From contig CAMAFY010000002.1 of assembly GCA_945833885.1 (NCBI GenBank), positions 1 to 64,000 on the forward strand: a stretch of DNA of 64,000 bases, in the 5' to 3' direction. The position numbers and the translations under genes were made by a program. This DNA comes from an uncultured Bacteroidales bacterium. GTDB taxonomy: Bacteria > Bacteroidota > Bacteroidia > Bacteroidales > Bacteroidaceae. This document shows positions 1 through 64,000 of this stretch, in pieces. Numbering within the stretch: the stretch's first letter is position 1; every line of letters starts with the position of its first letter. A model generated the notes under the pieces. It was not told where the DNA came from and did no database searches. It saw nothing but the letters and a program-made list of their open reading frames with translations.

Positions 1-62
1 GTGAGCGGTTCTATGCCTTCTATAGGCAGGAGATACTTCCTGCAGCACATTAGCATTACAGC

Positions 63-100
63 AAAACGCCGTACTTCCACATCGGAAGTACGGCGTTTTT
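63..100. terminator. Strong bidirectional hairpin terminator
   Basis: A perfect inverted repeat with 16-base arms (AAAACGCCGTACTTCC and its complement) around a five-base loop, with A-rich and T-rich flanks. It can end the minus-strand M60 transcript and also a plus-strand transcript entering from the left edge. Confidence 0.85.
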
Positions 101-161
101 GGGGGAATATTATGGTTTTACGGATTCATGTATGTGTTGAAGATGAATCCTTTCGCAGTTG

Positions 162-2774
162 TCAGAGTTCGTAGATCTTTACGCGCTTGCCGTCGTATCC
201 CACTGCCATAATGTACTTCGAGCCTGTGGGGAACAGCGCTTTTGTGCGTTTCGACGCCTTTTGGCTGTCGCCGAGGCCGTACATGCTGATGCCTGTGCAG
301 TTGCCGTCGGCATCGTATGCCTCAAATCCCACCGCGCCGGTCCAATAGGAGTGGGTGATGGTGACGTATTCTCCAGCCTTTACGCAGCCCTTTCCGATGG
401 TTTGTGTCTCATCGAGGGGCACCTCGTTGCGGAAATTGTCGATGTTGTAGGCGTTGATGTAGTTCAGTCCTGCGGGAGCCTTGGGATAGTTCTTCTCCTC
501 GATGTAACTGCGGAGTTCGTCGATCTGTTCCTGGGTGATGATGTTCCATCCCGGAGCATAGTCCTCAATGTATGCCTTAATGGGGCGCAGGAGTCCGGCT
601 TTCTCAAAGAAATCGAGGAAGTCGATTTGTGTGGAGTCGCAGAAACTGCGCATGAAGTTGATTTGTTGCTTGCCGTTGTCCGACGGTTTGTTCGTCAGTG
701 TCCGGTAGCCCTGTATGAGTTTTCCGTAGGCGTTGGGCGACTTTCCGCAATCCTGTGTCCAAAGATTGAGTTGGTAAAGCGGCACCACTTTGACGAAATG
801 GTCGTAGTTTCGTGAACTGTTTGCCCCCGTTGCGGCCGAGCCGTAGTAGTCAGGTCCCTCCTGCAGTTGCCATGATTTACCCTTGCGGACGCCCTCTTCG
901 AGGTAAGCATTGAAGCGTCCGCCGCGCATATTTGCGTAGTTTTCGATGCCGGAGATTTCGTCTTCGAGGCGGTGATATCCGTTTCCGAGGCAGTGTTCCA
1001 CCCACGAAGCGTAGATGTTGTTGGTGGTTTCGCCACATCCGCTCCACTTGAATCCGTTGTAAATCTGGTTGTTATGACCCAGTTCGTGCCCGATTCCCCA
1101 GAATCCGAAGTTGTCCGGGTCGCACCATTCGCCAAAACTTCCGAATGCGGCATACGCACCTTCCGTGCTGGCAAACATGCCGGAAGCGGCCGGACGTGCG
1201 AACTGTCGGTTCTTGGGTTCGGGTGTGAATCCGGGAATGTTCTGCACCAGTCCCATCACTTCGCGCTCGCGGTAAATGACATTGTCGTAGATGGTGGCGA
1301 GTTCCACGCCCTTCTTCGGGCAGCGTTGCTTGAGAATGCTCACGGGTGCCGGCACTTGCATGCGCTTGCTGCGGATGTCGAGGACGTCGCTCTTGGCGTT
1401 GGCGAGAAGTTCCACCCAGTATTCGTTGGTGTCTCCCCGTTCAAGGTCGAAGTATCCGTTCTCGGTTGCCATGGCAAAGTGCATCTTTATGTTCGGAATG
1501 GTCTCCCAGTCTTCAGTGTAATAGTTGATGTATCCGTTGCCGCGTGTGGTGGTGGTGATGACGTTCACGCCATTTGTGAGGACATAACTGCTTGAACTTT
1601 GGAAATCGTCCCCCTCTCCGAAGCAGTAAATGCGGAGCATGGGGTTGCAGGTTGTCACACCATCGACGAAGATGGCCAGCGTCTGCCCCTTCTCGAAGTA
1701 GAGGCCTGTGGGGTTTTCGTAGGCACAATAGGGGTTGGAGTTCTTCAGTTCCTCGCGGAGACTGTAGATAGGTCTGTAGGCTTCGTAGTTACCAACGCGG
1801 TATTTTGTGGAGTATTCTCCCGAAAGCATGTATGTTACGAGTTGGCGGATGAAGGGATGCGAGATGTTTTCCGCCTCTTTTTCATTGACACCTTCGGCAA
1901 GTTCGGTGCAAAGTTCGTCCTTGAAGTACTTGTGTACAAGGTTTGCGAACTCGGCGTTGCGCTCATAGAATCCCATTTCGGCGCAACTGGCGAAGTTGTT
2001 CATGCCGCTATGGACGGTAATCCTCACCTTGCTGACATTGTCGATGCCGTCCTCGCCGAGGTCGATGCGCGAGGAAGTGCTTGCGCCTTCCAGGTCGGTG
2101 GTGAGGATTTTCTTGAAGTCGCTGGGGGCATCCTCTGTGGCAACGTAGACGCTGATTTGGCGGAAGTTACCGTTGTTGTTGCCGTCTGTTCGCGGAGTGT
2201 AGAGGATGTAGTCGACATGACTGGTCGCCGAGAGCGTATAGTCGAGGTTTATGGGGAAGGTTGTCGTACCTGTGCTGTAAGGAGAGTGCCAGATGGTGGA
2301 GGTATTGCGGTCGTACGTGTTCTTGATGCGCTGTCCTTGCTGCGACTGGTCGGCGATGGCGCTCTTGATGGTCAGGTAGTTGTCGCCCTGAATGTACATG
2401 GCGCTGTTGTTGTTGCTCTGCACCACTTCGATGGAACGTTTGCAGGTTCCGTCCTTGGAGGTCAGTGTCAGCGTGGCGCTGCGCGGGTCGATGAGGTGCG
2501 AGTAGTCGGTCTTCACGAGAATGCCTCCGTCGGTGGTGGTGGCGGAGAGCCATGGTGCGTCGGTGTCAGGCGTGATGTCGTAGTCGGTGTTAGCCATGAT
2601 ACCGACAAAGTCCTGCCCGCCTTCGAATCCCACGTTGAGGACATTGAGTGCCGGTTCCACGTATGCTGCCTTCGAAACGTCGGAGGTCAGGGTTTCGTGG
2701 GTGGCGTTTCCCTGCGCCCGGACTGCGGTGTTTGCGCCGAGGGCGAGGAGTATTGTAAGGAAGAAATGCTTCAT
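162..2774 (-). CDS. Secreted M60-family (mucinase-type) zinc metallopeptidase with BACON and F5/8C-like domains
   Basis: 870 residues with an N-terminal signal peptide ending near AVRAQ. Residues about 40-120 look like a BACON domain (NVGFEGGQDFVGIMANTDY, then a PWLSATTTDGGILV stretch), and residues about 125-270 resemble a discoidin-like F5/8 type C carbohydrate-binding domain (NTSTIWHSPY, then VDYILYTPR, FRQISVYVATED and VSKVRITVHSG). The C-terminal half contains the gluzincin zinc motif HELGH at residues 563-567, with the GFWGIGHELGHNNQ context and a downstream Glu-rich segment typical of M60/enhancin peptidases. M60 enzymes with carbohydrate-binding domains cleave mucin-type O-glycoproteins (family knowledge). 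The last residues form a short beta-rich tail (YIMAVGYDGKRVKIYEL). It lies 82 bp downstream of the LRR gene on the same strand and is probably co-transcribed with it. The start is fixed by the signal peptide. Confidence 0.85.
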   Translation of the reverse strand: MKHFFLTILLALGANTAVRAQGNATHETLTSDVSKAAYVEPALNVLNVGFEGGQDFVGIMANTDYDITPDTDAPWLSATTTDGGILVKTDYSHLIDPRSATLTLTSKDGTCKRSIEVVQSNNNSAMYIQGDNYLTIKSAIADQSQQGQRIKNTYDRNTSTIWHSPYSTGTTTFPINLDYTLSATSHVDYILYTPRTDGNNNGNFRQISVYVATEDAPSDFKKILTTDLEGASTSSRIDLGEDGIDNVSKVRITVHSGMNNFASCAEMGFYERNAEFANLVHKYFKDELCTELAEGVNEKEAENISHPFIRQLVTYMLSGEYSTKYRVGNYEAYRPIYSLREELKNSNPYCAYENPTGLYFEKGQTLAIFVDGVTTCNPMLRIYCFGEGDDFQSSSSYVLTNGVNVITTTTRGNGYINYYTEDWETIPNIKMHFAMATENGYFDLERGDTNEYWVELLANAKSDVLDIRSKRMQVPAPVSILKQRCPKKGVELATIYDNVIYREREVMGLVQNIPGFTPEPKNRQFARPAASGMFASTEGAYAAFGSFGEWCDPDNFGFWGIGHELGHNNQIYNGFKWSGCGETTNNIYASWVEHCLGNGYHRLEDEISGIENYANMRGGRFNAYLEEGVRKGKSWQLQEGPDYYGSAATGANSSRNYDHFVKVVPLYQLNLWTQDCGKSPNAYGKLIQGYRTLTNKPSDNGKQQINFMRSFCDSTQIDFLDFFEKAGLLRPIKAYIEDYAPGWNIITQEQIDELRSYIEEKNYPKAPAGLNYINAYNIDNFRNEVPLDETQTIGKGCVKAGEYVTITHSYWTGAVGFEAYDADGNCTGISMYGLGDSQKASKRTKALFPTGSKYIMAVGYDGKRVKIYEL

Positions 2775-2856
2775 GGTAGAAAGTGTACTATCGGTGTTTC
2801 CCTGCTTTTACAGGATGTTTTCTGATGAAATCTTCTGAGAAGGAGTTTTTCGTCTG

Positions 2857-4017
2857 CTATGGTTGTACGTTCTTTTTCCCGTTTTTGAGGAAGATTCCCT
2901 TGTAGGATTCCACATTGCCGATGCGGCGTCCTTGCAGGTCGTATGCGGGCGTTTGCAGGTCGTTATCCTCTGTTGTCACCTCCTCGATGCCGGAAAGGTC
3001 GCTGAGAATGGCGAACGGCGTGGTGGTAAGTGCCACATCGGGATACATGGCGCTCTCGACTTTTGCCGTCACATAGCGGTGTTCGGTGATGAAAGTGAAC
3101 TTGTAACTGCCGACTTTCGTGAAGTCTTCGTCCTGTTTCAGCGTGTTTCCGGTCTCAATGTCCGTAAAAGTGACGGTAGGAGTGATGGCTGTGCCCCAGG
3201 CATTGTAGCGGATGAGGTCGGAAATGTCGTGCTGCACGCCGGTAAGCAGGCCATAATTGTAGAAATATGCCCGTTGTGGGAGCAGGACATTTGTGATTAG
3301 GTACTCTTCTTTCGACTTGTCGTAGACCGTTGGCAGGGAATTGTAGAAGAGAGCGTTGTCGTTGGCGTAGAAATATTTGAGGGCTTTCTTCGCCGTGGCG
3401 TCGTTGTTGAGGTCAATCTTTGTCAAATCGTTGTGATCTGCCGCGATACAGTAGAGTGCGGCCTGCTTCGAGAGGTCGAGTTCTCCGCTGATGGCATTGC
3501 CTTCCACCCAAATGTCGGTGAGGGCTGTGGTGTTCAGTATGAGTTCGGTCAGACCATTGTTGCTGGCATTGAGTTTCTCGAGTGCGGAAAGTTTTGAGAG
3601 ATTCAGCGAGGAAATGGCATTCCGTGCGCACCACAACGTCTTCAACTGGGTCTGTTTGCTGAGGTTGAGGCTGCTCAGGCGATTGTCGTTGCAGTCGAGA
3701 ACGAGCAATTTTGTAAGATTGCTGAGCGAAATTTCGTCAAGGGCATTGTCGTTGACGTAGAGTTGCGTGATGTTTCCGTCGGTAGTGACGGTGAGATTCT
3801 CGTCCATCACCTCAATTTCGATGGGTTTTCCTGTAGATTCTTCGGAAAAGGTCGTACCATTTCCCCATTTGAAGGACACATTGAGTCCACGATCTACGTA
3901 GATTTTGAGGTTACTTCCCACGGGTAGCGAGGTTTTCATGGTGAAACTCTCGGCGTTTACCGTCATGTAGGAGGCAAAGGCAAGGAGAAGCAAAGGCGTT
4001 AGTTGACGCATTTTCAT
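2857..4017 (-). CDS. Secreted leucine-rich-repeat protein with C-terminal sorting-like domain
   Basis: 386 residues. A signal peptide (LLLLAFASYMTVNA) is followed by a short beta domain. About six leucine-rich repeats of the internalin/BspA-like short type then run over residues about 80-220, with a recurring LTKLLVLDCNDNRLSSLNLS pattern. The C-terminus contains TPAYDLQGRRIGNVESYKGIFLKNGKKN, the short sorting-like domain found on many secreted Bacteroidales proteins. LRR proteins of this type usually bind host or glycan ligands; the ligand here is unknown. It is the first gene of a likely two-gene unit with the M60 peptidase. No clear TAnnTTTG box was seen upstream. Confidence 0.75.
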   Translation of the reverse strand: MKMRQLTPLLLLAFASYMTVNAESFTMKTSLPVGSNLKIYVDRGLNVSFKWGNGTTFSEESTGKPIEIEVMDENLTVTTDGNITQLYVNDNALDEISLSNLTKLLVLDCNDNRLSSLNLSKQTQLKTLWCARNAISSLNLSKLSALEKLNASNNGLTELILNTTALTDIWVEGNAISGELDLSKQAALYCIAADHNDLTKIDLNNDATAKKALKYFYANDNALFYNSLPTVYDKSKEEYLITNVLLPQRAYFYNYGLLTGVQHDISDLIRYNAWGTAITPTVTFTDIETGNTLKQDEDFTKVGSYKFTFITEHRYVTAKVESAMYPDVALTTTPFAILSDLSGIEEVTTEDNDLQTPAYDLQGRRIGNVESYKGIFLKNGKKNVQP

Positions 4018-4060
4018 GGTATGTAATAATGAATGATTGTGGATTTTATATAGGTTTTAC

Positions 4061-4170
4061 GGTCTCAAGAGCCTTTTGTTTATGGCTTGAAGAGCCGTTG
4101 TTAAAGGTTCGCAGGGCAGTTTTTTACAGATGGAAGTGCCGTTGTTTAAGGGCGGTGCCTTCGTTATTTG
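4061..4170. repeat. 22-bp periodic array, five units, running into the ribD stop codon
   Basis: Units of 22, 23, 22, 22 and 21 bp begin at 4061, 4083, 4106, 4128 and 4150. The shared core reads approximately GAAGTGCCGTTGTTTAA, seen as AAGAGCC, AAGAGCC, CAGGGCA, GAAGTGCC and CGGTGCC at the same phase, each followed by a T-rich tract. The last unit includes the ribD stop codon at 4164-4166. It fills the gap between ribD and the LRR gene. Confidence 0.7.
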
Positions 4171-5171
4171 AAGTCCACATAATGGAGTTTTCTCACAGGA
4201 CTTTTCCAATGTAGGAAGGTACTTCCCGCATGAATTTCGCGTTCGGGTTTGAATTCTGCGGGCATTTGCGGGGCTTCCACACCGTCGCCGAGGCGTATGT
4301 CGGAGATTTCTTCCCACGCTTCGTCCCAGAGGTCGCGCTCGATGAAGGTCTGGAGTGTTGCCGCCCCTCCCTCGACGAGCAGGGATTGTATGCCGTCGCG
4401 ACGGAGACTGTCGAGAAGACTGTCCACATCGGCGTAGGCCTGGAATCCGGCGTTCAGGGCTTCCTCCCCCACTCCACCGAGGACGCATCGCAGAGGATTG
4501 CGCCCGCCATAGCAACGGACGTTGAGGCGTGGATGGTCGAGTTCGAAGGTCTTTCTGCCGACCAATATGGCCTGATGTGTGGCTCTCAGATGGTGGACAT
4601 GCACGGTCGACAGCGGCGTTGACAGGCGTGCCGGCATCCCGTCCTCGTACTTTTCGCGGTGGCGGTCAATGAATCCGTCGGCACTTGCCGCCCATTTCAG
4701 GGTGATGAACGGCCGTTGCATGAGGTTGTAGCAGAGGAAATGGCTGATAAGGTCGAGACATTCCTCACGAAGTACGCCCACCGTGACGTCGATTCCCCCT
4801 TTTTCCATGATTTCAATACCGCGTCCCGCCACTTTTGCAAAGGGGTCGACGCATCCAACCACGGCATGTCCGATGCCTTTCCGCACCAACATCTCCGCGC
4901 AGGGCGGTGTCCGGCCATAGTGGGCACAGGGTTCAAGGGTGACATAGATGGTGGATTCGGGCAGGAGTGCAAGGTCCTGTGGGCTGACGCTCCGCATGGC
5001 CATGACCTCGGCATGGGGTTCTCCCGCCTGATGGTGCCAACCTTCGCCCAGAATGCGCCCTTCGTGGACGATGCATGCACCGACCATCGGATTGGGATGT
5101 GCGGTGGTTTCGCCGTTGCGGGCCAGTTGTAAGGCGCGGCGCATCCAGGTTTCGTGGGATGTTTCAGACAT
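4164..5171 (-). CDS. ribD: Bifunctional riboflavin biosynthesis deaminase/reductase RibD
   Basis: 335 residues from the chosen start. The N-terminal half is a cytidine-deaminase-fold domain with zinc ligands His53 (EPHAEVMAM, with catalytic Glu55), Cys82 and Cys91 (TLEPCAHYGRTPPC). The C-terminal half is the RibD reductase domain (FITLKWAASADGFID; ATHQAILVGRKTFELDHPRLNVR; SLLVEGGAATLQTF). It deaminates and then reduces the pyrimidine intermediate made from GTP in riboflavin synthesis. A longer reading frame begins at 5228, but the extra 19 residues are not family-like. The ATG at 5171 (MSETSHETWMRRALQLA) matches normal RibD N-termini. It is divergent from prmC, with a 22-bp array between them. 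Confidence 0.95.
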   Translation of the reverse strand: MSETSHETWMRRALQLARNGETTAHPNPMVGACIVHEGRILGEGWHHQAGEPHAEVMAMRSVSPQDLALLPESTIYVTLEPCAHYGRTPPCAEMLVRKGIGHAVVGCVDPFAKVAGRGIEIMEKGGIDVTVGVLREECLDLISHFLCYNLMQRPFITLKWAASADGFIDRHREKYEDGMPARLSTPLSTVHVHHLRATHQAILVGRKTFELDHPRLNVRCYGGRNPLRCVLGGVGEEALNAGFQAYADVDSLLDSLRRDGIQSLLVEGGAATLQTFIERDLWDEAWEEISDIRLGDGVEAPQMPAEFKPEREIHAGSTFLHWKSPVRKLHYVDFK

Positions 5172-5299
5172 AAGAAAGGGGAAAATATTGGGAAGTCGTG
5201 CCGGCAATGTTCCGGACGGCACAACCATAAATTAAGATATCGTGCTTTCGTTCCGCCTGTCTGGCAAATCGAAAACGTGGCGTTTTATAGGTGATAAAG

Positions 5300-5454
5300 G
5301 GAGGACCTTCAATTCATTGGTGAGGTTTTTCACCATCAATGAACAGATGTTCCCTTATTTTTGGACAGATATTTTCAATTCATTATAGAGGTGTTACCCG
5401 TGAAATGAATGTGGAAATTCAAATTCCTGGACGGGTGTTTTCCATACGTTATCC
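5300..5454. repeat. 22-bp periodic array, seven units, between divergent ribD and prmC
   Basis: Units begin at 5300, 5322, 5344, 5366, 5388, 5411 and 5432 (lengths 22, 22, 22, 22, 23, 21, 23). Each begins with a variant of GAGGTGTTTTC (GAGGACCTTC, GAGGTTTTTC, CAGATGTTCC, CAGATATTTTC, GAGGTGTTACC, GTGGAAATTC, CGGGTGTTTTCC), followed by an AT-rich part that is poorly conserved. It occupies most of the 384-bp gap between ribD and prmC. Nothing else was seen there except the prmC promoter. Confidence 0.8.
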
Positions 5455-5543
5455 GGTTTTCCATATTATGTCGGGGCGGTGTTTCCGTAGCGACCTCCCC
5501 CACTCTTCCGTATGAAGGATAGTGGAAAGTGGAGAAAATGTTG

Positions 5544-5551
5544 TATCTTTG
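5544..5551 (+). promoter_or_regulatory. -7 box TATCTTTG of prmC, immediately before the start codon
   Basis: TATCTTTG matches the Bacteroidetes TAnnTTTG box and lies only four bases before the ATG at 5556. This places transcription initiation at or next to the start codon and rules out the upstream GTG (5529) and ATG (5538) as starts. Confidence 0.75.
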
Positions 5552-5555
5552 CGGC

Positions 5556-6401
5556 ATGGAATACGCTTTGGATACCCTTTACCATCGTATTTGCCGTGAA
5601 CTTTCGCGGCGGATGGATGCCGGAGAAGCGCAGGCTGAGGCCTTTGCCCTCCTGGAAGATTTGTTCGATGTTCGGCGCACCGATGTGCTGATGGGGCGTC
5701 GTCTGCATGTCGATGACGCTGAGGACGAGCGCCTTCAACGGGCGATTGAAGCCCTTGATGCGGGTTCTCCGTTGCAATATGCCACAGGTCGCGCCCTTTT
5801 CTGCGGCAGATATTTCCGGGTTGACGGCAATGTCCTCATTCCGCGTCCGGAAACCGAACTGCTTGTGCGGCTTGTTGTGGGCTGTTGTCCGGAGCGTGTG
5901 CTCGATTGTGGCACCGGCAGCGGGTGCATTGCCGTAAGTGTTGCGCTCGAACTGCCGTCGGCGAGGGTCGAAGCGTGGGATATTTCGCCCGCCGCCCTTG
6001 CCGTCGCCCGTGGGAACGCCGAGGTTTTGGGTGCAAAGGTTGATTTCCGGGAGTGCGATATGTTGCAACCGCCCTGTGCCGACGGGGAGCAATACGATGT
6101 CATTGTCAGCAATCCTCCCTATATCTGCCGCAGCGAATCGGCGGAGATGGAGGCACACGTGACGGAATTTGAGCCGCATCTCGCCCTGTTTGTTCCGGAC
6201 GACGACCCGTTGAGGTTTTATGTCGCCCTTGCCAACCTCGGTCTTTTGCGTCTGCGTCGCGGCGGAACCTTGCTCTTGGAGTGCAATCGCCGGTATGCCG
6301 ATGCGGTGTCTTCGATGCTGACAGCGGCAGGCTACGTCCGTTGTGAGGTCATTCCCGACTGTTTTGGCGCTCCCCGTATGGTCAGAGCAGTGCGCGGCTG
6401 A
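5556..6401 (+). CDS. prmC: Peptide chain release factor N5-glutamine methyltransferase PrmC
   Basis: 281 residues, close to the usual length of about 280. SAM-binding motif DCGTGSG is at residues 117-123, the catalytic NPPY motif at 186-189, and the family motif LIPRPET at 94-100. The enzyme methylates the GGQ glutamine of release factors RF1 and RF2. The frame is open upstream to a GTG at 5529, but the promoter box sits inside that extension, so the ATG at 5556 (MEYALDTLYHR) is preferred. The mRNA is probably leaderless or nearly so. The 3' end overlaps the convergent SpoU-type methyltransferase gene by 20 bp. Confidence 0.95.
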   Translation: MEYALDTLYHRICRELSRRMDAGEAQAEAFALLEDLFDVRRTDVLMGRRLHVDDAEDERLQRAIEALDAGSPLQYATGRALFCGRYFRVDGNVLIPRPETELLVRLVVGCCPERVLDCGTGSGCIAVSVALELPSARVEAWDISPAALAVARGNAEVLGAKVDFRECDMLQPPCADGEQYDVIVSNPPYICRSESAEMEAHVTEFEPHLALFVPDDDPLRFYVALANLGLLRLRRGGTLLLECNRRYADAVSSMLTAAGYVRCEVIPDCFGAPRMVRAVRG

Positions 6402-6975
6402 GGGCCTGGCGCAACACTTCCCACATCACCACCCCGGCGGTCACCGATACGTTGAGGGAATGTTTGGTGCCGAACTGCGGGATTTCGATGACCATGTCTG
6501 CGGCGTCCACCACACGTTGGTCCACACCCTTCACCTCATTTCCCATGATAAAGGCATAAGGTCTGGGGCTCTCTCCGTCGGGCCATGCCGTCCAATCGTT
6601 GAGCATCACGCTTCCATGACATTGTTCGATGGCGACAATCGTGTAGCCTTCTTCTTTAAGAGTCCGCACGGCTTCCAGCGTTTCGCGGGCATAATGCCAT
6701 TCCACGCTCTCCTCGGCTCCGAGTGCCGTTTTATGGATTTCCACCAGATTGGTGTCGGGAGTGGCAGTAATGCCGCACAACCACACACCTTTCAGGCGGA
6801 AAGCGTCGGCTGTCCGCAGCACGCTGCCGATGTTGTGTAGCGAGCGCACGTTGTCGAGGACCATGACGAGCGGGAGTTTCTCCGCCGTCCGGAAGTCTTC
6901 CACGCTCATACGTCCCATTTCCTCCACCGTAAGTTTTGCGGTGGAGGAAATTTTTGTTGTAGAAGCATTGTCCAT
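6382..6975 (-). CDS. TrmH/SpoU-family RNA 2'-O-methyltransferase
   Basis: 197 residues with the three SPOUT motifs: motif 1 NVRSLHNIGSVLRTAD (residues 42-57), motif 2 FIMGNEVKGVD (142-152) and motif 3 IPQFGTKHSLNVSVTAG (165-181). These form the knotted SAM site of 2'-O-ribose methyltransferases acting on tRNA or rRNA. The exact target nucleotide cannot be read from sequence. It converges on prmC with a 20-bp overlap. The downstream sialidase gene begins 24 bp after its start on the far side, with no shared promoter evident. Confidence 0.9.
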   Translation of the reverse strand: MDNASTTKISSTAKLTVEEMGRMSVEDFRTAEKLPLVMVLDNVRSLHNIGSVLRTADAFRLKGVWLCGITATPDTNLVEIHKTALGAEESVEWHYARETLEAVRTLKEEGYTIVAIEQCHGSVMLNDWTAWPDGESPRPYAFIMGNEVKGVDQRVVDAADMVIEIPQFGTKHSLNVSVTAGVVMWEVLRQALSRALL

Positions 6976-6999
6976 GCTTGGCAGTTGCGGTGTGTGTTC

Positions 7000-8334
7000 T
7001 TACTTGCTCTTGATGTGGAGCATGCGTTTCAGCGCATTGTCGTTCAGAGGTTTCGCCTCATATTTGCCGCCTGTTATCTCGCTTACAGAGATAGGGCGGT
7101 ACATTTCTGTGTATGCCGCGCCCGGACCATACGTCTCTTCTTCATAGAAGAACGCTATTCTGCCGTCGCTTTGTTGGCACATGGTGGAGTAGGCGCTGTT
7201 GATTTCGCTCACGACATAAGGTCCTTCCCAGCCCGTTGCGAACGTGGCGGGGGTGACATAGTCGTATGACGAGTGCAAAGGTTTGTAGTAAATGCCCACG
7301 CGGTACCGTCCCGGACCGAGGGGAACGCTCTGGAATGCCACGGGAATGGTCTTGCCTTTGCTTTGGTCAATGGTGTTTATGATGAGGATTTCTCCGTTGC
7401 AGGCATTCTGCTTCGCCACTACACCACCCTCTTGTTCCTGGCTTGCCACCACTTCCTGCCACAGTCCGGTGGCCTTTCTGCGGGAGATGTAGTTGAAGAT
7501 GTTGAAGTGTCTGCCGCCCCATGCGCGACTTGACAGCACGACATCGCCGTTGGGGAGTTCCTCAATCTTGGGCTCGTCGCCTTGGGGTGCAGGACTTTCG
7601 TCGATGTTTCCCAATGCATTCCACGTCCGTCCGAAGTCATCGGAGTAGACAACGCGGTTTCCGCCGGGGCGGGCACAGAGGGCTGCGTAGATTCTGTAGT
7701 ACTTTCCTACCTTGACTATGCGGCTTTGGCAGATTCTTCCGCTTCCGAAGAAGAGGCTTTGCACGGGTCCGAGTGCGCTTTTGTCGAAGAGGCTGTAGAT
7801 GCTTTCGGTGATTTCCTCGGGTGCGTTCCATGTCTCGCCGTTGTCGTACGAACGAATGACCGCCACACGGTTGGGGTTCTGCCGCGTGGTTGTGGAATGT
7901 CCGTAGACGGTGTTGCCGGTTACGCACACCACCAGCACCTCTTGCGAGCGTGAATCCGCGACAATGGCGGCGTCGCCGTAGCCACACCGTACGCTTCCGT
8001 CCACGCCGTCGCCCTCAGCCATGGTCATTTCCGGCGACCAGTGCAGACCATTGTCGTCGGAAATGCGGTAATGCAGGTCGACACGTCCGAATCCTATGTC
8101 GCCACCACAGTAGCGGTAGTCGCTGACAGCAATGAGGTTTCCGTTTGACGCCGTAGCGATGGCGGGTATACGGTAGGGAATGCTGTCGCCAAGATGGGTC
8201 TGGAAGAGCGGTTGTTCAACCGATGTGGTGCAGATGCTCTTGGGAACGGATGTCTTTTGTGTGGAAGATTCCTGGGCCATCGCCGTGAAAACGCCGGCAA
8301 GGGCCACCAGGCAGGGAAGAAAGATTCGTTTCAT
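7000..8334 (-). CDS. Secreted exo-sialidase (GH33)
   Basis: 444 residues from the ATG at 8334, which gives a normal signal peptide (MKRIFLPCLVALAGVFTAMA). The sialidase YRIP motif is at residues 54-57, with the arginine-bearing SDYRYCGGDIGFGRVDL segment after it. Asp boxes are at 92-99 (SDDNGLHW), 162-169 (SYDNGETW) and 231-238 (SDDFGRTW), followed by DEPKIEELPNGDVVLSSR with candidate catalytic Glu. It releases terminal sialic acids from glycoconjugates. No sialic-acid catabolism genes lie nearby. The frame is open upstream to 8655, but that extension lies outside the signal peptide and is low complexity. Confidence 0.93.
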   Translation of the reverse strand: MKRIFLPCLVALAGVFTAMAQESSTQKTSVPKSICTTSVEQPLFQTHLGDSIPYRIPAIATASNGNLIAVSDYRYCGGDIGFGRVDLHYRISDDNGLHWSPEMTMAEGDGVDGSVRCGYGDAAIVADSRSQEVLVVCVTGNTVYGHSTTTRQNPNRVAVIRSYDNGETWNAPEEITESIYSLFDKSALGPVQSLFFGSGRICQSRIVKVGKYYRIYAALCARPGGNRVVYSDDFGRTWNALGNIDESPAPQGDEPKIEELPNGDVVLSSRAWGGRHFNIFNYISRRKATGLWQEVVASQEQEGGVVAKQNACNGEILIINTIDQSKGKTIPVAFQSVPLGPGRYRVGIYYKPLHSSYDYVTPATFATGWEGPYVVSEINSAYSTMCQQSDGRIAFFYEEETYGPGAAYTEMYRPISVSEITGGKYEAKPLNDNALKRMLHIKSK

Positions 8335-8474
8335 ATCTCTGTTTTTTTTGTTATCGGAAAGGATGGTTGTGGGGTGAATCGGTAGGCTTTTCCGGGAAGG
8401 TGGAAAGGCAAGTCCCGCATGGAGGTGGCGCGGATGCCGGTGTTTGCCGGTGCAGATGCCGTTTTCCTGCGGCG

Positions 8475-10238
8475 TCAGGCTTTGTTCGCCTTGCGGTCGT
8501 CCTCGATGAGTTTGAGGAGTTTCTCCACGGCTTCCTCTGCGGGGATGTTCTTTTCCACGCACGTTTTTCCGCGATACAGACTCACTTTTCCGCGTGCCGC
8601 ACCGACATATCCGTAGTCTGCGTCCGCCATCTCTCCGGGTCCGTTGACGATACATCCCATGATGCCGATTTTAAGTCCCCTAAGATGTCCGGTCGCCGCC
8701 TTGATTCGGGCGATGGTTCCCGGAAGGTCGTAGAGTGTGCGTCCGCATCCGGGGCATGAGATGTATTCGGTTTTCGTCATGCGGAGCCGTGCCGCTTGAA
8801 GGATGGCAAAGGCGGTGTCGACGGCAACCTTGTTGGGAAGATGCTTGTTTTGCAGGAAAAGTCCGTCGCAGATGCCGTCGAAGAGCAGGGCGCCCACGTC
8901 GGCCGCCGTCGCCAGTTGGAAGTCTTCGCGGTTGTCCATTTCGGACTTCACGCATACGATGACGCGGTTGTCGAGTCCCTCGCGCCACATTTCGTGAACG
9001 AGGGCGCGGATTTCGCCGGTGAAATTGCGGTGTATGGAGATGGCGATGACGGTGATTTCGGGCATCATGCGCAACGCTGCCCGCACTTCATCGTTGAGTT
9101 GCAGATAGGAAAGGAAGAGGAATTTGCGTTTGGCGGGGCATATCATGGCGAAAAGCAGGTCGTTCACCGTGTAGGCGGGGAAGGTTCCCGGCTCGTTCTT
9201 CCATGCATTGGCGGGAAGAATGTCGCGTCCGAAGACCAAATCCGCCATGCCTGCGCCCTCGGGACCGTAACTGATGACCTCGGGTACGGACGAATGGCGG
9301 CGTTGTGGCCGTGAATATTTGAAGTCGGGCGCCGCGACGGCTGGGATGTGCGGATGTCCCGAGCGCGTCTGTGCGATGTATGCCGCCAGTTTGTAGGCGA
9401 CGGGAATCTCGGCCTCCGGCTCTTCGCTCAGACTAACGCGGATGGTGTCGCCGATACCGTCGGCAAGCAGGGCTCCAATGCCGACAGCGCTCTTGATGCG
9501 TCCGTCCTCTCCCTCGCCGGCCTCCGTCACTCCGAGGTGGAGGGGGAAGGACATTCCCTCGCGTTCCATGGCTTCCACAAGCAGGCGCACGCTCTGAACC
9601 ATGATGACGGTGTTGCTCGCCTTGATGCTGATGGCCACATTCGTGAACGCCTGTTTCTGGCAAACGCGGAGGAATTCGAGGCAACTTTCCACGATACCCT
9701 CGGGGGTGTCGCCATAGCGCGACATGATACGGTCGGACAGACTGCCGTGGTTGACGCCGATGCGCAGGGCTGTTCCGTGCTCCCGACAGATGTCGAGGAG
9801 GTGTGTGAAGCGTTCTTCGAGGCGCCGGAGTTCAGCGGCGTATTCCTCATCGGTGTATTCCAGAGCCTTGAAGGTGCGTGCGGGGTCGATGTAGTTGCCG
9901 GGATTGATGCGCACCTTCTCCACGATGGTCGCCGCCACGTCCGCCACATTGGGGTTGAAGTGCACGTCGGCGACGAGCGGAGTGTCGTATCCGCGCTGGC
10001 GGAGTCCGTCCTTTATGTTCCGGAGGTTCTCTGCCTCGCGTGTTCCCTGCGTGGTCAGGCGCACGATGTCCGCCCCTGCCTGTATGATTCTGATGCACTG
10101 TTCCACGCAGCCTTCGGTGTCGGTGGTGGCGCGTGTGGTCATGCTCTGCAAACGCAGCGGAGCCCCTCCGCCCAGAGTCAGGTTTCCGAGGTGGATGGTA
10201 TGGCTTTTTCGGGGATTATAGTTGAAAAGGTCGACCAT
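8475..10238 (-). CDS. ispG: 4-hydroxy-3-methylbut-2-enyl-diphosphate synthase IspG (long Bacteroidetes type)
   Basis: 587 residues, much longer than the roughly 370 of enterobacterial IspG, because of the internal domain typical of Bacteroidetes, Chlamydiae and plants. The N-terminal TIM barrel begins with SHTIHLGNLTLGG and RLQSMTTRATTDTE. The C-terminal iron-sulfur domain carries the cluster ligands Cys495 and Cys498 (CPGCGRT) and Cys529 with Glu536 (GCIVNGPGE). It acts in the MEP isoprenoid pathway, upstream of the polyprenyl synthase at 28.4 kb. The neighbouring purE is on the same strand 90 bp upstream and the pair may be co-transcribed. Confidence 0.96.
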   Translation of the reverse strand: MVDLFNYNPRKSHTIHLGNLTLGGGAPLRLQSMTTRATTDTEGCVEQCIRIIQAGADIVRLTTQGTREAENLRNIKDGLRQRGYDTPLVADVHFNPNVADVAATIVEKVRINPGNYIDPARTFKALEYTDEEYAAELRRLEERFTHLLDICREHGTALRIGVNHGSLSDRIMSRYGDTPEGIVESCLEFLRVCQKQAFTNVAISIKASNTVIMVQSVRLLVEAMEREGMSFPLHLGVTEAGEGEDGRIKSAVGIGALLADGIGDTIRVSLSEEPEAEIPVAYKLAAYIAQTRSGHPHIPAVAAPDFKYSRPQRRHSSVPEVISYGPEGAGMADLVFGRDILPANAWKNEPGTFPAYTVNDLLFAMICPAKRKFLFLSYLQLNDEVRAALRMMPEITVIAISIHRNFTGEIRALVHEMWREGLDNRVIVCVKSEMDNREDFQLATAADVGALLFDGICDGLFLQNKHLPNKVAVDTAFAILQAARLRMTKTEYISCPGCGRTLYDLPGTIARIKAATGHLRGLKIGIMGCIVNGPGEMADADYGYVGAARGKVSLYRGKTCVEKNIPAEEAVEKLLKLIEDDRKANKA

Positions 10239-10328
10239 AATAAAGAGGGCAATTTTGAACGATGTTTATAAATTTCCGTAAGAAATCTGCCGGTTACGGG
10301 TGATGTCCTTCCGGCGTCCTTACCGGAA

Positions 10329-10835
10329 TCAGTTGCACTTGTACTCGTAATGCACGTCGGCGAGTTCGGCGTTGGCCTTCACAATCTTGTTTTTCAACGC
10401 CTCCTTGTAGGTTGCCACACGCTGTGCCAGTTCGTCATCCGCCAAAGCCAGCATCTCCGATGCCAGGATGGCGGCGTTGAGAGAGCCGTTGACGCCGGTG
10501 GTGGCTACGGGGATTCCGGGAGGCATCTGTACGATGCTGAGCAGGGCATCGAGGCCGTCGAGCATGCCTTTTATGGGCACTCCGATGACGGGGAGCGTGG
10601 TTCCGGCGGCGATGACTCCGGGCAATGCGGCTGCCATGCCGGCACCGGCGATGATTACCTTCAGACCCCGTGCGGCGGCATTGCGGCTGAAATCTTCCAC
10701 TTCTGCGGGAGTGCGGTGTGCGGAGAGGGCGTTCATCTCGAAGGGGATGTGCATTTCGTCGAGGTATTTTGCGGCTTTTTCCATGATGGGCAGGTCACTT
10801 GTGCTGCCCATGATGATGCTTACAAGAGGTTTCAT
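10329..10835 (-). CDS. purE: N5-carboxyaminoimidazole ribonucleotide mutase PurE (class I)
   Basis: 168 residues, full length for class I PurE. The phosphate-binding MGSTSD segment is at residues 9-14, the SAHRTP motif at 38-43, and GAGMAAALPGVIAA and PVIGVPIKG follow as expected. It converts N5-CAIR to CAIR in purine synthesis. A candidate -7 box lies about 185 bp upstream (11019-11026). The long leader between them is gene-free. Confidence 0.95.
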   Translation of the reverse strand: MKPLVSIIMGSTSDLPIMEKAAKYLDEMHIPFEMNALSAHRTPAEVEDFSRNAAARGLKVIIAGAGMAAALPGVIAAGTTLPVIGVPIKGMLDGLDALLSIVQMPPGIPVATTGVNGSLNAAILASEMLALADDELAQRVATYKEALKNKIVKANAELADVHYEYKCN

Positions 10836-11018
10836 GCGGTAGAAAATATAGGGTGTGTAAAATGTTTTTCATGTCGTGTGCGGCAACTTGGCGGTGAAAG
10901 GTCCGTGGTGGCGGTGTCCGCTGGCGGCGGTTGCCGGGTGCGGGGTGGCATTGCGGCGTGCGGGATGTGCCGTTAAAGGCGGTGGCACGTTTGGGCAAAG
11001 CGCATAGTATGCACGGTG

Positions 11019-11026
11019 CAAATATA
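11019..11026 (-). promoter_or_regulatory. Candidate -7 box TATATTTG for purE
   Basis: On the minus strand this reads TATATTTG, a match to TAnnTTTG, and points toward purE. No TTTG -33 box was found at the right distance. Confidence 0.5.
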
Positions 11027-11301
11027 CTGATTTATTGCGGGTGGTGTGGCATGTTTCCCCCTTTTTTTCGTTTTCCCAAGGCGCTAAACGCCATTTTTAG
11101 GGTTGAGGAACGGTCCGTAGGGGAGGGTAGTGGAGGAAAGCGGCGACGGAACAATGGCACAGAAACTGCCGGTGCGCCACCCCGCTGGAGCGGCACGGGG
11201 CATTGTCGGCGGGCGGACAAGGCTCTAAAGACTTGCGGTGAATGCCTTTTCCGATGTCGCTGAACGCGATGTCCCGCACCCGGAAAACAGCGTGGAAAAT
11301 A

Positions 11302-11382
11302 TTGCACACTCCCCTGTCTTTTGCCCCGAAAAAGGTGGAAGGGCATCAGCGGAGGGGAGGCTCGACCTTAAAGGATTTTGAC
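11302..11382. repeat. Dispersed 81-bp element, copy 1
   Basis: Begins TTGCACACTCCC and ends with an ACCTTAAAGGATTTTGAC segment. A related element of the same length lies at 50123-50203 with the same two ends and scattered matches between. No coding potential was seen. Confidence 0.6.
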
Positions 11383-11519
11383 AAGGCTTTTTGCGCCGTC
11401 CAGCGTGGCATTCAGCGGTCCGTCGCGCATTTCCGCGGTGTTTGTCAGCGCGTTGGCGGCGAAGGGTGGGGCAGAGGTCTTCACATGACCGTCCGGAATC
11501 CGCTGAAACGTTGCAGAAA

Positions 11520-11651
11520 CGGCATGGGGACGCCGTGAAATCCCCTGAGTCTTCCGGTGGAAACCCCGGAACTTTCTGTGGTAAAGTGCGGCACTTTGTG
11601 GTGCGAAGTTCCGCACATTCCGTGGCGAACCTCCGTGGTTTATGGCAAGAT
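11520..11651. repeat. 22-bp periodic array, six units, CGGCACTTT family
   Basis: Units of exactly 22 bp start at 11520, 11542, 11564, 11586, 11608 and 11630. Cores at the same phase are CCCCGGAACTTT, GTGCGGCACTTT, GTTCCGCACATT and CCTCCGTGGTTT, with GAA, AAA or related bases closing each unit. The same consensus recurs in the arrays near 29.7, 43.6, 50.4 and 60.0 kb. Confidence 0.85.
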
Positions 11652-12027
11652 AGGGTGCTGACTGTGCGGAAATGGCGGAAAAAGTCGTCACAAACACCGG
11701 TGCCCCGTTTTGCGATATTCGTGGCTTGAGGGGCGTCCGGTGGCTTCCGTGCCCCTTCCTGAGCCGTTTATCCCGCCTTTTCGCGCCCGTGAAGCCTCTG
11801 TAAACCTTCGGAGATGAAATTGCACACTCGTGGACTCGGAAGACGGCAGACGGGCGGAAAAACGCCTTTCCTGTGTTTTCAGCCACCGGGTCGTCGGGGC
11901 TCCTCATGCATAACAGCCGCAGGACGCAGGGAAAATCGTTGCGGAAGCGTCGGGAAAATGCCGAGTCAACGGCGGCAATGCTCCGCAATGGCGGAGGAAA
12001 AGCACGGTGGCACCTATGGGGGAATGC

Positions 12028-12065
12028 AAAAAAAACACGGCAGAACCTTCAGTGGAACTGCCGTG
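12028..12065 (-). terminator. Terminator of the PAP2-like gene
   Basis: Read on the minus strand: an eight-base stem CACGGCAG/CTGCCGTG, extended by CC/GG after a two-base mismatch, followed by eight T. It lies 90 bp beyond the stop of the gene at 12156. Confidence 0.8.
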
Positions 12066-12155
12066 AATATGGGTGGGTGAAAAAAGAAATATCGCAAAAA
12101 GAATCTGGCAAGGCGGGATTCCGGAACCTGCTTGTGGGGGATTGAAGGTCGGAAA

Positions 12156-12773
12156 TCAGAGGACGATGACCGCGCCGCAGCCGCTGGCGATGCCGATGAG
12201 GACGCCGAAAAAGATTTCGGTGTACGTATGTTGGCGCAGAATCATGCGTGCCGTGCATACGCAACCGCAGAGAAAGACGCAGAGGGCAAGCCAGTTGATG
12301 GCGTTGAAATTGAAGATGATGGAGAAGGCGAACAGCATTCCGATGACACCGCCCGAGGCTGCCGCATGGGTAGACACCTTGATCCAGTTGTTGACCACGG
12401 CACAAATGACCTGGATGAGCAGTGCCGCCGCTACAATCGCCGAGGTAAAATGGGGCATGTGGAAGGTCTCCATGATGAAAAGCAGGGCGGAATAGCAGAT
12501 GATGCTGATGGTATAAGGCACATAACGCCGTTCGCGGCGGCTCATCTGGTGCTGCGTCCAGCCGTTGATGCGGCGGTAGATGTATATCATGATGCGCGGA
12601 AAGACGACTGTAAACAGGTAAACCAACACAATCATCGCAATCTTATACCCCGGAGTCAGCGTCTTGAGATAACTGAACATGAGGAGGACGATGAAGGCTA
12701 TCGTGGGAAGATAGAAGGGAGTGAACAGCACAGAGATGATGCGCGCAGCCAGCAAAATGTAGCGGTTGTTCAT
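12156..12773 (-). CDS. PAP2-superfamily-like integral membrane protein
   Basis: 205 residues with about six hydrophobic segments. The C-terminal half keeps the layout of PAP2 phosphatases in degenerate form: NNWIKVSTHAAASGG in place of the PSGH motif, and RQHTYTEIFFGVLIG in place of SRxxxxxHxxxD. The first motif (KxxxxxxRP) is not clear, so catalysis is uncertain. Possible roles are lipid phosphate or undecaprenyl phosphate handling. The ATG at 12773 (MNNRYILLAAR) is preferred over the longer frame to 12848 because it starts just before the first membrane segment. It lies downstream of rpoN on the same strand, 305 bp away. Confidence 0.7.
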   Translation of the reverse strand: MNNRYILLAARIISVLFTPFYLPTIAFIVLLMFSYLKTLTPGYKIAMIVLVYLFTVVFPRIMIYIYRRINGWTQHQMSRRERRYVPYTISIICYSALLFIMETFHMPHFTSAIVAAALLIQVICAVVNNWIKVSTHAAASGGVIGMLFAFSIIFNFNAINWLALCVFLCGCVCTARMILRQHTYTEIFFGVLIGIASGCGAVIVL

Positions 12774-13078
12774 TGTTTGGGATAAGATGTCTTGGGGTTG
12801 GGCACTTTTTGGGGGGATTCTGCAAAGTCGGGTGGTGGACAAAAACAAATTATAGGCAGGTTTCAGGAATGGGTTTTCATTGAAGGTGGGAAATCACTGC
12901 CGTTATACAACAAATAACATGTGCGGTGGTAGTTTATGGAACTTGCCTGAAATACAGTAGTTTTTTTATGGTGTCCACTTGCTCGACGGCAAAGGATTTT
13001 CGTATGAGGGTTTGTGTTTTCAGCCTTTTTGTGCCAATCCGGCTGGGTGGGATGTCCGGTGTTCCGGTAGGGAAAGCC

Positions 13079-14659
13079 TTAATGTCCCTTACGGTGCTGT
13101 GCGATGGGGAAGCCCAGGCGTTCGCGGTACTTCGCTACGGTGCGCCGTGCCACGTTCATGCCCTCCTGCTTCAGCAGGTCGGAAATGGCCTGGTCGGAGA
13201 AGGGAGCGTTGGAGTCCTCACCCTCGATGATTCGCCGTACGGCATTCACGGCCTGACGTTGTGCCACGGTTTCGCCGCTCGCGCTGACGAATTCTGAACT
13301 GAAAAAGTGCTTGAGCGGGTAGGTTCCGTAGTCGGTGCGCACGTATTTTGCGTTGACAGCCCTGGAAACGGTGCTGATGTCAACGCCGGCATACTCTGCG
13401 ATGACCTGTTGTTTGAGGGGCTTGAGGAGGCTTTCGTCGTCGTCTTCGGCAAAGAAATCGTGCTGGAACTTCGCGATGCCTTCCATCACTTTCATCAGCG
13501 TGGCGTTGCGGCGTCTGATGTTTTCGATGAAGGCCTTTGCGGCATCCACCTTGTGGACGGCATATTCATAGTCTGCCTGTTGCTGCCGGCTGAAGGAAAT
13601 CTGGCGGCCTTCGGCCTTTGCCCGCTCAACGGCGCTGTCGTGTTCCTCGACAATGCGCAGGTAACTGGTGCTGACTTTGAGTTGCGGAACGTTGCCTTTT
13701 TCAAGCGAGATGGTGGTATTTCCGGTTTTCGGTTCGTAGAAGAGGTAGAAATCGGGGGTGATGGTGGGTGCGGTGTGCGCCATGCTCTCGTTCAAGCCTT
13801 TGCCTGGCATGGGATTGAGGCGGCGGATGAGGGCCTTGATGTCGTGGATGGCCTCGTCGTTGACGTCGAGTTCCTCTTGGATTTTGTCCCATCGCGACTT
13901 CGAAAGATAGTCGAAACAGTCGCGGACGACCTTCAGCGCGAGGCGGTGGGTCAGCGTTTTGCTGTGCTGGGCACGGTCTTCGGGGTCGGAAAGTTGGAGC
14001 ATCATGCACTCTTGCAGGGTGTGTGCGCCGATGCCACGCGGCTCAAATCCCTGGAGCATGCCGATGAGGCGGTGGAGTTCTTCGGGTGTGAGGTCGATAT
14101 ACTCCTGAAAAGCGAGTTCGTCGATGAGGGTTTCGTCGGATTTTGTAAGGTATCCGCGTTCGTCGAGCGAGCCGACGATGTAGGTGAGTGCCACCCTTTC
14201 GTCGTCGTTGATTTGCAGTTCGCCAATCTGTTGCACGAGGCTGTCGTAACTTGTCGCGCCCTCGTCGCTGATTTCCATGGCAGGTTTGTCGCCGTCGTAC
14301 TGATGTTCGTTGAATCCGTGGCTGACATCGTTGTTGTAACGTGTGCGCATGTCTTCGGGAACTTGGTCGATGGTGAGGAAATCCCCGTATTCCTCTTCGG
14401 TGGTATGGCTGTCTCTGATGCGGAAATCGTCGTTTACGCTGTAATCTCCCGGGGCATCGTTGGCATCGTTTCCATAGGAAAAGTTCTCGTCGCCGGCGCT
14501 TCTTTCAAGGGCTTGGTTGCTTTCGAGTTCATTTTTTACATGGTCCTCGAGGTCATTGAGCGGCATTTCAATGATTTTCGAGAGCATCACTTGTGCGGCG
14601 TTGGCGGTTTGCCTGAGCCGTTGTTCAATGTCCTGTGATAAGGTTGTCGTATTGCTCAT
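13079..14659 (-). CDS. rpoN: RNA polymerase sigma-54 factor RpoN
   Basis: 526 residues. Region I is an N-terminal segment with Gln/Leu-rich character (LSQDIEQRLRQTANAAQVMLSKIIEMPL). An acidic linker and the core-binding domain follow. The C-terminal DNA-binding domain has the RpoN box ARRTVAKYRE at 504-513, which recognises the -24 element. It directs transcription from -24/-12 promoters with AAA+ activators. No activator gene and no clear TGGCAC/TTGC promoter was found in this window. It is preceded by a -7 box at 14687-14694. Confidence 0.95.
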   Translation of the reverse strand: MSNTTTLSQDIEQRLRQTANAAQVMLSKIIEMPLNDLEDHVKNELESNQALERSAGDENFSYGNDANDAPGDYSVNDDFRIRDSHTTEEEYGDFLTIDQVPEDMRTRYNNDVSHGFNEHQYDGDKPAMEISDEGATSYDSLVQQIGELQINDDERVALTYIVGSLDERGYLTKSDETLIDELAFQEYIDLTPEELHRLIGMLQGFEPRGIGAHTLQECMMLQLSDPEDRAQHSKTLTHRLALKVVRDCFDYLSKSRWDKIQEELDVNDEAIHDIKALIRRLNPMPGKGLNESMAHTAPTITPDFYLFYEPKTGNTTISLEKGNVPQLKVSTSYLRIVEEHDSAVERAKAEGRQISFSRQQQADYEYAVHKVDAAKAFIENIRRRNATLMKVMEGIAKFQHDFFAEDDDESLLKPLKQQVIAEYAGVDISTVSRAVNAKYVRTDYGTYPLKHFFSSEFVSASGETVAQRQAVNAVRRIIEGEDSNAPFSDQAISDLLKQEGMNVARRTVAKYRERLGFPIAQHRKGH

Positions 14660-14686
14660 GATGCGGGTATGGGATAATTTGTGTGC

Positions 14687-14694
14687 AAAGGTAG
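14687..14694 (-). promoter_or_regulatory. -7 box TACCTTTG of rpoN
   Basis: Minus-strand TACCTTTG about 28 bp before the rpoN start codon, the expected position for a Bacteroidetes promoter. No TTTG -33 box was found. Confidence 0.65.
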
Positions 14695-14957
14695 TAAGAT
14701 TTTTGTTTCGGCACGTTCTCTTCCACGAAATTTTCGGGTATCCTCCCGAAAAATCACCCCGAAACTATGGCCGTATTGTCCCGAGTATCGCTATTTTCAT
14801 CAGTGGAAATGCCGTAGCCCTCTCTGTTTCAGAATGAAAAAGCACGGCACTCGCCATAGCATTTGACGGAAAATCCGGGTACTGAAGATGGGACGATTAC
14901 GCGGTGTTTGCCGCAAATGCCTGGTTGAAGGTTAAGGCTTGTCGTGGTGAAGTATGG

Positions 14958-14996
14958 AAAAAGGGCACAGGGGAAGCGGTTCCTCTGTGCCCTTTT
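14958..14996 (-). terminator. Terminator of the DUF4493/PCMD operon
   Basis: Inverted repeat with arms AAAAGGGCACAG and CTGTGCCCTTTT, extended inward by GGAA/TTCC, 28 bp beyond the stop of the last operon gene. On the minus strand the right-hand arm precedes a T tract. Confidence 0.85.
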
Positions 14997-15024
14997 GGCG
15001 GATGTCGGTATGACGGATGCCAGA

Positions 15025-15720
15025 TTATGGGTTTTCCATATTCTGCGTAGCGCTTACGGTGCTTTCGTCAACGAATTTGTAGGTGACGTTGTAGAGCATT
15101 CCAACCTCCACATTGCTCACCTGACGTGTTTCGTGTCTGAAGGTCTCGTTGTCGGTGTTCGTGGCTTGGAGAGTGTAGGAGAATCCCCCGTCTTCCGTGC
15201 TGAAATAGGCCTTCTCCCCATCATTGACCTGCACGGTGCGGTTTCCGCTGGTGAGGGTGAAGGTGTAGGAGGGGAAGAGAGTGGTGAAAAGTTCGTGGAA
15301 CGTCAGCCCTACGGCATAGTTTGTCATGGGTACCTGCATGGTGCAGTACGCCGTTTCGTCCTCGCCGGCGCACACTTCCGCTGTCGCGTAGTAGCAGGCT
15401 TCGCCGAGACCATTGTTGGCAGTCGCCCAATCGTCCTGATTTTCGGAATAAGCCACCACGGTATAGGTGACTCCGGGCTCGAGTTCAATCTTCGAAGGCA
15501 CGTTTCCGGCGGTGAAAGTCTTGTAGACCGTACCGTCGGCTTTGAGCATCTTCACAGCAAGTCCGGCATCTACGGCCCGCGATGCCAACTGCGGCACGTT
15601 GTCGCGCACCACATCGAGAGCGAGCGTGGCGTGGCCGCTACCCATTGTGTCGTCTTCATGCTGCGAACAGGCGCAGAGGAGGCTGAGAACAACGGGGAAA
15701 AGAAGGAGAAACTTTTTCAT
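15025..15720 (-). CDS. DUF4493-type lipoprotein (last gene of the operon)
   Basis: 231 residues. Lipoprotein signal MKKFLLLFPVVLSLLCAC with lipidated Cys at about 18. The rest is one beta-rich domain with the DUF4493 layout: a LALDVVRDN strand, a KMLKADGTVYKTF segment, IELEPGVTYTVVAYSEN, ACYYATAEV, and a TFHELFTTLFPSYTFTLTSG stretch. Members are fimbrillin-like surface proteins of unknown function. Its start overlaps the stop of the preceding gene by 4 bp (ATGA), implying translational coupling. Confidence 0.75.
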   Translation of the reverse strand: MKKFLLLFPVVLSLLCACSQHEDDTMGSGHATLALDVVRDNVPQLASRAVDAGLAVKMLKADGTVYKTFTAGNVPSKIELEPGVTYTVVAYSENQDDWATANNGLGEACYYATAEVCAGEDETAYCTMQVPMTNYAVGLTFHELFTTLFPSYTFTLTSGNRTVQVNDGEKAYFSTEDGGFSYTLQATNTDNETFRHETRQVSNVEVGMLYNVTYKFVDESTVSATQNMENP

Positions 15721-17546
15721 TTGCCGTAGTAGTATGAGAGTGAATAGATGCGCGAGCAGGTCTGTCCGGAACCGTAACTGTTGTTGGCCTTGGCCTGCGA
15801 GGCGTTGGCGGTGAGGGTGAAGTAGGCCGTGTCCTCGTAATAGTGGTCCTGGCTGTTAAAAGCACCGCTTGACGATTTCTGACTGAAGTAGGTGTCGCTG
15901 CCGAGGGAAAGCGAAAGGGTGGTGGCAACCGTAGCACCATGCGACATGACATCATAGGGAGCCTCTATCTTTACACCCGCAGGGATGGCGAACAGGTTGC
16001 AGTAGATATATTGGGGCTGTGATACGGTGTTCTGCCCCAAGCGTACGCAGTCCTTGCCGTTATAGTTTCCGTTCCAGTCGTGGGTTCCGCTCACTGCCCA
16101 GTCTCCTTCGGTAGGAGGAGTCCAACTTGCCGGCAGTCCGGTGATGTAAAGGTCCTTGGAAACTGTGGCGGTTGCCTGATCAAAAACGATGGTAGCGCTG
16201 AGGGGATATGCCGTAAATGAGGGTGTAAGCCCCGTTTGGTTGGCACATTCCAACGTGTTGTCGTCGAAAACGTTGCTGATGGTGCTGCCGTTGAACTTCA
16301 CATCGATGGAACGGGAATAGTGGCTGTTGAGGATAAGGTCTCTCGAAATGTTCACCTTCACCAGCGGTTCATACACGGTATAGGCATCGCAGGCGTTTGC
16401 CGCATCGACATCTCCCGCGAGATATTTGCTGTAAGACGTGTAGGCATCAGCGGAAATGGTGATGTTCGGGTTCCCAACTTCAATGCTTGCCGTCTTGGTC
16501 TGTTGCATGGCACCATCCACCATCACATAGTATGTGGCGGTGTATGTGCCTGCCGGAACGTAGGGCCAGCCTTCTGCGTTGTCGGCACCCCGTGAATTGA
16601 GTGCTCCAGTGCCTTCGATAGTACGGACAACATTGCCCGACTGGTCGGTAAGGACAGCCTTCCACGTCATGTCGGGGTAGGCATTGTTGAAGACGATGTC
16701 GGTTCCGGTGAGCAATCCGTTGGAATCGTAGACGTGTTCAGGGGTAGCCTTCGGTGTGGGTAGCCATTCAAGGGGCACGGTTCCCGCAATCGTGGCCTCC
16801 ACCATCTGCACTTTGCTGATCTCAACGGCGGTGACGCTCTCGGGATCTGGCAAGGAAAGGGTGACGATGGCATGGTCGGCGGCCTGGAAGACACTGGGGA
16901 AATCGGTGCCGGAAGGGTCGAGTGTGGTGCTCACCACGCGGTCATTGGCACGGAGAGTGCCGGAGAATTTCAGCCGGACGCTGCTTCCTGCGGGGAAATA
17001 CGCGCTGCGTTTGGGGTGGATGTTGCTGAGACTGGCGGCTTTGTCGCCGTTCCACACCTGCAAACTGTAGTTCTTGTAGAACTTTTCAAAGCGTTCGCGC
17101 TCCGCTTCATCGCGTCCGAAACGCACGGACACCAAAGCATTGCCAACCTTACAGGTGATGCTGGTCTCTGTAACCCCCTCGGTTCCCACCTCGGCACTCG
17201 TGGAACCTATATAATAAGGTGCGTCGTAGCCGAGGGTAGGATTGTCGCCACATACCGCTTGAACGTTGTATGTTCCGGCGGCCAAATGGATATCTTCGGT
17301 GGAGTATGGTTTGCTGTATACCTGGCGTCCTTCGGAATTGCTGATGTTGATTCTGAAGTTTTCGAATGCCGGAGTTCCCAGTTCCGAGGGTGTACTGCGG
17401 GTCTGGGTGGCATCGGAAACGTCGGCAAGTACCACGCGTAGTGTGCCTTCCTCTACAGTCCATGCCGCTTCGTCGCTGCACGATGTCAGAAGTACGGCGG
17501 CGAGAAGACTGAGGAAAGTGAGGAAGGATGATGTTTTTACTACCAT
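15717..17546 (-). CDS. Large DUF4493-type lipoprotein
   Basis: 609 residues from the ATG at 17546, which gives a lipoprotein signal (FLSLLAAVLLTSC). Residues about 30-230 have the DUF4493 layout (EGTLRVVLADVSDATQTRS; FRINISNSEGRQVYSK; HLAAGTYNVQAVCGDNP; APYYIGSTSAEV). The remaining part is a series of beta domains ending with SLSYYYGK; no enzyme motif was recognised. A longer frame to 17693 would overlap the upstream gene and lacks a signal peptide. It is coupled to the next gene by an ATGA overlap. Surface exposure is inferred from the lipoprotein signal. Confidence 0.75.
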   Translation of the reverse strand: MVVKTSSFLTFLSLLAAVLLTSCSDEAAWTVEEGTLRVVLADVSDATQTRSTPSELGTPAFENFRINISNSEGRQVYSKPYSTEDIHLAAGTYNVQAVCGDNPTLGYDAPYYIGSTSAEVGTEGVTETSITCKVGNALVSVRFGRDEAERERFEKFYKNYSLQVWNGDKAASLSNIHPKRSAYFPAGSSVRLKFSGTLRANDRVVSTTLDPSGTDFPSVFQAADHAIVTLSLPDPESVTAVEISKVQMVEATIAGTVPLEWLPTPKATPEHVYDSNGLLTGTDIVFNNAYPDMTWKAVLTDQSGNVVRTIEGTGALNSRGADNAEGWPYVPAGTYTATYYVMVDGAMQQTKTASIEVGNPNITISADAYTSYSKYLAGDVDAANACDAYTVYEPLVKVNISRDLILNSHYSRSIDVKFNGSTISNVFDDNTLECANQTGLTPSFTAYPLSATIVFDQATATVSKDLYITGLPASWTPPTEGDWAVSGTHDWNGNYNGKDCVRLGQNTVSQPQYIYCNLFAIPAGVKIEAPYDVMSHGATVATTLSLSLGSDTYFSQKSSSGAFNSQDHYYEDTAYFTLTANASQAKANNSYGSGQTCSRIYSLSYYYGK

Positions 17547-17598
17547 GATGTTCGGTGAGAATGCTGTTCTTGGAATGGGGTTTATTACTCCTTGCCGC

Positions 17599-19305
17599 TC
17601 ATTCATAGAGCAGTTGTATGTTGTCGAGTTGCAGGAGTGTCGCGTCGCCTCCGATGAAATAGTCGCCGTATTTGCTGCTCGATGCCACGACAATGATGTA
17701 CTTAGGTGTGCGGTCGGTGTGGCGATATTCTAGGGTCAGGGTCTCCGTTGTCCACTTGGTGACATCATTACCCTGGGTCAGTTGTGCGTAGGCGATGATG
17801 TTGTCGCTGTGGGTGTTGAAGAGATTCAGTTCGCTGGGACGGGTTCGGATGATGTAGGGATAAAGGGTTCCGTTGTATGTCTCCTCATCCTTGTCGCCGA
17901 TGAGTGCGATGTATATCTGGCAGGAATCGGGTTTTCCGGTCATGCCGTCGTAGACTTCGCGGGTGATATATTTGCCGTAGTTGGCGTCCCATTTGCCACC
18001 TCCTCGGTTAACCAGGGAGGTTTTGAACTTATAGTCGAACTGCATCTTCGTGGGGAAACTGTCGAAGGGACGGCCGAAGTTGAGGATTCCGTTCGTTCCG
18101 TCGGTCTTCAAGTAGGAACCTGTGAAGATATTTCCTGCGGCGAACTTGATGACGATGAATTTCGATTGCAGATTGGCATAGACTCTTCCGTCCTCCTGGC
18201 CGTAAGTGCTGTTGCTGGCTCCGACGGTGGTGGCACCTTTGTTGCCGGTGTCCCAATATGGTTCGCTACCTTCGCCCCAAGGCTGGTAGAGGGCTTGGTT
18301 TCCGCTGCCGCTGATGCTCCAATCATCGAAACTTGCATTGGGGATTTGCAGGGCTTTTGCGGTGATGAAGGTGGTGACGGCCGATGTCTGTCCGCCGGCA
18401 GTTACGCGGCATTCGTACTCCGTATTGGGGTTGAGGCCTGTAATGACGGCGGAAAACTCTACGGAACCGGCATCGACATTCGCACCGGGCAGTGTGCTCC
18501 ATTCCTGATTACCCTTGCTGCGGTATTCGATGACGGGTGTGCTGCCGTTCTGCATCTGACCTTTGGCATAGGCTTTCACGGCATGGGGGAAGACACTGAT
18601 GGAGGCGGTGGATGCGGCATCGGCGTGATAGACGTAGACCGTCCATGTTTCCACCTCGTCACTGTTGTAACGGCGCACCTGGAACTCCCGTCCGAAACTA
18701 AAATCGAGCGTCTGACCGGTGGGGTCGGGTTCGACGGTTCCGTTGGGACCTCCCAAGGTGAATTTCTCCACACTCACGGAAAGGAGGCTCTGTTCGGGGA
18801 GGACGTAGGCGATGACATTGCAGTTTACGGGGTCGATGACGGCTTTTCCCACCTGATTTTGCAGGATAACCTCTCGGGTAATGACCTGATGGACGCGGAG
18901 TGTCCAACGGTAATTCTGGTAAGTGGAGAGGACCAGGGTGACGGGAGACGTGAAATCGAGCAGGTATTTGCCGTTGCTTGCGTCAGTATACTTGGATATG
19001 GGTACCAGTCCTTCCGGTGTTTCCACGTTGATTTCTGCGTTGTGGCTGACCTGAAGCGCGTTGATGTGGAGGTTGTTGAGTTGCACAAGGTCGTTGACAT
19101 AGACGTCGACGGTGCGCTTTTCCTTGTCGATGACGGCATCGGAATACCCGGTTCCAGCCTCATCACATTGGCCGTCGACGATGAGTTTTGTCACCTCCGC
19201 CTTGACAAGAGGCAGAGGAAGGTCATCGACGATGGCGCATGAAACGAGCATCCACATCCCGACAATCAGGGTGGAAAACAGGTGTATGTAGTGCTTTCGC
19301 ATCAT
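17599..19305 (-). CDS. PCMD-domain lipoprotein
   Basis: 568 residues. Lipoprotein signal ends at VSC (Cys about 23). Two N-terminal beta domains are followed by an FN3-like segment (SVEFSAVITGLNPNTEYECRVTAGGQ). The C-terminal 240 residues match the PCMD (putative carbohydrate metabolism) family as I know it: IPNASFDDWS, YWDTGNKGATTVG, AAGNIFTGSYL, NFGRPFDSFPTKMQFDYKF, CQIYIALIGDKD, IIAYAQLT, and a terminal SSSKYGDYFIGGDATLLQLD. The fold suggests sugar binding; the ligand is unknown. Its start overlaps the stop of the barrel gene (ATGA). It shares its C-terminal domain with the product of 20221-22008. Confidence 0.8.
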   Translation of the reverse strand: MMRKHYIHLFSTLIVGMWMLVSCAIVDDLPLPLVKAEVTKLIVDGQCDEAGTGYSDAVIDKEKRTVDVYVNDLVQLNNLHINALQVSHNAEINVETPEGLVPISKYTDASNGKYLLDFTSPVTLVLSTYQNYRWTLRVHQVITREVILQNQVGKAVIDPVNCNVIAYVLPEQSLLSVSVEKFTLGGPNGTVEPDPTGQTLDFSFGREFQVRRYNSDEVETWTVYVYHADAASTASISVFPHAVKAYAKGQMQNGSTPVIEYRSKGNQEWSTLPGANVDAGSVEFSAVITGLNPNTEYECRVTAGGQTSAVTTFITAKALQIPNASFDDWSISGSGNQALYQPWGEGSEPYWDTGNKGATTVGASNSTYGQEDGRVYANLQSKFIVIKFAAGNIFTGSYLKTDGTNGILNFGRPFDSFPTKMQFDYKFKTSLVNRGGGKWDANYGKYITREVYDGMTGKPDSCQIYIALIGDKDEETYNGTLYPYIIRTRPSELNLFNTHSDNIIAYAQLTQGNDVTKWTTETLTLEYRHTDRTPKYIIVVASSSKYGDYFIGGDATLLQLDNIQLLYE

Positions 19306-20201
19306 AGATAGAATGTCATACCAATGTTGATACTGAATAGATTGAAGCGGAAGTTTGCCCCTCCGTTCTTGCTTTTTCCGTATTCGTATTCTGTAGAATC
19401 GGGGTGGATGTTCTTATAATTGCTCCAGTTATAGTCGATTCCGAGAACACCGATGGAGGCTTCGATGGCGGCATAGTCGTTGATGAAGGCGCAGACTCCC
19501 GGTGTAAATCCGAGACGCACGGTGTGAACTTTCTCGTAAGTGCCGTCAAACGTGTTGAGGCCTGCGGCTTCGTCGCGGCGTCCGGTGCTGTTCTTGCCGT
19601 TGGCCTGCGAATAGGCGGCCTGCACTTCGCTGAAGAATCCCATGATCTTGCTGCCGAAAAGCGACATATAGGTGCGGACGAAGAAGATACCGGTGTGGCG
19701 ATGCTCGAGATAATAGAGGTCATCGAGAGCGATATTGAAGTCTTCTCCGAGGTTAAGGTCAAGGTTTCCGAGGAAGAAGTAGTTGCGGTTGTAGTTGTAA
19801 CGTCCGCCGATTGCCACGTTATTTGCGATGAAATAACCGAAACCCGGCGAAACGCTGAAGGTATGTCCGTCGATATCGAGGTCTTTCAGCACCAAAAGGT
19901 TCTGGTTTTCATTCTCCCATGCGCGGTAATTTACGGTGGCTCCCATCATCCAGATGCCTTTCGGGACGAAGACAGTCTTGGAGATGTCGCGGTCAATGCG
20001 CTGGATATGGCGCTTCGTCTTCATATTTTCCTGGTACTTTGTCCGTACCGGATGCAGATTGTCAGAGTCCTTTTCCTGGGCTTCTGCGAGTTGTGCGACA
20101 GGCGTCACTGTGATGCTGTCGCTATATTGGGCTAATGCCGCCGCCGGCATAAGAGCCAGCAGCAGCATCAGCGCAATATTCTTGTGGAATATTGTTTTCA
20201 T
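19302..20201 (-). CDS. Outer-membrane beta-barrel protein of the DUF4493/PCMD operon
   Basis: 299 residues. Signal peptide (LLLALMPAAALAQ), a charged periplasmic-looking stretch (residues 40-80, rich in Lys, Arg, Gln), then alternating amphipathic strands ending in an aromatic/hydrophobic C-terminus (NLFSINIGMTFYL), as expected for an outer-membrane barrel. Possible strands include MMGATVNYRAW, TFSVSPGFGYFIANNVAIGGRYNY and VHTVRLGFTPGVCAFI. It is the only integral outer-membrane protein in an operon of lipoproteins, so it may anchor or export them (inference). It is 19 bp from the preceding gene. Confidence 0.75.
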   Translation of the reverse strand: MKTIFHKNIALMLLLALMPAAALAQYSDSITVTPVAQLAEAQEKDSDNLHPVRTKYQENMKTKRHIQRIDRDISKTVFVPKGIWMMGATVNYRAWENENQNLLVLKDLDIDGHTFSVSPGFGYFIANNVAIGGRYNYNRNYFFLGNLDLNLGEDFNIALDDLYYLEHRHTGIFFVRTYMSLFGSKIMGFFSEVQAAYSQANGKNSTGRRDEAAGLNTFDGTYEKVHTVRLGFTPGVCAFINDYAAIEASIGVLGIDYNWSNYKNIHPDSTEYEYGKSKNGGANFRFNLFSINIGMTFYL

Positions 20202-20220
20202 TCAGTGGTCTTTTCCCTGT

Positions 20221-22008
20221 TTATTCTGCAGGCACACCGTATTCGAGCGAGAAGTTGTCGAGTTTCAGGTTCGATGTGTCGCTACCGTAGAAGTAGTCAC
20301 CCCAGCGGCTCGAAGAGCATACGATGAGCAGGTGTGTAGGCTTCTTCGTGAGCGTGTGGAAGGTAAGGGGAATGTTGAACTCCTTCCAGTCGGAATCGGT
20401 AGTGTTCTGGGTGAGTTCTCCGTAGGCAATCACGCGGGAGTCGTTCTGCCAGTCAATGGCGGTGCTCAGTTCGTAACCGTCGTTATTGCTGGCGTTTGCT
20501 ACAAGAAGCTGCTCGGTTAGAAGAGCGCAGAATATCTGACAGTAGTCTTTTTCGCCTGATGCGGCTGCTCCAGTGGGTTGGCTACCACGGTTGATGGTTC
20601 CAGGAGTGTATTTCATGTAACCCTTCAGAGCGGTAGGACGTGAGGTGAAGGGAACGCCCCATTTGAGTTTCGCACCATCAGTTCCTATCAAACCTGCAAA
20701 TTCTCCGGTGTAGAGGCTGGCAGCAGCAAGTTTCATGACAACCCATTTAGTCTGGAGGTCGGCGGAAGTGCCTTCATAAGCACCTTCCGTGATGCCAGTG
20801 GTGACGTTGTAGCTTTCGCCCAACAAGGTGGATCCTTTATTACTTGTATCCCAATAGTGATTGCCGTTTTCTGCATAGGGATACCAAACCTTGCCGTCTT
20901 TGTACCAGTTCTCAAACCCGGCGTTTTCGAGTTCGGTCTGTGCTTCGGTGGTAAACTTCACCTCATCGCTGTTGACAATGGTCTCGCCATCGTTGTAAGC
21001 CAGACGGTAAGCATAGGCGGTATTGGGCGTCAGTCCGCTAAGGCGGTAAGTGTACTTGTCCTCCTCGACCTTGGTAAGGTTGCCTACGGGGACTTCGGTC
21101 CATGTGCTTTCGCTGGAGTTTTTCCACTGGAGGGTGAGGCTTTCTTCCTTGAACGATGCAGTCTTGGCAACCACTTCTACGCTGAGGTCAGCAAAGTTGC
21201 TCCATGCATTGGCTGTGTTGGCCTGGAGGGAGATGGAACTCTTGCGGGGAACGAGAATTTCGTAGGTATAGGACTGTGTGGCATCGTCGACGGTGACGTT
21301 GATGCCGCCTATTGAACCGCTATCGGCAAGTTTGTAGTTGACGATGATGTGGTCGCGTGCCTTCACATCTGCAACTTCCTTGTGCATGGTGAACGAATTG
21401 TCGTTCTGGTTGGTCAGCGTAAGGTCGAAGTCCAGTGCGGCTACGGGGAAGTAGGCCGCAGAGGTGGTAGTGAGTCCGAAACTCCGTACGGCAACACCCT
21501 CAATGGCGGAGGTGACAGTGCAGTTGGCGCGCTTGAAGTGGTTTCTGATGTTTTCGTCGAAGTTGACAGTCACCTTTACGTTGGCCTGTGTCAAGGTAAG
21601 GTTGGCACGTGTAAGGGTTTTTGCGCTGACGGTGGCTGTGGTGCTTCCAGCGTAGTAGGGAATGTCGAATCCGGAGTCAGAACCGTCCCATCCGGCGGAA
21701 CTTCCGCTGATGGTGTAGGTGCCGGGTTCGAGGACGATGTTGCCTTGGAAGTTTTCGTCGTTGGCTGCATCGCTGGTCTCGAGTACCACGGTGCCGTCGC
21801 TCTTCATAATCTTGACCGCGATGGTCTTGGGGTCGTAGTCTGAGGGGGCGGAGGTGACGGCACGGCTGTTGTCGTGGGTGGAGACGAGGGTTGTCAGGTC
21901 GAGCTTGAGGTAACCTGTTTCCTTGCCGAAGTCATCGTTGTCGCTGGCGCACGATGCAGCAAAGAGCGTGATGCAGAGCAGCGACAAAAGGGAAATTATG
22001 TGTTTCAT
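20221..22008 (-). CDS. DUF4493-FN3-PCMD fusion lipoprotein
   Basis: 595 residues from the ATG at 22008 (signal MKHIISLLSLLCITLFAASC). Residues about 25-230 are DUF4493-like (TGYLKLDLTTLVSTHDN; TIAVKIMKSDGTVV; VLEPGTYTISGSSAGWD; IPYYAGSTTATV). An FN3-like segment follows (YTYRLSGLTPNTAYAYRLAYND), then a PCMD domain (LENAGFENWYKDGKVW; HYWDTSNKGSTLLG; AAASLYTGEFAGLIG; SSSRWGDYFYGSDTSNLKLD). It therefore joins in one chain the two domain types found separately in its neighbours, which supports a shared function. Confidence 0.8.
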   Translation of the reverse strand: MKHIISLLSLLCITLFAASCASDNDDFGKETGYLKLDLTTLVSTHDNSRAVTSAPSDYDPKTIAVKIMKSDGTVVLETSDAANDENFQGNIVLEPGTYTISGSSAGWDGSDSGFDIPYYAGSTTATVSAKTLTRANLTLTQANVKVTVNFDENIRNHFKRANCTVTSAIEGVAVRSFGLTTTSAAYFPVAALDFDLTLTNQNDNSFTMHKEVADVKARDHIIVNYKLADSGSIGGINVTVDDATQSYTYEILVPRKSSISLQANTANAWSNFADLSVEVVAKTASFKEESLTLQWKNSSESTWTEVPVGNLTKVEEDKYTYRLSGLTPNTAYAYRLAYNDGETIVNSDEVKFTTEAQTELENAGFENWYKDGKVWYPYAENGNHYWDTSNKGSTLLGESYNVTTGITEGAYEGTSADLQTKWVVMKLAAASLYTGEFAGLIGTDGAKLKWGVPFTSRPTALKGYMKYTPGTINRGSQPTGAAASGEKDYCQIFCALLTEQLLVANASNNDGYELSTAIDWQNDSRVIAYGELTQNTTDSDWKEFNIPLTFHTLTKKPTHLLIVCSSSRWGDYFYGSDTSNLKLDNFSLEYGVPAE

Positions 22009-22056
22009 TTGGGTATGTCGTCTTTTGAAATCGTTCAACATGTGGTCTCTTGACGT

Positions 22057-23319
22057 TTACTCTGTAGTAATGGTAATCTTGAGTTTGCCGTTCTTCGTAT
22101 TGCCCTCCATGTCGGTCACGGTGAGGTTGAAGGTGTGTTCACCGGGGAGAATCACGAGAAAACCGAAGAAGTTTCCGATGGGGAAGGTGTATTCCTTTTG
22201 ACCTTCGGCAGGAACTTCAAGGGTCTGTCCGAGAGAGGCAAAGAGTGCCACAACATTTTGGTTGTCAACGATTTCTGCTCCGTTGATAAAATCGACTCCG
22301 TATTCGTCGTTAAGTCCTCCAAGAGACTTGTTCATATCGCTACTTGTAGATGCGATGCTGACGGTGATGCTCTTCAGACCTTTTTCGGCTGCAATATTAG
22401 TGTCGCCAGCAGATACGTCAGGTTGAGTAGATGAATTGAAACTCATATCTGCGGGCAGGATGAGTGTGATGCCAGTCTCGTCATCGCCACCGGGGTTGGG
22501 ATCGTCGGGCTCTTCATTGAATCCGGGCTTGTCAACTACCTCAATGTCAACGGTTTCGTTCGTCTCTGTGAAGGTGACATCGGCGTTGATGGTGATGGAG
22601 GTGATGTTGCCTTCGGTCGATTCGGTGGGGTTCAGGTTGAGGGTGATGGCATCTCCTCCGCCGAAGTTCTTGCGGTCGTCGTCGTAACTTTCGTCAGCCA
22701 TGCTTTTGGTAAGGACATAGCTTGCTGCCACGGTGGAACCGGTGGTGGTGACACCGCGGAAGTTCACCTTGAGGCTTTCCACACCCTCTTCGCCGAAGTA
22801 CCAGTAGGTGCTGTTGGCGGTGCTGCTGTTGGTGAAGGAAAGTGCCGTCTCACTACCGTCGTTGATGGTGATTTCCCACGTGGAGAACACGGTGCGGAAC
22901 TCGTCGCTGTAGTTGACGATAATCTTGCTGTTCTGCATCTTGCAGACCACATTGACCTGCGAGGTGATATCCTTGAGGATTTCCACATCCTGAACGCCCT
23001 TGTAGTAGGGTGCGGTCATCTTCTTGCTGATGGCACCGGGAGTGTGAGACTCTACGTTGTAGTTGCCCACTTCGAGGGTGACGTTTGCGGGGACGTCAGC
23101 CACGGTGCTGTAGCTGTAGACCTGCGTTCCGGCAGCGTTGTAGATGATGACGGGGAAGTCGGTGACTTCGGTGGTGGCTCTTGCCTGGGGCTTTGCGATG
23201 TCGACGGCAACCTGCATCTTTCCCGTCTGTTCCATCGCGTCGAAGGCATCCTCGTTGCAGCACGAGGAAAGTGCGGCTATGGCGATTGCTCCTGCGAGGA
23301 GTGTATTCTGTAATTTCAT
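22057..23319 (-). CDS. DUF4493-type lipoprotein with extra C-terminal beta domain
   Basis: 420 residues. Lipoprotein signal ends at LSSC (Cys about 20). Residues 30-225 have the DUF4493 layout (GKMQVAVDIAKPQARATTE; FPVIIYNAAGTQVYSY; VTLEVGNYNVESHTPG; APYYKGVQDVEI). An acidic Pro/Gly linker (EEPDDPNPGGDDE) leads to a C-terminal beta domain of about 130 residues (GITLILPADMSF to GKLKITITTE). No enzyme motif was recognised. It is the second gene of the operon. Confidence 0.75.
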   Translation of the reverse strand: MKLQNTLLAGAIAIAALSSCCNEDAFDAMEQTGKMQVAVDIAKPQARATTEVTDFPVIIYNAAGTQVYSYSTVADVPANVTLEVGNYNVESHTPGAISKKMTAPYYKGVQDVEILKDITSQVNVVCKMQNSKIIVNYSDEFRTVFSTWEITINDGSETALSFTNSSTANSTYWYFGEEGVESLKVNFRGVTTTGSTVAASYVLTKSMADESYDDDRKNFGGGDAITLNLNPTESTEGNITSITINADVTFTETNETVDIEVVDKPGFNEEPDDPNPGGDDETGITLILPADMSFNSSTQPDVSAGDTNIAAEKGLKSITVSIASTSSDMNKSLGGLNDEYGVDFINGAEIVDNQNVVALFASLGQTLEVPAEGQKEYTFPIGNFFGFLVILPGEHTFNLTVTDMEGNTKNGKLKITITTE

Positions 23320-23373
23320 ATTATATTATAGAGATGTGAGAGTGGTAAGGAGAAAAATGTTTTCTGTCAGTCA

Positions 23374-24216
23374 TCAGATCCATGTCACGGGCACCTCCCA
23401 GGTGTATTCCTTGTCGTTGGTGCTTTCGTCGATGGTGATGGTGATGCTCAGTGCACCCTCGGTGGCGGGGTTGTAGTTAGGACGCACGGTAAGCTTGTGG
23501 GCCTTGTTGCGCTGGAGCTGGAAGGATCCCGTCACGCTGGCCTGCTTGGAGGTGTTTCCGTTGGCATCGCTGTGCATATAGTCGTCCTTGGCGGTGAGGC
23601 TGATGGTGTAGTTCACCGTTTCGCCAGCTTCGGCGATAGCCACATACCAGGGCTCGCTGTCGGCCTTTGCCCATGCGCAGGTGCTGTTGCCCATGGCCTT
23701 GGTGCCGCCGAAGGTGACGCTGTAGTCGTCGAAATAGGTAGCCATTTCGCTGTCGAAGGCTACGGAAAGCTTGCCGCAGGTGGGCGATACGTTGACCGTC
23801 ACCTTCTTCTCCTCCTTGGCCTGGATGCTGAAGGTGTTGGAACCGCTGCAGAGGAACTCGTTGCGCGAGAAGGCGCGTTCGGTACCATAAGAAGCCTCTA
23901 CGCGGTAGGTGCCGATTTCGAGTGTCTTGGGCAGATAGTCGCTCAGGTCGTTATAGTTGCATTCGAAAAGCACGTTGTCGTTGCTGGTGTTGACAAGACG
24001 CACGGTATAGTTTGCAGCATTCTTATAGGTTTCCTCGTTGAGGGCGCGGCTTTCGCGTGCGAGGGCGAACTCGGTTTCGTTGGTGAGATCAATGGAGAGT
24101 GTGCCATATTGCTTGGAGGCAGGCAACTCAAACTCACGGTCGTCCGACGCGCATGAGTAGAAGAGGGCGGGGGCGATGCCCATGCTCATGCAGAGAATCA
24201 GTTGTTTTACTTTCAT
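23374..24216 (-). CDS. DUF4493-type lipoprotein, first gene of the operon
   Basis: 280 residues from the ATG at 24216 (lipoprotein signal MKVKQLILCMSMGIAPALFYSC). A single DUF4493-like domain follows: YGTLSIDLTNETEFALARES, NYTVRLVNTSNDNVLFE, LEIGTYRVEASYGTERAF, NVSPTCGKLSVAFDSEMATYFDDYSVTFGG. A longer frame to 24351 has no signal peptide. A -7 box (TAATTTTG) on the minus strand at 24349-24356 is placed to transcribe the whole operon. Confidence 0.75.
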   Translation of the reverse strand: MKVKQLILCMSMGIAPALFYSCASDDREFELPASKQYGTLSIDLTNETEFALARESRALNEETYKNAANYTVRLVNTSNDNVLFECNYNDLSDYLPKTLEIGTYRVEASYGTERAFSRNEFLCSGSNTFSIQAKEEKKVTVNVSPTCGKLSVAFDSEMATYFDDYSVTFGGTKAMGNSTCAWAKADSEPWYVAIAEAGETVNYTISLTAKDDYMHSDANGNTSKQASVTGSFQLQRNKAHKLTVRPNYNPATEGALSITITIDESTNDKEYTWEVPVTWI

Positions 24217-24348
24217 TTGTATCAATTTGATGTACGTTTTTTTCTGGTTGAAAAAGTGGTGTTGCTGTGTTGTCGCGCGTAATATTTGCCGTCGTTCTAT
24301 GGAATTTCCATTGCCATATATTTGGCGCACATTTTCGCTAAACGTGTG

Positions 24349-24356
24349 CAAAATTA
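24349..24356 (-). promoter_or_regulatory. -7 box TAATTTTG of the DUF4493/PCMD operon
   Basis: Minus-strand TAATTTTG, about 130 bp upstream of the first operon start codon. No clear TTTG at -33. Confidence 0.55.
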
Positions 24357-24442
24357 CGAAGAATATCGTCTTTTGTCCTAAAAATTATGGTAAAAGGTAC
24401 TAAAAATTCCCAAAAGTTTCGGTAATTACCGATATTTTCATC

Positions 24443-24472
24443 TTTGTATATCAAAGCATTACCATAATTTTG
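24443..24472 (+). promoter_or_regulatory. Orphan plus-strand promoter reading into the gene-free locus
   Basis: TTTG at 24443-24446 and TAATTTTG at 24465-24472 with an 18-bp gap: both elements of the Bacteroidetes consensus at acceptable spacing. There is no plus-strand gene downstream before the convergent polA end. Confidence 0.6.
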
Positions 24473-24588
24473 TTTGGCGAAGAAGGTTTTTCCGGCGCTG
24501 CTTCCGGGCAATTTTCAGCACCTTCAATGTGTTTTTTTGAATGTTGATATATGGTGGTTTCCTTTATCCCTCAGAGCGGTTCCGCAGG

Positions 24589-24764
24589 TCTTAAAACTTT
24601 ATTTTGGTCATTGCAGAAGTTCTTTCCGACCATTGTAAAACATCCTTCAGGTCATCGGTAATGTTCTTTCCTGCCATTCTTAAACTTCCTTCCGTTTGGA
24701 TGAGAATTTGTTCCGTATGTGAGGGGATCCGCCTCTCGCGAATCTCGAAAATTATTCGGATGCA
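24589..24764. repeat. 22-bp periodic array, six clear units plus weaker continuation
   Basis: Units of exactly 22 bp begin at 24589, 24611, 24633, 24655, 24677 and 24699. Each has a core like TAAAACTTCTTTCC followed by GGTCA, GACCA or TGCCA in the first four units. The two units after 24720 keep the period with a weaker match. It lies 117 bp downstream of the orphan promoter. Confidence 0.8.
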
Positions 24765-24987
24765 GTTTCTGGAAATTTTGGATTGGAAGATGTAAAACAC
24801 CGGAAAAAACGCGTGGGTTATGGTGTGAGGATGCGGCCTTTTCAGGCGTAAGGATGCCGTGTGTTCGGGTGTAAAATGCTTCTGCACATTTGTTTATTAT
24901 TCTTTTCCTACAATTTTTTTTTTCGAATTTCTTATACACATCCTACACTAATAGGGGGAAATTGTCAATGAGGATTTGGAATTTATG

Positions 24988-25017
24988 GGTGTAGGATGGG
25001 AAAATCCATCCTACACC
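24988..25017. repeat. Perfect 12-bp-arm inverted repeat containing GTGTAGGAT
   Basis: Arms GGTGTAGGATGG and CCATCCTACACC around a six-base AT-rich loop. A half-site ATCCTACAC also occurs at 24940-24948. There is no T tract, so an operator or RNA structure is more likely than a terminator. Confidence 0.8.
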
Positions 25018-25040
25018 GTGCGGGGAAAACACCCGTTTGG

Positions 25041-25061
25041 AGTGTAGGATAATCCTACACT
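25041..25061. repeat. 21-bp perfect palindrome containing GTGTAGGAT
   Basis: AGTGTAGGAT, one central A, then ATCCTACACT. It repeats the core of the inverted repeat 48 bp to the left (centre to centre), suggesting a pair of protein-binding sites. Confidence 0.8.
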
Positions 25062-25097
25062 TTTGGAAGAAACACGGCGTTTTGAACTACAAAATGA

Positions 25098-25152
25098 TGC
25101 GCCATTTGACAAAAACTCGCATCGAAAATGCAAATTTTTACCAAATGACGCA
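25098..25152. other. Large imperfect hairpin
   Basis: The left side TGCG, CATTTG, AAAAA, GCAT pairs in order with ATGC, TTTTT, CAAATG, CGCA on the right, with small internal loops and a four-base apex. It could be a structured RNA or a symmetric DNA site. Confidence 0.55.
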
Positions 25153-25451
25153 CTGGAGTGACAGGATCTTAAACAATGTAATTCCGTATAGAACCTGATG
25201 GTTGAAAATTTATGGAATCTACCTAAAATGGTTGTTCAGAGAGAATTTTACGGGTGTCCGATGAGGGACTTTGTGTAGCCGCAGGTAGGGAAAAGACCCT
25301 GGGAATGCCGCATCAGAGACCGCATATTTGGGATGAGGACAATCTTTCCGGCAGAGGCCTGTTCGGCCACAACGGCTTGCGGGATGGGGTGGAGCGGAGG
25401 TTTTCCGGCGGAAGGAAAGTGCTTGCTGACACCTCTTGCGGATGATTCCGG

Positions 25452-28322
25452 TCAGTGTGCTTCGAGCCAGTTGGAGCCGGTGCCGCATTCTGCGATGAGG
25501 GGTACCGACATCTGGTAGGCGCGCTCCATTTCCGAGGTGACAATCTCCTGCATCCGTTCGAGTTCTTCGGGCACAACCGAGAAGTTAAGTTCGTCGTGGA
25601 CCTGCAGGATCATCATGCTTTTCAGATGCTCCTCCCGCATTCTTCGGTCAATCGCCACCATAGCGAGTTTGATGATGTCGGCGGCGGTGCCCTGAATGGG
25701 GGCATTCACGGCGTTCCGTTCCGCATATCCGCGTACGGTAGCGTTGCGGCTGTTGATGTCCGGCAGGTATCTTCTGCGTCCGAATTCCGTAACGATGTAC
25801 CCTTTTTCCCGTGCCCGCTGCACGCATTCCGCCATATAGGTCTTCACTTGTGGGTAAGTTTCGAAGTATCTGTCAATCAGTTCTTTGGCTTCGCTCCGGC
25901 TTACCTCCATCCTTTCGGCGAGACCGAAGGCAGAAATACCGTAGATGATGCCGAAATTTGCTGTCTTCGCCTTCCGCCGTTCGTCGCGGGAGATGTCGGC
26001 AACCTCCTTTTTGAAGATGCGCGCTGCCGTGGCGGCGTGGATGTCGGCGCCGTCGTTGAAGTCGGAAATCATCTTCTTGTCACCGCTCAAATGTGCCATG
26101 ATGCGGAGTTCGATTTGGGAGTAGTCTGCGCTGAGGAACACGCTTCCCGGTTCGGCGACGAACACTCTCCGTATCTCCTTTCCGTCATCTCCGCGCACAG
26201 GAATGTTCTGCAGGTTCGGATTGCTCGAACTCAGGCGTCCCGTTGCTGTGACGGCCTGGTTGAAGGATGTGTGTATATGTCTGGTCGAAGGTTTGACCAG
26301 TTGGGGTAGTGCCTCGATGTATGTCGACAGCAGTTTCTTGAGGGCGCGGTGGCGAAGGATGAGGTCTACGATGGGATGCTTTGTCCTCAGCCCTTCGAGC
26401 ACCTCCTCGGAGGTGGAGTATTGTCCGGTCTTAGTCTTCTTCACCTTGTCGCTAATCTTCAGTTTCTCAAAGAGAACGCTTCCCACCTGTCGTGGACTTG
26501 TCAGCAGGAATTCCTCACCCGCGAGGTCGAAGATCTGCTGTTCGAGGTCGAGCATGCGGGTCCTGAACTGGTTTCCTGTCTCGTTCAGCGCCTCCTCATT
26601 GATGCGCACACCGTTCAGTTCCATGCGTACGAGAACGGGCATGAGCGGCATTTCGATGTTCTCGAAGACGGATGTCACGCCGGCTTTCTCCATCTCGCGC
26701 TTCAGGGGCTCCATGAGTCGGAGCGCGATGTCGGCGTCTTCGCAGGCATAGTCGCGGATGTCTGCCGGTTGCAGGTCGCGCATGTTCTTCTGCCCCTTCC
26801 CGGCTTTCCCTATCAGTTGCTCGATGTGGATGGTTCGGTAGTGGAGGTATGTTTCGGCAAGAGCGTCAAGGTTGTGGGGGAGTTCGGGCTGTATGACGTA
26901 GTGTGCCAGCATGGTGTCAAAAAATGGTCCACAAACGTCGACGCCATATTTTGACATCACGGTGATGTCGTACTTCAGATTTTGTCCTACCTTCAGAATT
27001 TTCGGATTTTGAAGAACGTCCTTGAAAATGGCAACCACGCGGCTTGCCTCGGCGGTTTCACGTGGAACCGCCACGTACCACGCCTTTCCGGGAGCCGTAG
27101 CGAAACTCATTCCCACCAATTCCGCGTCAATGGCGTTCGGAGACGTCGTTTCTGTGTCAAAAGCGAAAAAATCCTTTGTCAACAGAATTCTAGAAATTTC
27201 GAGCGCATCTTCCTGATTTTCAATAAGGTTATAGCAGGTGTTGTTTGGGATAAACTCGTCGAGAAGGCCTTCGGAATCCAGCGTCTGGCCTTCCGTCGGC
27301 AAATATTCGACGCTCGAAATGCCGTTTTCCTCGCTTTCGTCAAGTCCAGCGAACAAATCGCCCTCCATGATTGTCTCCACCTTTTTCCGACCTTTCCGGG
27401 CAGGAGTGCCGTCGGCGGGTTCGCCGCCTTGGAGTTTTGTGATGAAGTTCCGGAATTCAAGTTGCGTATAGATTTCCATCAGCCGGTCGGTCTGCCGTGG
27501 GGTAGGGGTGAGACGTCCGAAGTCGAGGTGCTCGCCGTCGGGCATCAGGCATCCGGTGTCCTCGAGTGGCACGTCGGTCTTGATGGTGGCGAGGAATTTC
27601 GAGAAGCGTATCTTTTCGGCGTTCTCCAGAAGTTTTTTGCCGATTGCTCCCTTGATGTCGGGTGCGGCTTCGAGGAGTGCCTCTATGCTTTTGTGCTCCG
27701 CCAGGAGTTTCACCGCCGTCTTTTCGCCCACTCCCGGGCATCCCGGTATGTTGTCCGCCGCGTCGCCCATGAGTCCGAGCATGTCAATCACCTGCTCGGT
27801 ATGTTGCAGTCCGTATTTCGCGCACACCTCTTCGGGGCCGAGGTGTTCCATACCTTTTGCCCCGTTCCCCGGTCTGCACATCGTCACACCCGGGCGGACG
27901 AGTTGGGCATAGTCCTTGTCGGGTGTAATCATCTTCACGTCCACGCCCTCGGCAGCCGCCTTGATGGCGAGCGTACCGATGACATCGTCGGCCTCGAAGC
28001 CCGGCACTTCGAACATCGGAATACCGTAGGCGGCAATGATGTCCTTGATGTGCGGCACCGACCATTTGATGTCTTCCGGTGTTGCCTCGCGCTGTGCCTT
28101 GTATTCGGGATACACCTCATGGCGGAAGGTTCCGCCGGCAGGGTCGAAGGCCACCGCCACATAATCCGGCATGAACGTCCGCAGAATGTCCTCGAGTGTG
28201 TTGACAAATCCGAAGACCGCCGAGGTGTTCTCGCCCTTGGAGTTCACGCGCGGGTTACGGATAAAGGCATAATATGCGCGGAAAATCAAGGCATAGGCAT
28301 CGATGAGTACAAGTTTTTTCAT
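25452..28322 (-). CDS. polA: DNA polymerase I
   Basis: 956 residues. The N-terminal 5'-3' exonuclease/flap domain begins MKKLVLIDAYALIFRAYYAF. A 3'-5' exonuclease domain with the DxE signature (FFAFDTETTSPNAID) is in the middle, so proofreading looks intact. The polymerase domain has motif A (DYSQIELRIMAHLSGD), the O-helix region (RRKAKTANFGIIYGISAFGLAE) and motif C (QVHDEL). It functions in repair and Okazaki fragment processing. The divergent promoter region with the polyprenyl synthase gene is only 87 bp. A near-parS sequence lies inside the gene at 27055-27068. Confidence 0.97.
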   Translation of the reverse strand: MKKLVLIDAYALIFRAYYAFIRNPRVNSKGENTSAVFGFVNTLEDILRTFMPDYVAVAFDPAGGTFRHEVYPEYKAQREATPEDIKWSVPHIKDIIAAYGIPMFEVPGFEADDVIGTLAIKAAAEGVDVKMITPDKDYAQLVRPGVTMCRPGNGAKGMEHLGPEEVCAKYGLQHTEQVIDMLGLMGDAADNIPGCPGVGEKTAVKLLAEHKSIEALLEAAPDIKGAIGKKLLENAEKIRFSKFLATIKTDVPLEDTGCLMPDGEHLDFGRLTPTPRQTDRLMEIYTQLEFRNFITKLQGGEPADGTPARKGRKKVETIMEGDLFAGLDESEENGISSVEYLPTEGQTLDSEGLLDEFIPNNTCYNLIENQEDALEISRILLTKDFFAFDTETTSPNAIDAELVGMSFATAPGKAWYVAVPRETAEASRVVAIFKDVLQNPKILKVGQNLKYDITVMSKYGVDVCGPFFDTMLAHYVIQPELPHNLDALAETYLHYRTIHIEQLIGKAGKGQKNMRDLQPADIRDYACEDADIALRLMEPLKREMEKAGVTSVFENIEMPLMPVLVRMELNGVRINEEALNETGNQFRTRMLDLEQQIFDLAGEEFLLTSPRQVGSVLFEKLKISDKVKKTKTGQYSTSEEVLEGLRTKHPIVDLILRHRALKKLLSTYIEALPQLVKPSTRHIHTSFNQAVTATGRLSSSNPNLQNIPVRGDDGKEIRRVFVAEPGSVFLSADYSQIELRIMAHLSGDKKMISDFNDGADIHAATAARIFKKEVADISRDERRKAKTANFGIIYGISAFGLAERMEVSRSEAKELIDRYFETYPQVKTYMAECVQRAREKGYIVTEFGRRRYLPDINSRNATVRGYAERNAVNAPIQGTAADIIKLAMVAIDRRMREEHLKSMMILQVHDELNFSVVPEELERMQEIVTSEMERAYQMSVPLIAECGTGSNWLEAH
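27055..27068. promoter_or_regulatory. Near-consensus parS-like site inside polA
   Basis: GTTTCACGTGGAAC differs by one base from the palindrome GTTTCACGTGAAAC and is flanked by GGC/GCC symmetric bases. It is coding sequence, so it may be coincidence, but it lies 7.7 kb from a perfect copy. Confidence 0.35.
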
Positions 28323-28344
28323 ATTTTTCCATATATTTTGCCGT

Positions 28345-28352
28345 CAAAGATA
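28345..28352 (-). promoter_or_regulatory. -7 box TATCTTTG of polA
   Basis: Minus-strand TATCTTTG, 22 bp before the polA start codon. Confidence 0.7.
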
Positions 28353-28385
28353 CGAATTTATGGTAATATGTACGGGAAATTTTCG

Positions 28386-28393
28386 TAATTTTG
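28386..28393 (+). promoter_or_regulatory. -7 box TAATTTTG of the polyprenyl synthase gene
   Basis: TAATTTTG followed by GCGG, 16 bp before the ATG at 28410. The polA box is only 33 bp to the left in the opposite direction. Confidence 0.7.
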
Positions 28394-28409
28394 CGGCTTG
28401 AAACAGCCT

Positions 28410-29387
28410 ATGAAGTCAGAATTGTTAGAAATACGACGCCCGATAGAGTCGGAGTTGGCACGCTATGCCGAACTCTTCGACGAGGTACTGAGCCATGATA
28501 AACCATTCATGGACGGACCGTTGTCGCATGTCCGTGCCAAGAAGGGCAAACTGATGCGTCCCATCCTCGTGCTGTTGATGGCAAAAGAGCGGGGCGAGGT
28601 GAGTCAAGCAGCCTTGCATAGCGCTGTGACCCTGGAACTTCTGCACACGGCGAGCCTCATTCACGACGATGTCGTCGACGAAAGCGGTGAGCGCCGCGGA
28701 CAGGCAAGCCTCCATAAACTCTACGACAACAAGGTGGCGGTGCTGCTTGGCGACTACATGCTCGCACGTTCCCTGCACGAGGCGGCGCTGACGCGGAAGG
28801 TGGAGATTGTGGAGGAGGTGGCACTCCTCGGAGCAACCCTTTCGGAAGGTGAGATCCTGCAGTTGGCAAATGTGGAAAACGAGGAACTCAGCGAGGAGGC
28901 CTACTACACCATCATCCGCAACAAGACCTCCGCCCTCTTCACTGTCTGTGGAAAAATAGGGGCGATGGCGCAGGATGCCGACGAGGATTATTGCCGGAAG
29001 GCGGCAAAATTCGGCGAGATTGTCGGAATGTGCTTCCAGATCCGCGACGACATTTTCGACTATTTCGACGACGCCAGCATCGGGAAGCCCCGTGGAAACG
29101 ATATGCGCGAGGGTAAACTCACCCTGCCTGTCATCTATGCCGTGAACCATAGCGGCGACGTTACCGCCCGTGAACTCGCCTTGCGCGTAAAGCGTTTTCA
29201 GGCCTCTTCCGAGGACATCGCAAAACTCATTGAGTTTACGAAGGAAAACGGCGGTATCAGACATGCACAGGAGGTGATGGAACGTCTGCGCAACGAGGCG
29301 AAAACCATCGTCAGTGGTTTCACGAACCCCGACGTGCGGAAGGCTCTGGAGCAATACATCGACTTCGTCATCGGCCGCGAATTTTAA
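28410..29387 (+). CDS. Trans-polyprenyl diphosphate synthase
   Basis: 325 residues. First aspartate-rich motif DDVVD at 86-90 and second DDIFD at 213-217, with GDYMLARS between, as in polyprenyl synthetases (IspB/HepT type, likely for the menaquinone side chain). The residues before the first Asp motif (Ala81, Ser82, Leu83) are small, which usually goes with long products; chain length is inferred only. An upstream TTG at 28398 is in frame, but the ATG at 28410 follows the promoter at a normal distance. A strong terminator follows 107 bp after the stop. Confidence 0.9.
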   Translation: MKSELLEIRRPIESELARYAELFDEVLSHDKPFMDGPLSHVRAKKGKLMRPILVLLMAKERGEVSQAALHSAVTLELLHTASLIHDDVVDESGERRGQASLHKLYDNKVAVLLGDYMLARSLHEAALTRKVEIVEEVALLGATLSEGEILQLANVENEELSEEAYYTIIRNKTSALFTVCGKIGAMAQDADEDYCRKAAKFGEIVGMCFQIRDDIFDYFDDASIGKPRGNDMREGKLTLPVIYAVNHSGDVTARELALRVKRFQASSEDIAKLIEFTKENGGIRHAQEVMERLRNEAKTIVSGFTNPDVRKALEQYIDFVIGREF

Positions 29388-29493
29388 GACGTTCCACCAT
29401 TTTTCACCGGCAGGACATTTGAAATCCGCTTCCCCATCCTCTTGAAAACCAGATTGTTACCCCTGCCTTTCGGGGGGGGTAGTTATAAAAGAC

Positions 29494-29540
29494 AAAGCAC
29501 CGGCATTCCCGATTCTCCGTGGGGAATGCCGGTGCTTTTT
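29494..29540 (+). terminator. Terminator of the polyprenyl synthase gene
   Basis: A 17-base perfect stem (arms AAAGCACCGGCATTCCC and complement) ending in a T tract. It may act in both directions, but deoC is far to the right. Confidence 0.9.
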
Positions 29541-29680
29541 GATTGTCAGCAGGGCGGAATACTGCGCCTGTTTTCCAAGGGGCTGCTTGCCGTTTTGCCA
29601 GATTTTTTCCTGTTTCCCAAACGCCTTGTTTCCCCTTTCCGAAGGTTCTTTCCGCCACTCCCAAAGGACGTGAAAATCTT

Positions 29681-29812
29681 CTGCCGTGCCGTAGTTTGAA
29701 GATGTCGGAAGGGGATGAAAGAAAGTGCCGCACTTCGCCTCACAAACATCGGAACTTTGTGTGACAAAATACGGCACTTTATGCCATCAACTGCGGTGTT
29801 TTTCACCGCCTT
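29681..29812. repeat. 22-bp periodic array, six units, CGGCACTTT family
   Basis: Units of 22 bp start at 29681, 29703, 29725, 29747, 29769 and 29791. Cores are GTGCCGCACTT, CATCGGAACTTT, ATACGGCACTTT and CTGCGGTGTTTT, most units closing with AAA. Weaker 22-bp spacing extends leftward to about 29560. It lies between the convergent polyprenyl synthase and deoC genes and ends 45 bp before the deoC stop. Confidence 0.85.
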
Positions 29813-29856
29813 TTCGGAGGTTTGCTAAACCTCAGTGCGTCAGTGTGTTACGTTGT

Positions 29857-30750
29857 TCAAGAAAATGGGGTGATATCCTCGCCTGTCACCGCTTTCGCCA
29901 GCAGGTTGGCGAGACGGCTGGTGCCGATGCGGAAGAGGCCTTTCGCAATGTATTCCTCGCCGAGAATCTCTGCCACGATGGTGTAATAATCGACAGCCTC
30001 GTCCACGGTCTTGATGCCTCCGGCGGCCTTGAAGCCCACAAGGCGTCCCGTCTTTTCGTGGTATTCCTTGATGGCGCGACACATCGTGTAGGCAGCCTCG
30101 GGGGTTGCCGCCACGGAAACCTTGCCCGTCGATGTCTTGATGAAGTCCGCTCCGGCATACATCGCCAGGATGCTGGCGCGCTTTATCTGGTAGGCGGTCT
30201 TCAATTCGCCCGTTTCGAGGATGACCTTCAGCGGATGTTCGCCACAGACGGCCTTCATCTCTTCAATCTCATCGGTGCAGGTTTCAAAGTCCTCGTTCAG
30301 GAAAGCCCCTACGCTAAGTACCATATCTATCTCGTCGGCACCGTCCTTCAATGCCAGGGCAGTCTCAATGGTTTTCACCTCAAGGAACGTCTGACTGCTG
30401 GGGAAACCTCCGCTCACGCATGCCACACGTACGCCGTCGGCTTCGAGGGTGTTGCTGACAACGGCGGCAAAGTTCGGATAGACGCAGATGGTGGCAAGGG
30501 GAGGCAGGTCGGGATATTCGTTGCTCCATCGGTTCACCTTTTCGGTAAACCGCATCACACTCTCCTGCGAGTCGGTGACGGTCAGCGTAGTCAGTTCCAC
30601 CGTTCCCAGCAGTTTCTCCAACACTTCCTGAGTGTTGTAGCAGGCACGGCGGCTCTCAATCAGTTGGGTTACGGCTTCGTGGACCTGCATATCGCTCATA
30701 GTCAGGTCGTAAAGGTCGAAGGCTTCGTAGTATTTGTTCTTGTCTTCCAT
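29857..30750 (-). CDS. deoC: Deoxyribose-phosphate aldolase DeoC
   Basis: 297 residues, somewhat longer than the 259 of E. coli, with the extra part at the N-terminus. The Schiff-base lysine is Lys205 in DFIKTSTGK and the second active-site lysine is Lys241 in GFKAAGGIKT. It splits 2-deoxyribose-5-phosphate to glyceraldehyde-3-phosphate and acetaldehyde in nucleoside salvage. It lies downstream of dtd, separated by 348 bp without a gene. Confidence 0.95.
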   Translation of the reverse strand: MEDKNKYYEAFDLYDLTMSDMQVHEAVTQLIESRRACYNTQEVLEKLLGTVELTTLTVTDSQESVMRFTEKVNRWSNEYPDLPPLATICVYPNFAAVVSNTLEADGVRVACVSGGFPSSQTFLEVKTIETALALKDGADEIDMVLSVGAFLNEDFETCTDEIEEMKAVCGEHPLKVILETGELKTAYQIKRASILAMYAGADFIKTSTGKVSVAATPEAAYTMCRAIKEYHEKTGRLVGFKAAGGIKTVDEAVDYYTIVAEILGEEYIAKGLFRIGTSRLANLLAKAVTGEDITPFS

Positions 30751-31098
30751 AATGGTTTTTATTGTTTTCGGGAGTGGTGATTCAGGATGTTTTCTGTCGT
30801 TTTTTCCGTAATCCTTTCTTGACTTTCTTGCGTTGTGCCTTGCCGTGTTCTGGCCTTTTTCAACGAATCACAAGAAAAAGGCGACGGGTAAGGTGGGCTT
30901 GTGGAATCCGCCATGGGGGAGGGTGATGGGGTGGTGCGCGCTGTATGTCTTGCCTGCCGTCGCTTTTTTTGGCAGGATCCATTGCTTGTGGGTGCGGCTA
31001 CGTTTGTGTCCCGGTGCTCCGTTGTGCGCGGATGTATGCGGTTTGTCAAGGTTCTTGATAGGCGAAAGGGCGCGGAAAGGGTAGTGGATGATTGCAGG
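30751..31098. other. 348-bp gene-free stretch between dtd and deoC
   Basis: In many Bacteroides genomes a MazG-like nucleotide pyrophosphohydrolase gene of about this length sits here. None is recognisable: the only open minus-strand frame (30759-31049, 96 codons) gives a Thr/Ser/Arg-rich protein with no MazG motif. T-rich tracts near 30770-30850 hint at the 22-bp spacing, but weakly. Confidence 0.55.
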
Positions 31099-31551
31099 TT
31101 ATTCGCGGTTTTTCGAGTCGATGATGATGGTTACGGGACCGTCGTTGACAAGTTCCACCTGCATGTTGGCACCGAATTCGCCCGTCGGAACGGGGCGTTG
31201 GAGGGCGTCCGAGAGCGTTTTCACGAAACGTTCATAGAGGGGTATCGCAATGTCCGGTCCTGCGGCTTTGATGTAACTGGGTCGGTTCCCCTTCTTTGTG
31301 CTGGCATAGAGCGTGAACTGGCTTACTACCAGCACGTTGCCGCCGTGGTCGAGGATGCTGACATTCATCACACCATCCTCGTCGTTGAAGATGCGGAGGT
31401 TGACGATTTTCTTCACCAGCCATTCGATGTCGGCGTCTGTATCCTCGGGGTGGACCCCCAGGAGACAAAGGATTCCGGAGCCGATTTCGCCCTTAATTGT
31501 GCCGCCGATGCTCACGCTGGCGCGGCTGACGCGTTGTAATACGGTTCGCAT
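31099..31551 (-). CDS. dtd: D-aminoacyl-tRNA deacylase
   Basis: 150 residues, exactly the usual DTD length. The SQFTLYA motif at 77-83 and the NDGPVT motif at 136-141 form the active site that removes D-amino acids from tRNA. The ATG at 31551 ([14 protein letters not shown]) is the family start; the frame continues upstream to 31605 without homology. A -7 box lies about 50 bp upstream. Confidence 0.95.
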
Positions 31552-31602
31552 TTTTTTGTATATCTTCTGGGTTTTATGGGATTTCGGAATGCTGATTTTC
31601 TG

Positions 31603-31610
31603 CAAAGTTA
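31603..31610 (-). promoter_or_regulatory. -7 box TAACTTTG of dtd
   Basis: Minus-strand TAACTTTG, 52 bp before the dtd start codon. Confidence 0.55.
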
Positions 31611-31700
31611 AGCAATTTATGCTGTTGTAGGGGCTGCATCTCCCGTTTTTTTCATTTTTCGAGGTGCGAAGGGCATGAAATATTCCTCTGCACCTGCACG

Positions 31701-31942
31701 ATGTCCTTTTTGGAAGAGGGCAGGGTTTTCTTGGAATTTATGGGAAATACACCCTGTTCCTTGCAGGAAGTTTCCCTGTACATCTCGAATGTATTTTCTG
31801 AAAATTGCAGAAATTACGTCTTGAAATCCGCTATCGTTTTCTTGGAACTTGCTGGATAATCTTCTCGAAATCCCGGTATGGTTTTCTTGGAATTTTGCTT
31901 CGCTTTTCCTGAACTTTTGAGGGCGTTTTCCCGGTCTTTCCC
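31701..31942. repeat. 22-bp periodic array, eleven units
   Basis: The longest array seen. Units begin at 31701, 31723, 31745, 31767, 31789, 31811, 31833, 31855, 31877, 31899 and 31921. The core is GTTTTCTTGGAACTT or a variant (GTTTTCTTGGAATTT, CGTTTTCTTGGAAC, GGTTTTCTTGGAAT, GCTTTTCCTGAACTT). Some drift by one base is visible. It fills the middle of the 504-bp gap between dtd and uvrC. No gene is present there; an open minus-strand frame (31617-32111) is an array product. Confidence 0.85.
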
Positions 31943-32055
31943 GCTGTTGCTTCAAACCCGCGTTCTGGCGGCCTCTGAGATTGGTGGCCGGGAAAGATGC
32001 CCTTTTGGCGTCAAAACGCCGCAGAAAGGCGGGAAAATGCCCTTTTTCGCAAGGT

Positions 32056-33900
32056 TTAGGGTTGTTGTTCGTCCTCCGAAGCGTGGAGTTGCCGGTAGAT
32101 GCTTTCCCCACGTACCGGCCCCAACACGTCCTGAAGTTGTTCCAGCGACGCCAGTTTGGTGCCCTTGACGCTGCCGAAAGTCTTCAGAAGCAGCGTTTTC
32201 GTCTTCTCACCGAGCCCCTTTACGAGGTCCAGTTCCGAGGCTCGCTGGCGCTTTGAACGCTTGTTGCGGTGAAATTTTATGGCGACGCGATGGACCTCGT
32301 CCTGCATCTTCATGAGGAGGAAAAAGAGTTCGGAATCGGGTTTCACCGCAACACTCTGCGGAGGGTCCCCGAAGAGCATCTCGCGGGTGCGGTGACGGCC
32401 GTCCTTGGCAAGGCCTGCCACGGGGATGTCGAGCCCAAGTTGGCGGCAGACAATGTCGTGGATGGCGTGCATCTGACCGATTCCGCCGTCGGCAATGATG
32501 AGGTTCGGCAACTGCAATCCCTCCTCTTTGAGGCGGGTGTAGCGGCGTTCTACCACCTCACGCATGGAGGCGTAGTCGTCAGGACCCACGACGGTCTTGA
32601 TGTTGAACGTACGATATTCCTTTTTGTTCGGCTTCAGATGGTCGAAAACCACGCAGGCTGCCACGGCATCCTCGCCACTGATGTTGGAATTGTCGAAGAG
32701 TTCGATGCGTAAGGGCAGGGTGGGGAGCCCCAGATGGCTTTGGATTTCCTTCATCAACCGCGTCTGGCGCTGCTCGGGATTCAGTTTTTCTGCCTGGTTG
32801 AGGCGTGCAACGCGGTGCTGGAGGACGTTGAAATGCGAGAGTTCGAGGAGTTTTTTCTTGCCGCCCATCTGGGGAATGGTCAGCAAAGCATAGCCTTCGG
32901 GGAGGTCGACCTCAAAGGGTACGATGATTTCCTTGGAATGACTGTCGAAACGGTTCCGCATTTCCACAATGCCGAGGGCGAGGAGTTCGGCGTCAGTCTC
33001 GTCAAGACGCTTCTTGAACTCGAAGGTAAACGACTGCGTAATGGCGCCGTTGACGACGTGAAGGAAGTTGATATAGGCGGTGTTTTCCTCGCTGACGATG
33101 TTGAAAACGTCGATGTCGTAACTGATATTGCTGACCACTTCGGAGCGTTCTACGAAGTTTTCGATGAGCATGAGCCGCCGTTTCAACGTTTCTGCCTCCT
33201 CAAATCGCATTTCTTCCGCCAGTTTCATCATCTTTTCGCGGAGATGTCGGGCGACTTCGCGGGTGTTTCCCTTCAGAATCTCGCGGCAAGCCTCGATTTG
33301 TTCCAGATATTCTTCGCGTTTCTGCCGTCCGCAGCAGGGGGCCTCGCACTTGTGGATGTGGTAGTTGAGGCACACGTCGTACTTGCCTTCCCGCACACCT
33401 TCCTCAGACATCGGCGTCTTGCAGGGGCGGGGATGGTAAATCGTGCTGCAAACATCAAGGAGGGCATACATCGTCTGCACGTGTGAATAAGGTCCATAGT
33501 AGGTTGCGCCGCGCAAATTGCGGTTGCGCGTGCTGAAAATCCTCGGCAGATATTCCTTTGTAATGGCGATGGAAGGGTAGGTTTTGTCGTCTTTCAGGAG
33601 GACGTTGTAGCGGGGTTTGTACTTCTTGATGAGTTGGTTTTCCAGCAAAAGGGCGTCCTCTTCGGTGCTGACGACGGTGTATGTAATGTCGCGGATCTTG
33701 GACACCAGGACGCGGGTTTTGGCACTTTGCTGTGTTTTGACAAAGTACGACGATACGCGGCTCTTGAGTTTCTTGGCTTTTCCAACGTAGATGATGGTGC
33801 CTTCTTCGTCAAGATACTGGTAGGACCCCGGACATTCCGGCAGACTGCTGACGATGCCTTTGAGATAAGCATCGAGTTTTTCGCGTTCTTCCTTGGTCAT
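32056..33900 (-). CDS. uvrC: Excinuclease ABC subunit C
   Basis: 614 residues. N-terminal GIY-YIG nuclease domain (PGSYQY at 24-29, YVGKAKKLKSRV at 38-49), then a cysteine-bearing segment, the UVR (UvrB-binding) motif around KLAEEMRFEEAETLKRRL, the RNase-H-like second nuclease domain (RIELFDNSNISGEDAVAACVVF) and C-terminal helix-hairpin-helix elements (LVKGLGEKTKTLLLKTFGSV). It makes both incisions in nucleotide excision repair. It lies between apt and dtd in the conserved order. Confidence 0.96.
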   Translation of the reverse strand: MTKEEREKLDAYLKGIVSSLPECPGSYQYLDEEGTIIYVGKAKKLKSRVSSYFVKTQQSAKTRVLVSKIRDITYTVVSTEEDALLLENQLIKKYKPRYNVLLKDDKTYPSIAITKEYLPRIFSTRNRNLRGATYYGPYSHVQTMYALLDVCSTIYHPRPCKTPMSEEGVREGKYDVCLNYHIHKCEAPCCGRQKREEYLEQIEACREILKGNTREVARHLREKMMKLAEEMRFEEAETLKRRLMLIENFVERSEVVSNISYDIDVFNIVSEENTAYINFLHVVNGAITQSFTFEFKKRLDETDAELLALGIVEMRNRFDSHSKEIIVPFEVDLPEGYALLTIPQMGGKKKLLELSHFNVLQHRVARLNQAEKLNPEQRQTRLMKEIQSHLGLPTLPLRIELFDNSNISGEDAVAACVVFDHLKPNKKEYRTFNIKTVVGPDDYASMREVVERRYTRLKEEGLQLPNLIIADGGIGQMHAIHDIVCRQLGLDIPVAGLAKDGRHRTREMLFGDPPQSVAVKPDSELFFLLMKMQDEVHRVAIKFHRNKRSKRQRASELDLVKGLGEKTKTLLLKTFGSVKGTKLASLEQLQDVLGPVRGESIYRQLHASEDEQQP

Positions 33901-33979
33901 TCTTCGTAAAAAAATAGAGTGATGAATGGGACTGTGGGTGGAGCTTTTGACGGGAAAATATTGTTTGTTGTAACGATGA

Positions 33980-34133
33980 TTTCAGGCGTTTTATCAAAAA
34001 ACTGTTTGTCCTCTCCGCTGAAACTATGGATTTCCATCTTTTGGCATCCGGCTTTTCGTTGGTGGAATTTCAACGTATGTTTGCATAGGTCCAGAGGTCA
34101 GTCCCTAAGACTTCCGGTATTTCACCGTAAAAC
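33980..34133. repeat. Weak 22-bp periodic array between apt and uvrC
   Basis: The stretch divides into seven 22-bp segments starting at 33980. Several carry a T/C-rich core at the same phase (AGGCGTTTT, GGATTTCC, CGGCTTTTC, CGGTATTTC) and end in AAA or GAA. Unit similarity is low, so this is tentative. Confidence 0.45.
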
Positions 34134-34179
34134 AAAAACAACTTCCGCAAGTGTTGTGGAAAATCTTGCGGAAGTTGTT
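34131..34179 (-). terminator. Terminator of apt
   Basis: Fifteen-base perfect stem (AACAACTTCCGCAAG and complement) with a T-rich tail on the minus strand, 12 bp beyond the apt stop. Confidence 0.9.
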
Positions 34180-34190
34180 CAGAAAAGTGT

Positions 34191-34727
34191 TTATTCGTCA
34201 ATGGTCAAAAGTGTGGAGATTTCTGCGCTGTCGCCGATGAATTCGCGTCCTTTCAACCCCTCTATACGCAATTCAATGATGAAATTGCAGTAAATCTTCT
34301 TCACACCAAAGGAACGTACGAGGTCGATGGCCGCCTTTGCGGAACCTCCTGTAGCGAGCAAATCATCTTGAATCAGCACGATGTCATCGGGATTCAGCGC
34401 ATCGGTGTGAATCTCAATCGCGTCTTCGCCGTATTCTTTACCATAGGTTTGACGGCGCGATTCCCCCGGAAGTTTCCCAGGCTTCCGACACATGACGAAT
34501 CCTGCTCCGAGTCTGTCAGCGACAATGGCGCCCATTACGAAGCCACGACTCTCAATTCCGACGACTTTTGTGATGCTTTTATCGCGATATATCCGTGAAA
34601 TCTCTTCCGACATCTGACGAAGGCATTCAGGATTCTTGAACAATGTGCTCACATCTTTGAACTGTATGCCCGGAATGGGGAAGTCTGGTATGTTCCTTAA
34701 ATTGCGAATTAGCAAATCTTTATCCAT
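34191..34727 (-). CDS. apt: Adenine phosphoribosyltransferase
   Basis: 178 residues. The PRPP-binding loop is VLIQDDLLATGGSAKAA and the N-terminal region has IPDFPIPGIQFKDVSTLF and VVGIESRGFVMGA, typical of APRT. It salvages adenine to AMP. It sits between mnmG and uvrC, with a strong terminator after it. Confidence 0.95.
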   Translation of the reverse strand: MDKDLLIRNLRNIPDFPIPGIQFKDVSTLFKNPECLRQMSEEISRIYRDKSITKVVGIESRGFVMGAIVADRLGAGFVMCRKPGKLPGESRRQTYGKEYGEDAIEIHTDALNPDDIVLIQDDLLATGGSAKAAIDLVRSFGVKKIYCNFIIELRIEGLKGREFIGDSAEISTLLTIDE

Positions 34728-34760
34728 AAGTTGCTGATATAATATTGGTTAAATGGTTTT

Positions 34761-34776
34761 TGTTTCACGTGAAACG
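34761..34776. promoter_or_regulatory. parS-like ParB binding site
   Basis: TGTTTCACGTGAAACG matches the widely conserved chromosomal parS sequence TGTTTCACGTGAAACA at 15 of 16 positions and contains the full palindrome GTTTCACGTGAAAC. It is intergenic, between apt and mnmG (gidA). In many bacteria parS sites and gidA lie near the replication origin. No parAB genes are in the window. Confidence 0.8.
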
Positions 34777-34846
34777 CAGGTAAAATCTTCGATTATTCCG
34801 TAGAATTTGCGGAAAATCGGGTGTTGACTTGAAGTAATGGTAGAGG

Positions 34847-36805
34847 TTATCTGCCAAGAAGTATAAGCAGCACGCTGATGTCGGAGGGACTGACACCGGG
34901 GATGCGCGAGGCCTGTGCCAAGGTTTCGGGCTTGATTTTTGCCAACTTCTGACGGGCTTCCGTGGAGAGTGATGTCAAGGAAGCGTAGTCGAAGCGGTCG
35001 CGGATGCGGATGTTTTCCAGTCTTTGCATCTTGTCGGCGGCGGCACGTTCCCGTGCGATGTATCCGTCATATTTGAGCAATATCTCTGCAGCCTCGATGG
35101 TTTCGGCCATATCGCTGCGGTCTTTTTCCGTCGATGTCTCGGAAGTCTCGGTGAAAAGGGTGGGAAAGGCATTCTGGACGACCGACTGCATATCTGCGAT
35201 TTCTCCGATGATTTCATCGAGGCGTATGCCGGGACGGGCGATGATTTCCGACAGTTTGCAGCCGTGAGCCAGCATCGGGCTCTCGCGTTCTTCGAGGAAT
35301 CCGTTCATCTCGCGCGGAGCAACGTTGCGTTTTCTTGCCGTTTCGACCAGTAGTTTGATGGCTTCTTCCTTCCGTTGAAACCGCGATTTACGTTCTTCGT
35401 CCGCCAGTCCGAGGTGGATAGCGTGGGGCGTCAGACGCGAATCGGCGTTGTCCTGACGCAAAAGGATGCGGTATTCCGCCCGGGAGGTGAACATTCTGTA
35501 AGGCTCGTCTACGCCCTTTATCACCAAATCATCGATGAGTACGCCGATGTAGGCCTCGTCACGACCGAGTGTGAATGTGGCGCTTTGCGTATCGCTGCCC
35601 GCAGCGCCGCACTTCAAAGCCGCGTTGATTCCGGCGATGATTCCTTGTCCGGCGGCCTCCTCATAGCCGGTGGTTCCGTTCACTTGTCCGGCAAGATACA
35701 GTCCGTTTACCTTCTTGCTTTCAAGCGTATGATGGAGTTCGGTGGGGTCGAAGAAGTCGTATTCTATCGCATATCCCGGACGATAGACCTTCACATCGCG
35801 GAAACACGGCATGGCTTTCAGCGCGGAAATCTGCACATCCATCGGTAATGAGGATGAAAAACCATTGAGGTACAACTCGTTTGTGTGGAGCCCTTCGGGT
35901 TCAAGAAAGAGAGGATGGCTGTCACGTTCCGCGAATGTCACTAGTTTTGTCTCGATGGACGGGCAGTAACGCGGACCTATGCTCTGGATTTGTCCGTTGT
36001 AGAGCGGAGAATCGCTGAGGCCGCTACGGAGAATGCTGTGAACTTCGGGGTTGGTGTTGCAGGTCCAGCAGGGAAGTTGCGGAAGTTGCCGCAGCGGAGA
36101 GGTGAAGGAGAAGCGGTAATGAAGCGGATTTCCCAGCGCGTCGTCCCCAGGTTGCTCTTCCATATCCTCGAAATGGACGGTCCGGGCATCAATGCGTACG
36201 GGTGTTCCGGTCTTCATCCGCTGTACGGTTATGCCGTGTTTTGCGATGGAAGCGGAGAGGAGTGTGGCGGCAGGTTCGGAGCATCGTCCGCCGGGAACCA
36301 TCTTTCTGCCAATGTGCATCAGGCCGTTCAGGAACGTTCCTGCCGTGACAATGGCGCAGCGGCATTCGAAAGTTGCACCCCAAACGGTTGTCACCCCGCA
36401 CACGTTGCCCTGTTCATCGGTCAGGATTTCCGCGGCCTCATCCTGCCAGATGTCGAGGTTGTCGGTGTTTTCGAGCGTGTTTCTCCACTCGTTGATGAAC
36501 TTTATCCGGTCGCATTGTGCGCGTGGACTCCACATGGCAGGGCCTTTCGAGCGGTTAAGCATGCGGAATTGGATGGTGGAGGCGTCGGTAACGCGACCCA
36601 TTTGTCCGCCCAACGCATCGATTTCACGGACAATCTGGCCTTTGGCTATGCCGCCGACGGCAGGATTGCACGACATTTGCGCAATCTTGTTCATGTCCAT
36701 TGTGATGATGACCGTGCGGGCTCCCATGCGTGCTGCCGCACTTGCGGCTTCGCATCCGGCATGTCCGGCGCCGATTACCACGACATCGTATTTGAAAGTG
36801 GTCAT
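34847..36805 (-). CDS. mnmG: tRNA uridine-5-carboxymethylaminomethyl modification enzyme MnmG
   Basis: 652 residues. FAD-binding motif VVIGAGHAGCEA near residues 9-20, then SCNPAVGGIAKGQIVREIDALGG and PRAQCDR, all diagnostic for MnmG/GidA. The C-terminal MnmE-interacting domain ends ASRIPGVSPSDISVLLILLGR. With MnmE and a glycine or ammonium donor it modifies U34 of some tRNAs. The parS-like site lies just downstream of it. Confidence 0.97.
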   Translation of the reverse strand: MTTFKYDVVVIGAGHAGCEAASAAARMGARTVIITMDMNKIAQMSCNPAVGGIAKGQIVREIDALGGQMGRVTDASTIQFRMLNRSKGPAMWSPRAQCDRIKFINEWRNTLENTDNLDIWQDEAAEILTDEQGNVCGVTTVWGATFECRCAIVTAGTFLNGLMHIGRKMVPGGRCSEPAATLLSASIAKHGITVQRMKTGTPVRIDARTVHFEDMEEQPGDDALGNPLHYRFSFTSPLRQLPQLPCWTCNTNPEVHSILRSGLSDSPLYNGQIQSIGPRYCPSIETKLVTFAERDSHPLFLEPEGLHTNELYLNGFSSSLPMDVQISALKAMPCFRDVKVYRPGYAIEYDFFDPTELHHTLESKKVNGLYLAGQVNGTTGYEEAAGQGIIAGINAALKCGAAGSDTQSATFTLGRDEAYIGVLIDDLVIKGVDEPYRMFTSRAEYRILLRQDNADSRLTPHAIHLGLADEERKSRFQRKEEAIKLLVETARKRNVAPREMNGFLEERESPMLAHGCKLSEIIARPGIRLDEIIGEIADMQSVVQNAFPTLFTETSETSTEKDRSDMAETIEAAEILLKYDGYIARERAAADKMQRLENIRIRDRFDYASLTSLSTEARQKLAKIKPETLAQASRIPGVSPSDISVLLILLGR

Positions 36806-36923
36806 ATTTTAGTGTTGGAATTTCAATCTTCTTGGTGTTGGAACATCACCCTTCGTTTTCTCTCCACGCCCATGTCCGGTGGGACTTTTTTGGACAGGGT
36901 GGGGTGGGCGTTCCTGATTTCAG

Positions 36924-38204
36924 TTACAGGTTGCCGGCATCCCGGTGCCGTTTTTGCAGATAAATGGGGCCGAAACGGCAGCGCAGGCAGTCCTTGGGGT
37001 CGCAATAACGTGCCTTTAGATGCAGCAATGCCTGACTGTCGGCCGCGTGTTGTGCCGTCACGCCTGCCCGTTCCCAATAGCGCGTTACGTGGTTCTGTTC
37101 GGCGGGAAGTTGCGCCAACAATTCGATGGCGAGCGCGCAAAGGTTTTCCTTTCCGCTGTAACGTCCGTAGGCAAACAGCGTAGGACAGATGGCGTTGATG
37201 ACGAGCAGGTCGATGCTTTTCTCGGAAAGTCCGTAGGGTTTTGTGCAGAATCCGAGGGCTTTCACCGACAGGGCCTTGCGGATTTCCCCGATGTCCGTCA
37301 TCGAACGTATGTCGGAAAAGTTGATGCGTTCGGCAGAATAGAGGGCGGCGAGTTGCGAAATCCTTACCTGAGGGAAGTTCTGCGGGCGCAAACGTCCGAG
37401 TTTCCAGATCTGACGTTCCATAGGAACGATGCCGAACTTCGACTTCATGAATTTCAACTCGCGCATCAGCAGGGCCTTGTTTTGGGTATTCTCTCCCGTT
37501 TCGCTGAGATTTTCAATCAATCCTGCCGTCCCCATGAAGTAAGCCTCCACTTGTAGCGGGTTGTCGCGGTGCTTCCCCACCTGGTCTTGCCGCACATTGA
37601 AGGCCCATTGTTCGAAGGCCTCGGCATTTGTGCCGAACCCGAAGGCACGGGCAAGGGTGATGAAGAAGGTGCGTTGCCAATCTCCGCCGGTACGCTCCAG
37701 CCATTGCAGGATGCGTTCCGTCTTGTTTTCCAGCCGTTCTGCGGCAAGTGTGTCCATCCAGGCGTGTATTTCCAGCGAGGATATCTGAGGTATCACGCGG
37801 TAGCACGGAGGATAGGCGTCCTCAGCAAGGAGTTCGGCATAGTTCTCCACAATGTTTTGCGGCACGCTGATGGTCATTTGCGGCAGGGTGTGCCCGTTTT
37901 CCGTGGTCACGGCACAGTCCTGACGCTCCACAACATGGAGCACCACGTTGTTGTATGCCGGATCGGTCTCGTGATGGTGCCGGTACCAGTCGGAGGAAAG
38001 GCGGTGGATTTCGACATTTCCAACCCAGTATTCTTCGCCAATGCGGACCTGTGCGTTGAAAAAGTCCGGTCCGGCGTCCATGTTGTGCAGCCCCGGATTG
38101 ATGATTTCAACGGTCCTGCCGTCGGTGGTGCGCATCTCGCCGATGGGAAAGATGCGGTGTTGCCATACGTAATGTAGGAGTTTTTCCATGTATTCTTCCA
38201 TCAT
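36924..38204 (-). CDS. DUF2851 family protein
   Basis: 426 residues from the ATG at 38204. Begins MMEEYMEKLLHYVWQHRIF and contains GRTVEIINPGLHNMDAGPDFFNAQVRIG and VGNVEIH, typical of the DUF2851 family of Bacteroidetes, whose function is unknown. The C-terminus has four Cys (FCTKP, and RYCDPKDCLRCRFG), a possible metal site. The frame is open further upstream to 38378, but the promoter at 38259-38289 lies inside that extension. The ATG at 38189 is an alternative start. Confidence 0.8.
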   Translation of the reverse strand: MMEEYMEKLLHYVWQHRIFPIGEMRTTDGRTVEIINPGLHNMDAGPDFFNAQVRIGEEYWVGNVEIHRLSSDWYRHHHETDPAYNNVVLHVVERQDCAVTTENGHTLPQMTISVPQNIVENYAELLAEDAYPPCYRVIPQISSLEIHAWMDTLAAERLENKTERILQWLERTGGDWQRTFFITLARAFGFGTNAEAFEQWAFNVRQDQVGKHRDNPLQVEAYFMGTAGLIENLSETGENTQNKALLMRELKFMKSKFGIVPMERQIWKLGRLRPQNFPQVRISQLAALYSAERINFSDIRSMTDIGEIRKALSVKALGFCTKPYGLSEKSIDLLVINAICPTLFAYGRYSGKENLCALAIELLAQLPAEQNHVTRYWERAGVTAQHAADSQALLHLKARYCDPKDCLRCRFGPIYLQKRHRDAGNL

Positions 38205-38258
38205 GGGGCAGGGTATCCCGGGGGATGTTTTCCGCAGGACCTTGCCAATTAAAATGGG

Positions 38259-38289
38259 CAAATGTATGGTTTTTTTCCGAAACTGCAAA
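38259..38289 (-). promoter_or_regulatory. Promoter of the DUF2851 gene
   Basis: On the minus strand, TTTG at 38289-38286, a 19-bp gap, then TACATTTG at 38266-38259: a full match to the Bacteroidetes consensus. Confidence 0.75.
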
Positions 38290-38327
38290 GACTCCTTATA
38301 AATATAAGGGTGAAAAATCCCGTTTTT

Positions 38328-38359
38328 TTTGTCTGTTTCGTGGATATTGTGTACATTTG
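38328..38359 (+). promoter_or_regulatory. Orphan plus-strand promoter upstream of an array
   Basis: TTTG at 38328-38331, a 20-bp gap, then TACATTTG at 38352-38359, followed by a small hairpin (TGCGGCA/TGCCGCA). The nearest plus-strand gene (GH2) begins 700 bp away, beyond the array at 38652. Confidence 0.65.
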
Positions 38360-38651
38360 CGGCAAATATGTGCCGCATAATGCCTTAAGAACAGCATTGT
38401 CTGGAAAGGGTTTTACGGCTCTCTTTCCCTCTTTCCGGCGTTTCTAATGTCCTTTTCCTCGTCTTCCGGCGAAAAATGCGTTGCTCTCCGGCTACGAATG
38501 AAGGGAATACCGGTCATGAACGGACGTGAAAATCGTTTGAAAATAAGGGAGCATCCGGCCGCGGACAAAGGTGTAATCCTTCACGGATGTCGGGATGGCA
38601 TGGCGGAGGACCGGCAATCCCCTCCCGGATATGCGGAAGGCAGAAACGGCT

Positions 38652-38762
38652 GTCTTTGAGAAACATAGTAATGGTTTTTTGAGAAACGTTGCGACAGTCT
38701 TTGAGAAACGTTGCGACAGTCTTTGGGAAACATTGCGATAGTCTTTGAGAAACGTTATAATA
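38652..38762. repeat. 22-bp periodic array, five nearly identical units
   Basis: Units start at 38652, 38674, 38697, 38719 and 38741 (22, 23, 22, 22, 22 bp). The core GTCTTTGAGAAACGTTGCG is almost unchanged in four units. This is the least decayed array in the window and so may be the youngest. Confidence 0.92.
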
Positions 38763-39011
38763 AGTATAACACATTGATAATCAGGTTTCTGCATTTATTT
38801 CCGGCGTATTCTGCGGAACTGCATCGCAAGTATCGTCCCTAAGATGCCGATGTTGCGTTCCCGTTGTCCGGACTTCCCGCCGGTGTCCTTCCCTTCTGCC
38901 GATACCGCCATCGGAAAGGACGGTGGTTCCGGATAAGGAATGCCGAAAAGAGTCCAAGAATTGGCAAATAGCAACCCACTAAACAATTATACAAATTTAC
39001 GGTGGTAATTG

Positions 39012-39023
39012 ATAGAACCCACC
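39012..39023 (+). repeat. Left copy of a 12-bp inverted repeat flanking the GH2 gene
   Basis: ATAGAACCCACC; its exact reverse complement lies at 43290-43301, just after the GH2 stop codon. Confidence 0.6.
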
Positions 39024-39065
39024 AAAAGGGAAACCTTCCCCGATAATAACCCCCATCTTTTACTT

Positions 39066-42000
39066 ATGAATCGAACACATCTTTCTGTGCTTTTCCTTGC
39101 CGCAGCCTTTGCTGCTGCCGTACCAGCCGGGGCTCAAGCCCTTGGTGGCCGTCCGCTTCTTGGCGGATATGCCTATGATACTCAGGTAAAAGGACCCGAC
39201 GGACGCGAGTGGAACGACCCCACACGCCTGGCTCTTAACAAACTTCAGCCCCATGCTTGGTTTTTTAGTTTCAAGAATGCTGATGAAGCCACCGGTGTTC
39301 TGCCTGAAAAATCATCGTTCTGGAAGAGCCTGAACGGTGAGTGGCAGTTCTGCTGGGTCGGCAATCCTGAGGACCGTCCTGTCGGATTTTATGCCACAGA
39401 CTACAAGATGGGCGATGACAAACATCAGTGGAACAATGTGGAGGTTCCCATGAATTGGCCCGTGGCAGGCCTTCAAAACGATGGCACACAACAGTGGGGA
39501 ATGCCCATTTATTCCAACCAGCGCGTCATCTTCCAGCACCAGGTGAAGGTGAATGACTGGAAGGAGGGCGTCATGAGAGAGCCTTCCAAGGACTGGCTGA
39601 CCTACAAGAACCGTAACGAAGTGGGCTCGTATCGCCGCACTTTCACCATTCCCGAGGATTGGAACGGCCGTGAAATCTATCTCGATTTCGATGGTGTCGA
39701 CTCGTTTTTCTACCTCTATATCAACGGACATTACGTAGGTTTTTCCAAAAACTCCCGTTCCACCGCCTCGTTTGACGTCACTCCTTACCTCGTTCCTGGG
39801 GAAAACGTAGTCGCATGTGAGGTATATCGTCAGAGCGACGGCAGTTTTCTCGAGAGCCAGGACATGTTCCGTCTGCCGGGAATCTTCAGAACGGTAGCCA
39901 TTCATAGCAAGCCTCGCCTGCAAATCGCCGACCTTGTGGCCGTGGCTTCCGCACCTACGACCCTCAATGTCAACGCCATCGTACAGAATCTTGAGGCGAA
40001 GGCTGTAAAGGGTGCGCAAATTTCCTATTCGCTCTACGAGAAGGAACTTTACGGAGAGGCGGTCACTCCCGTGGCATGCACCGTCAGCGGGCAGCCGTCG
40101 TTCGATGTTTCCGCTGACGTCACGCAGAGCATTACCCTCACATGTCCGCAGGCCAAGCCCTGGAGCGCCGAAGCCCCCCACCGCTATGTCCTCGTGGCCG
40201 AGTTGAAGGATGCTGCGGGAAAGGTCGTGGAGACCGTGTCCACCATTGTCGGTTTCCGCACTTGTGAGATCCGCGAGACGGCAGCCGCCGACGACGAGTT
40301 CGGATTTGCCGGACGGTATTACTACCTTAACGGCAAGCCGGTGAAGATGAAAGGCGTCAACCGTCACGAGAATTCGCCCGAAAAGGGCCATGCCATCACC
40401 CGCGAACAGATGGAAAAGGAGGTGATGCTCCTCAAGCGCGGCAACATCAACCACGTCAGAAATTCGCATTATCCCGACGATCCCTACTGGTATTATCTGT
40501 GCGACAAGTACGGAATCATGCTCGAAGACGAGGCAAACATCGAAAGTCACCAGTACTATTACGGGAAAGAGTCGCTCTCATGGGTGCCGGAATTCCGTGA
40601 CCACCACGTTGCCCGCAACATGGAAATGGTGCATCAGCACGTCAATCATCCGTCCATTTGCATCTGGTCATTGGGAAACGAGGCCGGACCTGGCGATAAT
40701 TTCGTCGAAGCCTACAAAGCAATCAAGGCATTTGACGGCAGTCGTCCCGTACAATACGAAAGAAACAACTCGATTGTCGACATGGGCTCCAACCAATATC
40801 CGTCCATCGCATGGGTTCAGGCGGCAGTCAAGGGTGAGGAAAAGGGACTTGTCTATCCTTTCCACATTTCTGAGTATGCCCATTCTATGGGAAATGCCGT
40901 CGGAAACCTTGTGGATTATTGGAAAGCCATTGAAAGTACCAACTTCTTCATCGGCGGTGCCATCTGGGATTGGGTGGACCAAGCCATCAACAACTACACT
41001 CCCGACGGCAAGAAGTATTGGGGTTACGGTGGCGATTTCGGCGACAAGCCCAATGATGGTATGTTCTGTATGAACGGAATCATGCGTCCCGACCTTACGC
41101 CGAAGGCACAGTATTTCGAGGTGAAGAAGGTATATCAGAACGTCGCCGTCCGTCCTTACGACCTGAAAGCCGGGAAGGTGGAGATTTTCAACAAGAACTA
41201 TTTCGAGGACCTTTCCGACTATACGGTGGTATGGAGTCTGTATGAGGACGGTTTGCAGGTGGCAACCGACAATCTTGGCACCAGTTGTCAGGCGGTAGGT
41301 CCCCGACAGAAGGGTATCGCCACATTGGGATATACCACCTACGACTTCGACCCCTCGAAGGAATACTACGTGAAAGTCCAGTTCCTACAAGCCGAAGACC
41401 GACCCTGGGCCAGCGCCGGTTACGTGCAGATGGAGGAGCAGTTGCTCTTGCAGTCTCCCACAGTCGCCCCCGCCATCGCCGGGGAAATCCGCGCCGACCT
41501 CGAGGCTTCCGGTGCCGGCAAGGAGGCGTTGCTCGTCCAGAAGCCGAGCATTTCCGACGGAAGCATTGCATTCTCCGGCCAGAATTGGGAGGTTTCGTTC
41601 GACACCTCAAAGGGAAGCATCTCGAATCTCAAATATAATGGCGAAAACATCTTCAATGCCGGTGAGGGTCCTGTGCTGAATGCCTTCCGTGCCCGCACGG
41701 ATAACGACAACTGGTGCGACTATAAGTGGCCGCAACTCGGGCTCCACAACCTCCAGCACCGCGCGCTTTCCTTCTGCCATTACGCGAGAAAGGATGGGGC
41801 ATACGTCCTCAATTTCACCGTCGAGAGCCAGGCTCCTTACGGCGGAGACGACCGTTACAGCAACCGTGACCGCAATCCTGAGACGGTTTATACCATCATG
41901 GAGAACACGCGGCAGCGCTTCGGCGAGGACGACTTCAAGTTTATCACCAACCAGGTGTACACCATCTACCCCGACGGTTCCGTAGAATTGGAGGCCGCCA

Positions 42001-43259
42001 TTGCCGCCAGCGACGACAACATCGACCTTCCGCGCATCGGATACGCCATGCAGTTGCCCACGGAGTACGACAATTTCCTCTATTATGGCCGTGGTCCTGT
42101 CAACAACTACAACGACCGTCGCACATCACAGTTCGTAGAAATCCACAAAGGTCGCGTCGGCGAGCAGGATATCATGCTGCCGAAGCCCCAGGAGATGGGC
42201 AACCGCGAGGAGGTTCGTTGGTGCGCCCTTACCGACCAATTCGGACATGGCGCGGCGTTCATCGCCACAACACCCGGATATGCCCATGTTGAGGATGCCG
42301 GCGACCTGCTCTTCGGCACGCCATCCACGGCACCCGCCGTCCCGACCATGAGTGTCAGCGCCCTGCCTTGGAGCCAACTCGAACTGATGGAGGCCGCTCA
42401 TCCCTACCAACTGCCGAAGTCTTCCGCCACGCATCTCCTGCTCGACGCCAAAGTCATGGGTCTTGGCGGCAACAGTTGCGGACAGGGCGGTCCCCTCAAA
42501 CCCGACTGTGTGAAGAGCGTGGGCTATGATTTCGGTTTCATCATCCGTCCTTTCACCCTTTCCACGCAGGCTGAAAGTATCTCCGAGCAGGCAGAATCCC
42601 TCAGAGGTGTGCTGAATGTCAGCGGAAGTGGCGACTATCCCCTCTCCATCCTCCGCGACAGCCGCGGGAAACTCAGCATCAAGAGCCTCGCTGAGGGCCG
42701 GAAGGTGATGTACAGCGTCGATGGCGGCAAGGCGAAAGCCTACACATCGCCCGTCGAACTGCGTCAGGGCGGACTCGTAAAGGCCTGGTTCGCCGACAAC
42801 CGCAAGGTGGTCTTCAGCCAACGTTTCGCTAAGATTGAGAGCGTGCCCCTCGAGGTCGTCTTCTGTTCCAGTCAGGAGTTCGGCGAGGGAAATGCCACGC
42901 ATCTCGTCGACGGTGACCTCGGAACCATCTGGCATACCATGTATTCCGTCACCGTAGCACAGTATCCCCATTGGGTAGACTTCGACGCCCTTGATGCCAA
43001 ACTTATGAAGGGCTTCATCTATACTCCCCGCCGCAACGGCAGCAACGGCAACGTCAAGGACTACGAAGTCTATGTCAGCCAGGACGGACAGTCGTGGGGA
43101 GAGCCTGTAAAGAAGGGAACTTTCGCCAACGATGGCAAAGCCCAGCGCGTAGAGTTCGGCACTCCCGTTCAAGCACGCTACATCCGTTTCAAGGCATTGT
43201 CGAGCCAGAACGGTCAGGACTTTGCTTCCGGAGCGGAATTCTCCCTCATCGCCGAATGA
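39066..43259 (+). CDS. Secreted GH2 beta-galactosidase with C-terminal F5/8C-like domain
   Basis: 1,397 residues from the ATG at 39066 (signal peptide ending VPAGAQA). The order is the sugar-binding jelly roll, Ig-like domain, TIM barrel, a further Ig-like domain, beta-galactosidase small chain and a discoidin-like C-terminus. Acid/base Glu539 lies in LGNEAGPGDN and the nucleophile Glu603 in ISEYAHSMGN; GVNRHENSPEKG precedes them. The last 150 residues (ATHLVDGDLGTIWHTMY, VDFDALDAKLMKGFIYTPR, NVKDYEVYVSQDG) are an F5/8C carbohydrate-binding domain like that in the M60 peptidase. The substrate is a beta-galactoside, perhaps mucin O-glycans. The frame extends upstream to 39009 without a signal peptide. 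Confidence 0.95.
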   Translation: MNRTHLSVLFLAAAFAAAVPAGAQALGGRPLLGGYAYDTQVKGPDGREWNDPTRLALNKLQPHAWFFSFKNADEATGVLPEKSSFWKSLNGEWQFCWVGNPEDRPVGFYATDYKMGDDKHQWNNVEVPMNWPVAGLQNDGTQQWGMPIYSNQRVIFQHQVKVNDWKEGVMREPSKDWLTYKNRNEVGSYRRTFTIPEDWNGREIYLDFDGVDSFFYLYINGHYVGFSKNSRSTASFDVTPYLVPGENVVACEVYRQSDGSFLESQDMFRLPGIFRTVAIHSKPRLQIADLVAVASAPTTLNVNAIVQNLEAKAVKGAQISYSLYEKELYGEAVTPVACTVSGQPSFDVSADVTQSITLTCPQAKPWSAEAPHRYVLVAELKDAAGKVVETVSTIVGFRTCEIRETAAADDEFGFAGRYYYLNGKPVKMKGVNRHENSPEKGHAITREQMEKEVMLLKRGNINHVRNSHYPDDPYWYYLCDKYGIMLEDEANIESHQYYYGKESLSWVPEFRDHHVARNMEMVHQHVNHPSICIWSLGNEAGPGDNFVEAYKAIKAFDGSRPVQYERNNSIVDMGSNQYPSIAWVQAAVKGEEKGLVYPFHISEYAHSMGNAVGNLVDYWKAIESTNFFIGGAIWDWVDQAINNYTPDGKKYWGYGGDFGDKPNDGMFCMNGIMRPDLTPKAQYFEVKKVYQNVAVRPYDLKAGKVEIFNKNYFEDLSDYTVVWSLYEDGLQVATDNLGTSCQAVGPRQKGIATLGYTTYDFDPSKEYYVKVQFLQAEDRPWASAGYVQMEEQLLLQSPTVAPAIAGEIRADLEASGAGKEALLVQKPSISDGSIAFSGQNWEVSFDTSKGSISNLKYNGENIFNAGEGPVLNAFRARTDNDNWCDYKWPQLGLHNLQHRALSFCHYARKDGAYVLNFTVESQAPYGGDDRYSNRDRNPETVYTIMENTRQRFGEDDFKFITNQVYTIYPDGSVELEAAIAASDDNIDLPRIGYAMQLPTEYDNFLYYGRGPVNNYNDRRTSQFVEIHKGRVGEQDIMLPKPQEMGNREEVRWCALTDQFGHGAAFIATTPGYAHVEDAGDLLFGTPSTAPAVPTMSVSALPWSQLELMEAAHPYQLPKSSATHLLLDAKVMGLGGNSCGQGGPLKPDCVKSVGYDFGFIIRPFTLSTQAESISEQAESLRGVLNVSGSGDYPLSILRDSRGKLSIKSLAEGRKVMYSVDGGKAKAYTSPVELRQGGLVKAWFADNRKVVFSQRFAKIESVPLEVVFCSSQEFGEGNATHLVDGDLGTIWHTMYSVTVAQYPHWVDFDALDAKLMKGFIYTPRRNGSNGNVKDYEVYVSQDGQSWGEPVKKGTFANDGKAQRVEFGTPVQARYIRFKALSSQNGQDFASGAEFSLIAE

Positions 43260-43289
43260 GAACCATTGTAGATGATCCATTCTGACAGG

Positions 43290-43301
43290 GTGGGTTCTAT
43301 T
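43290..43301 (-). repeat. Right copy of the 12-bp inverted repeat flanking the GH2 gene
   Basis: GGTGGGTTCTAT, the reverse complement of 39012-39023. It merges with an imperfect hairpin (CTATTCATG ... CATGAATAG, about 43298-43346) that may act as the GH2 terminator. Confidence 0.6.
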
Positions 43302-43499
43302 CATGACATCCATTGTTCCTTTCTCAAATCATGGACATGAATAGAGCCTGCCGCTGTCTTTTTTCCAAAATCGTCAGTATACGGCGCGAGCCTGACTGTC
43401 ATGAATGGTGGAAGGCGCGGAATCCGTAGCCTGCAAGTCCCGGAAGCGGCACACTCCTTCTCCGCTTTTGCCGCGATGTTCCTGCCGGATTTCCCTTGG

Positions 43500-43699
43500 A
43501 AATTTCCGGGAACCTTGGAATAAACTCGCCGGCTTTCCGGTTCTTTTTTTTGGACTTGCCGGAAAATATGCGGAACATTGCATCCGAAACCTTGGAACTT
43601 TGTGCTGTAAACTTCCGCACTTTGTGCCACAAACCTCGGCACTTTCCGGAAAACGTTCCGGAGCATCCTCACGGAGGCTTGCGGTGTTCCCGTCCGGAG
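43500..43699. repeat. 22-bp periodic array, nine units, CGGCACTTT family
   Basis: Units begin at 43500, 43522, 43544 (25 bp), 43569, 43591, 43613, 43635 (21 bp), 43656 and 43678. The best four (from 43569) have cores TGCGGAACATTG, CTTGGAACTTTG, TTCCGCACTTTG and CTCGGCACTTTC and end in AAAC or AAACG. The array ends about 85 bp before the helicase start. The 523-bp gap holds no gene. Confidence 0.88.
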
Positions 43700-43782
43700 T
43701 TCCCCGATGCCGACCCTGCCACGCCCCGAGTGCTGGTGGGGAACGTCCGTATTCTTCATTGTCTTATCCCCTATTTTTATAT

Positions 43783-45681
43783 ATGTCACAAACCACATTT
43801 TCATCCCTTGGTCTGCGCGAGGAAATCCTGACTGCCATCTCCGAACTGGGTTATGAGGCCCCTATGCCGGTGCAAGAGGCGGTCATCCCCTATCTTTTGG
43901 GCGACCATAACGACGTGATTGCCCTTGCCCAGACCGGCACCGGCAAGACTGCCGCCTACGGACTTCCGGTCCTTCAGCGCGTCGACACCGAGAATCGTCT
44001 CACGCAGGCCATCATTCTATCCCCCACCCGCGAACTTTGTCTGCAGATCTGCGACGATTTGCGCGATTACAGCCGCTATCTTCCCGGCATGCACGTGGTG
44101 CCTGTCTATGGCGGTGCCAGCATCGAGGCGCAAATCCGCAGCCTTCGCAAGGGCGCACAGATAATAGTTGCCACACCGGGACGCCTTATCGACCTTATGA
44201 ACCGCGGCGTCGCGCAACTCGATCACGTGGAGAACGTTGTCCTCGATGAGGCGGACGAGATGCTGAATATGGGCTTTTCCGAGAGCATTGATGAGATCCT
44301 TGCGGGCGTTCCTGCCGACCGTAACACCCTGTTGTTCTCGGCAACGATGGGTCCGGAGATTGAAAGAATCGCCAAAAGTTACCTGCACGACTATAAGGAA
44401 ATTGTGATTGGCTCGCGCAATGAAGGCGCGGAACACGTCAATCATGTCTACTATCTCGTCAAGGCTCAGGACAAATATGCTGCCTTAAAGCGGGTAGTCG
44501 ACTACTATCCCCGCATATATGCCATCATCTTCTGCCGCACCCGTATGGAGACACAGGAGGTGGCCGACCACCTGATCCGCGACGGTTACAATGCCGAAGC
44601 CCTGCACGGCGACCTTGCACAAGCCCAGCGCGACCTGACCATGCAGAAGTTCCGCCAGCACCGGACGCAGTTCCTTGTCGCTACGGATGTTGCGGCGCGA
44701 GGCCTCGATGTCGACGATTTGACCCACGTCATCAACTATGGTCTCCCCGATGACATTGAAAGTTACATCCACCGTTCCGGAAGAACGGGGCGTGCCGGCA
44801 AGCGCGGAACGAGCATAAGCATTGTGCATATCCGCGAAAAGGCCAAGATCCGTGCCATCGAGCGCGTCATTTTCACCGCCGAGAACAGCGACCGCCACTT
44901 CGAAAGTGCGCAACTTCCCGAGCCGGAAGAGATATGTACGAAGCAACTTTACCATGTTATCGACCAATTAGAGCACGTTGAGGTCGACGAAGATCAGATA
45001 GCCGCCTTCCTTCCTGAGGTAAATCGCAAGTTGGCATGGCTCTCTCGCGAGGACCTTATCAAGCGCATTGTCACGGCGGAGTTCGGACGTTTCCTCCAAT
45101 ACTACGCCAATGCTCCCGAAATCATCCAACCTTCCGACCGCCCGCAGCGCGAAACCTCGGGCAAAGACAAGGGAAAGCGCCGTGGCGATGCCGCACGCGG
45201 CGAGAAAACACCCCATGTCGCCGAGGAGGGTTACCGCCGTCTCTTCATCAATCGTGGAAAGCGCGACCATTTCTATGCCCGTGAAATCATCAACATTGTC
45301 AACCGTTACGTCAAGGGAAAGGTGGAAATCGGACGCATCGACCTCCTGCCTTCCATCGCCTTTTTCGAGGTCCCCGAGGAGGATGCCGAGGAGGTTATCC
45401 GCATGATGGCCAAGGCAAAGGCTGGCGATCGTCGTGTGGTTGTCGACTGGGCCGACCGCGAGGATGGCACCGATTCCCCGTCCCGTCCTGCCCGACGTTC
45501 CGGACGTGGCGACCGCGATGACGAACATTCACGGCGTCCTTCGCGCACCGACCGCGGCGAACGTCCGCAAGGCCGGCGTAAGGAGAAGGGCGAACGTGGA
45601 GAAAAAGCCCCGCATTCCGGAAAGCAAACCCGCAAGGGACAGAAGTACGGCAAGACGGATTGGAAGAAATTCTTCGAATGA
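43783..45681 (+). CDS. DEAD-box ATP-dependent RNA helicase (DeaD/CsdA type) with DbpA-like RNA-binding domain
   Basis: 632 residues from the ATG at 43783. Walker A AQTGTGKT at 49-56, DEAD at 155-158, SAT at 186-188 and HRSGRTGR at 330-337. After the helicase core there is a linker, then a DbpA RNA-binding domain (RRLFINRGKRDHFYAREIINIVNRYVKGKVEIGRIDLL). A long basic tail rich in Arg, Gly and Lys follows. Likely roles are ribosome assembly and mRNA turnover at low temperature. The frame is open upstream to 43405, but that part is translated array sequence. Confidence 0.93.
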   Translation: MSQTTFSSLGLREEILTAISELGYEAPMPVQEAVIPYLLGDHNDVIALAQTGTGKTAAYGLPVLQRVDTENRLTQAIILSPTRELCLQICDDLRDYSRYLPGMHVVPVYGGASIEAQIRSLRKGAQIIVATPGRLIDLMNRGVAQLDHVENVVLDEADEMLNMGFSESIDEILAGVPADRNTLLFSATMGPEIERIAKSYLHDYKEIVIGSRNEGAEHVNHVYYLVKAQDKYAALKRVVDYYPRIYAIIFCRTRMETQEVADHLIRDGYNAEALHGDLAQAQRDLTMQKFRQHRTQFLVATDVAARGLDVDDLTHVINYGLPDDIESYIHRSGRTGRAGKRGTSISIVHIREKAKIRAIERVIFTAENSDRHFESAQLPEPEEICTKQLYHVIDQLEHVEVDEDQIAAFLPEVNRKLAWLSREDLIKRIVTAEFGRFLQYYANAPEIIQPSDRPQRETSGKDKGKRRGDAARGEKTPHVAEEGYRRLFINRGKRDHFYAREIINIVNRYVKGKVEIGRIDLLPSIAFFEVPEEDAEEVIRMMAKAKAGDRRVVVDWADREDGTDSPSRPARRSGRGDRDDEHSRRPSRTDRGERPQGRRKEKGERGEKAPHSGKQTRKGQKYGKTDWKKFFE

Positions 45682-45737
45682 ATTTATTGCGCTTTATCGG
45701 CTTCCTACCTGGTATACATTGACCTTTTGATCCGGAT

Positions 45738-45801
45738 GCTACAATAAAAGTCCGCTAAGGCTACAATATAAAGGTCCAAGCACAACAATGAAAGGGGGCG
45801 G
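45738..45801. repeat. Short 22-bp periodic array, three units
   Basis: GCTACAATAAAAGTCC at 45738, GCTACAATATAAAGGTCC at 45760 and a weaker CACAACAATGAAAGGGGG at 45781. It lies 57 bp after the helicase stop. Confidence 0.65.
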
Positions 45802-46001
45802 AGGTGACGGATAGAATCCACCTGATAAAACAGATGTCAGCGCGAGAAATGCCGGACATCTGATCACCGATACCCACGCACGTTTTCGCTAAGCCAAATG
45901 AACAGAACGGGAACATCTGAGAGATGTTTACGTTTTGCCATGGTGAGAAAACGAAAGATGAAATCCAACCTATACTTATACACCAATAGTGTTTCCCGAA
46001 T

Positions 46002-46197
46002 GTCTGCGCTTTCTCGTAGGGAATGCCCTTCTTCTCGTCTGGGAAAGTCTTTTTCTCACCTGAAAAAGTCTTCTTCCTGCCTTGGAAAGTTCCTTTTCCC
46101 GTTAGAGATACTCCCGCTTCCCGCCTTGGAAAGTTCCGTTTTCCATCTGGAAAAGTTCCTCTCCCGCCCGGGAAAGTCCGTACGTTTCGGAAACCCA
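46002..46197. repeat. 22-bp periodic array, nine units, directly upstream of the 1,189-residue secreted protein
   Basis: Units begin at 46002, 46025, 46047, 46068, 46089, 46111, 46133, 46155 and 46176 (21-23 bp). The core is GTTCCTTTTCCC with a CTTGGAAA ending (CTGGGAAA, CTGAAAAA, CTTGGAAA, CTTGGAAA, CTGGAAAA, CCGGGAAA). It ends 16 bp before the start codon at 46214, so it must lie in the promoter or leader of that gene. The 532-bp gap also holds the short array at 45738. Confidence 0.88.
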
Positions 46198-46213
46198 ATA
46201 CAAAAACAACACG

Positions 46214-49200
46214 ATGAATCACTTGACAAAACTTGCTTTCAGCGCGCTCTTTGCCGTTGCAGGCAGCGCATCGGCTGCGGTTTCTTCGGCCTCCGTTAGT
46301 GTCGACGACCGTCTTCCGCAGCGTCTGACAGCGTCGTCCCCCTTCGAGCGGACGGCTCTTTTGCAGCGCGAACACCATGCCCGGATGGCAGCATCCAAAG
46401 GTATCAGTGCCCTACATGCCGCAACCATGCAGGGCGAAGGCATGGACGCTTTCGATGACTTCGGATGGATGACCGCTCCGGACGGCGATGTCTGGTACTA
46501 CGCCATCAACCTTCGACGCACCGACCTCAATGCCGACAATCCCAGTGCCACGTACAAGGACTACACCATCACCGGCTTTTCGCTCACCGTCTACGATGGC
46601 AACGCCAACATCATCGGCAAGGTGAATGCTGAAATTCCCCTCCTCGAGGATGAAATCCGCATCGCCCAACTCGATGTTTCCGACATTGTCACCCGGAAGT
46701 TCTTCAATCTCGACAACAGTTACGAGGTCATGGTGATGGTCAATGCCAACACTACGAAGTACGTCAACAATGTCCGCACCTACGCTTTCAGCCTTACCGA
46801 TGACGACAGTACGGTGTCTGAGCCCGTCACCACGATGGATGGCATGATGGTGGCCAGCATCGATGCCTCCTTGGACCAATGGTCGGAGAGTTTCTTCCTC
46901 ATCTTCGACCAGGAAGGTTACGCCGCTTCCGACGGCACTTTCGTGCCCGCTTCCGAAGGAACTTCCGCCGACGGTGTGTCCGGACAGCGTTTCACCATCT
47001 ACAAAAAGGCGGGATATTCCACACCACCTGCCGAAATCGCCTACCTCGACGTCACGGATGATGAGGCGAACTACAACGATGGTCTCCCCATTCTTGTGCG
47101 CAAAAAGGACAAGACCCTCTATATCGCCAAGACGGGATACGAGAAACCTTTCCTGCTCGACCCCTACGATTATGAGAACATGACCATCACTCCCGACAAC
47201 CATTTCTTCGTTTCCCTTTACAGTCTGCCGCTGTCCACCTACGGCACGCCCACGCTTTCGCCCGTCTCCACCACGCGTGTGCCGGTGGAGGCCAGCACCG
47301 ACGAGGACGTTCCCCTGAGGTTCTATGGTGTCGGAAACCTCGGTTACATGGACGATATGGAGATTTCCGATGACGGAACACCGCAGTATGTCGTCACTTT
47401 CAGCGACTATCACATCTCCACCGACGGCAGTTTCTATTCCTATTATACCTATGATGCCGAGGGAAACCTCACCGCCACCATCTTCGAGAATGCCGAGGGT
47501 CGCGTGTCGATGAGCGATGTTCCCGGATGCCCCTCGCAGGAACTTTTCCTCACACGTTCCACAGACGACGTCTATACCTTCAACTTTGTCGACATGGACA
47601 CCTACAAGACCGTCCTCAGCATGCCCGCCGCCTTCGGTGAAAACACGCTGACCACGGCGATAGACCGCGTGCCCACCGCCGACGGAAGTTACGAATATGC
47701 CGTAAGAATGGGCGTGACGGAACTCAATTCCGACGGACATCTCTGCGAATGTATCAACTGGTTCCGCCCCGATGGCTCGTTCTCCCGCCAGCGTCTGCTG
47801 TATCTTGGCAGCGATGTGGCGATGGCTGTCCCCAACATCACCGGACAAACCCTCAACCCCTTCTTCGTAAACACCGACGATCAGCGCGAATATCTCTTCC
47901 TCGTGCAGCGCTATACCGGCGTATCTTCCAAGACCCACACCGAACTTCTTGTGCTCAACGATGCCAACGATACCGTACTTCAGGTGTCGCCCGGCGAGGG
48001 TGAGGGCACCATTTCGCGGGTGTGGACCTTCGGCGATGGCGCGGCTGCGAACATGGTCATCGTATATCGCAATGCCGATTCCGAGCAGTATCGTGCCGAA
48101 ATCCTCCCTCTTCCCCTCACCTCTTTCGCGGGGGGCTCGGGTACGGAGTCCGATCCTTACCTCGTCGCCACAGCAGGTGACTTGCAGCAAATGCAGAACA
48201 ATCCTACGGCACACTACCGCCTTGCTTGCGACATCGACGCCACTCCTGCCTGCATCAAGGGCAGTGGAGCGGAGTTTTCGGGAACCTTTGACGGTAATCA
48301 TAAGGTGATTCAGAACCTCCGCATCACGGGCGACAACTGCAGTCTCTTTGGAACTGTCGTCGGAAACGCCGACGCCACGACCCCCCAGATTGCCGATTTC
48401 AGCGTTGTGAATGCCGCGCTTCTCCCCACATCGCAGAACACTTGCGCCCTGCTCGCGTCGTCGTCGCTGATGCACGTCGGCATAGAAAATGTCCACGTCT
48501 ACGGACTTCAGGTAGCCGATGATGCGTTCAACGGCAGTTTCGGTGGCCTTGTCGGCTCGGCAACGGTCTACACTTCCATCAAGGGCTGCAGCGTCAACGA
48601 TGCCGATGTGCGCCTTCCCAAGGCGTCGGTGGCTGGTGGTATTGCCGCACAACTCCGCACAACCTCCGAGGTCAAGGCGTGCAAGGTGTCCGGAAACTTC
48701 CAGGTTGCCAACACGTTGGGTGGCGTCGTCGGAGAAATCTACGAGAGTTCATCCCTCTGCTCCGTGACGGATTGCCATGTTTCTGCCGACCTTCAGGCGG
48801 AATATGCCGTGGGTGGCGTCGTCGGAAGCGACAATCACAACAACATCACCCACAATTATGCCGACGTTGCCTTGACCGCCACGGGCGGCGACAAGTGGAA
48901 CGGCGTCTGCATGGGCGGTGTTGTCGGTTCTCTCGACGCGGGAATGTCTGGCGGAGTGAAGGGGAATGTCGTCGCCCTCCGCGGATTCTCCTATGAGGAG
49001 TTCAGCGTTCCCGAGGGCGGTGCCGCGTATGTTTACGAGACGGTTCACCGTGTTGTCGGCAAAAGCACCTACAATGAGAGCGGAATGACGGCGGACAACG
49101 GCATCGCCGACAACCATGTTCTGGGCGATATTGCCGCTGTCAGCACCAAGGATGTCTATGCTGGAGCCTCCGGAGCCGAGGGCGCCGACCTCAGCAGTGC

Positions 49201-49783
49201 CGCGTTTACCGCCGACTTCCTCGAAACGCTGGGCTACGCCTTCGGTAACGAGACGGCGAAACCTTGGACCTTCACCGCCGCTCCCGCCCTCTATTTCGAG
49301 GGTGTTGTGCAGGGCCTGATGCCTGCCGAGCGCACGGTTGAGGTGGAGGAGGGCAGCACCGGCCACCTCTCATTCCTCTGTGCCGGCGGTACGGGTGACG
49401 ACATTTCCATCGAAATCCCCGAAAACGCCTGCATCGAAGTGAACTACACTTCCACCGAGGGTGCCGCCCGTCTGCTCGTCTTCGACGCCGTTACGGCTGG
49501 TGAAGTGGTGGTCACCGCCACCTGTGGTGCCCTTTCCGCACAGTGCATCGTGCGTGTTACCGACAACCTGAAGACGGAGATTGCGGCAGTAAGCACCGAG
49601 GTCTCCACCCTGAAGGTCGGCTCCGGCAGCGTCGTGGCCGGCACTGATGCCCCCATTGCCCTGTACGATGCCTCCGGACGTCGCGTGGCAACGGGCGTAG
49701 GAAGCGTCAGCACGGCAAGCCTTTGCCCGGGCATCTACGTGGCAAAGAGCGGTGATGCCGCCGTCAAGTTCGTGGTGAAGTAA
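46214..49783 (+). CDS. Large secreted protein with GLUG-like repeats and C-terminal sorting-like domain
   Basis: 1,189 residues. Signal peptide (LAFSALFAVAGSASA). Residues about 60-630 are beta-rich, of unknown type. Residues about 640-950 carry repeats of the GLUG kind: GTESDPYLVATAGDLQQM, a FSGTFDGNHKVIQNLRITGD segment, then repeated GGLVGS, GGVVGE and GGVVGS motifs. The C-terminus (APIALYDASGRRVATGVGS ... PGIYVAKSGDAAVKFVVK) is the sorting-like domain of secreted Bacteroidales proteins. GLUG regions occur in adhesins and IgA-protease-like proteins; no protease motif was seen. The start lies just after a periodic array. Confidence 0.75.
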   Translation: MNHLTKLAFSALFAVAGSASAAVSSASVSVDDRLPQRLTASSPFERTALLQREHHARMAASKGISALHAATMQGEGMDAFDDFGWMTAPDGDVWYYAINLRRTDLNADNPSATYKDYTITGFSLTVYDGNANIIGKVNAEIPLLEDEIRIAQLDVSDIVTRKFFNLDNSYEVMVMVNANTTKYVNNVRTYAFSLTDDDSTVSEPVTTMDGMMVASIDASLDQWSESFFLIFDQEGYAASDGTFVPASEGTSADGVSGQRFTIYKKAGYSTPPAEIAYLDVTDDEANYNDGLPILVRKKDKTLYIAKTGYEKPFLLDPYDYENMTITPDNHFFVSLYSLPLSTYGTPTLSPVSTTRVPVEASTDEDVPLRFYGVGNLGYMDDMEISDDGTPQYVVTFSDYHISTDGSFYSYYTYDAEGNLTATIFENAEGRVSMSDVPGCPSQELFLTRSTDDVYTFNFVDMDTYKTVLSMPAAFGENTLTTAIDRVPTADGSYEYAVRMGVTELNSDGHLCECINWFRPDGSFSRQRLLYLGSDVAMAVPNITGQTLNPFFVNTDDQREYLFLVQRYTGVSSKTHTELLVLNDANDTVLQVSPGEGEGTISRVWTFGDGAAANMVIVYRNADSEQYRAEILPLPLTSFAGGSGTESDPYLVATAGDLQQMQNNPTAHYRLACDIDATPACIKGSGAEFSGTFDGNHKVIQNLRITGDNCSLFGTVVGNADATTPQIADFSVVNAALLPTSQNTCALLASSSLMHVGIENVHVYGLQVADDAFNGSFGGLVGSATVYTSIKGCSVNDADVRLPKASVAGGIAAQLRTTSEVKACKVSGNFQVANTLGGVVGEIYESSSLCSVTDCHVSADLQAEYAVGGVVGSDNHNNITHNYADVALTATGGDKWNGVCMGGVVGSLDAGMSGGVKGNVVALRGFSYEEFSVPEGGAAYVYETVHRVVGKSTYNESGMTADNGIADNHVLGDIAAVSTKDVYAGASGAEGADLSSAAFTADFLETLGYAFGNETAKPWTFTAAPALYFEGVVQGLMPAERTVEVEEGSTGHLSFLCAGGTGDDISIEIPENACIEVNYTSTEGAARLLVFDAVTAGEVVVTATCGALSAQCIVRVTDNLKTEIAAVSTEVSTLKVGSGSVVAGTDAPIALYDASGRRVATGVGSVSTASLCPGIYVAKSGDAAVKFVVK

Positions 49784-49939
49784 TGCCAATGTCTGCTTTC
49801 TTCCATCCCTTATCCTGGGAACAGGATGAAATCCGACAATTAGTTTGGCATGAGCCGTCTGACGGGAATCATACCAACATCCATGGTCAATAACTGCAAC
49901 GGTTGTAAAAACTAATTGTTGAACCCTGGTTAGACTTTG

Positions 49940-49980
49940 AAGGGTGCCGTACTTTCTGTCCGAAGGTGCGGCACCCTTTT
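49940..49980 (+). terminator. Terminator downstream of the GLUG-like protein gene
   Basis: Ten-base stem AAGGGTGCCG/CGGCACCCTT followed by a T tract, 157 bp after the stop codon. Confidence 0.75.
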
Positions 49981-49999
49981 GTATGTTCGTTCGGATGGC

Positions 50000-50110
50000 A
50001 TTGAAGGTGATGCGGAAATATTTTGGAGATGTCACGGGAGTTTTTAGGAGATGCCATGGAAACGTTTTGGAGATATTATGGGAATGTTCAGAAGATGCCA
50101 CGGGAAATGT
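50000..50110. repeat. 22-bp periodic array, five units
   Basis: Units begin at 50000, 50022, 50044, 50066 and 50088. The core is TTTGGAGATGCCACGGGAAA (seen as GGAGATGTCACGGGA, GGAGATGCCATGGAAA, GGAGATATTATGGGAA and GAAGATGCCACGGGAAA). It is followed directly by the 81-bp element. Confidence 0.88.
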
Positions 50111-50122
50111 TTGTCGGAAACA

Positions 50123-50203
50123 TTGCACACTCCCTTCTTTTTCCCTTGTTTTCGAGGTGCGGAACGGCTTCCGTCCGGCACGGAAACCTTCAAGAATTTT
50201 GAC
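50123..50203. repeat. Dispersed 81-bp element, copy 2
   Basis: Begins TTGCACACTCCC and ends ACCTTCAAGAATTTTGAC, the same length and the same ends as 11302-11382. The middle contains an imperfect hairpin around GTGCGGAACGG. Short fragments of the left end also occur near 11816 and 50643. Confidence 0.6.
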
Positions 50204-50340
50204 ATGCCTCCACGCCCCTGAAATATGCATCTTCTCCTTTTTTCGCGCCCTTTCGCGCCCTTTTTCCGCTTGACCCTTCCCCTTTTCTGTCCCGAAATGC
50301 CGCGTTTCTCATGGGCCGTGGCGCTGGAAACGGCGGAAAA

Positions 50341-50494
50341 CGCGTGCGGAAACGGTGGAAAACCACCGCAGATGCCATCCGGAACCTCCGCACTTTCATT
50401 TTGAAACCTCCGATGTTTGCGTCTGAAACCTCTGATGTTTGCACCTGAAACTTCCGATGTTTGCGCCCGAAACTTCCGCACTTCCCGCAAATCC
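50341..50494. repeat. 22-bp periodic array, seven units, CGGCACTTT family
   Basis: Units of exactly 22 bp begin at 50341, 50363, 50385, 50407, 50429, 50451 and 50473. Cores CCTCCGCACTTT, CCTCCGATGTTTG, CCTCTGATGTTTG, CTTCCGATGTTTG and CTTCCGCACTTC, four of them closing with GAAA. Among the best-preserved examples. Confidence 0.92.
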
Positions 50495-51076
50495 CTGCGG
50501 AATTGAGTGTGAAAAGGGCGCGTCGGCAGATGGGCATTTTTTCGGACCGGCGGACGCGATGCTGGGTTCCGGAGCCCTTCTCAGCGCGTTTGCGACGCGT
50601 TTTCTGCGGGTGGAAAGGGCGGAAATCTCCACTCCCCGAAAATTGCACACCTGCCTTTTCGCGTTGCCGTTGCCGCCATCGTGGTGCCACCCTCCCCACT
50701 TATCTTCCTTGCGTTTCCGCCCTCCCCCGGTTTGTTTCCAATCTTCCCCCAATCACCCTTCCCGCCCTCCTTCTGTGCTTTCCCCGCCTTCCCCCTATCC
50801 CCTTCCGACCCTCTCCCCCTTGCGTTTCCGTCCTTTCCTGCCGCAATGCCCCTGCCGCTTTTCGCAAATTCCCGATGTCCGGACGGGCAACAGTCGCGGA
50901 GTGAGGGAGGAACAAAGGGCGAAAAGCCCTGAGGGAGCGGAGGTTACGGGTTGCCGGATGCCCGCTTCCGTGTGCGTTTTACCGCATTTTTTTTGCCGTA
51001 AATCAGTAATAAAAACCTGCCTTTTCGTCCATTGTCGGAGAAAAATGGGTGAAAATATTCAATTTATGCTGATATT

Positions 51077-51109
51077 TTTGCGGTTAATACAAAAAAAATC
51101 ATAATTTTG
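51077..51109 (+). promoter_or_regulatory. Promoter of the outer-membrane barrel gene at 51285
   Basis: TTTG at 51077-51080, a 21-bp gap and TAATTTTG at 51102-51109. It gives a leader of about 170 bases. Confidence 0.75.
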
Positions 51110-51190
51110 CGCCATTAAAGATGTGCGTAATCGCCGAAAAAGCGTTGAAACAGAAAGGCAAAAGACCTCAACACAAGCACCAGAATGACG

Positions 51191-51227
51191 CAACGTTCCC
51201 GCTATTCTTTATAGTGGAGAAACGTTG
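51191..51227 (+). other. Hairpin in the leader of the barrel gene
   Basis: Outer stem CAACGTT/AACGTTG and inner stem CGCTAT/ATAGTG (one G-T pair) within the 170-base leader, 57 bases before the start codon. It may control translation or mRNA stability. Confidence 0.5.
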
Positions 51228-51284
51228 AAGATTACAGAATATTCAAAACTTTTCAAACAGAACAAACCTTTTTCCCGTTTATAG

Positions 51285-52109
51285 ATGAAATTCTCCTCTC
51301 TTCGAAACCTCGTAATATCCCTGGCAATGGCTCTACCAATGACATCGATGGCGCAGAGCATTTTCGTCAAAGCCGGCGGCGGACTCTCCAGCCAATGGGG
51401 AGCCTCGGGCGTCGTGGCTGCGGGAAAAATAGCCTTGGGCTACGAATATGAGTTCGGACAGACCCTTGCCATCGCTCCCAGCATCGGATTCACCACACGC
51501 GGATGGCAGGTGGAAGACGTGCAGACACCGGACATGCTCTTCGACGAGGCGGGAAATATGCTCGACGCTGACGGAAATGTCACCACCAATCCCGGCGAAC
51601 AGGCACAGCGTTTCCTGATGGATGCCGACGGACGGCCCGTGACTCCGCTTTACAGCATGATGCATCGGACCTACACGACCAACTATCTGCAACTCGATGT
51701 GCCGCTCAATTACTATTTCCGCCTTGGTGTACACCATTATGTGGTCGCCACTGCCGGTGTCTGGGGCGCCGTAGGTATAGCGGGAAAGCGGAAGACCGAG
51801 GGCGACGGATACGCCTCGGGTGGTAGGAAAATCAAATACACCGATGCCGTATTCTCGCTCGACGGGGCGCACCGCTTCGATGCCGGCGTGAAGATAGGCG
51901 CAGGATACCAGTTCCCTTCGAGCCTCACGCTCAATGCGGAATGCGAGGTCGGACTCGTGCCGACCAATGCCAAGGGCGTGCGTCCCGAGGGAATGGACCC
52001 CACGCTCTTCGTCGTCCGCGACCCCTTTGCCGGACGTTCGGGACGGACATTCTCCTTCACCATCACCGTAGCCTACAAACTCAACAAGAGCAAGTGGCGC
52101 CCGGAATGA
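51285..52109 (+). CDS. Outer-membrane beta-barrel protein (PorT-like)
   Basis: 274 residues. Signal peptide MKFSSLRNLVISLAMALPMTSMA, then amphipathic strands (FVKAGGGLSSQWG, GKIALGYEYEF, LAIAPSIGFTTRGW, YLQLDVPLNYYFRLG, YVVATAGVWGAVGIAG, KIGAGYQF, SFTITVAYKLN), the layout of small barrels annotated as PorT-type or outer-membrane beta-barrel family proteins. The substrate or partner is unknown. It has its own promoter and a long structured leader. Confidence 0.8.
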   Translation: MKFSSLRNLVISLAMALPMTSMAQSIFVKAGGGLSSQWGASGVVAAGKIALGYEYEFGQTLAIAPSIGFTTRGWQVEDVQTPDMLFDEAGNMLDADGNVTTNPGEQAQRFLMDADGRPVTPLYSMMHRTYTTNYLQLDVPLNYYFRLGVHHYVVATAGVWGAVGIAGKRKTEGDGYASGGRKIKYTDAVFSLDGAHRFDAGVKIGAGYQFPSSLTLNAECEVGLVPTNAKGVRPEGMDPTLFVVRDPFAGRSGRTFSFTITVAYKLNKSKWRPE

Positions 52110-52239
52110 GGCGGAACGCGGCGGAGGACGGCAGAATGCCTGACGGCATGGATGGAAACGTACGACGACGGACGGGGAAAAACCGCAACAGAAAGGCGGG
52201 AAACAGCGTCCCTTTACGCGCGGAAAACTTAATATTTAC
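52108..52239. repeat. 22-bp periodic array, six units, starting in the stop codon of the barrel gene
   Basis: Segments of exactly 22 bp from 52108. Each has a GGAAA-like core at the same phase (GCGGAACG, GCAGAATG, GGAAACGT, GGGAAAAAC, GGGAAACAG, GCGGAAAAC). The first unit includes part of the TGA stop (52107-52109), and the last ends 36 bp before the next start. Confidence 0.6.
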
Positions 52240-52275
52240 AGATTACCCACTCATTAACCAATTCTATATCGACAA

Positions 52276-53883
52276 ATGTTTACTTTGAGAAAACTGATGA
52301 CCATGGCAGTAGTGTTGCTCTGCCAGGTAAGTTTTGCCCAACCTTTGGCACACCGCCATCTGGAAGATGCAACGTATTTCAACGCAGAATCCACCACAAC
52401 TGCCGCACAGAGCGAACTCAACGACGGCGAATGGGTGTCCATGGGTCAGGGCCGTTGGCGCGATGATTTCCTGACGCGCATCTTCAGCGTCGAATGTCTT
52501 GAATGGGATGTTGAGGTCATGAAGAATGATTCTTACCCCGGAGTCTACCGGGTCATGGCACCTTACAAGGAATGTCCCTACCAATCCATGCGTGAAATCG
52601 ACGAGAATTCGTATGTAGACTTCCACGCCGAAGACCCTCTCCGCGTTTACTTCACCGCATACAACACCGGTCTTGACCTCGATGGCAACGGTGCCCTCTG
52701 CATCAACTCCATTGCTGGCTACCAGGTTACCGAGAAAGGTGTGGAGAAAGGTTTGGAAGTCGCTGCCAACGATGGCGCATGCGGTGAGATGCAGGACGGC
52801 GAAATCCTCTTCCCACAGGCGTCGCTCCTCGTCAAATTTGAGGACAATCCGAACGATCAGTGGATGTTTGCCAACCTCAACTTCGGAGGTTACAAGACGG
52901 GATTCCGACTTCTCCTCCCCGATGCTCCGGACCTTGAACTCAGCATCGACCTCGTTGGCGTGAACGATGCCAAGGACCAGATGACCGTTCACTTCGGCGT
53001 GGGCAAGGATTGTGAGAAGGTTCGCGTGGCAATGCTCCCGGGAAAAGCCAACAATGACGACTGGAGAGCACTCCTTGAAGGCGCAGCCAAGTATCAGGAC
53101 ATCACGGAATCCAAGGACGTTGTCTTTGATTACGAGGCCGATGGTGTGTACACTTTCTACGCCATTCCCTATCTTTACGACACCAACCGCCGCGTAACGT
53201 GGCTCACAAAGGAACTTACCTATCTGAATCTTGGGTGGAAATTGCTCGGAAAAGCGGAATACACCGAGGCGTTCCTCGCTGATAATGAGCAGGGAGTTAT
53301 ACAAGATATCGAGCCAGTGACGTATTCTGTCGACATAGAAGAAAGCACTGAGACCCCGGGATACTATCGTTTGATCGATCCTTACGGAGATGCTTACCCC
53401 TATTCTACGAAGAACGACTACGACAATACGCGTAATTACTACATGGAGATTGATGCTTCTGATCCGGAATGCGTGTCTATCAAGGAAATGAAGGACGGTT
53501 GCGGCTGGAATTTCGGCATTGGTAAGATGGTTCTTTGGTCAAGAGCCGACCGCGGACTCCGCGATCAGGGCATGACAAAGGAGGATGTCAAGGCAAAAGG
53601 TTTGGCAGGAAAGGTGGAGAATGGCGTCATCACCTTCCCCAATGACGCACTTCTCGTCAGTTTCCCCGACTTCTATCCCTTCCCCTACTGGGCAAACTCC
53701 ACCGGAAAGTTCCGCATCGTACTGCCTGAAGGCGCAGGCATTGGCAACATCACTGCCGAGGAACCGGACGCTCCCGCCGCAGTTTACGACCTCAACGGCC
53801 GCCGCATCCAGCGCGAAAACCTCACCTCCGGCATCTATGTCGTGAAGCAAGGTGGCAAGACTGTCAAGATGATGGTGAAGTAA
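52276..53883 (+). CDS. Secreted protein with a duplicated beta domain and C-terminal sorting-like domain
   Basis: 535 residues. Signal peptide ending QVSFAQ. Two related modules are visible: residues about 55-130 (WVSMGQGRWRDDFLTRIF, PGVYRVMAPYKECPYQS, YVDFHAEDPLRVYF) and 325-405 (WKLLGKAEYTEAFLAD, PGYYRLIDPYGDAYPYST, YYMEIDASDPECVSI), each followed by a MQDGEILFPQASLLVKF or VENGVITFPNDALLVSF segment. The C-terminus (AAVYDLNGRRIQRENLTSGIYVVKQGG) is a sorting-like domain. Function is unknown. It lies in a run of secreted proteins. Confidence 0.75.
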   Translation: MFTLRKLMTMAVVLLCQVSFAQPLAHRHLEDATYFNAESTTTAAQSELNDGEWVSMGQGRWRDDFLTRIFSVECLEWDVEVMKNDSYPGVYRVMAPYKECPYQSMREIDENSYVDFHAEDPLRVYFTAYNTGLDLDGNGALCINSIAGYQVTEKGVEKGLEVAANDGACGEMQDGEILFPQASLLVKFEDNPNDQWMFANLNFGGYKTGFRLLLPDAPDLELSIDLVGVNDAKDQMTVHFGVGKDCEKVRVAMLPGKANNDDWRALLEGAAKYQDITESKDVVFDYEADGVYTFYAIPYLYDTNRRVTWLTKELTYLNLGWKLLGKAEYTEAFLADNEQGVIQDIEPVTYSVDIEESTETPGYYRLIDPYGDAYPYSTKNDYDNTRNYYMEIDASDPECVSIKEMKDGCGWNFGIGKMVLWSRADRGLRDQGMTKEDVKAKGLAGKVENGVITFPNDALLVSFPDFYPFPYWANSTGKFRIVLPEGAGIGNITAEEPDAPAAVYDLNGRRIQRENLTSGIYVVKQGGKTVKMMVK

Positions 53884-53989
53884 AGGCCGGATTCCCCGCT
53901 TTTAAGTAGGGTCCGACAATTCGTCTTATATTCGCATCTTACGGCGGTTCCCCGGCAGGATTTGGGTCGCACTGCCCGCCACACCAAGT

Positions 53990-54082
53990 GTCTTTCCAGC
54001 GGTTTACAAGGAGATTCTTTGTGGATTTGCGGAAATGCTTTGAGCGTTTTGTGGAAACGTCCCATATCCCGCCGGCGGAAAT
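53990..54082. repeat. 22-24-bp periodic array, four units
   Basis: Units from 53990, 54013, 54037 and 54059 (23, 24, 22, 24 bp). Shared core CTTTGTGGATTTGCGGAAA or CTTTGAGCGTTTTGTGGAAA, GGCGGAAA in the last. It fills much of the 262-bp gap and ends about 60 bp before the next start codon. Confidence 0.65.
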
Positions 54083-54145
54083 GCCGAATATTTCCAACAG
54101 AAAAACAAACTAAATAATTTATTTATCAATAAAAACTAACCTGTT

Positions 54146-57100
54146 ATGAAGAAAATTTCTACTCTTCTTCTGGGTCTTGCCCTTACCGCATCGGCATCGG
54201 CACAGTCCCTAAAGGTGCATACCTTCCCTTCTGTTACGCAGAAGGCTGAGGTAAAGACTCGTCCTCAGGTACGTAAGGCTCCGCTCAACGAAGACAAAGA
54301 GTTGGGTAAGTTGTTCTATGGTGCCACACAAGACGACGCATCTAATGAACCTGGTATCATCAAGTTCTATTCCAGCGATTTCTATAACTTGGAGAAACTC
54401 TGTATTATTTACGATGGTACAGACAACGAAATGGAACGTCGTACCACACTCCTCGGAGGAACATGGTATGAAGATGAGGATGGCGAGGGTGCATACTACG
54501 GTTATAGCGTCATCAATTACGATATGGGCTACACCTTTCCCCAGTATTTCATGAAAATAGATCTGGAGACGGGAGAGAAAACAATTGTGGAGGACCTCAC
54601 AAGTCTGAAGTCAAGTTGGCAGATTGTGGACGATATGAAGCAGAACCCCGTAGACAACAAACTCTATGCTATGCGTCAGGCTGCGGATGGTCTGTATTCT
54701 GAGTTCGGAACCGTGAATCCCGCTACCGGTGACTTCACCACTCTCGTACAGGCAGAGTACTGGTATCCCTCCATCGCATACGATGCTGATGGTAAACTCT
54801 ACGGCGTTCGTCCCACATTAAAGTCCAATGGCTTTGACGATGAAGGCTATGAAACTTTCGACATCGTCGGAAGTGTCTTTGCACAACTCGAACTGCAGGA
54901 CGGTCAGTTGGTGGAGGTTGAAAAGGTAAGCCTCAAATCTTGGGGTGAGAATTTCTGTATGTGGTATACCAATTCAATCTATGTTGACCAGGAGACTGGC
55001 AAGATTTATGGTTCCCTTATGGACCAAAATTCTTGGGGTCAGTACTTATATACGATTGACAAAGAGTCGGGAGAACTCACTTATGCTGGCTCCAGTCACA
55101 GCACGGTTCGCGGACTTTATTCGCCCTCTTATAAGACCGATAGCCGCGAGGCTGCCGCAAAAGTTTCCAACGTTTCCTCTGTTGCCGGAGAGAATGGTCA
55201 GAGCATCACGCTGACATGGACCAATCCTACCCTGCAGGTGAACGGCGAAACCCTTACCGAACTCGCTGAAGTCCGCATTTTCTGCGGCTCTCCCAGCGGT
55301 ATTGCTTACGCCACTCTGCCTGCTGAAGGCAAGATGGGCGAGGTGATGTCTTGGACCGATGTCAATCCCGAGCCGGGTGTCAACACCTATTTCATTGTTC
55401 CCTGCCGCAAGGAAGGCGAACTCGGTTATCCCGAAAGTTGGAATGCTTGGGGTGGTCCTGACGCTCCTGGTGCTCCTTCGTACGTAAATGCTGAGCGCAG
55501 TGGTAACGGTGTCCTCGTATCATGGCCTGCACCTGAGGCCGGTTTGCACGGAGGTTGGTACAGCGCAGATGGCGTAACTTACACCATCAAACGCTATCCT
55601 GACGAGAAGGTTCTCGCAACAGGTCTTACCGAAACTTCCTACTTCGACAACGTGTTCGACGCCATCAACTACTACAGTTACACCGTATACGCTACCAACA
55701 CTGTCGGTGACGGCGAGGAAACTTCTTCGTACCCCATCCTGGCAGGTCCCGCACATGATGTTCCCTACACCTCTGTTATCAACTCTTCTGAGGAGGCTGA
55801 GGCATGGACAATCATTGACGGCAACAACGACGGAACCCAATTCTCCTATTCCTCCTGGTACGCGCCTTTTGGTCTGATGCTCTACACCAATAAACCTGGA
55901 AGCAGCGACGATTACGCCGTATCTCCCGCCATTAAACTTGAAGGTGGTAAGACCTATAAGGTGCAGATGACCATCAATATCAACTATCCTTACGATGAAG
56001 AGAACCTTCCGGACAACCTGCATGACTTCGAATTCGTAGCAGGTCAGGGTACTACTGTTGAGGATCTTACCAACGTGTTCTACAAGGTTGATCAGTACAA
56101 GAACCCCTATTACGGCAACATTGCTTCGAACCACTTCTCGGTACAGTTCACTCCTGAGACTTCCGGTGAATGGAATATCGCACTCCATTGGCTGACCTCC
56201 AACGTATATGACTGGATTACTCTTGAGAGTTTCTCCATCAGCGAAGTCTTCGCCAACGACCTTGCTGTTGAAGAAGTTGAGGCTCCTGAGTTCGCAACTG
56301 TCAATACTGTTGCTCCCTTCTACGTAACGGTTGTGAACGAAGGTTCTGCCACTTCAGAAAACTACACGGTAGAAGTTGTGGCACAGAACGGCGAAAGCGA
56401 AGAAGTTGTCGGTGAAAGCGCTACCAATGGTGGACTCACTCCCGGCAGCAGTGCAAGAATCTATGTCGGTGCTTCCTTCGCAACTGCTGGAGACATCCAG
56501 GTTTACACTCGCGTGGTCTATGCTGCTGACGAAGAACCTACAAACAACGTTTCCGATTTCACGACCGTTACCGTAGAGAAGGAAGGCACTGTTCCCTTCT
56601 ATGCCGAGTTCAACACTGGTGAAAGTCTGGGCGTTGACACTCAGGCTCCCATCTGCTCATGGAAGCCCCACAGCACTTTCCAGAGCATCTACTATCCTTC
56701 TGAACTCTCTGCCCAAGTTGAGGGTGACCTTCTTACAATCTCTCGCATCGGACTTGACTACAGTTCGAACGAAGGTGCCACATTCTCTGACTACAATGTC
56801 AAAGTTTATCTCAACACGACCGATAAGAAGTGCTACACAAGTACGGATTACCTCTCCCATACTGAGGTGACCGAATGGGTAGACTTCGGAACTCTCTGCT
56901 TCGATGGTCAGGTAAGCACCGTTGATGGTCAGAACAAGATCCTTGCATTTGACCTGAATGAGGAGTTCTCTTACGACCTTAGCAAGAACCTTGTCGTAAC
57001 TATTGTCAAGGAAGGTGAGATTCCTGACAATGGTTATCCCGTACTCTTCAACACCTATAACAACATAGATGATGGTTGGGGTACCGACGATTATGGTAAA

Positions 57101-57400
57101 CTCCTCCGTTCTATCTTCTACAATGGCAAGTCTGCCTTCAACTTCGATGCAACGAAGGTGTATGGTAAGATGTGGCTTCCCATCCTCCATGTTGCGGCTA
57201 AGGAATACCTTGTCGGCATTGATGAAGTAACCTTCGGCGGCGAAGAGAATGCCCTGAACGGCGTTGTAAACGTCTACAATGTAAGTGGTCAACTCGTGAA
57301 GTGTGGCGAATTCAACAGCATTGAGCAACTCGGTCTCCAGAGCGGTCTCTACATTGTTCGCGACAACAACGGCAATACCAAGAAGATTCAGGTGAAGTAA
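54146..57400 (+). CDS. Large secreted multidomain protein with FN3-like domains and C-terminal sorting-like domain
   Basis: 1,084 residues. Signal peptide LLLGLALTASASAQ. Residues 50-330 look like a repeat-type beta structure (GKLYGVRPTL, ATGDFTTLVQAEYWYPSIAYD, SLMDQNSWGQYLYTID). FN3-like segments follow at about 345-420 and 440-530 (GVLVSWPAPEAGLHGG; ATGLTETSYFDNVFDAINYYSYTVYATN). A cleaved-adhesin or jelly-roll domain lies at about 540-700 and a CARDB-like domain at 710-800. The C-terminus (GVVNVYNVSGQLVKCG ... QSGLYIVRDNNGNTKKIQVK) is sorting-like. Function unknown, probably adhesive. Codon use in this gene is more T/A-rich at third positions than in its neighbours, which may reflect high expression or a different origin. 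Confidence 0.75.
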   Translation: MKKISTLLLGLALTASASAQSLKVHTFPSVTQKAEVKTRPQVRKAPLNEDKELGKLFYGATQDDASNEPGIIKFYSSDFYNLEKLCIIYDGTDNEMERRTTLLGGTWYEDEDGEGAYYGYSVINYDMGYTFPQYFMKIDLETGEKTIVEDLTSLKSSWQIVDDMKQNPVDNKLYAMRQAADGLYSEFGTVNPATGDFTTLVQAEYWYPSIAYDADGKLYGVRPTLKSNGFDDEGYETFDIVGSVFAQLELQDGQLVEVEKVSLKSWGENFCMWYTNSIYVDQETGKIYGSLMDQNSWGQYLYTIDKESGELTYAGSSHSTVRGLYSPSYKTDSREAAAKVSNVSSVAGENGQSITLTWTNPTLQVNGETLTELAEVRIFCGSPSGIAYATLPAEGKMGEVMSWTDVNPEPGVNTYFIVPCRKEGELGYPESWNAWGGPDAPGAPSYVNAERSGNGVLVSWPAPEAGLHGGWYSADGVTYTIKRYPDEKVLATGLTETSYFDNVFDAINYYSYTVYATNTVGDGEETSSYPILAGPAHDVPYTSVINSSEEAEAWTIIDGNNDGTQFSYSSWYAPFGLMLYTNKPGSSDDYAVSPAIKLEGGKTYKVQMTININYPYDEENLPDNLHDFEFVAGQGTTVEDLTNVFYKVDQYKNPYYGNIASNHFSVQFTPETSGEWNIALHWLTSNVYDWITLESFSISEVFANDLAVEEVEAPEFATVNTVAPFYVTVVNEGSATSENYTVEVVAQNGESEEVVGESATNGGLTPGSSARIYVGASFATAGDIQVYTRVVYAADEEPTNNVSDFTTVTVEKEGTVPFYAEFNTGESLGVDTQAPICSWKPHSTFQSIYYPSELSAQVEGDLLTISRIGLDYSSNEGATFSDYNVKVYLNTTDKKCYTSTDYLSHTEVTEWVDFGTLCFDGQVSTVDGQNKILAFDLNEEFSYDLSKNLVVTIVKEGEIPDNGYPVLFNTYNNIDDGWGTDDYGKLLRSIFYNGKSAFNFDATKVYGKMWLPILHVAAKEYLVGIDEVTFGGEENALNGVVNVYNVSGQLVKCGEFNSIEQLGLQSGLYIVRDNNGNTKKIQVK

Positions 57401-57714
57401 TCTTGCTTTACCCGTGATTAGTTGTGGACGGGTTCTGTAAATTCCTTCAGGTTCTCCGGAAAAAGGCAGAGAACTTGACGTGCAAGTTATGGAACCCGTC
57501 CATAATATTAAAAGGAGTATTCAGCCCTTCGGCAGGCAGCGTCCGCCCGTCATCTGGCAAGACGACGCTCCCGCAGCCTTTCAGCCACGGAACATCTTCT
57601 GGTTTCGCTGCGTGCGGAAGGGCAGGAATCCCCCTTGTCAAAGCAAAAAAGATTTACGGTGGTAAGACACATGATCCACCATTAACCCTCTTATAAAAAG
57701 TAACAAACTGTCTT
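57401..57714. other. 314-bp gene-free stretch between two secreted-protein genes
   Basis: Contains a long hairpin with 11-base outer arms TGGACGGGTTC and GAACCCGTCCA (57424-57501) and an inner TTCTC/GAGAA pair, perhaps a terminator without a T tract or a structured RNA. From 57510 to the next start nothing else was seen except a GGTGG/CCACC hairpin just before the gene (57658-57680), resembling the one before GH2. Confidence 0.55.
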
Positions 57715-59811
57715 ATGAATAAGTTTTTACTTGCTTCCCTTCTGGCATCGTTCAGTCTGGCATCGAATGCCGACGAACTGAAGGGCCGCGCTTTACCCTT
57801 GCAGGCCGCAAAGACCCAGCCTGCGCGTGTGGCATCTATGGCCGGAGGTCCCCAACTTGTGGCCGCCCGTATCGTGCCTTCTACGGAGACTGACGCGTCC
57901 TGGATCCTGCAATATGGCGAGCGTGTCGACGTCTTTTCCGAGGATTTCTCCAAAATGGAGAAGGGTAGTCTTGGAAATCCCGCGACCTCTGTGGAAATAA
58001 CCATGGCAAATCCCGAGTACCCCTGGACCAATCTCGACCCCAAATATACGGACCAGCCCGGATGGGGTGCCGGTGGTGCATATCCCGCAGGCGGAATGGT
58101 TTCGCTCTTTGACGAGGAAGACCTCGACGATTATGCGCACATCAACACGCCGATGCTTGACCTTCATGAGAATGATGGCGTGGCCGTGCTCGAATTCAAG
58201 GCACGTACCTACAAAAAGAACAACACTTCCCTCATCATTGAAGCCGCTGAGACCTACAATATGAGCCCCACTTGGAAGATTCTGGAGCAGAATTACAGCG
58301 ATTTCGAGGTGACTCCCGAGTGGAAGACCTATCAATTCTACTTCCGTGGTTGCGAGTCGTACACCCTTTTCAACATCGTTCCCCAAGAGTCTCCCGCCAT
58401 TTACATCGACGACCTTAAGGTCTTCCAGATCAAGGCCCACGTTGGTTTCCCCCAGGTTCTCCCGCATTCCGACTATACGAGTGAGAGTTTCACCGCCAAC
58501 TGGTCCGCTGTTCCCGGTGCCGACCACTACCTTTTGAGCGTGAAGAAGTTCAACGAGGAGATGGAGGACTGGGAGGAATTCATCGACGAAGCCCAGGTGG
58601 ACGGCACCTCTTTCGTGGTTCCCGAAATCGAAAGTGGCGCCACTTATGCCTACACCGTCTACGCTGTCAAGGGTGAGTACACCTCACTTCCCAGCGACGA
58701 AGTCATCGTCTTCGACCTTGCGGCACCCGTGATGGGCGACACCAAACTCACCGACGACGGCTACCATGCACAGTGGAGCGCGGTGCCTTCTGCCGAACGT
58801 TACAACTATTGGGCCATGAACGAGCGCGTGGCAAAGCAGGACGGAACCTTCAAGGTGACGAAGATGGACTTCGACGAAGTCAAACTTCCTGATGGCTCAG
58901 AGCCCTATATGCAACTCGGCGATGAACCCAACTGCTACGGCGACACCTACATTTTCGGTGAGGATCAGGCGGGATGGCACGTGACAAACTACATGCCTTA
59001 CGTCGGAGGATTCATTGCTCTCGACGCATACTTCTACATCTATCAGTCCGATCAGAGCGGAATGATATCCCCCGCTTTGGACTTCTCCAAAGACAATGGC
59101 CGCATTGACCTCTCCATGCGCCTCATGGGCGAACTCGTAAACTGGTGGGACGAGGCAGGAACCAAGCATCAGGACGTCGTACAGTGCGCTGTCGCCCTCT
59201 TCAACTACGACGAGGTAGAGGGCGATTATTCGCAGGCCGAACTCGTTTACCCCGGTACCGTCGGCGAGGACTGGGGCACTTTCACTGCCAAACTGACGAA
59301 GGGTACGAAGAATTCCAAGGTGGGAATCTTCGCCGTCACCATGCCTGGCAACCTCTATGTCGATGATCTCCTCATCACACAGCAGTACAATGCCGGCGAC
59401 GTCCTCCGCGAACCCTTCTACTTCGGACGCTACCTCGAGGGTACGGAAGTGGATGTCACCATCCCCGAGCGCGTACGTTTCCAGCACCTTTATCATAAGG
59501 TGAGCGCCATAAAGTCCGATTCTTACTTCACCTATGACGACATCTGCGAGAGCCGCTTCTCCGACGAATGCCTCGTCGAGGCCGCCGAGACCGGCATCAG
59601 CACGCCTACCACCCGCAAGCCTTTCGTGATGTTCAGCAATGGAAACCTCGACATCCAGAACCCCGCAGGCGAGAAGGTTGAAGTCTACACCGTCGACGGA
59701 CGCCTCATCGCTTCCGACGCTACGGCCAACGAACATCTGACCATGCCCGTTGCCATGGGCGGCACCTATGTGGTACGCATCGGCAAGCAGAGCATCAAGG
59801 TTCAACTCTAA
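57715..59811 (+). CDS. Secreted FN3-containing protein with C-terminal sorting-like domain
   Basis: 698 residues. Signal peptide MNKFLLASLLASFSLASNA. Residues about 75-245 form a jelly-roll type domain (VFSEDFSKMEKGSLG, HINTPMLDLHENDGVAVLEF, WKTYQFYFRG, SPAIYIDDLKVFQ). FN3 domains lie at about 250-340 and 345-370 (FTANWSAVPGADHYLLSV; YHAQWSAVPSAERYNYW). A second jelly-roll is at about 400-580 (MISPALDFSKDNGRIDLSMRL, LYVDDLLITQQY). The C-terminal sorting-like domain reads GEKVEVYTVDGRLIASD ... GGTYVVRIGKQSIKVQL. It shares architecture with the preceding protein. Confidence 0.75.
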   Translation: MNKFLLASLLASFSLASNADELKGRALPLQAAKTQPARVASMAGGPQLVAARIVPSTETDASWILQYGERVDVFSEDFSKMEKGSLGNPATSVEITMANPEYPWTNLDPKYTDQPGWGAGGAYPAGGMVSLFDEEDLDDYAHINTPMLDLHENDGVAVLEFKARTYKKNNTSLIIEAAETYNMSPTWKILEQNYSDFEVTPEWKTYQFYFRGCESYTLFNIVPQESPAIYIDDLKVFQIKAHVGFPQVLPHSDYTSESFTANWSAVPGADHYLLSVKKFNEEMEDWEEFIDEAQVDGTSFVVPEIESGATYAYTVYAVKGEYTSLPSDEVIVFDLAAPVMGDTKLTDDGYHAQWSAVPSAERYNYWAMNERVAKQDGTFKVTKMDFDEVKLPDGSEPYMQLGDEPNCYGDTYIFGEDQAGWHVTNYMPYVGGFIALDAYFYIYQSDQSGMISPALDFSKDNGRIDLSMRLMGELVNWWDEAGTKHQDVVQCAVALFNYDEVEGDYSQAELVYPGTVGEDWGTFTAKLTKGTKNSKVGIFAVTMPGNLYVDDLLITQQYNAGDVLREPFYFGRYLEGTEVDVTIPERVRFQHLYHKVSAIKSDSYFTYDDICESRFSDECLVEAAETGISTPTTRKPFVMFSNGNLDIQNPAGEKVEVYTVDGRLIASDATANEHLTMPVAMGGTYVVRIGKQSIKVQL

Positions 59812-59863
59812 TCCATAGGCTAACGGCGGTTTGCGCCGCCCGTCAGCCGGAAGTTTCCACTAT

Positions 59864-59910
59864 AATCCCCCAGGCCACCATCCCCTTCGGATGGCAGGCT
59901 TGGGGGATTT
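59864..59910 (+). terminator. Terminator of the secreted protein gene at 57715
   Basis: Stem AATCCCCCAGGCC/GGCTTGGGGGATT (one G-T/A mismatch region) with an inner CATCC/GGATG pair and a T tract, 52 bp after the stop. Confidence 0.85.
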
Positions 59911-59932
59911 CCTTTCCGCCCGCTCCCGATGG

Positions 59933-60042
59933 CCTCGGAACATGGCCTTGAAAAGTTCCGCATTTCCCGCACGGAAGTTCGGAACTTTCCCCTCAGAAGT
60001 GCCGCACTTTCGGGGGGAAACATCCGCACTTTTTCCGGCGTA
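59933..60042. repeat. 22-bp periodic array, five units, CGGCACTTT family
   Basis: Exactly 22-bp units at 59933, 59955, 59977, 59999 and 60021. Cores CCTCGGAACATG, GTTCCGCATTTC, GTTCGGAACTTT, GTGCCGCACTTT and CATCCGCACTTT; the first four close with GAA or AAA. It directly follows the terminator at 59864. The rest of the 660-bp gap up to 60350 shows no gene. Confidence 0.9.
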
Positions 60043-60384
60043 TGGCCGCACGCGCTTTTCATACGTCCCGACAAGGCGTGAAAACCTGTGGCATCGCCTT
60101 TCGTGCATCCCTTACCCCTCTGTCCTTCACAGCCGGAAGTGGCATCGGCGACACCTGCCCGTCACCGCGTACATCCCGGCAGCGCATGGCATAAGGTCTT
60201 TGCGGAAATGCCGCAAACGTCCGCTGAAAACGTGCCGCCCTCACCGTCTTCTTTGCCGGAAATTCGGCATTGGGGCCGCCGGTACGCTGTGGTTTTTACA
60301 AACAACTCTTTTCATCTTCCACGGCGTACTGCCAACAATAAAGCATTTTTTTACATTTGTCTTGCATACTTTGTCAATAAACAC

Positions 60385-60392
60385 TACCTTTG
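60385..60392 (+). promoter_or_regulatory. -7 box TACCTTTG of the AspT/YidE-type transporter gene
   Basis: TACCTTTG 79 bp before the start codon. A TTTG lies at 60356-60359 (25-bp gap, rather long). A second -7-like box, TACATTTG, overlaps it at 60352-60359. Confidence 0.6.
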
Positions 60393-60471
60393 CCGATGGA
60401 GGCTGACGGGTGGATTCTCCGTCGTCGCCCTTGCTACAGTCCTTGAACACATCTAAAAACAAGTTTAATAT

Positions 60472-62223
60472 ATGGATTGGTTAGTCAAACTTTTCACAAA
60501 TCCTGAGGGCATTGCCCATATCATGATTCTGTATGCCCTCGTCATCAGTCTCGGAGTTAAACTCGGACGCTGGAAGATTGGCGGCAAGAAGAACGGTATT
60601 GCCTTCGGTGTTACGTGGGTGCTTTTTGTCGGCATCATTGTCGGTCACATCTGCACTCACGGACTTTATGCCAACGCTGCCGAGGCCGTGGCCTATCAAA
60701 AGCCCATCATCGACCTCGTGAAGGAACTTGGTCTTATCCTCTTTGTCTACTGCATTGGTCTGCAAGTGGGCCCCAGTTTCTTTGAAGTCTTCAAAGGTGG
60801 TGGCGGCGTACAGATGAACCTTCTTGCCGTAGGCATTGTGCTTCTCAACGTAGCCGTCATGCTTGGCCTTTGGGCTCTCGGAAGTCAGATGGGATTCCTC
60901 ACGCAGGGCGACAACAATCTTCCGATGATGGTGGGTGTAATGTACGGAGCCGTGACGAACACTCCGGGTCTTGGCGCCGCGAATGGCGTACTTGCCGAAG
61001 TGCTTGGCGATGCCGCTCCCGCCATTGCCAACGGTTATGCCTGCGCATATCCGCTCGGCGTGGTCGGAATCATCCTTTCCACCATCGTCATCCGCTTCCT
61101 TACCCGCACGAGCATCGAGGAATCGCGTGCCGAACTGGCGAAGAGCGAGGCCAACAGTCCCGATCGTTCAGCATATCACATGGCTGTCCGCGTGAAGAAC
61201 TCCGCAGTTATCGGACGCAGCCTGCAGCAACTTCACGACTTCCTGAACCGTCAGTTCGTGGTCAGCCGCTGCTTCCTTGCCGACGGAAGTGTCATCATTC
61301 CCAACGGCAACACCCAGTTGGAGATGGGCATGGAGGTGCACATCACCTGTGCTGAGGCCGAGGCAGAGCCCATTTCTGTCCTCATCGGTGAGGTCATTCC
61401 CCGGGGACAGTGGGCGGAAGTTTCGGACGAACAGAACTACGTCAGCCAGCGTCTCATCATCACAAAGCCCGAAATCAACGGCAAAACCTTCAACGACCTG
61501 CATTTTTCCACCATCTATGGTGTCAACGTCACCCGCGTGACGCGTAACGGAATGGAACTCTTCGCCGCCCGCGACCTCCGTCTTATGGTCGGCGACCGCC
61601 TGCTTGTCACCGGTAGAAAGGAGAACATCGAGCAGATGCGCGACCTGATTGGTGCCAACGTCAAGCACCTCGACCACCCCAATGTAGGCGCCATTTTCTT
61701 CGGAATCCTCGCCGGAGTCCTCCTCGGACAGGTGCCCATTCCTATCCCTGGTGTGGAGATTCCCGTCAAACTTGGCCTTGCCGGAGGTCCGCTTGTCGTG
61801 GCCATTCTCATCGGAGCCTTTGGATACCGCTACAAAATCAACAGTTATACTTCCACATCTGCCAACATGCTTCTCCGCGAAGTGGGACTCATCCTCTTCC
61901 TCAGCAGCGTAGGTATTCAGGCAGGTGCCAAGTTCCTCGACACGGTTCTCCAAGGTGACGGCGTGCATTATATATGGATGGGATTCCTCATCACCATCAT
62001 TCCTATCCTCATCATGGGAGTTGTCGGCCGCTTGCGCCTCAAACTCAACTATTTTACCCTGATGGGTCTCATCGCTGGTTCGAACACCGACCCCCCAGCA
62101 TTGGCATTTGCCAACGCTACTGCCGGCAACAATGCTCCTGCCGTCGGATATTCCACCGTCTATCCCCTCTCCATGTTCCTCCGTATCCTTATGGCACAAC
62201 TCGTACTCATCTTCTTTATGTAA
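60472..62223 (+). CDS. AspT/YidE-family transporter (aspartate:alanine exchanger family)
   Basis: 583 residues. Two membrane domains of about five to six helices each flank a pair of TrkA-C (RCK_C) domains in the middle (residues about 230-400: VKNSAVIGRSLQQLHDFLNRQFVVSRCFLADG; YVSQRLIITKPEINGKTFNDLHFSTIYGVNVTRVTRNG). The conserved GLQVGPSFFEVF and GVMYGAVTNTPGLGAANGVL segments of the first half are echoed by SVGIQAGAKFLDTV and GSNTDPPALAFANA in the second. The substrate is unknown: aspartate and alanine for some members. It stands alone with its own promoter. Confidence 0.88.
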   Translation: MDWLVKLFTNPEGIAHIMILYALVISLGVKLGRWKIGGKKNGIAFGVTWVLFVGIIVGHICTHGLYANAAEAVAYQKPIIDLVKELGLILFVYCIGLQVGPSFFEVFKGGGGVQMNLLAVGIVLLNVAVMLGLWALGSQMGFLTQGDNNLPMMVGVMYGAVTNTPGLGAANGVLAEVLGDAAPAIANGYACAYPLGVVGIILSTIVIRFLTRTSIEESRAELAKSEANSPDRSAYHMAVRVKNSAVIGRSLQQLHDFLNRQFVVSRCFLADGSVIIPNGNTQLEMGMEVHITCAEAEAEPISVLIGEVIPRGQWAEVSDEQNYVSQRLIITKPEINGKTFNDLHFSTIYGVNVTRVTRNGMELFAARDLRLMVGDRLLVTGRKENIEQMRDLIGANVKHLDHPNVGAIFFGILAGVLLGQVPIPIPGVEIPVKLGLAGGPLVVAILIGAFGYRYKINSYTSTSANMLLREVGLILFLSSVGIQAGAKFLDTVLQGDGVHYIWMGFLITIIPILIMGVVGRLRLKLNYFTLMGLIAGSNTDPPALAFANATAGNNAPAVGYSTVYPLSMFLRILMAQLVLIFFM

Positions 62224-62609
62224 GGTGAACGATTGGGAGAGGTCTTTATAAGGCGGGGTCCGCAAAACCGGATCTGCCGGAAAACGGCTCTCTTACCGTG
62301 AAGAAATTTTCTGAGAATCGATGTCCTGGCTGAGCGGAAGCAAGGGAAACCTTTCTTGTGCCGGGCGCGAAAAACGTCGGGCAGCGTGCTATATGGCGTG
62401 CCAGATGTCAGGACATTCAGGGATTTCCAACCGGAAAGAGTCCGGAAAACGGCAAAACATAACCTAAGACAAGGCGACAGAACGTTGCGCTTGTAATGGG
62501 TAAAACCCGCCTGAAAACCGCATCATACCAGTCCCATGCCTTGCAATCTCACCGTTGCGGCATGGGACTTTTTCTCTTTTCCCCCGTTGCTAACATCCTC
62601 CAACATCCT
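62224..62609. other. 386-bp gap between the transporter and the CotH-family gene
   Basis: No gene and no clear 22-bp array. It ends with a strong terminator (62530-62580). Confidence 0.55.
62530..62580 (+). terminator. Terminator upstream of the CotH-family gene
   Basis: Perfect 11-base stem AGTCCCATGCC/GGCATGGGACT followed by a T-rich tract. An in-frame ATG (62562) of the next gene lies inside the stem, which argues against it being the start. Confidence 0.85.
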
Positions 62610-64000
62610 GTGAAACGTCTGCTTTTCCCCCTCCTTTTCCTTCTTCCCCTGCGCGTTCTCGCCCTCGTAGTGCCGGAAGGCCACTATTTTTTCGAGAATG
62701 CCGTGACGCGATATTCCCAGGTGAAGTTCCTCTATGGCGCATCTTCTGACGGCGTTACCCACATCATCAGCCTTACGCCACAGGGCGGCACGCTGTGGAG
62801 TTTCGACATCCGTGCCACCGCCGACGAACAGACGCACTATTTCTTCGCGGACACCACGCTCCCCGACGGCGAATATCCCGAGAGCATCGCCACATTGAAG
62901 GACCGCATTGCCGGCGAACGCGGGGAACGACGTACGCAGACTTTCAAGGACGTCGACAACCTTCCCATGGTTCCCGGCGCCACTTTCGTGCCCGCCTCCG
63001 CCGACCTTTACACCACAGGTTATTGGATGGCGCCCGCCGAAACTCTGGTCAGCGGAACCTTGCCCACGCTGGTCATCACCACGGAAGGCGGAAAGGCCGT
63101 CACCTCAAAGACGGAGTATGTCGGCGCCACCGCCTACCTTCTGCCACCGGTTTCCGGCGAGGGGGCCGCTGACGAGGGCTTTTGTGCCGCCACAACCATG
63201 GGCGACGGGGAGCATCCTGTGGAACTTCTTATCCGCGGACGCGGCAACTACACGTGGACAGGCTTTGAAAAGAAACCCTATCGCTTGAAGTTCACGGAGA
63301 AACAGCGGATTTTCGGTATGCCGGCATCGAAGCATTTCGCCCTCATGGCCGGAGCCGACGACGACCTCGGACAACTCCGCAACCCCCTGGGATTTGAAAT
63401 CGCCCGCCATCTGGTACACGGTTGGACACCCCGCATGCACCCTCTTGAAGTGGTGCTGAACGGACGTTATATCGGACTTTACTTCCTTTCCGAGACCATC
63501 CGCATTGATGATGACCGCGTGAACATCGCCCAGCAGCCCGACAATCTTGCCGAAGGCGACGTCACCGGAGGCTGGCTTGTGGAGGTCGATAACTACAACA
63601 CCTCGCCGCATATCTCCGTCAGTCTGCCCGACAAGTCGCAGTCGCTTTGGGTCACTTATCACAGTCCCGAGGTGCTTTCGTCCGTGCAGAGCGACTATTT
63701 GCAGCGGCAGTTCACCCTTATTCGCGACGCCCTTTACAAGCCGTCCACCGCCTCCGCGACCTGGGATGAACTGATAGATGCGCGCACGATGGCGGAGGTT
63801 TATGTCACAAGGGAACTGCTTCAGGACGAGGAAGGCTTCCATGGCAGTTTCTATCTCTACAAGGATTGCGGCGAGGACTCCCGATGGATGGCAGGTCCAG
63901 TGTGGGACTTCGGCAACGCTTACCGCAATTCTCTCAACGATTTCACGTGGGATGCACCCAATTTCGAGTGCTTCCTCATCGACCGCCTCTACGCATTCCC
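62610..64000 (+). CDS. CotH-family secreted protein, 3' end beyond the window
   Basis: At least 463 residues. From the GTG at 62610 it begins with a signal peptide (MKRLLFPLLFLLPLRVLA). A beta-rich N-terminal region is followed by the CotH domain: IRGRGNYTWTGFEKKPYRLKF, KHFALMAGADDDLGQLRNPLGFEIA, PLEVVLNGRYIGLYFLSETIRID, GGWLVEVDNY and GPVWDFGNAY. CotH proteins are spore-coat-type protein kinases in Bacillus; secreted Bacteroidetes members have unknown roles. The ATG at 62562 is in frame, but lies in a terminator stem and gives an unusual signal sequence. The gene is cut by the window edge. Confidence 0.85.
   Translation, partial: MKRLLFPLLFLLPLRVLALVVPEGHYFFENAVTRYSQVKFLYGASSDGVTHIISLTPQGGTLWSFDIRATADEQTHYFFADTTLPDGEYPESIATLKDRIAGERGERRTQTFKDVDNLPMVPGATFVPASADLYTTGYWMAPAETLVSGTLPTLVITTEGGKAVTSKTEYVGATAYLLPPVSGEGAADEGFCAATTMGDGEHPVELLIRGRGNYTWTGFEKKPYRLKFTEKQRIFGMPASKHFALMAGADDDLGQLRNPLGFEIARHLVHGWTPRMHPLEVVLNGRYIGLYFLSETIRIDDDRVNIAQQPDNLAEGDVTGGWLVEVDNYNTSPHISVSLPDKSQSLWVTYHSPEVLSSVQSDYLQRQFTLIRDALYKPSTASATWDELIDARTMAEVYVTRELLQDEEGFHGSFYLYKDCGEDSRWMAGPVWDFGNAYRNSLNDFTWDAPNFECFLIDRLYAF

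Follow-up and report, generated by a model that had tools for sequence, protein, structure and literature searches.

The 64,000-nucleotide stretch of an uncultured Bacteroidales genome analyzed here, referred to as the window, raises the question of why consecutive units of 22 bp recur in intergenic gaps next to unrelated genes, and what keeps them in register. An earlier note on this DNA had pointed out the arrays, and the 22-bp intergenic periodicity proved to be real: at a threshold of 19 matches per 30-bp window, 327 intergenic positions matched themselves at lag 22, whereas 30 dinucleotide shuffles averaged 0.1 such positions and never exceeded 3; lag 44 gave 251 positions, and no more than 2 in any shuffle. 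A scan of the raw window (44-bp windows, at least 27 matches) returned 336 positions at lag 22, 252 at lag 44, 32 at lag 21, 26 at lag 45 and 12 at lag 42, with 0 at each of the remaining lags from 8 to 59. Tested gap by gap with 200 shuffles each, 11 of the 23 window intergenic gaps that are 120 bp or longer reached p < 0.01 (the smallest attainable p was 0.005, and whichever of two statistics did better was used). Among the proteins encoded in the window, domain matches included DUF4493, DUF6383 and an outer-membrane barrel, and a type IX secretion tail match lay slightly below the cut-off. DNA polymerase I matched that of Bacteroidaceae bacterium RGIG7311, from water buffalo caecum, at 65%, and the source is taken to be a gut Bacteroidales.

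Twelve arrays, spread over 10 gaps, were called in the window. The consensus that had been ascribed in common to the arrays at 11.5, 29.7, 43.6, 50.4 and 60.0 kb was recovered, as these have the window's five top family scores and each contains three to five core sites in exact 22-bp register. Four of them, at 11542–11638 (core sites 11561, 11583 and 11605; family score 8.2), at 29722–29803 in a convergent gap (29722, 29744 and 29766; 9.0), at 43571–43655 (43587, 43609 and 43631; 9.7) and at 59950–60040 (59952, 59974, 59996 and 60018; 9.8), belong to the dominant family; the fifth, an array of about seven units at 50324–50493 with the shared unit (core sites 50382, 50404, 50426, 50448 and 50470), scored 5.4 and falls below the family cut-off of 7. 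Arrays with a consensus of their own were found at 4072–4151 and 31862–31939 (both 22 bp), at 38665–38769 (22 bp, closely similar units, 91% by TRF) and at 49998–50110 (22/44 bp). The others are a 23-bp array at 24818–24874, about seven pyrimidine-rich units of period 21–22 at 46023–46175, just upstream of the gene at 46214, and a weak C-rich 22-bp array at 50759–50817. At the thresholds used here, the earlier count of at least sixteen arrays was somewhat high: outside the 12 called there is the significant gap 5145–5612 (p 0.005), where a weak 22-bp lattice at 5301–5461 had its best lag at 66 and no array was called, and an alternating 44-bp (2 × 22) array at 24579–24702, in a gap (24217–25451) significant at lag 44.

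The source assembly (3.11 Mb, 89 contigs, 87% complete) was sampled rather than searched whole, by combining the window with 20 stretches of 20 kb into 464 kb in which genes were predicted with a home-made caller. The comparison of lags with shuffled sequence that had been proposed for the genome, run on these 20 stretches, detected lag 22 in all 20. Across the 464 kb, strong lag-22 self-matches occurred at 3540 of 101,282 intergenic positions and at 0 of 340,455 coding positions, which bears out the suggested avoidance of coding DNA. Shuffling 235 intergenic regions 30 times by dinucleotides gave a maximum of 12 positions at lag 22 against 3533 observed; lag 21, with 323 positions, was the runner-up among intergenic lags 15–30, and lags 11 and 33, with 66 and 71 positions, were about 50 times rarer than lag 22. 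A total of 84 arrays covering 9183 bp was called in this sample. The match rate within arrays was 0.634, 0.589, 0.548 and 0.519 at lags 22, 44, 66 and 88 over a base rate of 0.255, and outside arrays, under stricter masking, an 11-bp ripple and multiples of 22 remained (z of 9.8 at lag 22).

An expectation-maximization (EM) fit to all 84 arrays, with phase and strand left free, identified a unit common to 33 of them: a 15-bp odd palindrome with a 1-bp center, AAANNNC-S-GNNNTTT, followed by a 7-bp linker. The profile scored 445 compared with 191–208 in ten column-permuted controls, which were equally free but were given 10 restarts against 30. The commonest forms of the inverted heptad were AAAGTGC, AAACATC, AAAGTTC and AAACCTC, the center was G or C at 161 of 167 sites, and the palindrome z averaged 2.36, exceeding 2 in 20 of the 33 arrays. 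The earlier note had seen the shared consensus and missed both its palindromy and the different units of related species described below. The exact frame was found at 94 sites in about 112 kb of intergenic DNA versus 5 in about 352 kb of coding DNA. Allowing up to two mismatches to a looser pattern, 168 intergenic and 33 coding sites were obtained, and the reversed pattern gave 36 in the 464 kb. The sites form 34 runs of at least two, of which nine hold three sites and 17 hold four; a further 40 sites (up to two mismatches) stand alone, and given the yield of the reversed pattern and the coding sites, many of these lone sites may be due to chance.

The spacing of these sites is nearly invariant. 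Exact-frame sites were located by sequence alone, the period not being used, and all 72 intergenic pairs within 130 bp fell at 22 (33 pairs), 44 (21), 66 (11), 88 (5) or 110 bp (2). With up to two mismatches, 216 pairs were no more than 120 bp apart; multiples of 22 accounted for 209 of them and none was at 21 or 23 bp, the seven off-lattice distances being 50, 67, 72, 89, 94, 111 and 116 bp; with up to three mismatches, pairs 15–30 bp apart numbered 115 at 22 bp and two each at 21 and 23 bp. Beyond 120 bp the 58 pairs showed no convincing phase. Adjacent units were 0.77 identical in the core and 0.449 in the linker, and the corresponding values between unrelated arrays were 0.668 and 0.281, the latter about background. 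That linker similarity is mostly gone while linker length has almost never changed points to selection on spacing. Units also became less alike with distance (0.655, 0.605 and 0.554 at separations of 1, 2 and 3 in 30 arrays), and separation 1 was more alike than separation 2 in 23 of the 30. Since neighboring units are the most alike, units are copied locally, and this similarity, together with arrays of near-identical units and with the identical linkers in 7 of 93 adjacent unit pairs, indicates that duplication contributes. The suggestion of a slippage-driven repeat family holds to this extent; slippage alone does not explain the constant 7-bp length of the diverged linkers.

The 51 arrays below the family cut-off keep the period with a private consensus. 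They were not palindromic on average (mean palindrome z 0.59, with seven above 2) and retained some common pattern, with an EM score of 177.5 against 129–142 in eight controls (25 restarts versus 6 in the controls). In these arrays the A/T phasing spectrum had a share of 0.17 at 11 bp and 0.149 at 7.3 bp, compared with 0.095 for a uniform spectrum. They may be sites for other such putative proteins as the one proposed below, degraded arrays, or products of duplication alone.

Of the 84 arrays, 59 had a tandem gene setting, nine a convergent and eight a divergent one, the remainder being at the ends of contig stretches; gaps of at least 100 bp numbered 152, 19 and 24 in these settings, and a single gap may contain more than one array. 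For dominant runs the figures were 22 of 152 tandem, 5 of 19 convergent and 2 of 24 divergent gaps. The mean relative position of arrays in the gap was 0.47 (59 tandem cases). A linkage to promoters or terminators was rejected on the grounds that arrays are present in all gap types and are not concentrated at gene starts or stops.

Relatives were surveyed in samples of about 10–100 kb each, some with masked stretches, from a genus of 58 genomes and a family sampled at 151 genomes from 30 genera. Among 29 sampled congeners scored at ten lags (16 and 18–26; nine samples of 20 kb or less), the leading lag was 21 in 16 (in G051 tied with 18) and 22 in four; 21 and 22 tied in one, and neither led in eight, some of them judged on very little DNA. 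Pooling 20 other genera of the family, at about 20 kb each, gave 490 positions at lag 22, 202 at lag 21 and 107 at lag 14. Five other families of the order yielded 2 at lag 22, 0 at lag 21 and 21 at lag 20. At greater distance, six genomes (four from the same class and two from the same phylum) had counts of 4 at lag 22 and 28 at lag 21, alongside 110 at lag 24 and 79 at lag 12, of which 69 came from one locus.

Several congeners have different words spaced on lattices of 21 or 22 bp. Distances between recurrent intergenic words, counted in the same orientation and such that overlapping words can count one site pair several times, were 21 and 42 bp only in congener G011 (30/30), 21, 42 and 84 in G033 (22/22), 21 in G036 (10/10), 22, 44 and 66 only in G007 (34/34), and 22, 44 and 88 in a species of another genus, g20 (13/13); in the genome of the window 167 of 170 fell at 22, 44, 66 or 88. 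The distances were mixed in G005 (12 of 17) and in G008 and G010 (7 of 12 each), these being multiples of 21. They were mainly 77 in G061, 63, 16 and 71 in G012, and 33 and 69 in G004, and in many sampled species no recurrent word pair was found. The words themselves are largely private. Among the 58 whole genomes, the strict core of the shared unit occurred at 115 sites in its own genome and at one in G031, CTTASTCWGASTAAG 150 times in G011 and 0 times elsewhere, GTAACCSTASGGTTA as 39 strand matches in G007 and 0 elsewhere, and ATTGCATWATGCAAT 25 times in G033 and 6 times in G002. Reversed-pattern controls of the last three gave 0 in all 58 genomes; the reversed core of the shared unit gave 0 in its own genome, nine in G033 and one each in G002, G037, G011 and G046. 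The strict core was also seen in viral contigs, in 32 stretches with one palindromic site apiece.

The geometry of the shared unit resembles that of a known regulator. Dimers of the response regulator BvgA are reported to bind inverted heptads head-to-head with centers 22 bp apart on the same helix face, with several dimers sitting side by side, with weak sites tolerated, and with the arrays described there lying at BvgA-activated Bordetella promoters (PMC7250471). The present arrays share with BvgA the two-turn, 22-bp distance between site centers, the binding of dimers being putative here, and, in 33 of the 84 arrays only, the inverted heptads; they differ in occupying many loci, convergent gaps included, and in a motif and period that vary between species (PMC7250471). 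We give an even chance to the reading that the arrays are rows of sites for a putative dimeric DNA-binding protein whose dimers pack on one helix face. Such a protein, which may be a regulator or belong to the nucleoid-associated proteins, would bind the inverted heptad head-to-head with one monomer per turn and dimer beside dimer, and as the dimers would share one face, the centers would be forced two turns, or 22 bp, apart. It would tolerate any linker sequence and would not tolerate an altered linker length, in keeping with the linkers observed. DNA of about 11 bp per turn would set 22 bp in phase, the A-tract helical period of this genome being 10.80 bp in intergenic DNA outside arrays and 10.95 bp in coding DNA. 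Tandem duplication of a 22-bp unit would create a new site already in register, so that duplication, which would enlarge the arrays, and binding, which would retain them, would strengthen each other. We infer that a protein reads the lattice, that arrays are enlarged by tandem duplication of 22 bp at a time, with the register kept by purifying selection against insertions and deletions, and that motif turnover tracks drift in the specificity of the putative protein. By analogy, the arrays may work like a cooperative operator array. Counted against a protein site is the middle triplet of each heptad, which is nearly free, as would be unusual in a specific site. Also weighing against it are the 51 arrays below the family cut-off, the part played by duplication, the lone sites, the favorable folding of predicted transcripts of dominant-family runs, and the congeners in which neither lag 21 nor lag 22 leads or whose recurrent words lie at other distances.

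Among the causes proposed earlier, the best fit is with sites for a multimeric DNA-binding protein or with phased bends: inverted heptads recur at a spacing of exactly two turns, and A and T tracts keep a phase of about 11 bp on average. Plasmid iterons and the end sites of MuA and TnsB are likewise protein-read repeats of about 22 bp in phase with the helix, located at an origin or a transposon end, unlike the arrays here, which are at many unrelated intergenic loci. Full-text searches of open-licence papers brought up no described system of this kind. A CRISPR layout was dismissed, the units being contiguous over 22 bp and the linker only 7 bp long and partly common to neighbors. HU-HIG nucleoid-protein genes were present in all 58 genomes. 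The genome of the window has four and G004 has three, yet 80 kb of G004 gave no array peak; HU-HIG numbers do not follow the arrays, and no association was seen.

Curvature as such, serving nucleoid folding or the placement of supercoils and bound by a loosely specific nucleoid protein, is an unlikely explanation in our view, although A and T tracts are phased on average at about 11 bp in intergenic DNA, also outside arrays, and run out of phase with CCG/CGG, and although the helical periods given above are in its favor. A simple wedge sum with assumed angles exceeded shuffles when the helix was set to 11.0 bp per turn (mean z of 2.73 in 33 dominant and 1.40 in 51 other arrays), but a setting of 10.5 bp per turn lowered these values to 0.73 and 0.46, and the twists of the model itself lowered them to 1.04 and 0.58. 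Moreover, curvature requires neither a 22-bp sequence repeat nor a CSG center nor a private motif. In nearly all relatives the helical period was too noisy to compare with an array period of 21 or 22 bp. Tong and Mrazek tie A-tract phasing to curvature and nucleoid proteins (PMC3940949); the phasing near 10–11 bp is alike, whereas the signal described there is statistical and genome-wide (PMC3940949), and the present arrays are discrete, carry a sequence frame and keep an exact period of twice that length. A mutational process with no dedicated reader, in which slippage or staggered breaks on phased, curved DNA duplicate the sequence in two-turn steps, would account for the common period of called arrays whatever their sequence, for the likeness of adjacent units, for the exact 22-mer repeats found within several arrays, and for the weak signal at 22, 44, 66 and 88 outside called arrays, which resembles decayed arrays. 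It would not lead one to expect the same 15-bp frame in 34 separate runs whose linkers are unrelated, nor a near-constant linker length despite linker divergence, and the scarcity of one- and three-turn repeats (11 and 33 bp) also argues against it; we regard it as improbable.

Dispersed mobile or REP/MITE-like elements, with a separate expanded family in each species, would fit the private high-copy palindromes and the discrete runs of three to four units, and several loci of G036 and G008 were seen by eye to carry similar elements of three units flanked by outer inverted repeats. Matches to Y1 transposases occur in some array-bearing species (four in G010 and one each in G008 and G007), yet only one partial match was found in the genome of the window and none in the incomplete assemblies of array-bearing G011, G002 and G005. 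REP/BIME elements with RAYT transposases are likewise short, palindromic, high-copy and intergenic, with a sequence that differs between species (PMC3733652); they differ from the present arrays in their GTAG/CGTC tag and in the exact 22-bp head-to-tail lattice seen here. In the window's species no such tag was common in the unit profile or in the cores and linkers of the 34 runs, and there was no stem covariation of the REP kind. A MITE was rejected for this species on the background-level identity of linkers between unrelated arrays and the lack of full-length similarity between loci, and the same linkers indicate that the arrays did not arise recently by copying of a single element; the elements of G036 and G008 look more alike by eye. 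Mobile elements seem to us a rather poor prospect. Least probable are RNA-level elements, whether terminator or mRNA-stabilizing hairpins or small RNAs derived from the repeats. Predicted transcripts of the 34 dominant runs, taken on both strands, did fold better than shuffles (mean z −2.23; below −2 in 41 and below −3 in 23 of 68), and among six window arrays, where z ranged from −4.61 to +0.49 over both strands, it reached −4.61 on the minus strand of 29716–29803 and −3.67 on the plus strand of 59944–60040. We take this better folding as a by-product of the palindromic frame. Left and right triplets were complementary at 8 of the 94 exact sites compared with 9.9 in shuffles, the halves mixing freely, and this lack of covariation between the halves argues against hairpins. 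When linkers at mirrored positions of a run were compared, they were barely more complementary than random (0.333 versus 0.295), yet directly alike (0.517; 31 runs). Arrays are found in divergent gaps too, and Rfam had no match in the window; the earlier idea of processed small RNAs found no support in view of this, of the missing covariation and of the occurrence in tandem, convergent and divergent gaps alike. Palindromy of whole arrays was absent in the window's species and was seen by eye in some arrays of G036, G008 and G011.

The putative dimeric protein thus remains our preferred reading of the arrays in this genome. Its extension to the genus is put forward more tentatively, as a possibility we would not bet on: a system in which each species marks the DNA between its genes with a palindrome of its own, spaced at exactly two turns and recognized by a putative dimeric reader, whose specificity and 21- or 22-bp pitch would be re-tuned between species, amounting to a fast-evolving code of self-identity or chromosome architecture. 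Were the mutational process responsible instead, duplication throughout a genome in steps of exactly two turns would be notable in itself. If the protein reading is true, part of the intergenic DNA of these gut bacteria would serve as a regular lattice for protein binding, with a sequence that changes from species to species and a geometry that does not. It would constitute a natural experiment in which a DNA-binding protein co-evolves with at least a hundred sites in each genome, and would provide a handle on nucleoid structure in the Bacteroidales.

In the genome of the window, at positions 100-287 of the sampled stretch L016, the 22-bp arrays carried a higher-order repeat in which a 110-bp block of five 22-bp units was followed by a new start of the same block, showing duplication of several units together. 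DNA outside called genes made up approximately 24% of the 464 kb sampled from this genome, a share exceeding that of 24 of the 29 sampled congeners, and array growth may be a contributor to it.

Other repeats were observed within the genus. Species-specific intergenic repeats with short periods of 16 and 24 bp were found in congeners G012 (stretches L060, L094 and L095) and G029 (L133), and others with periods of 8/9, 18, 27 and 36 bp in G065 (L111-L113). Several loci of G036 and G008 (L042 2227-2307 and 12851-12932; L089 8608-8683 and 12747-12822) carried an element of three units, similar in sequence as judged by eye and with inverted repeats at its outer ends; these copies are nearer to discrete elements than the arrays of the window's own species. 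The core motif of the window's own species in reversed order, counted as a control pattern, occurred 9 times in the whole genome of G033, where it perhaps represents a separate palindrome family.

The HU-HIG family has undergone a lineage-specific expansion in G064 (6 contigs), with 30 matches versus 1-12 in each of the remaining 57 genomes of the genus.

Within the window, the 587-aa GcpE (IspG) protein (8475-10238), whose Pfam match was split into two stretches, is possibly a long form carrying an insertion. A weak GH101-like match (162-2774), a neuraminidase relative (7000-8655), a LacZ-type beta-galactosidase relative (39009-43259) and a match to a type IX secretion tail (54146-57400), all below the NCBIfam curated cut-offs, suggest a gut species that degrades host glycans.
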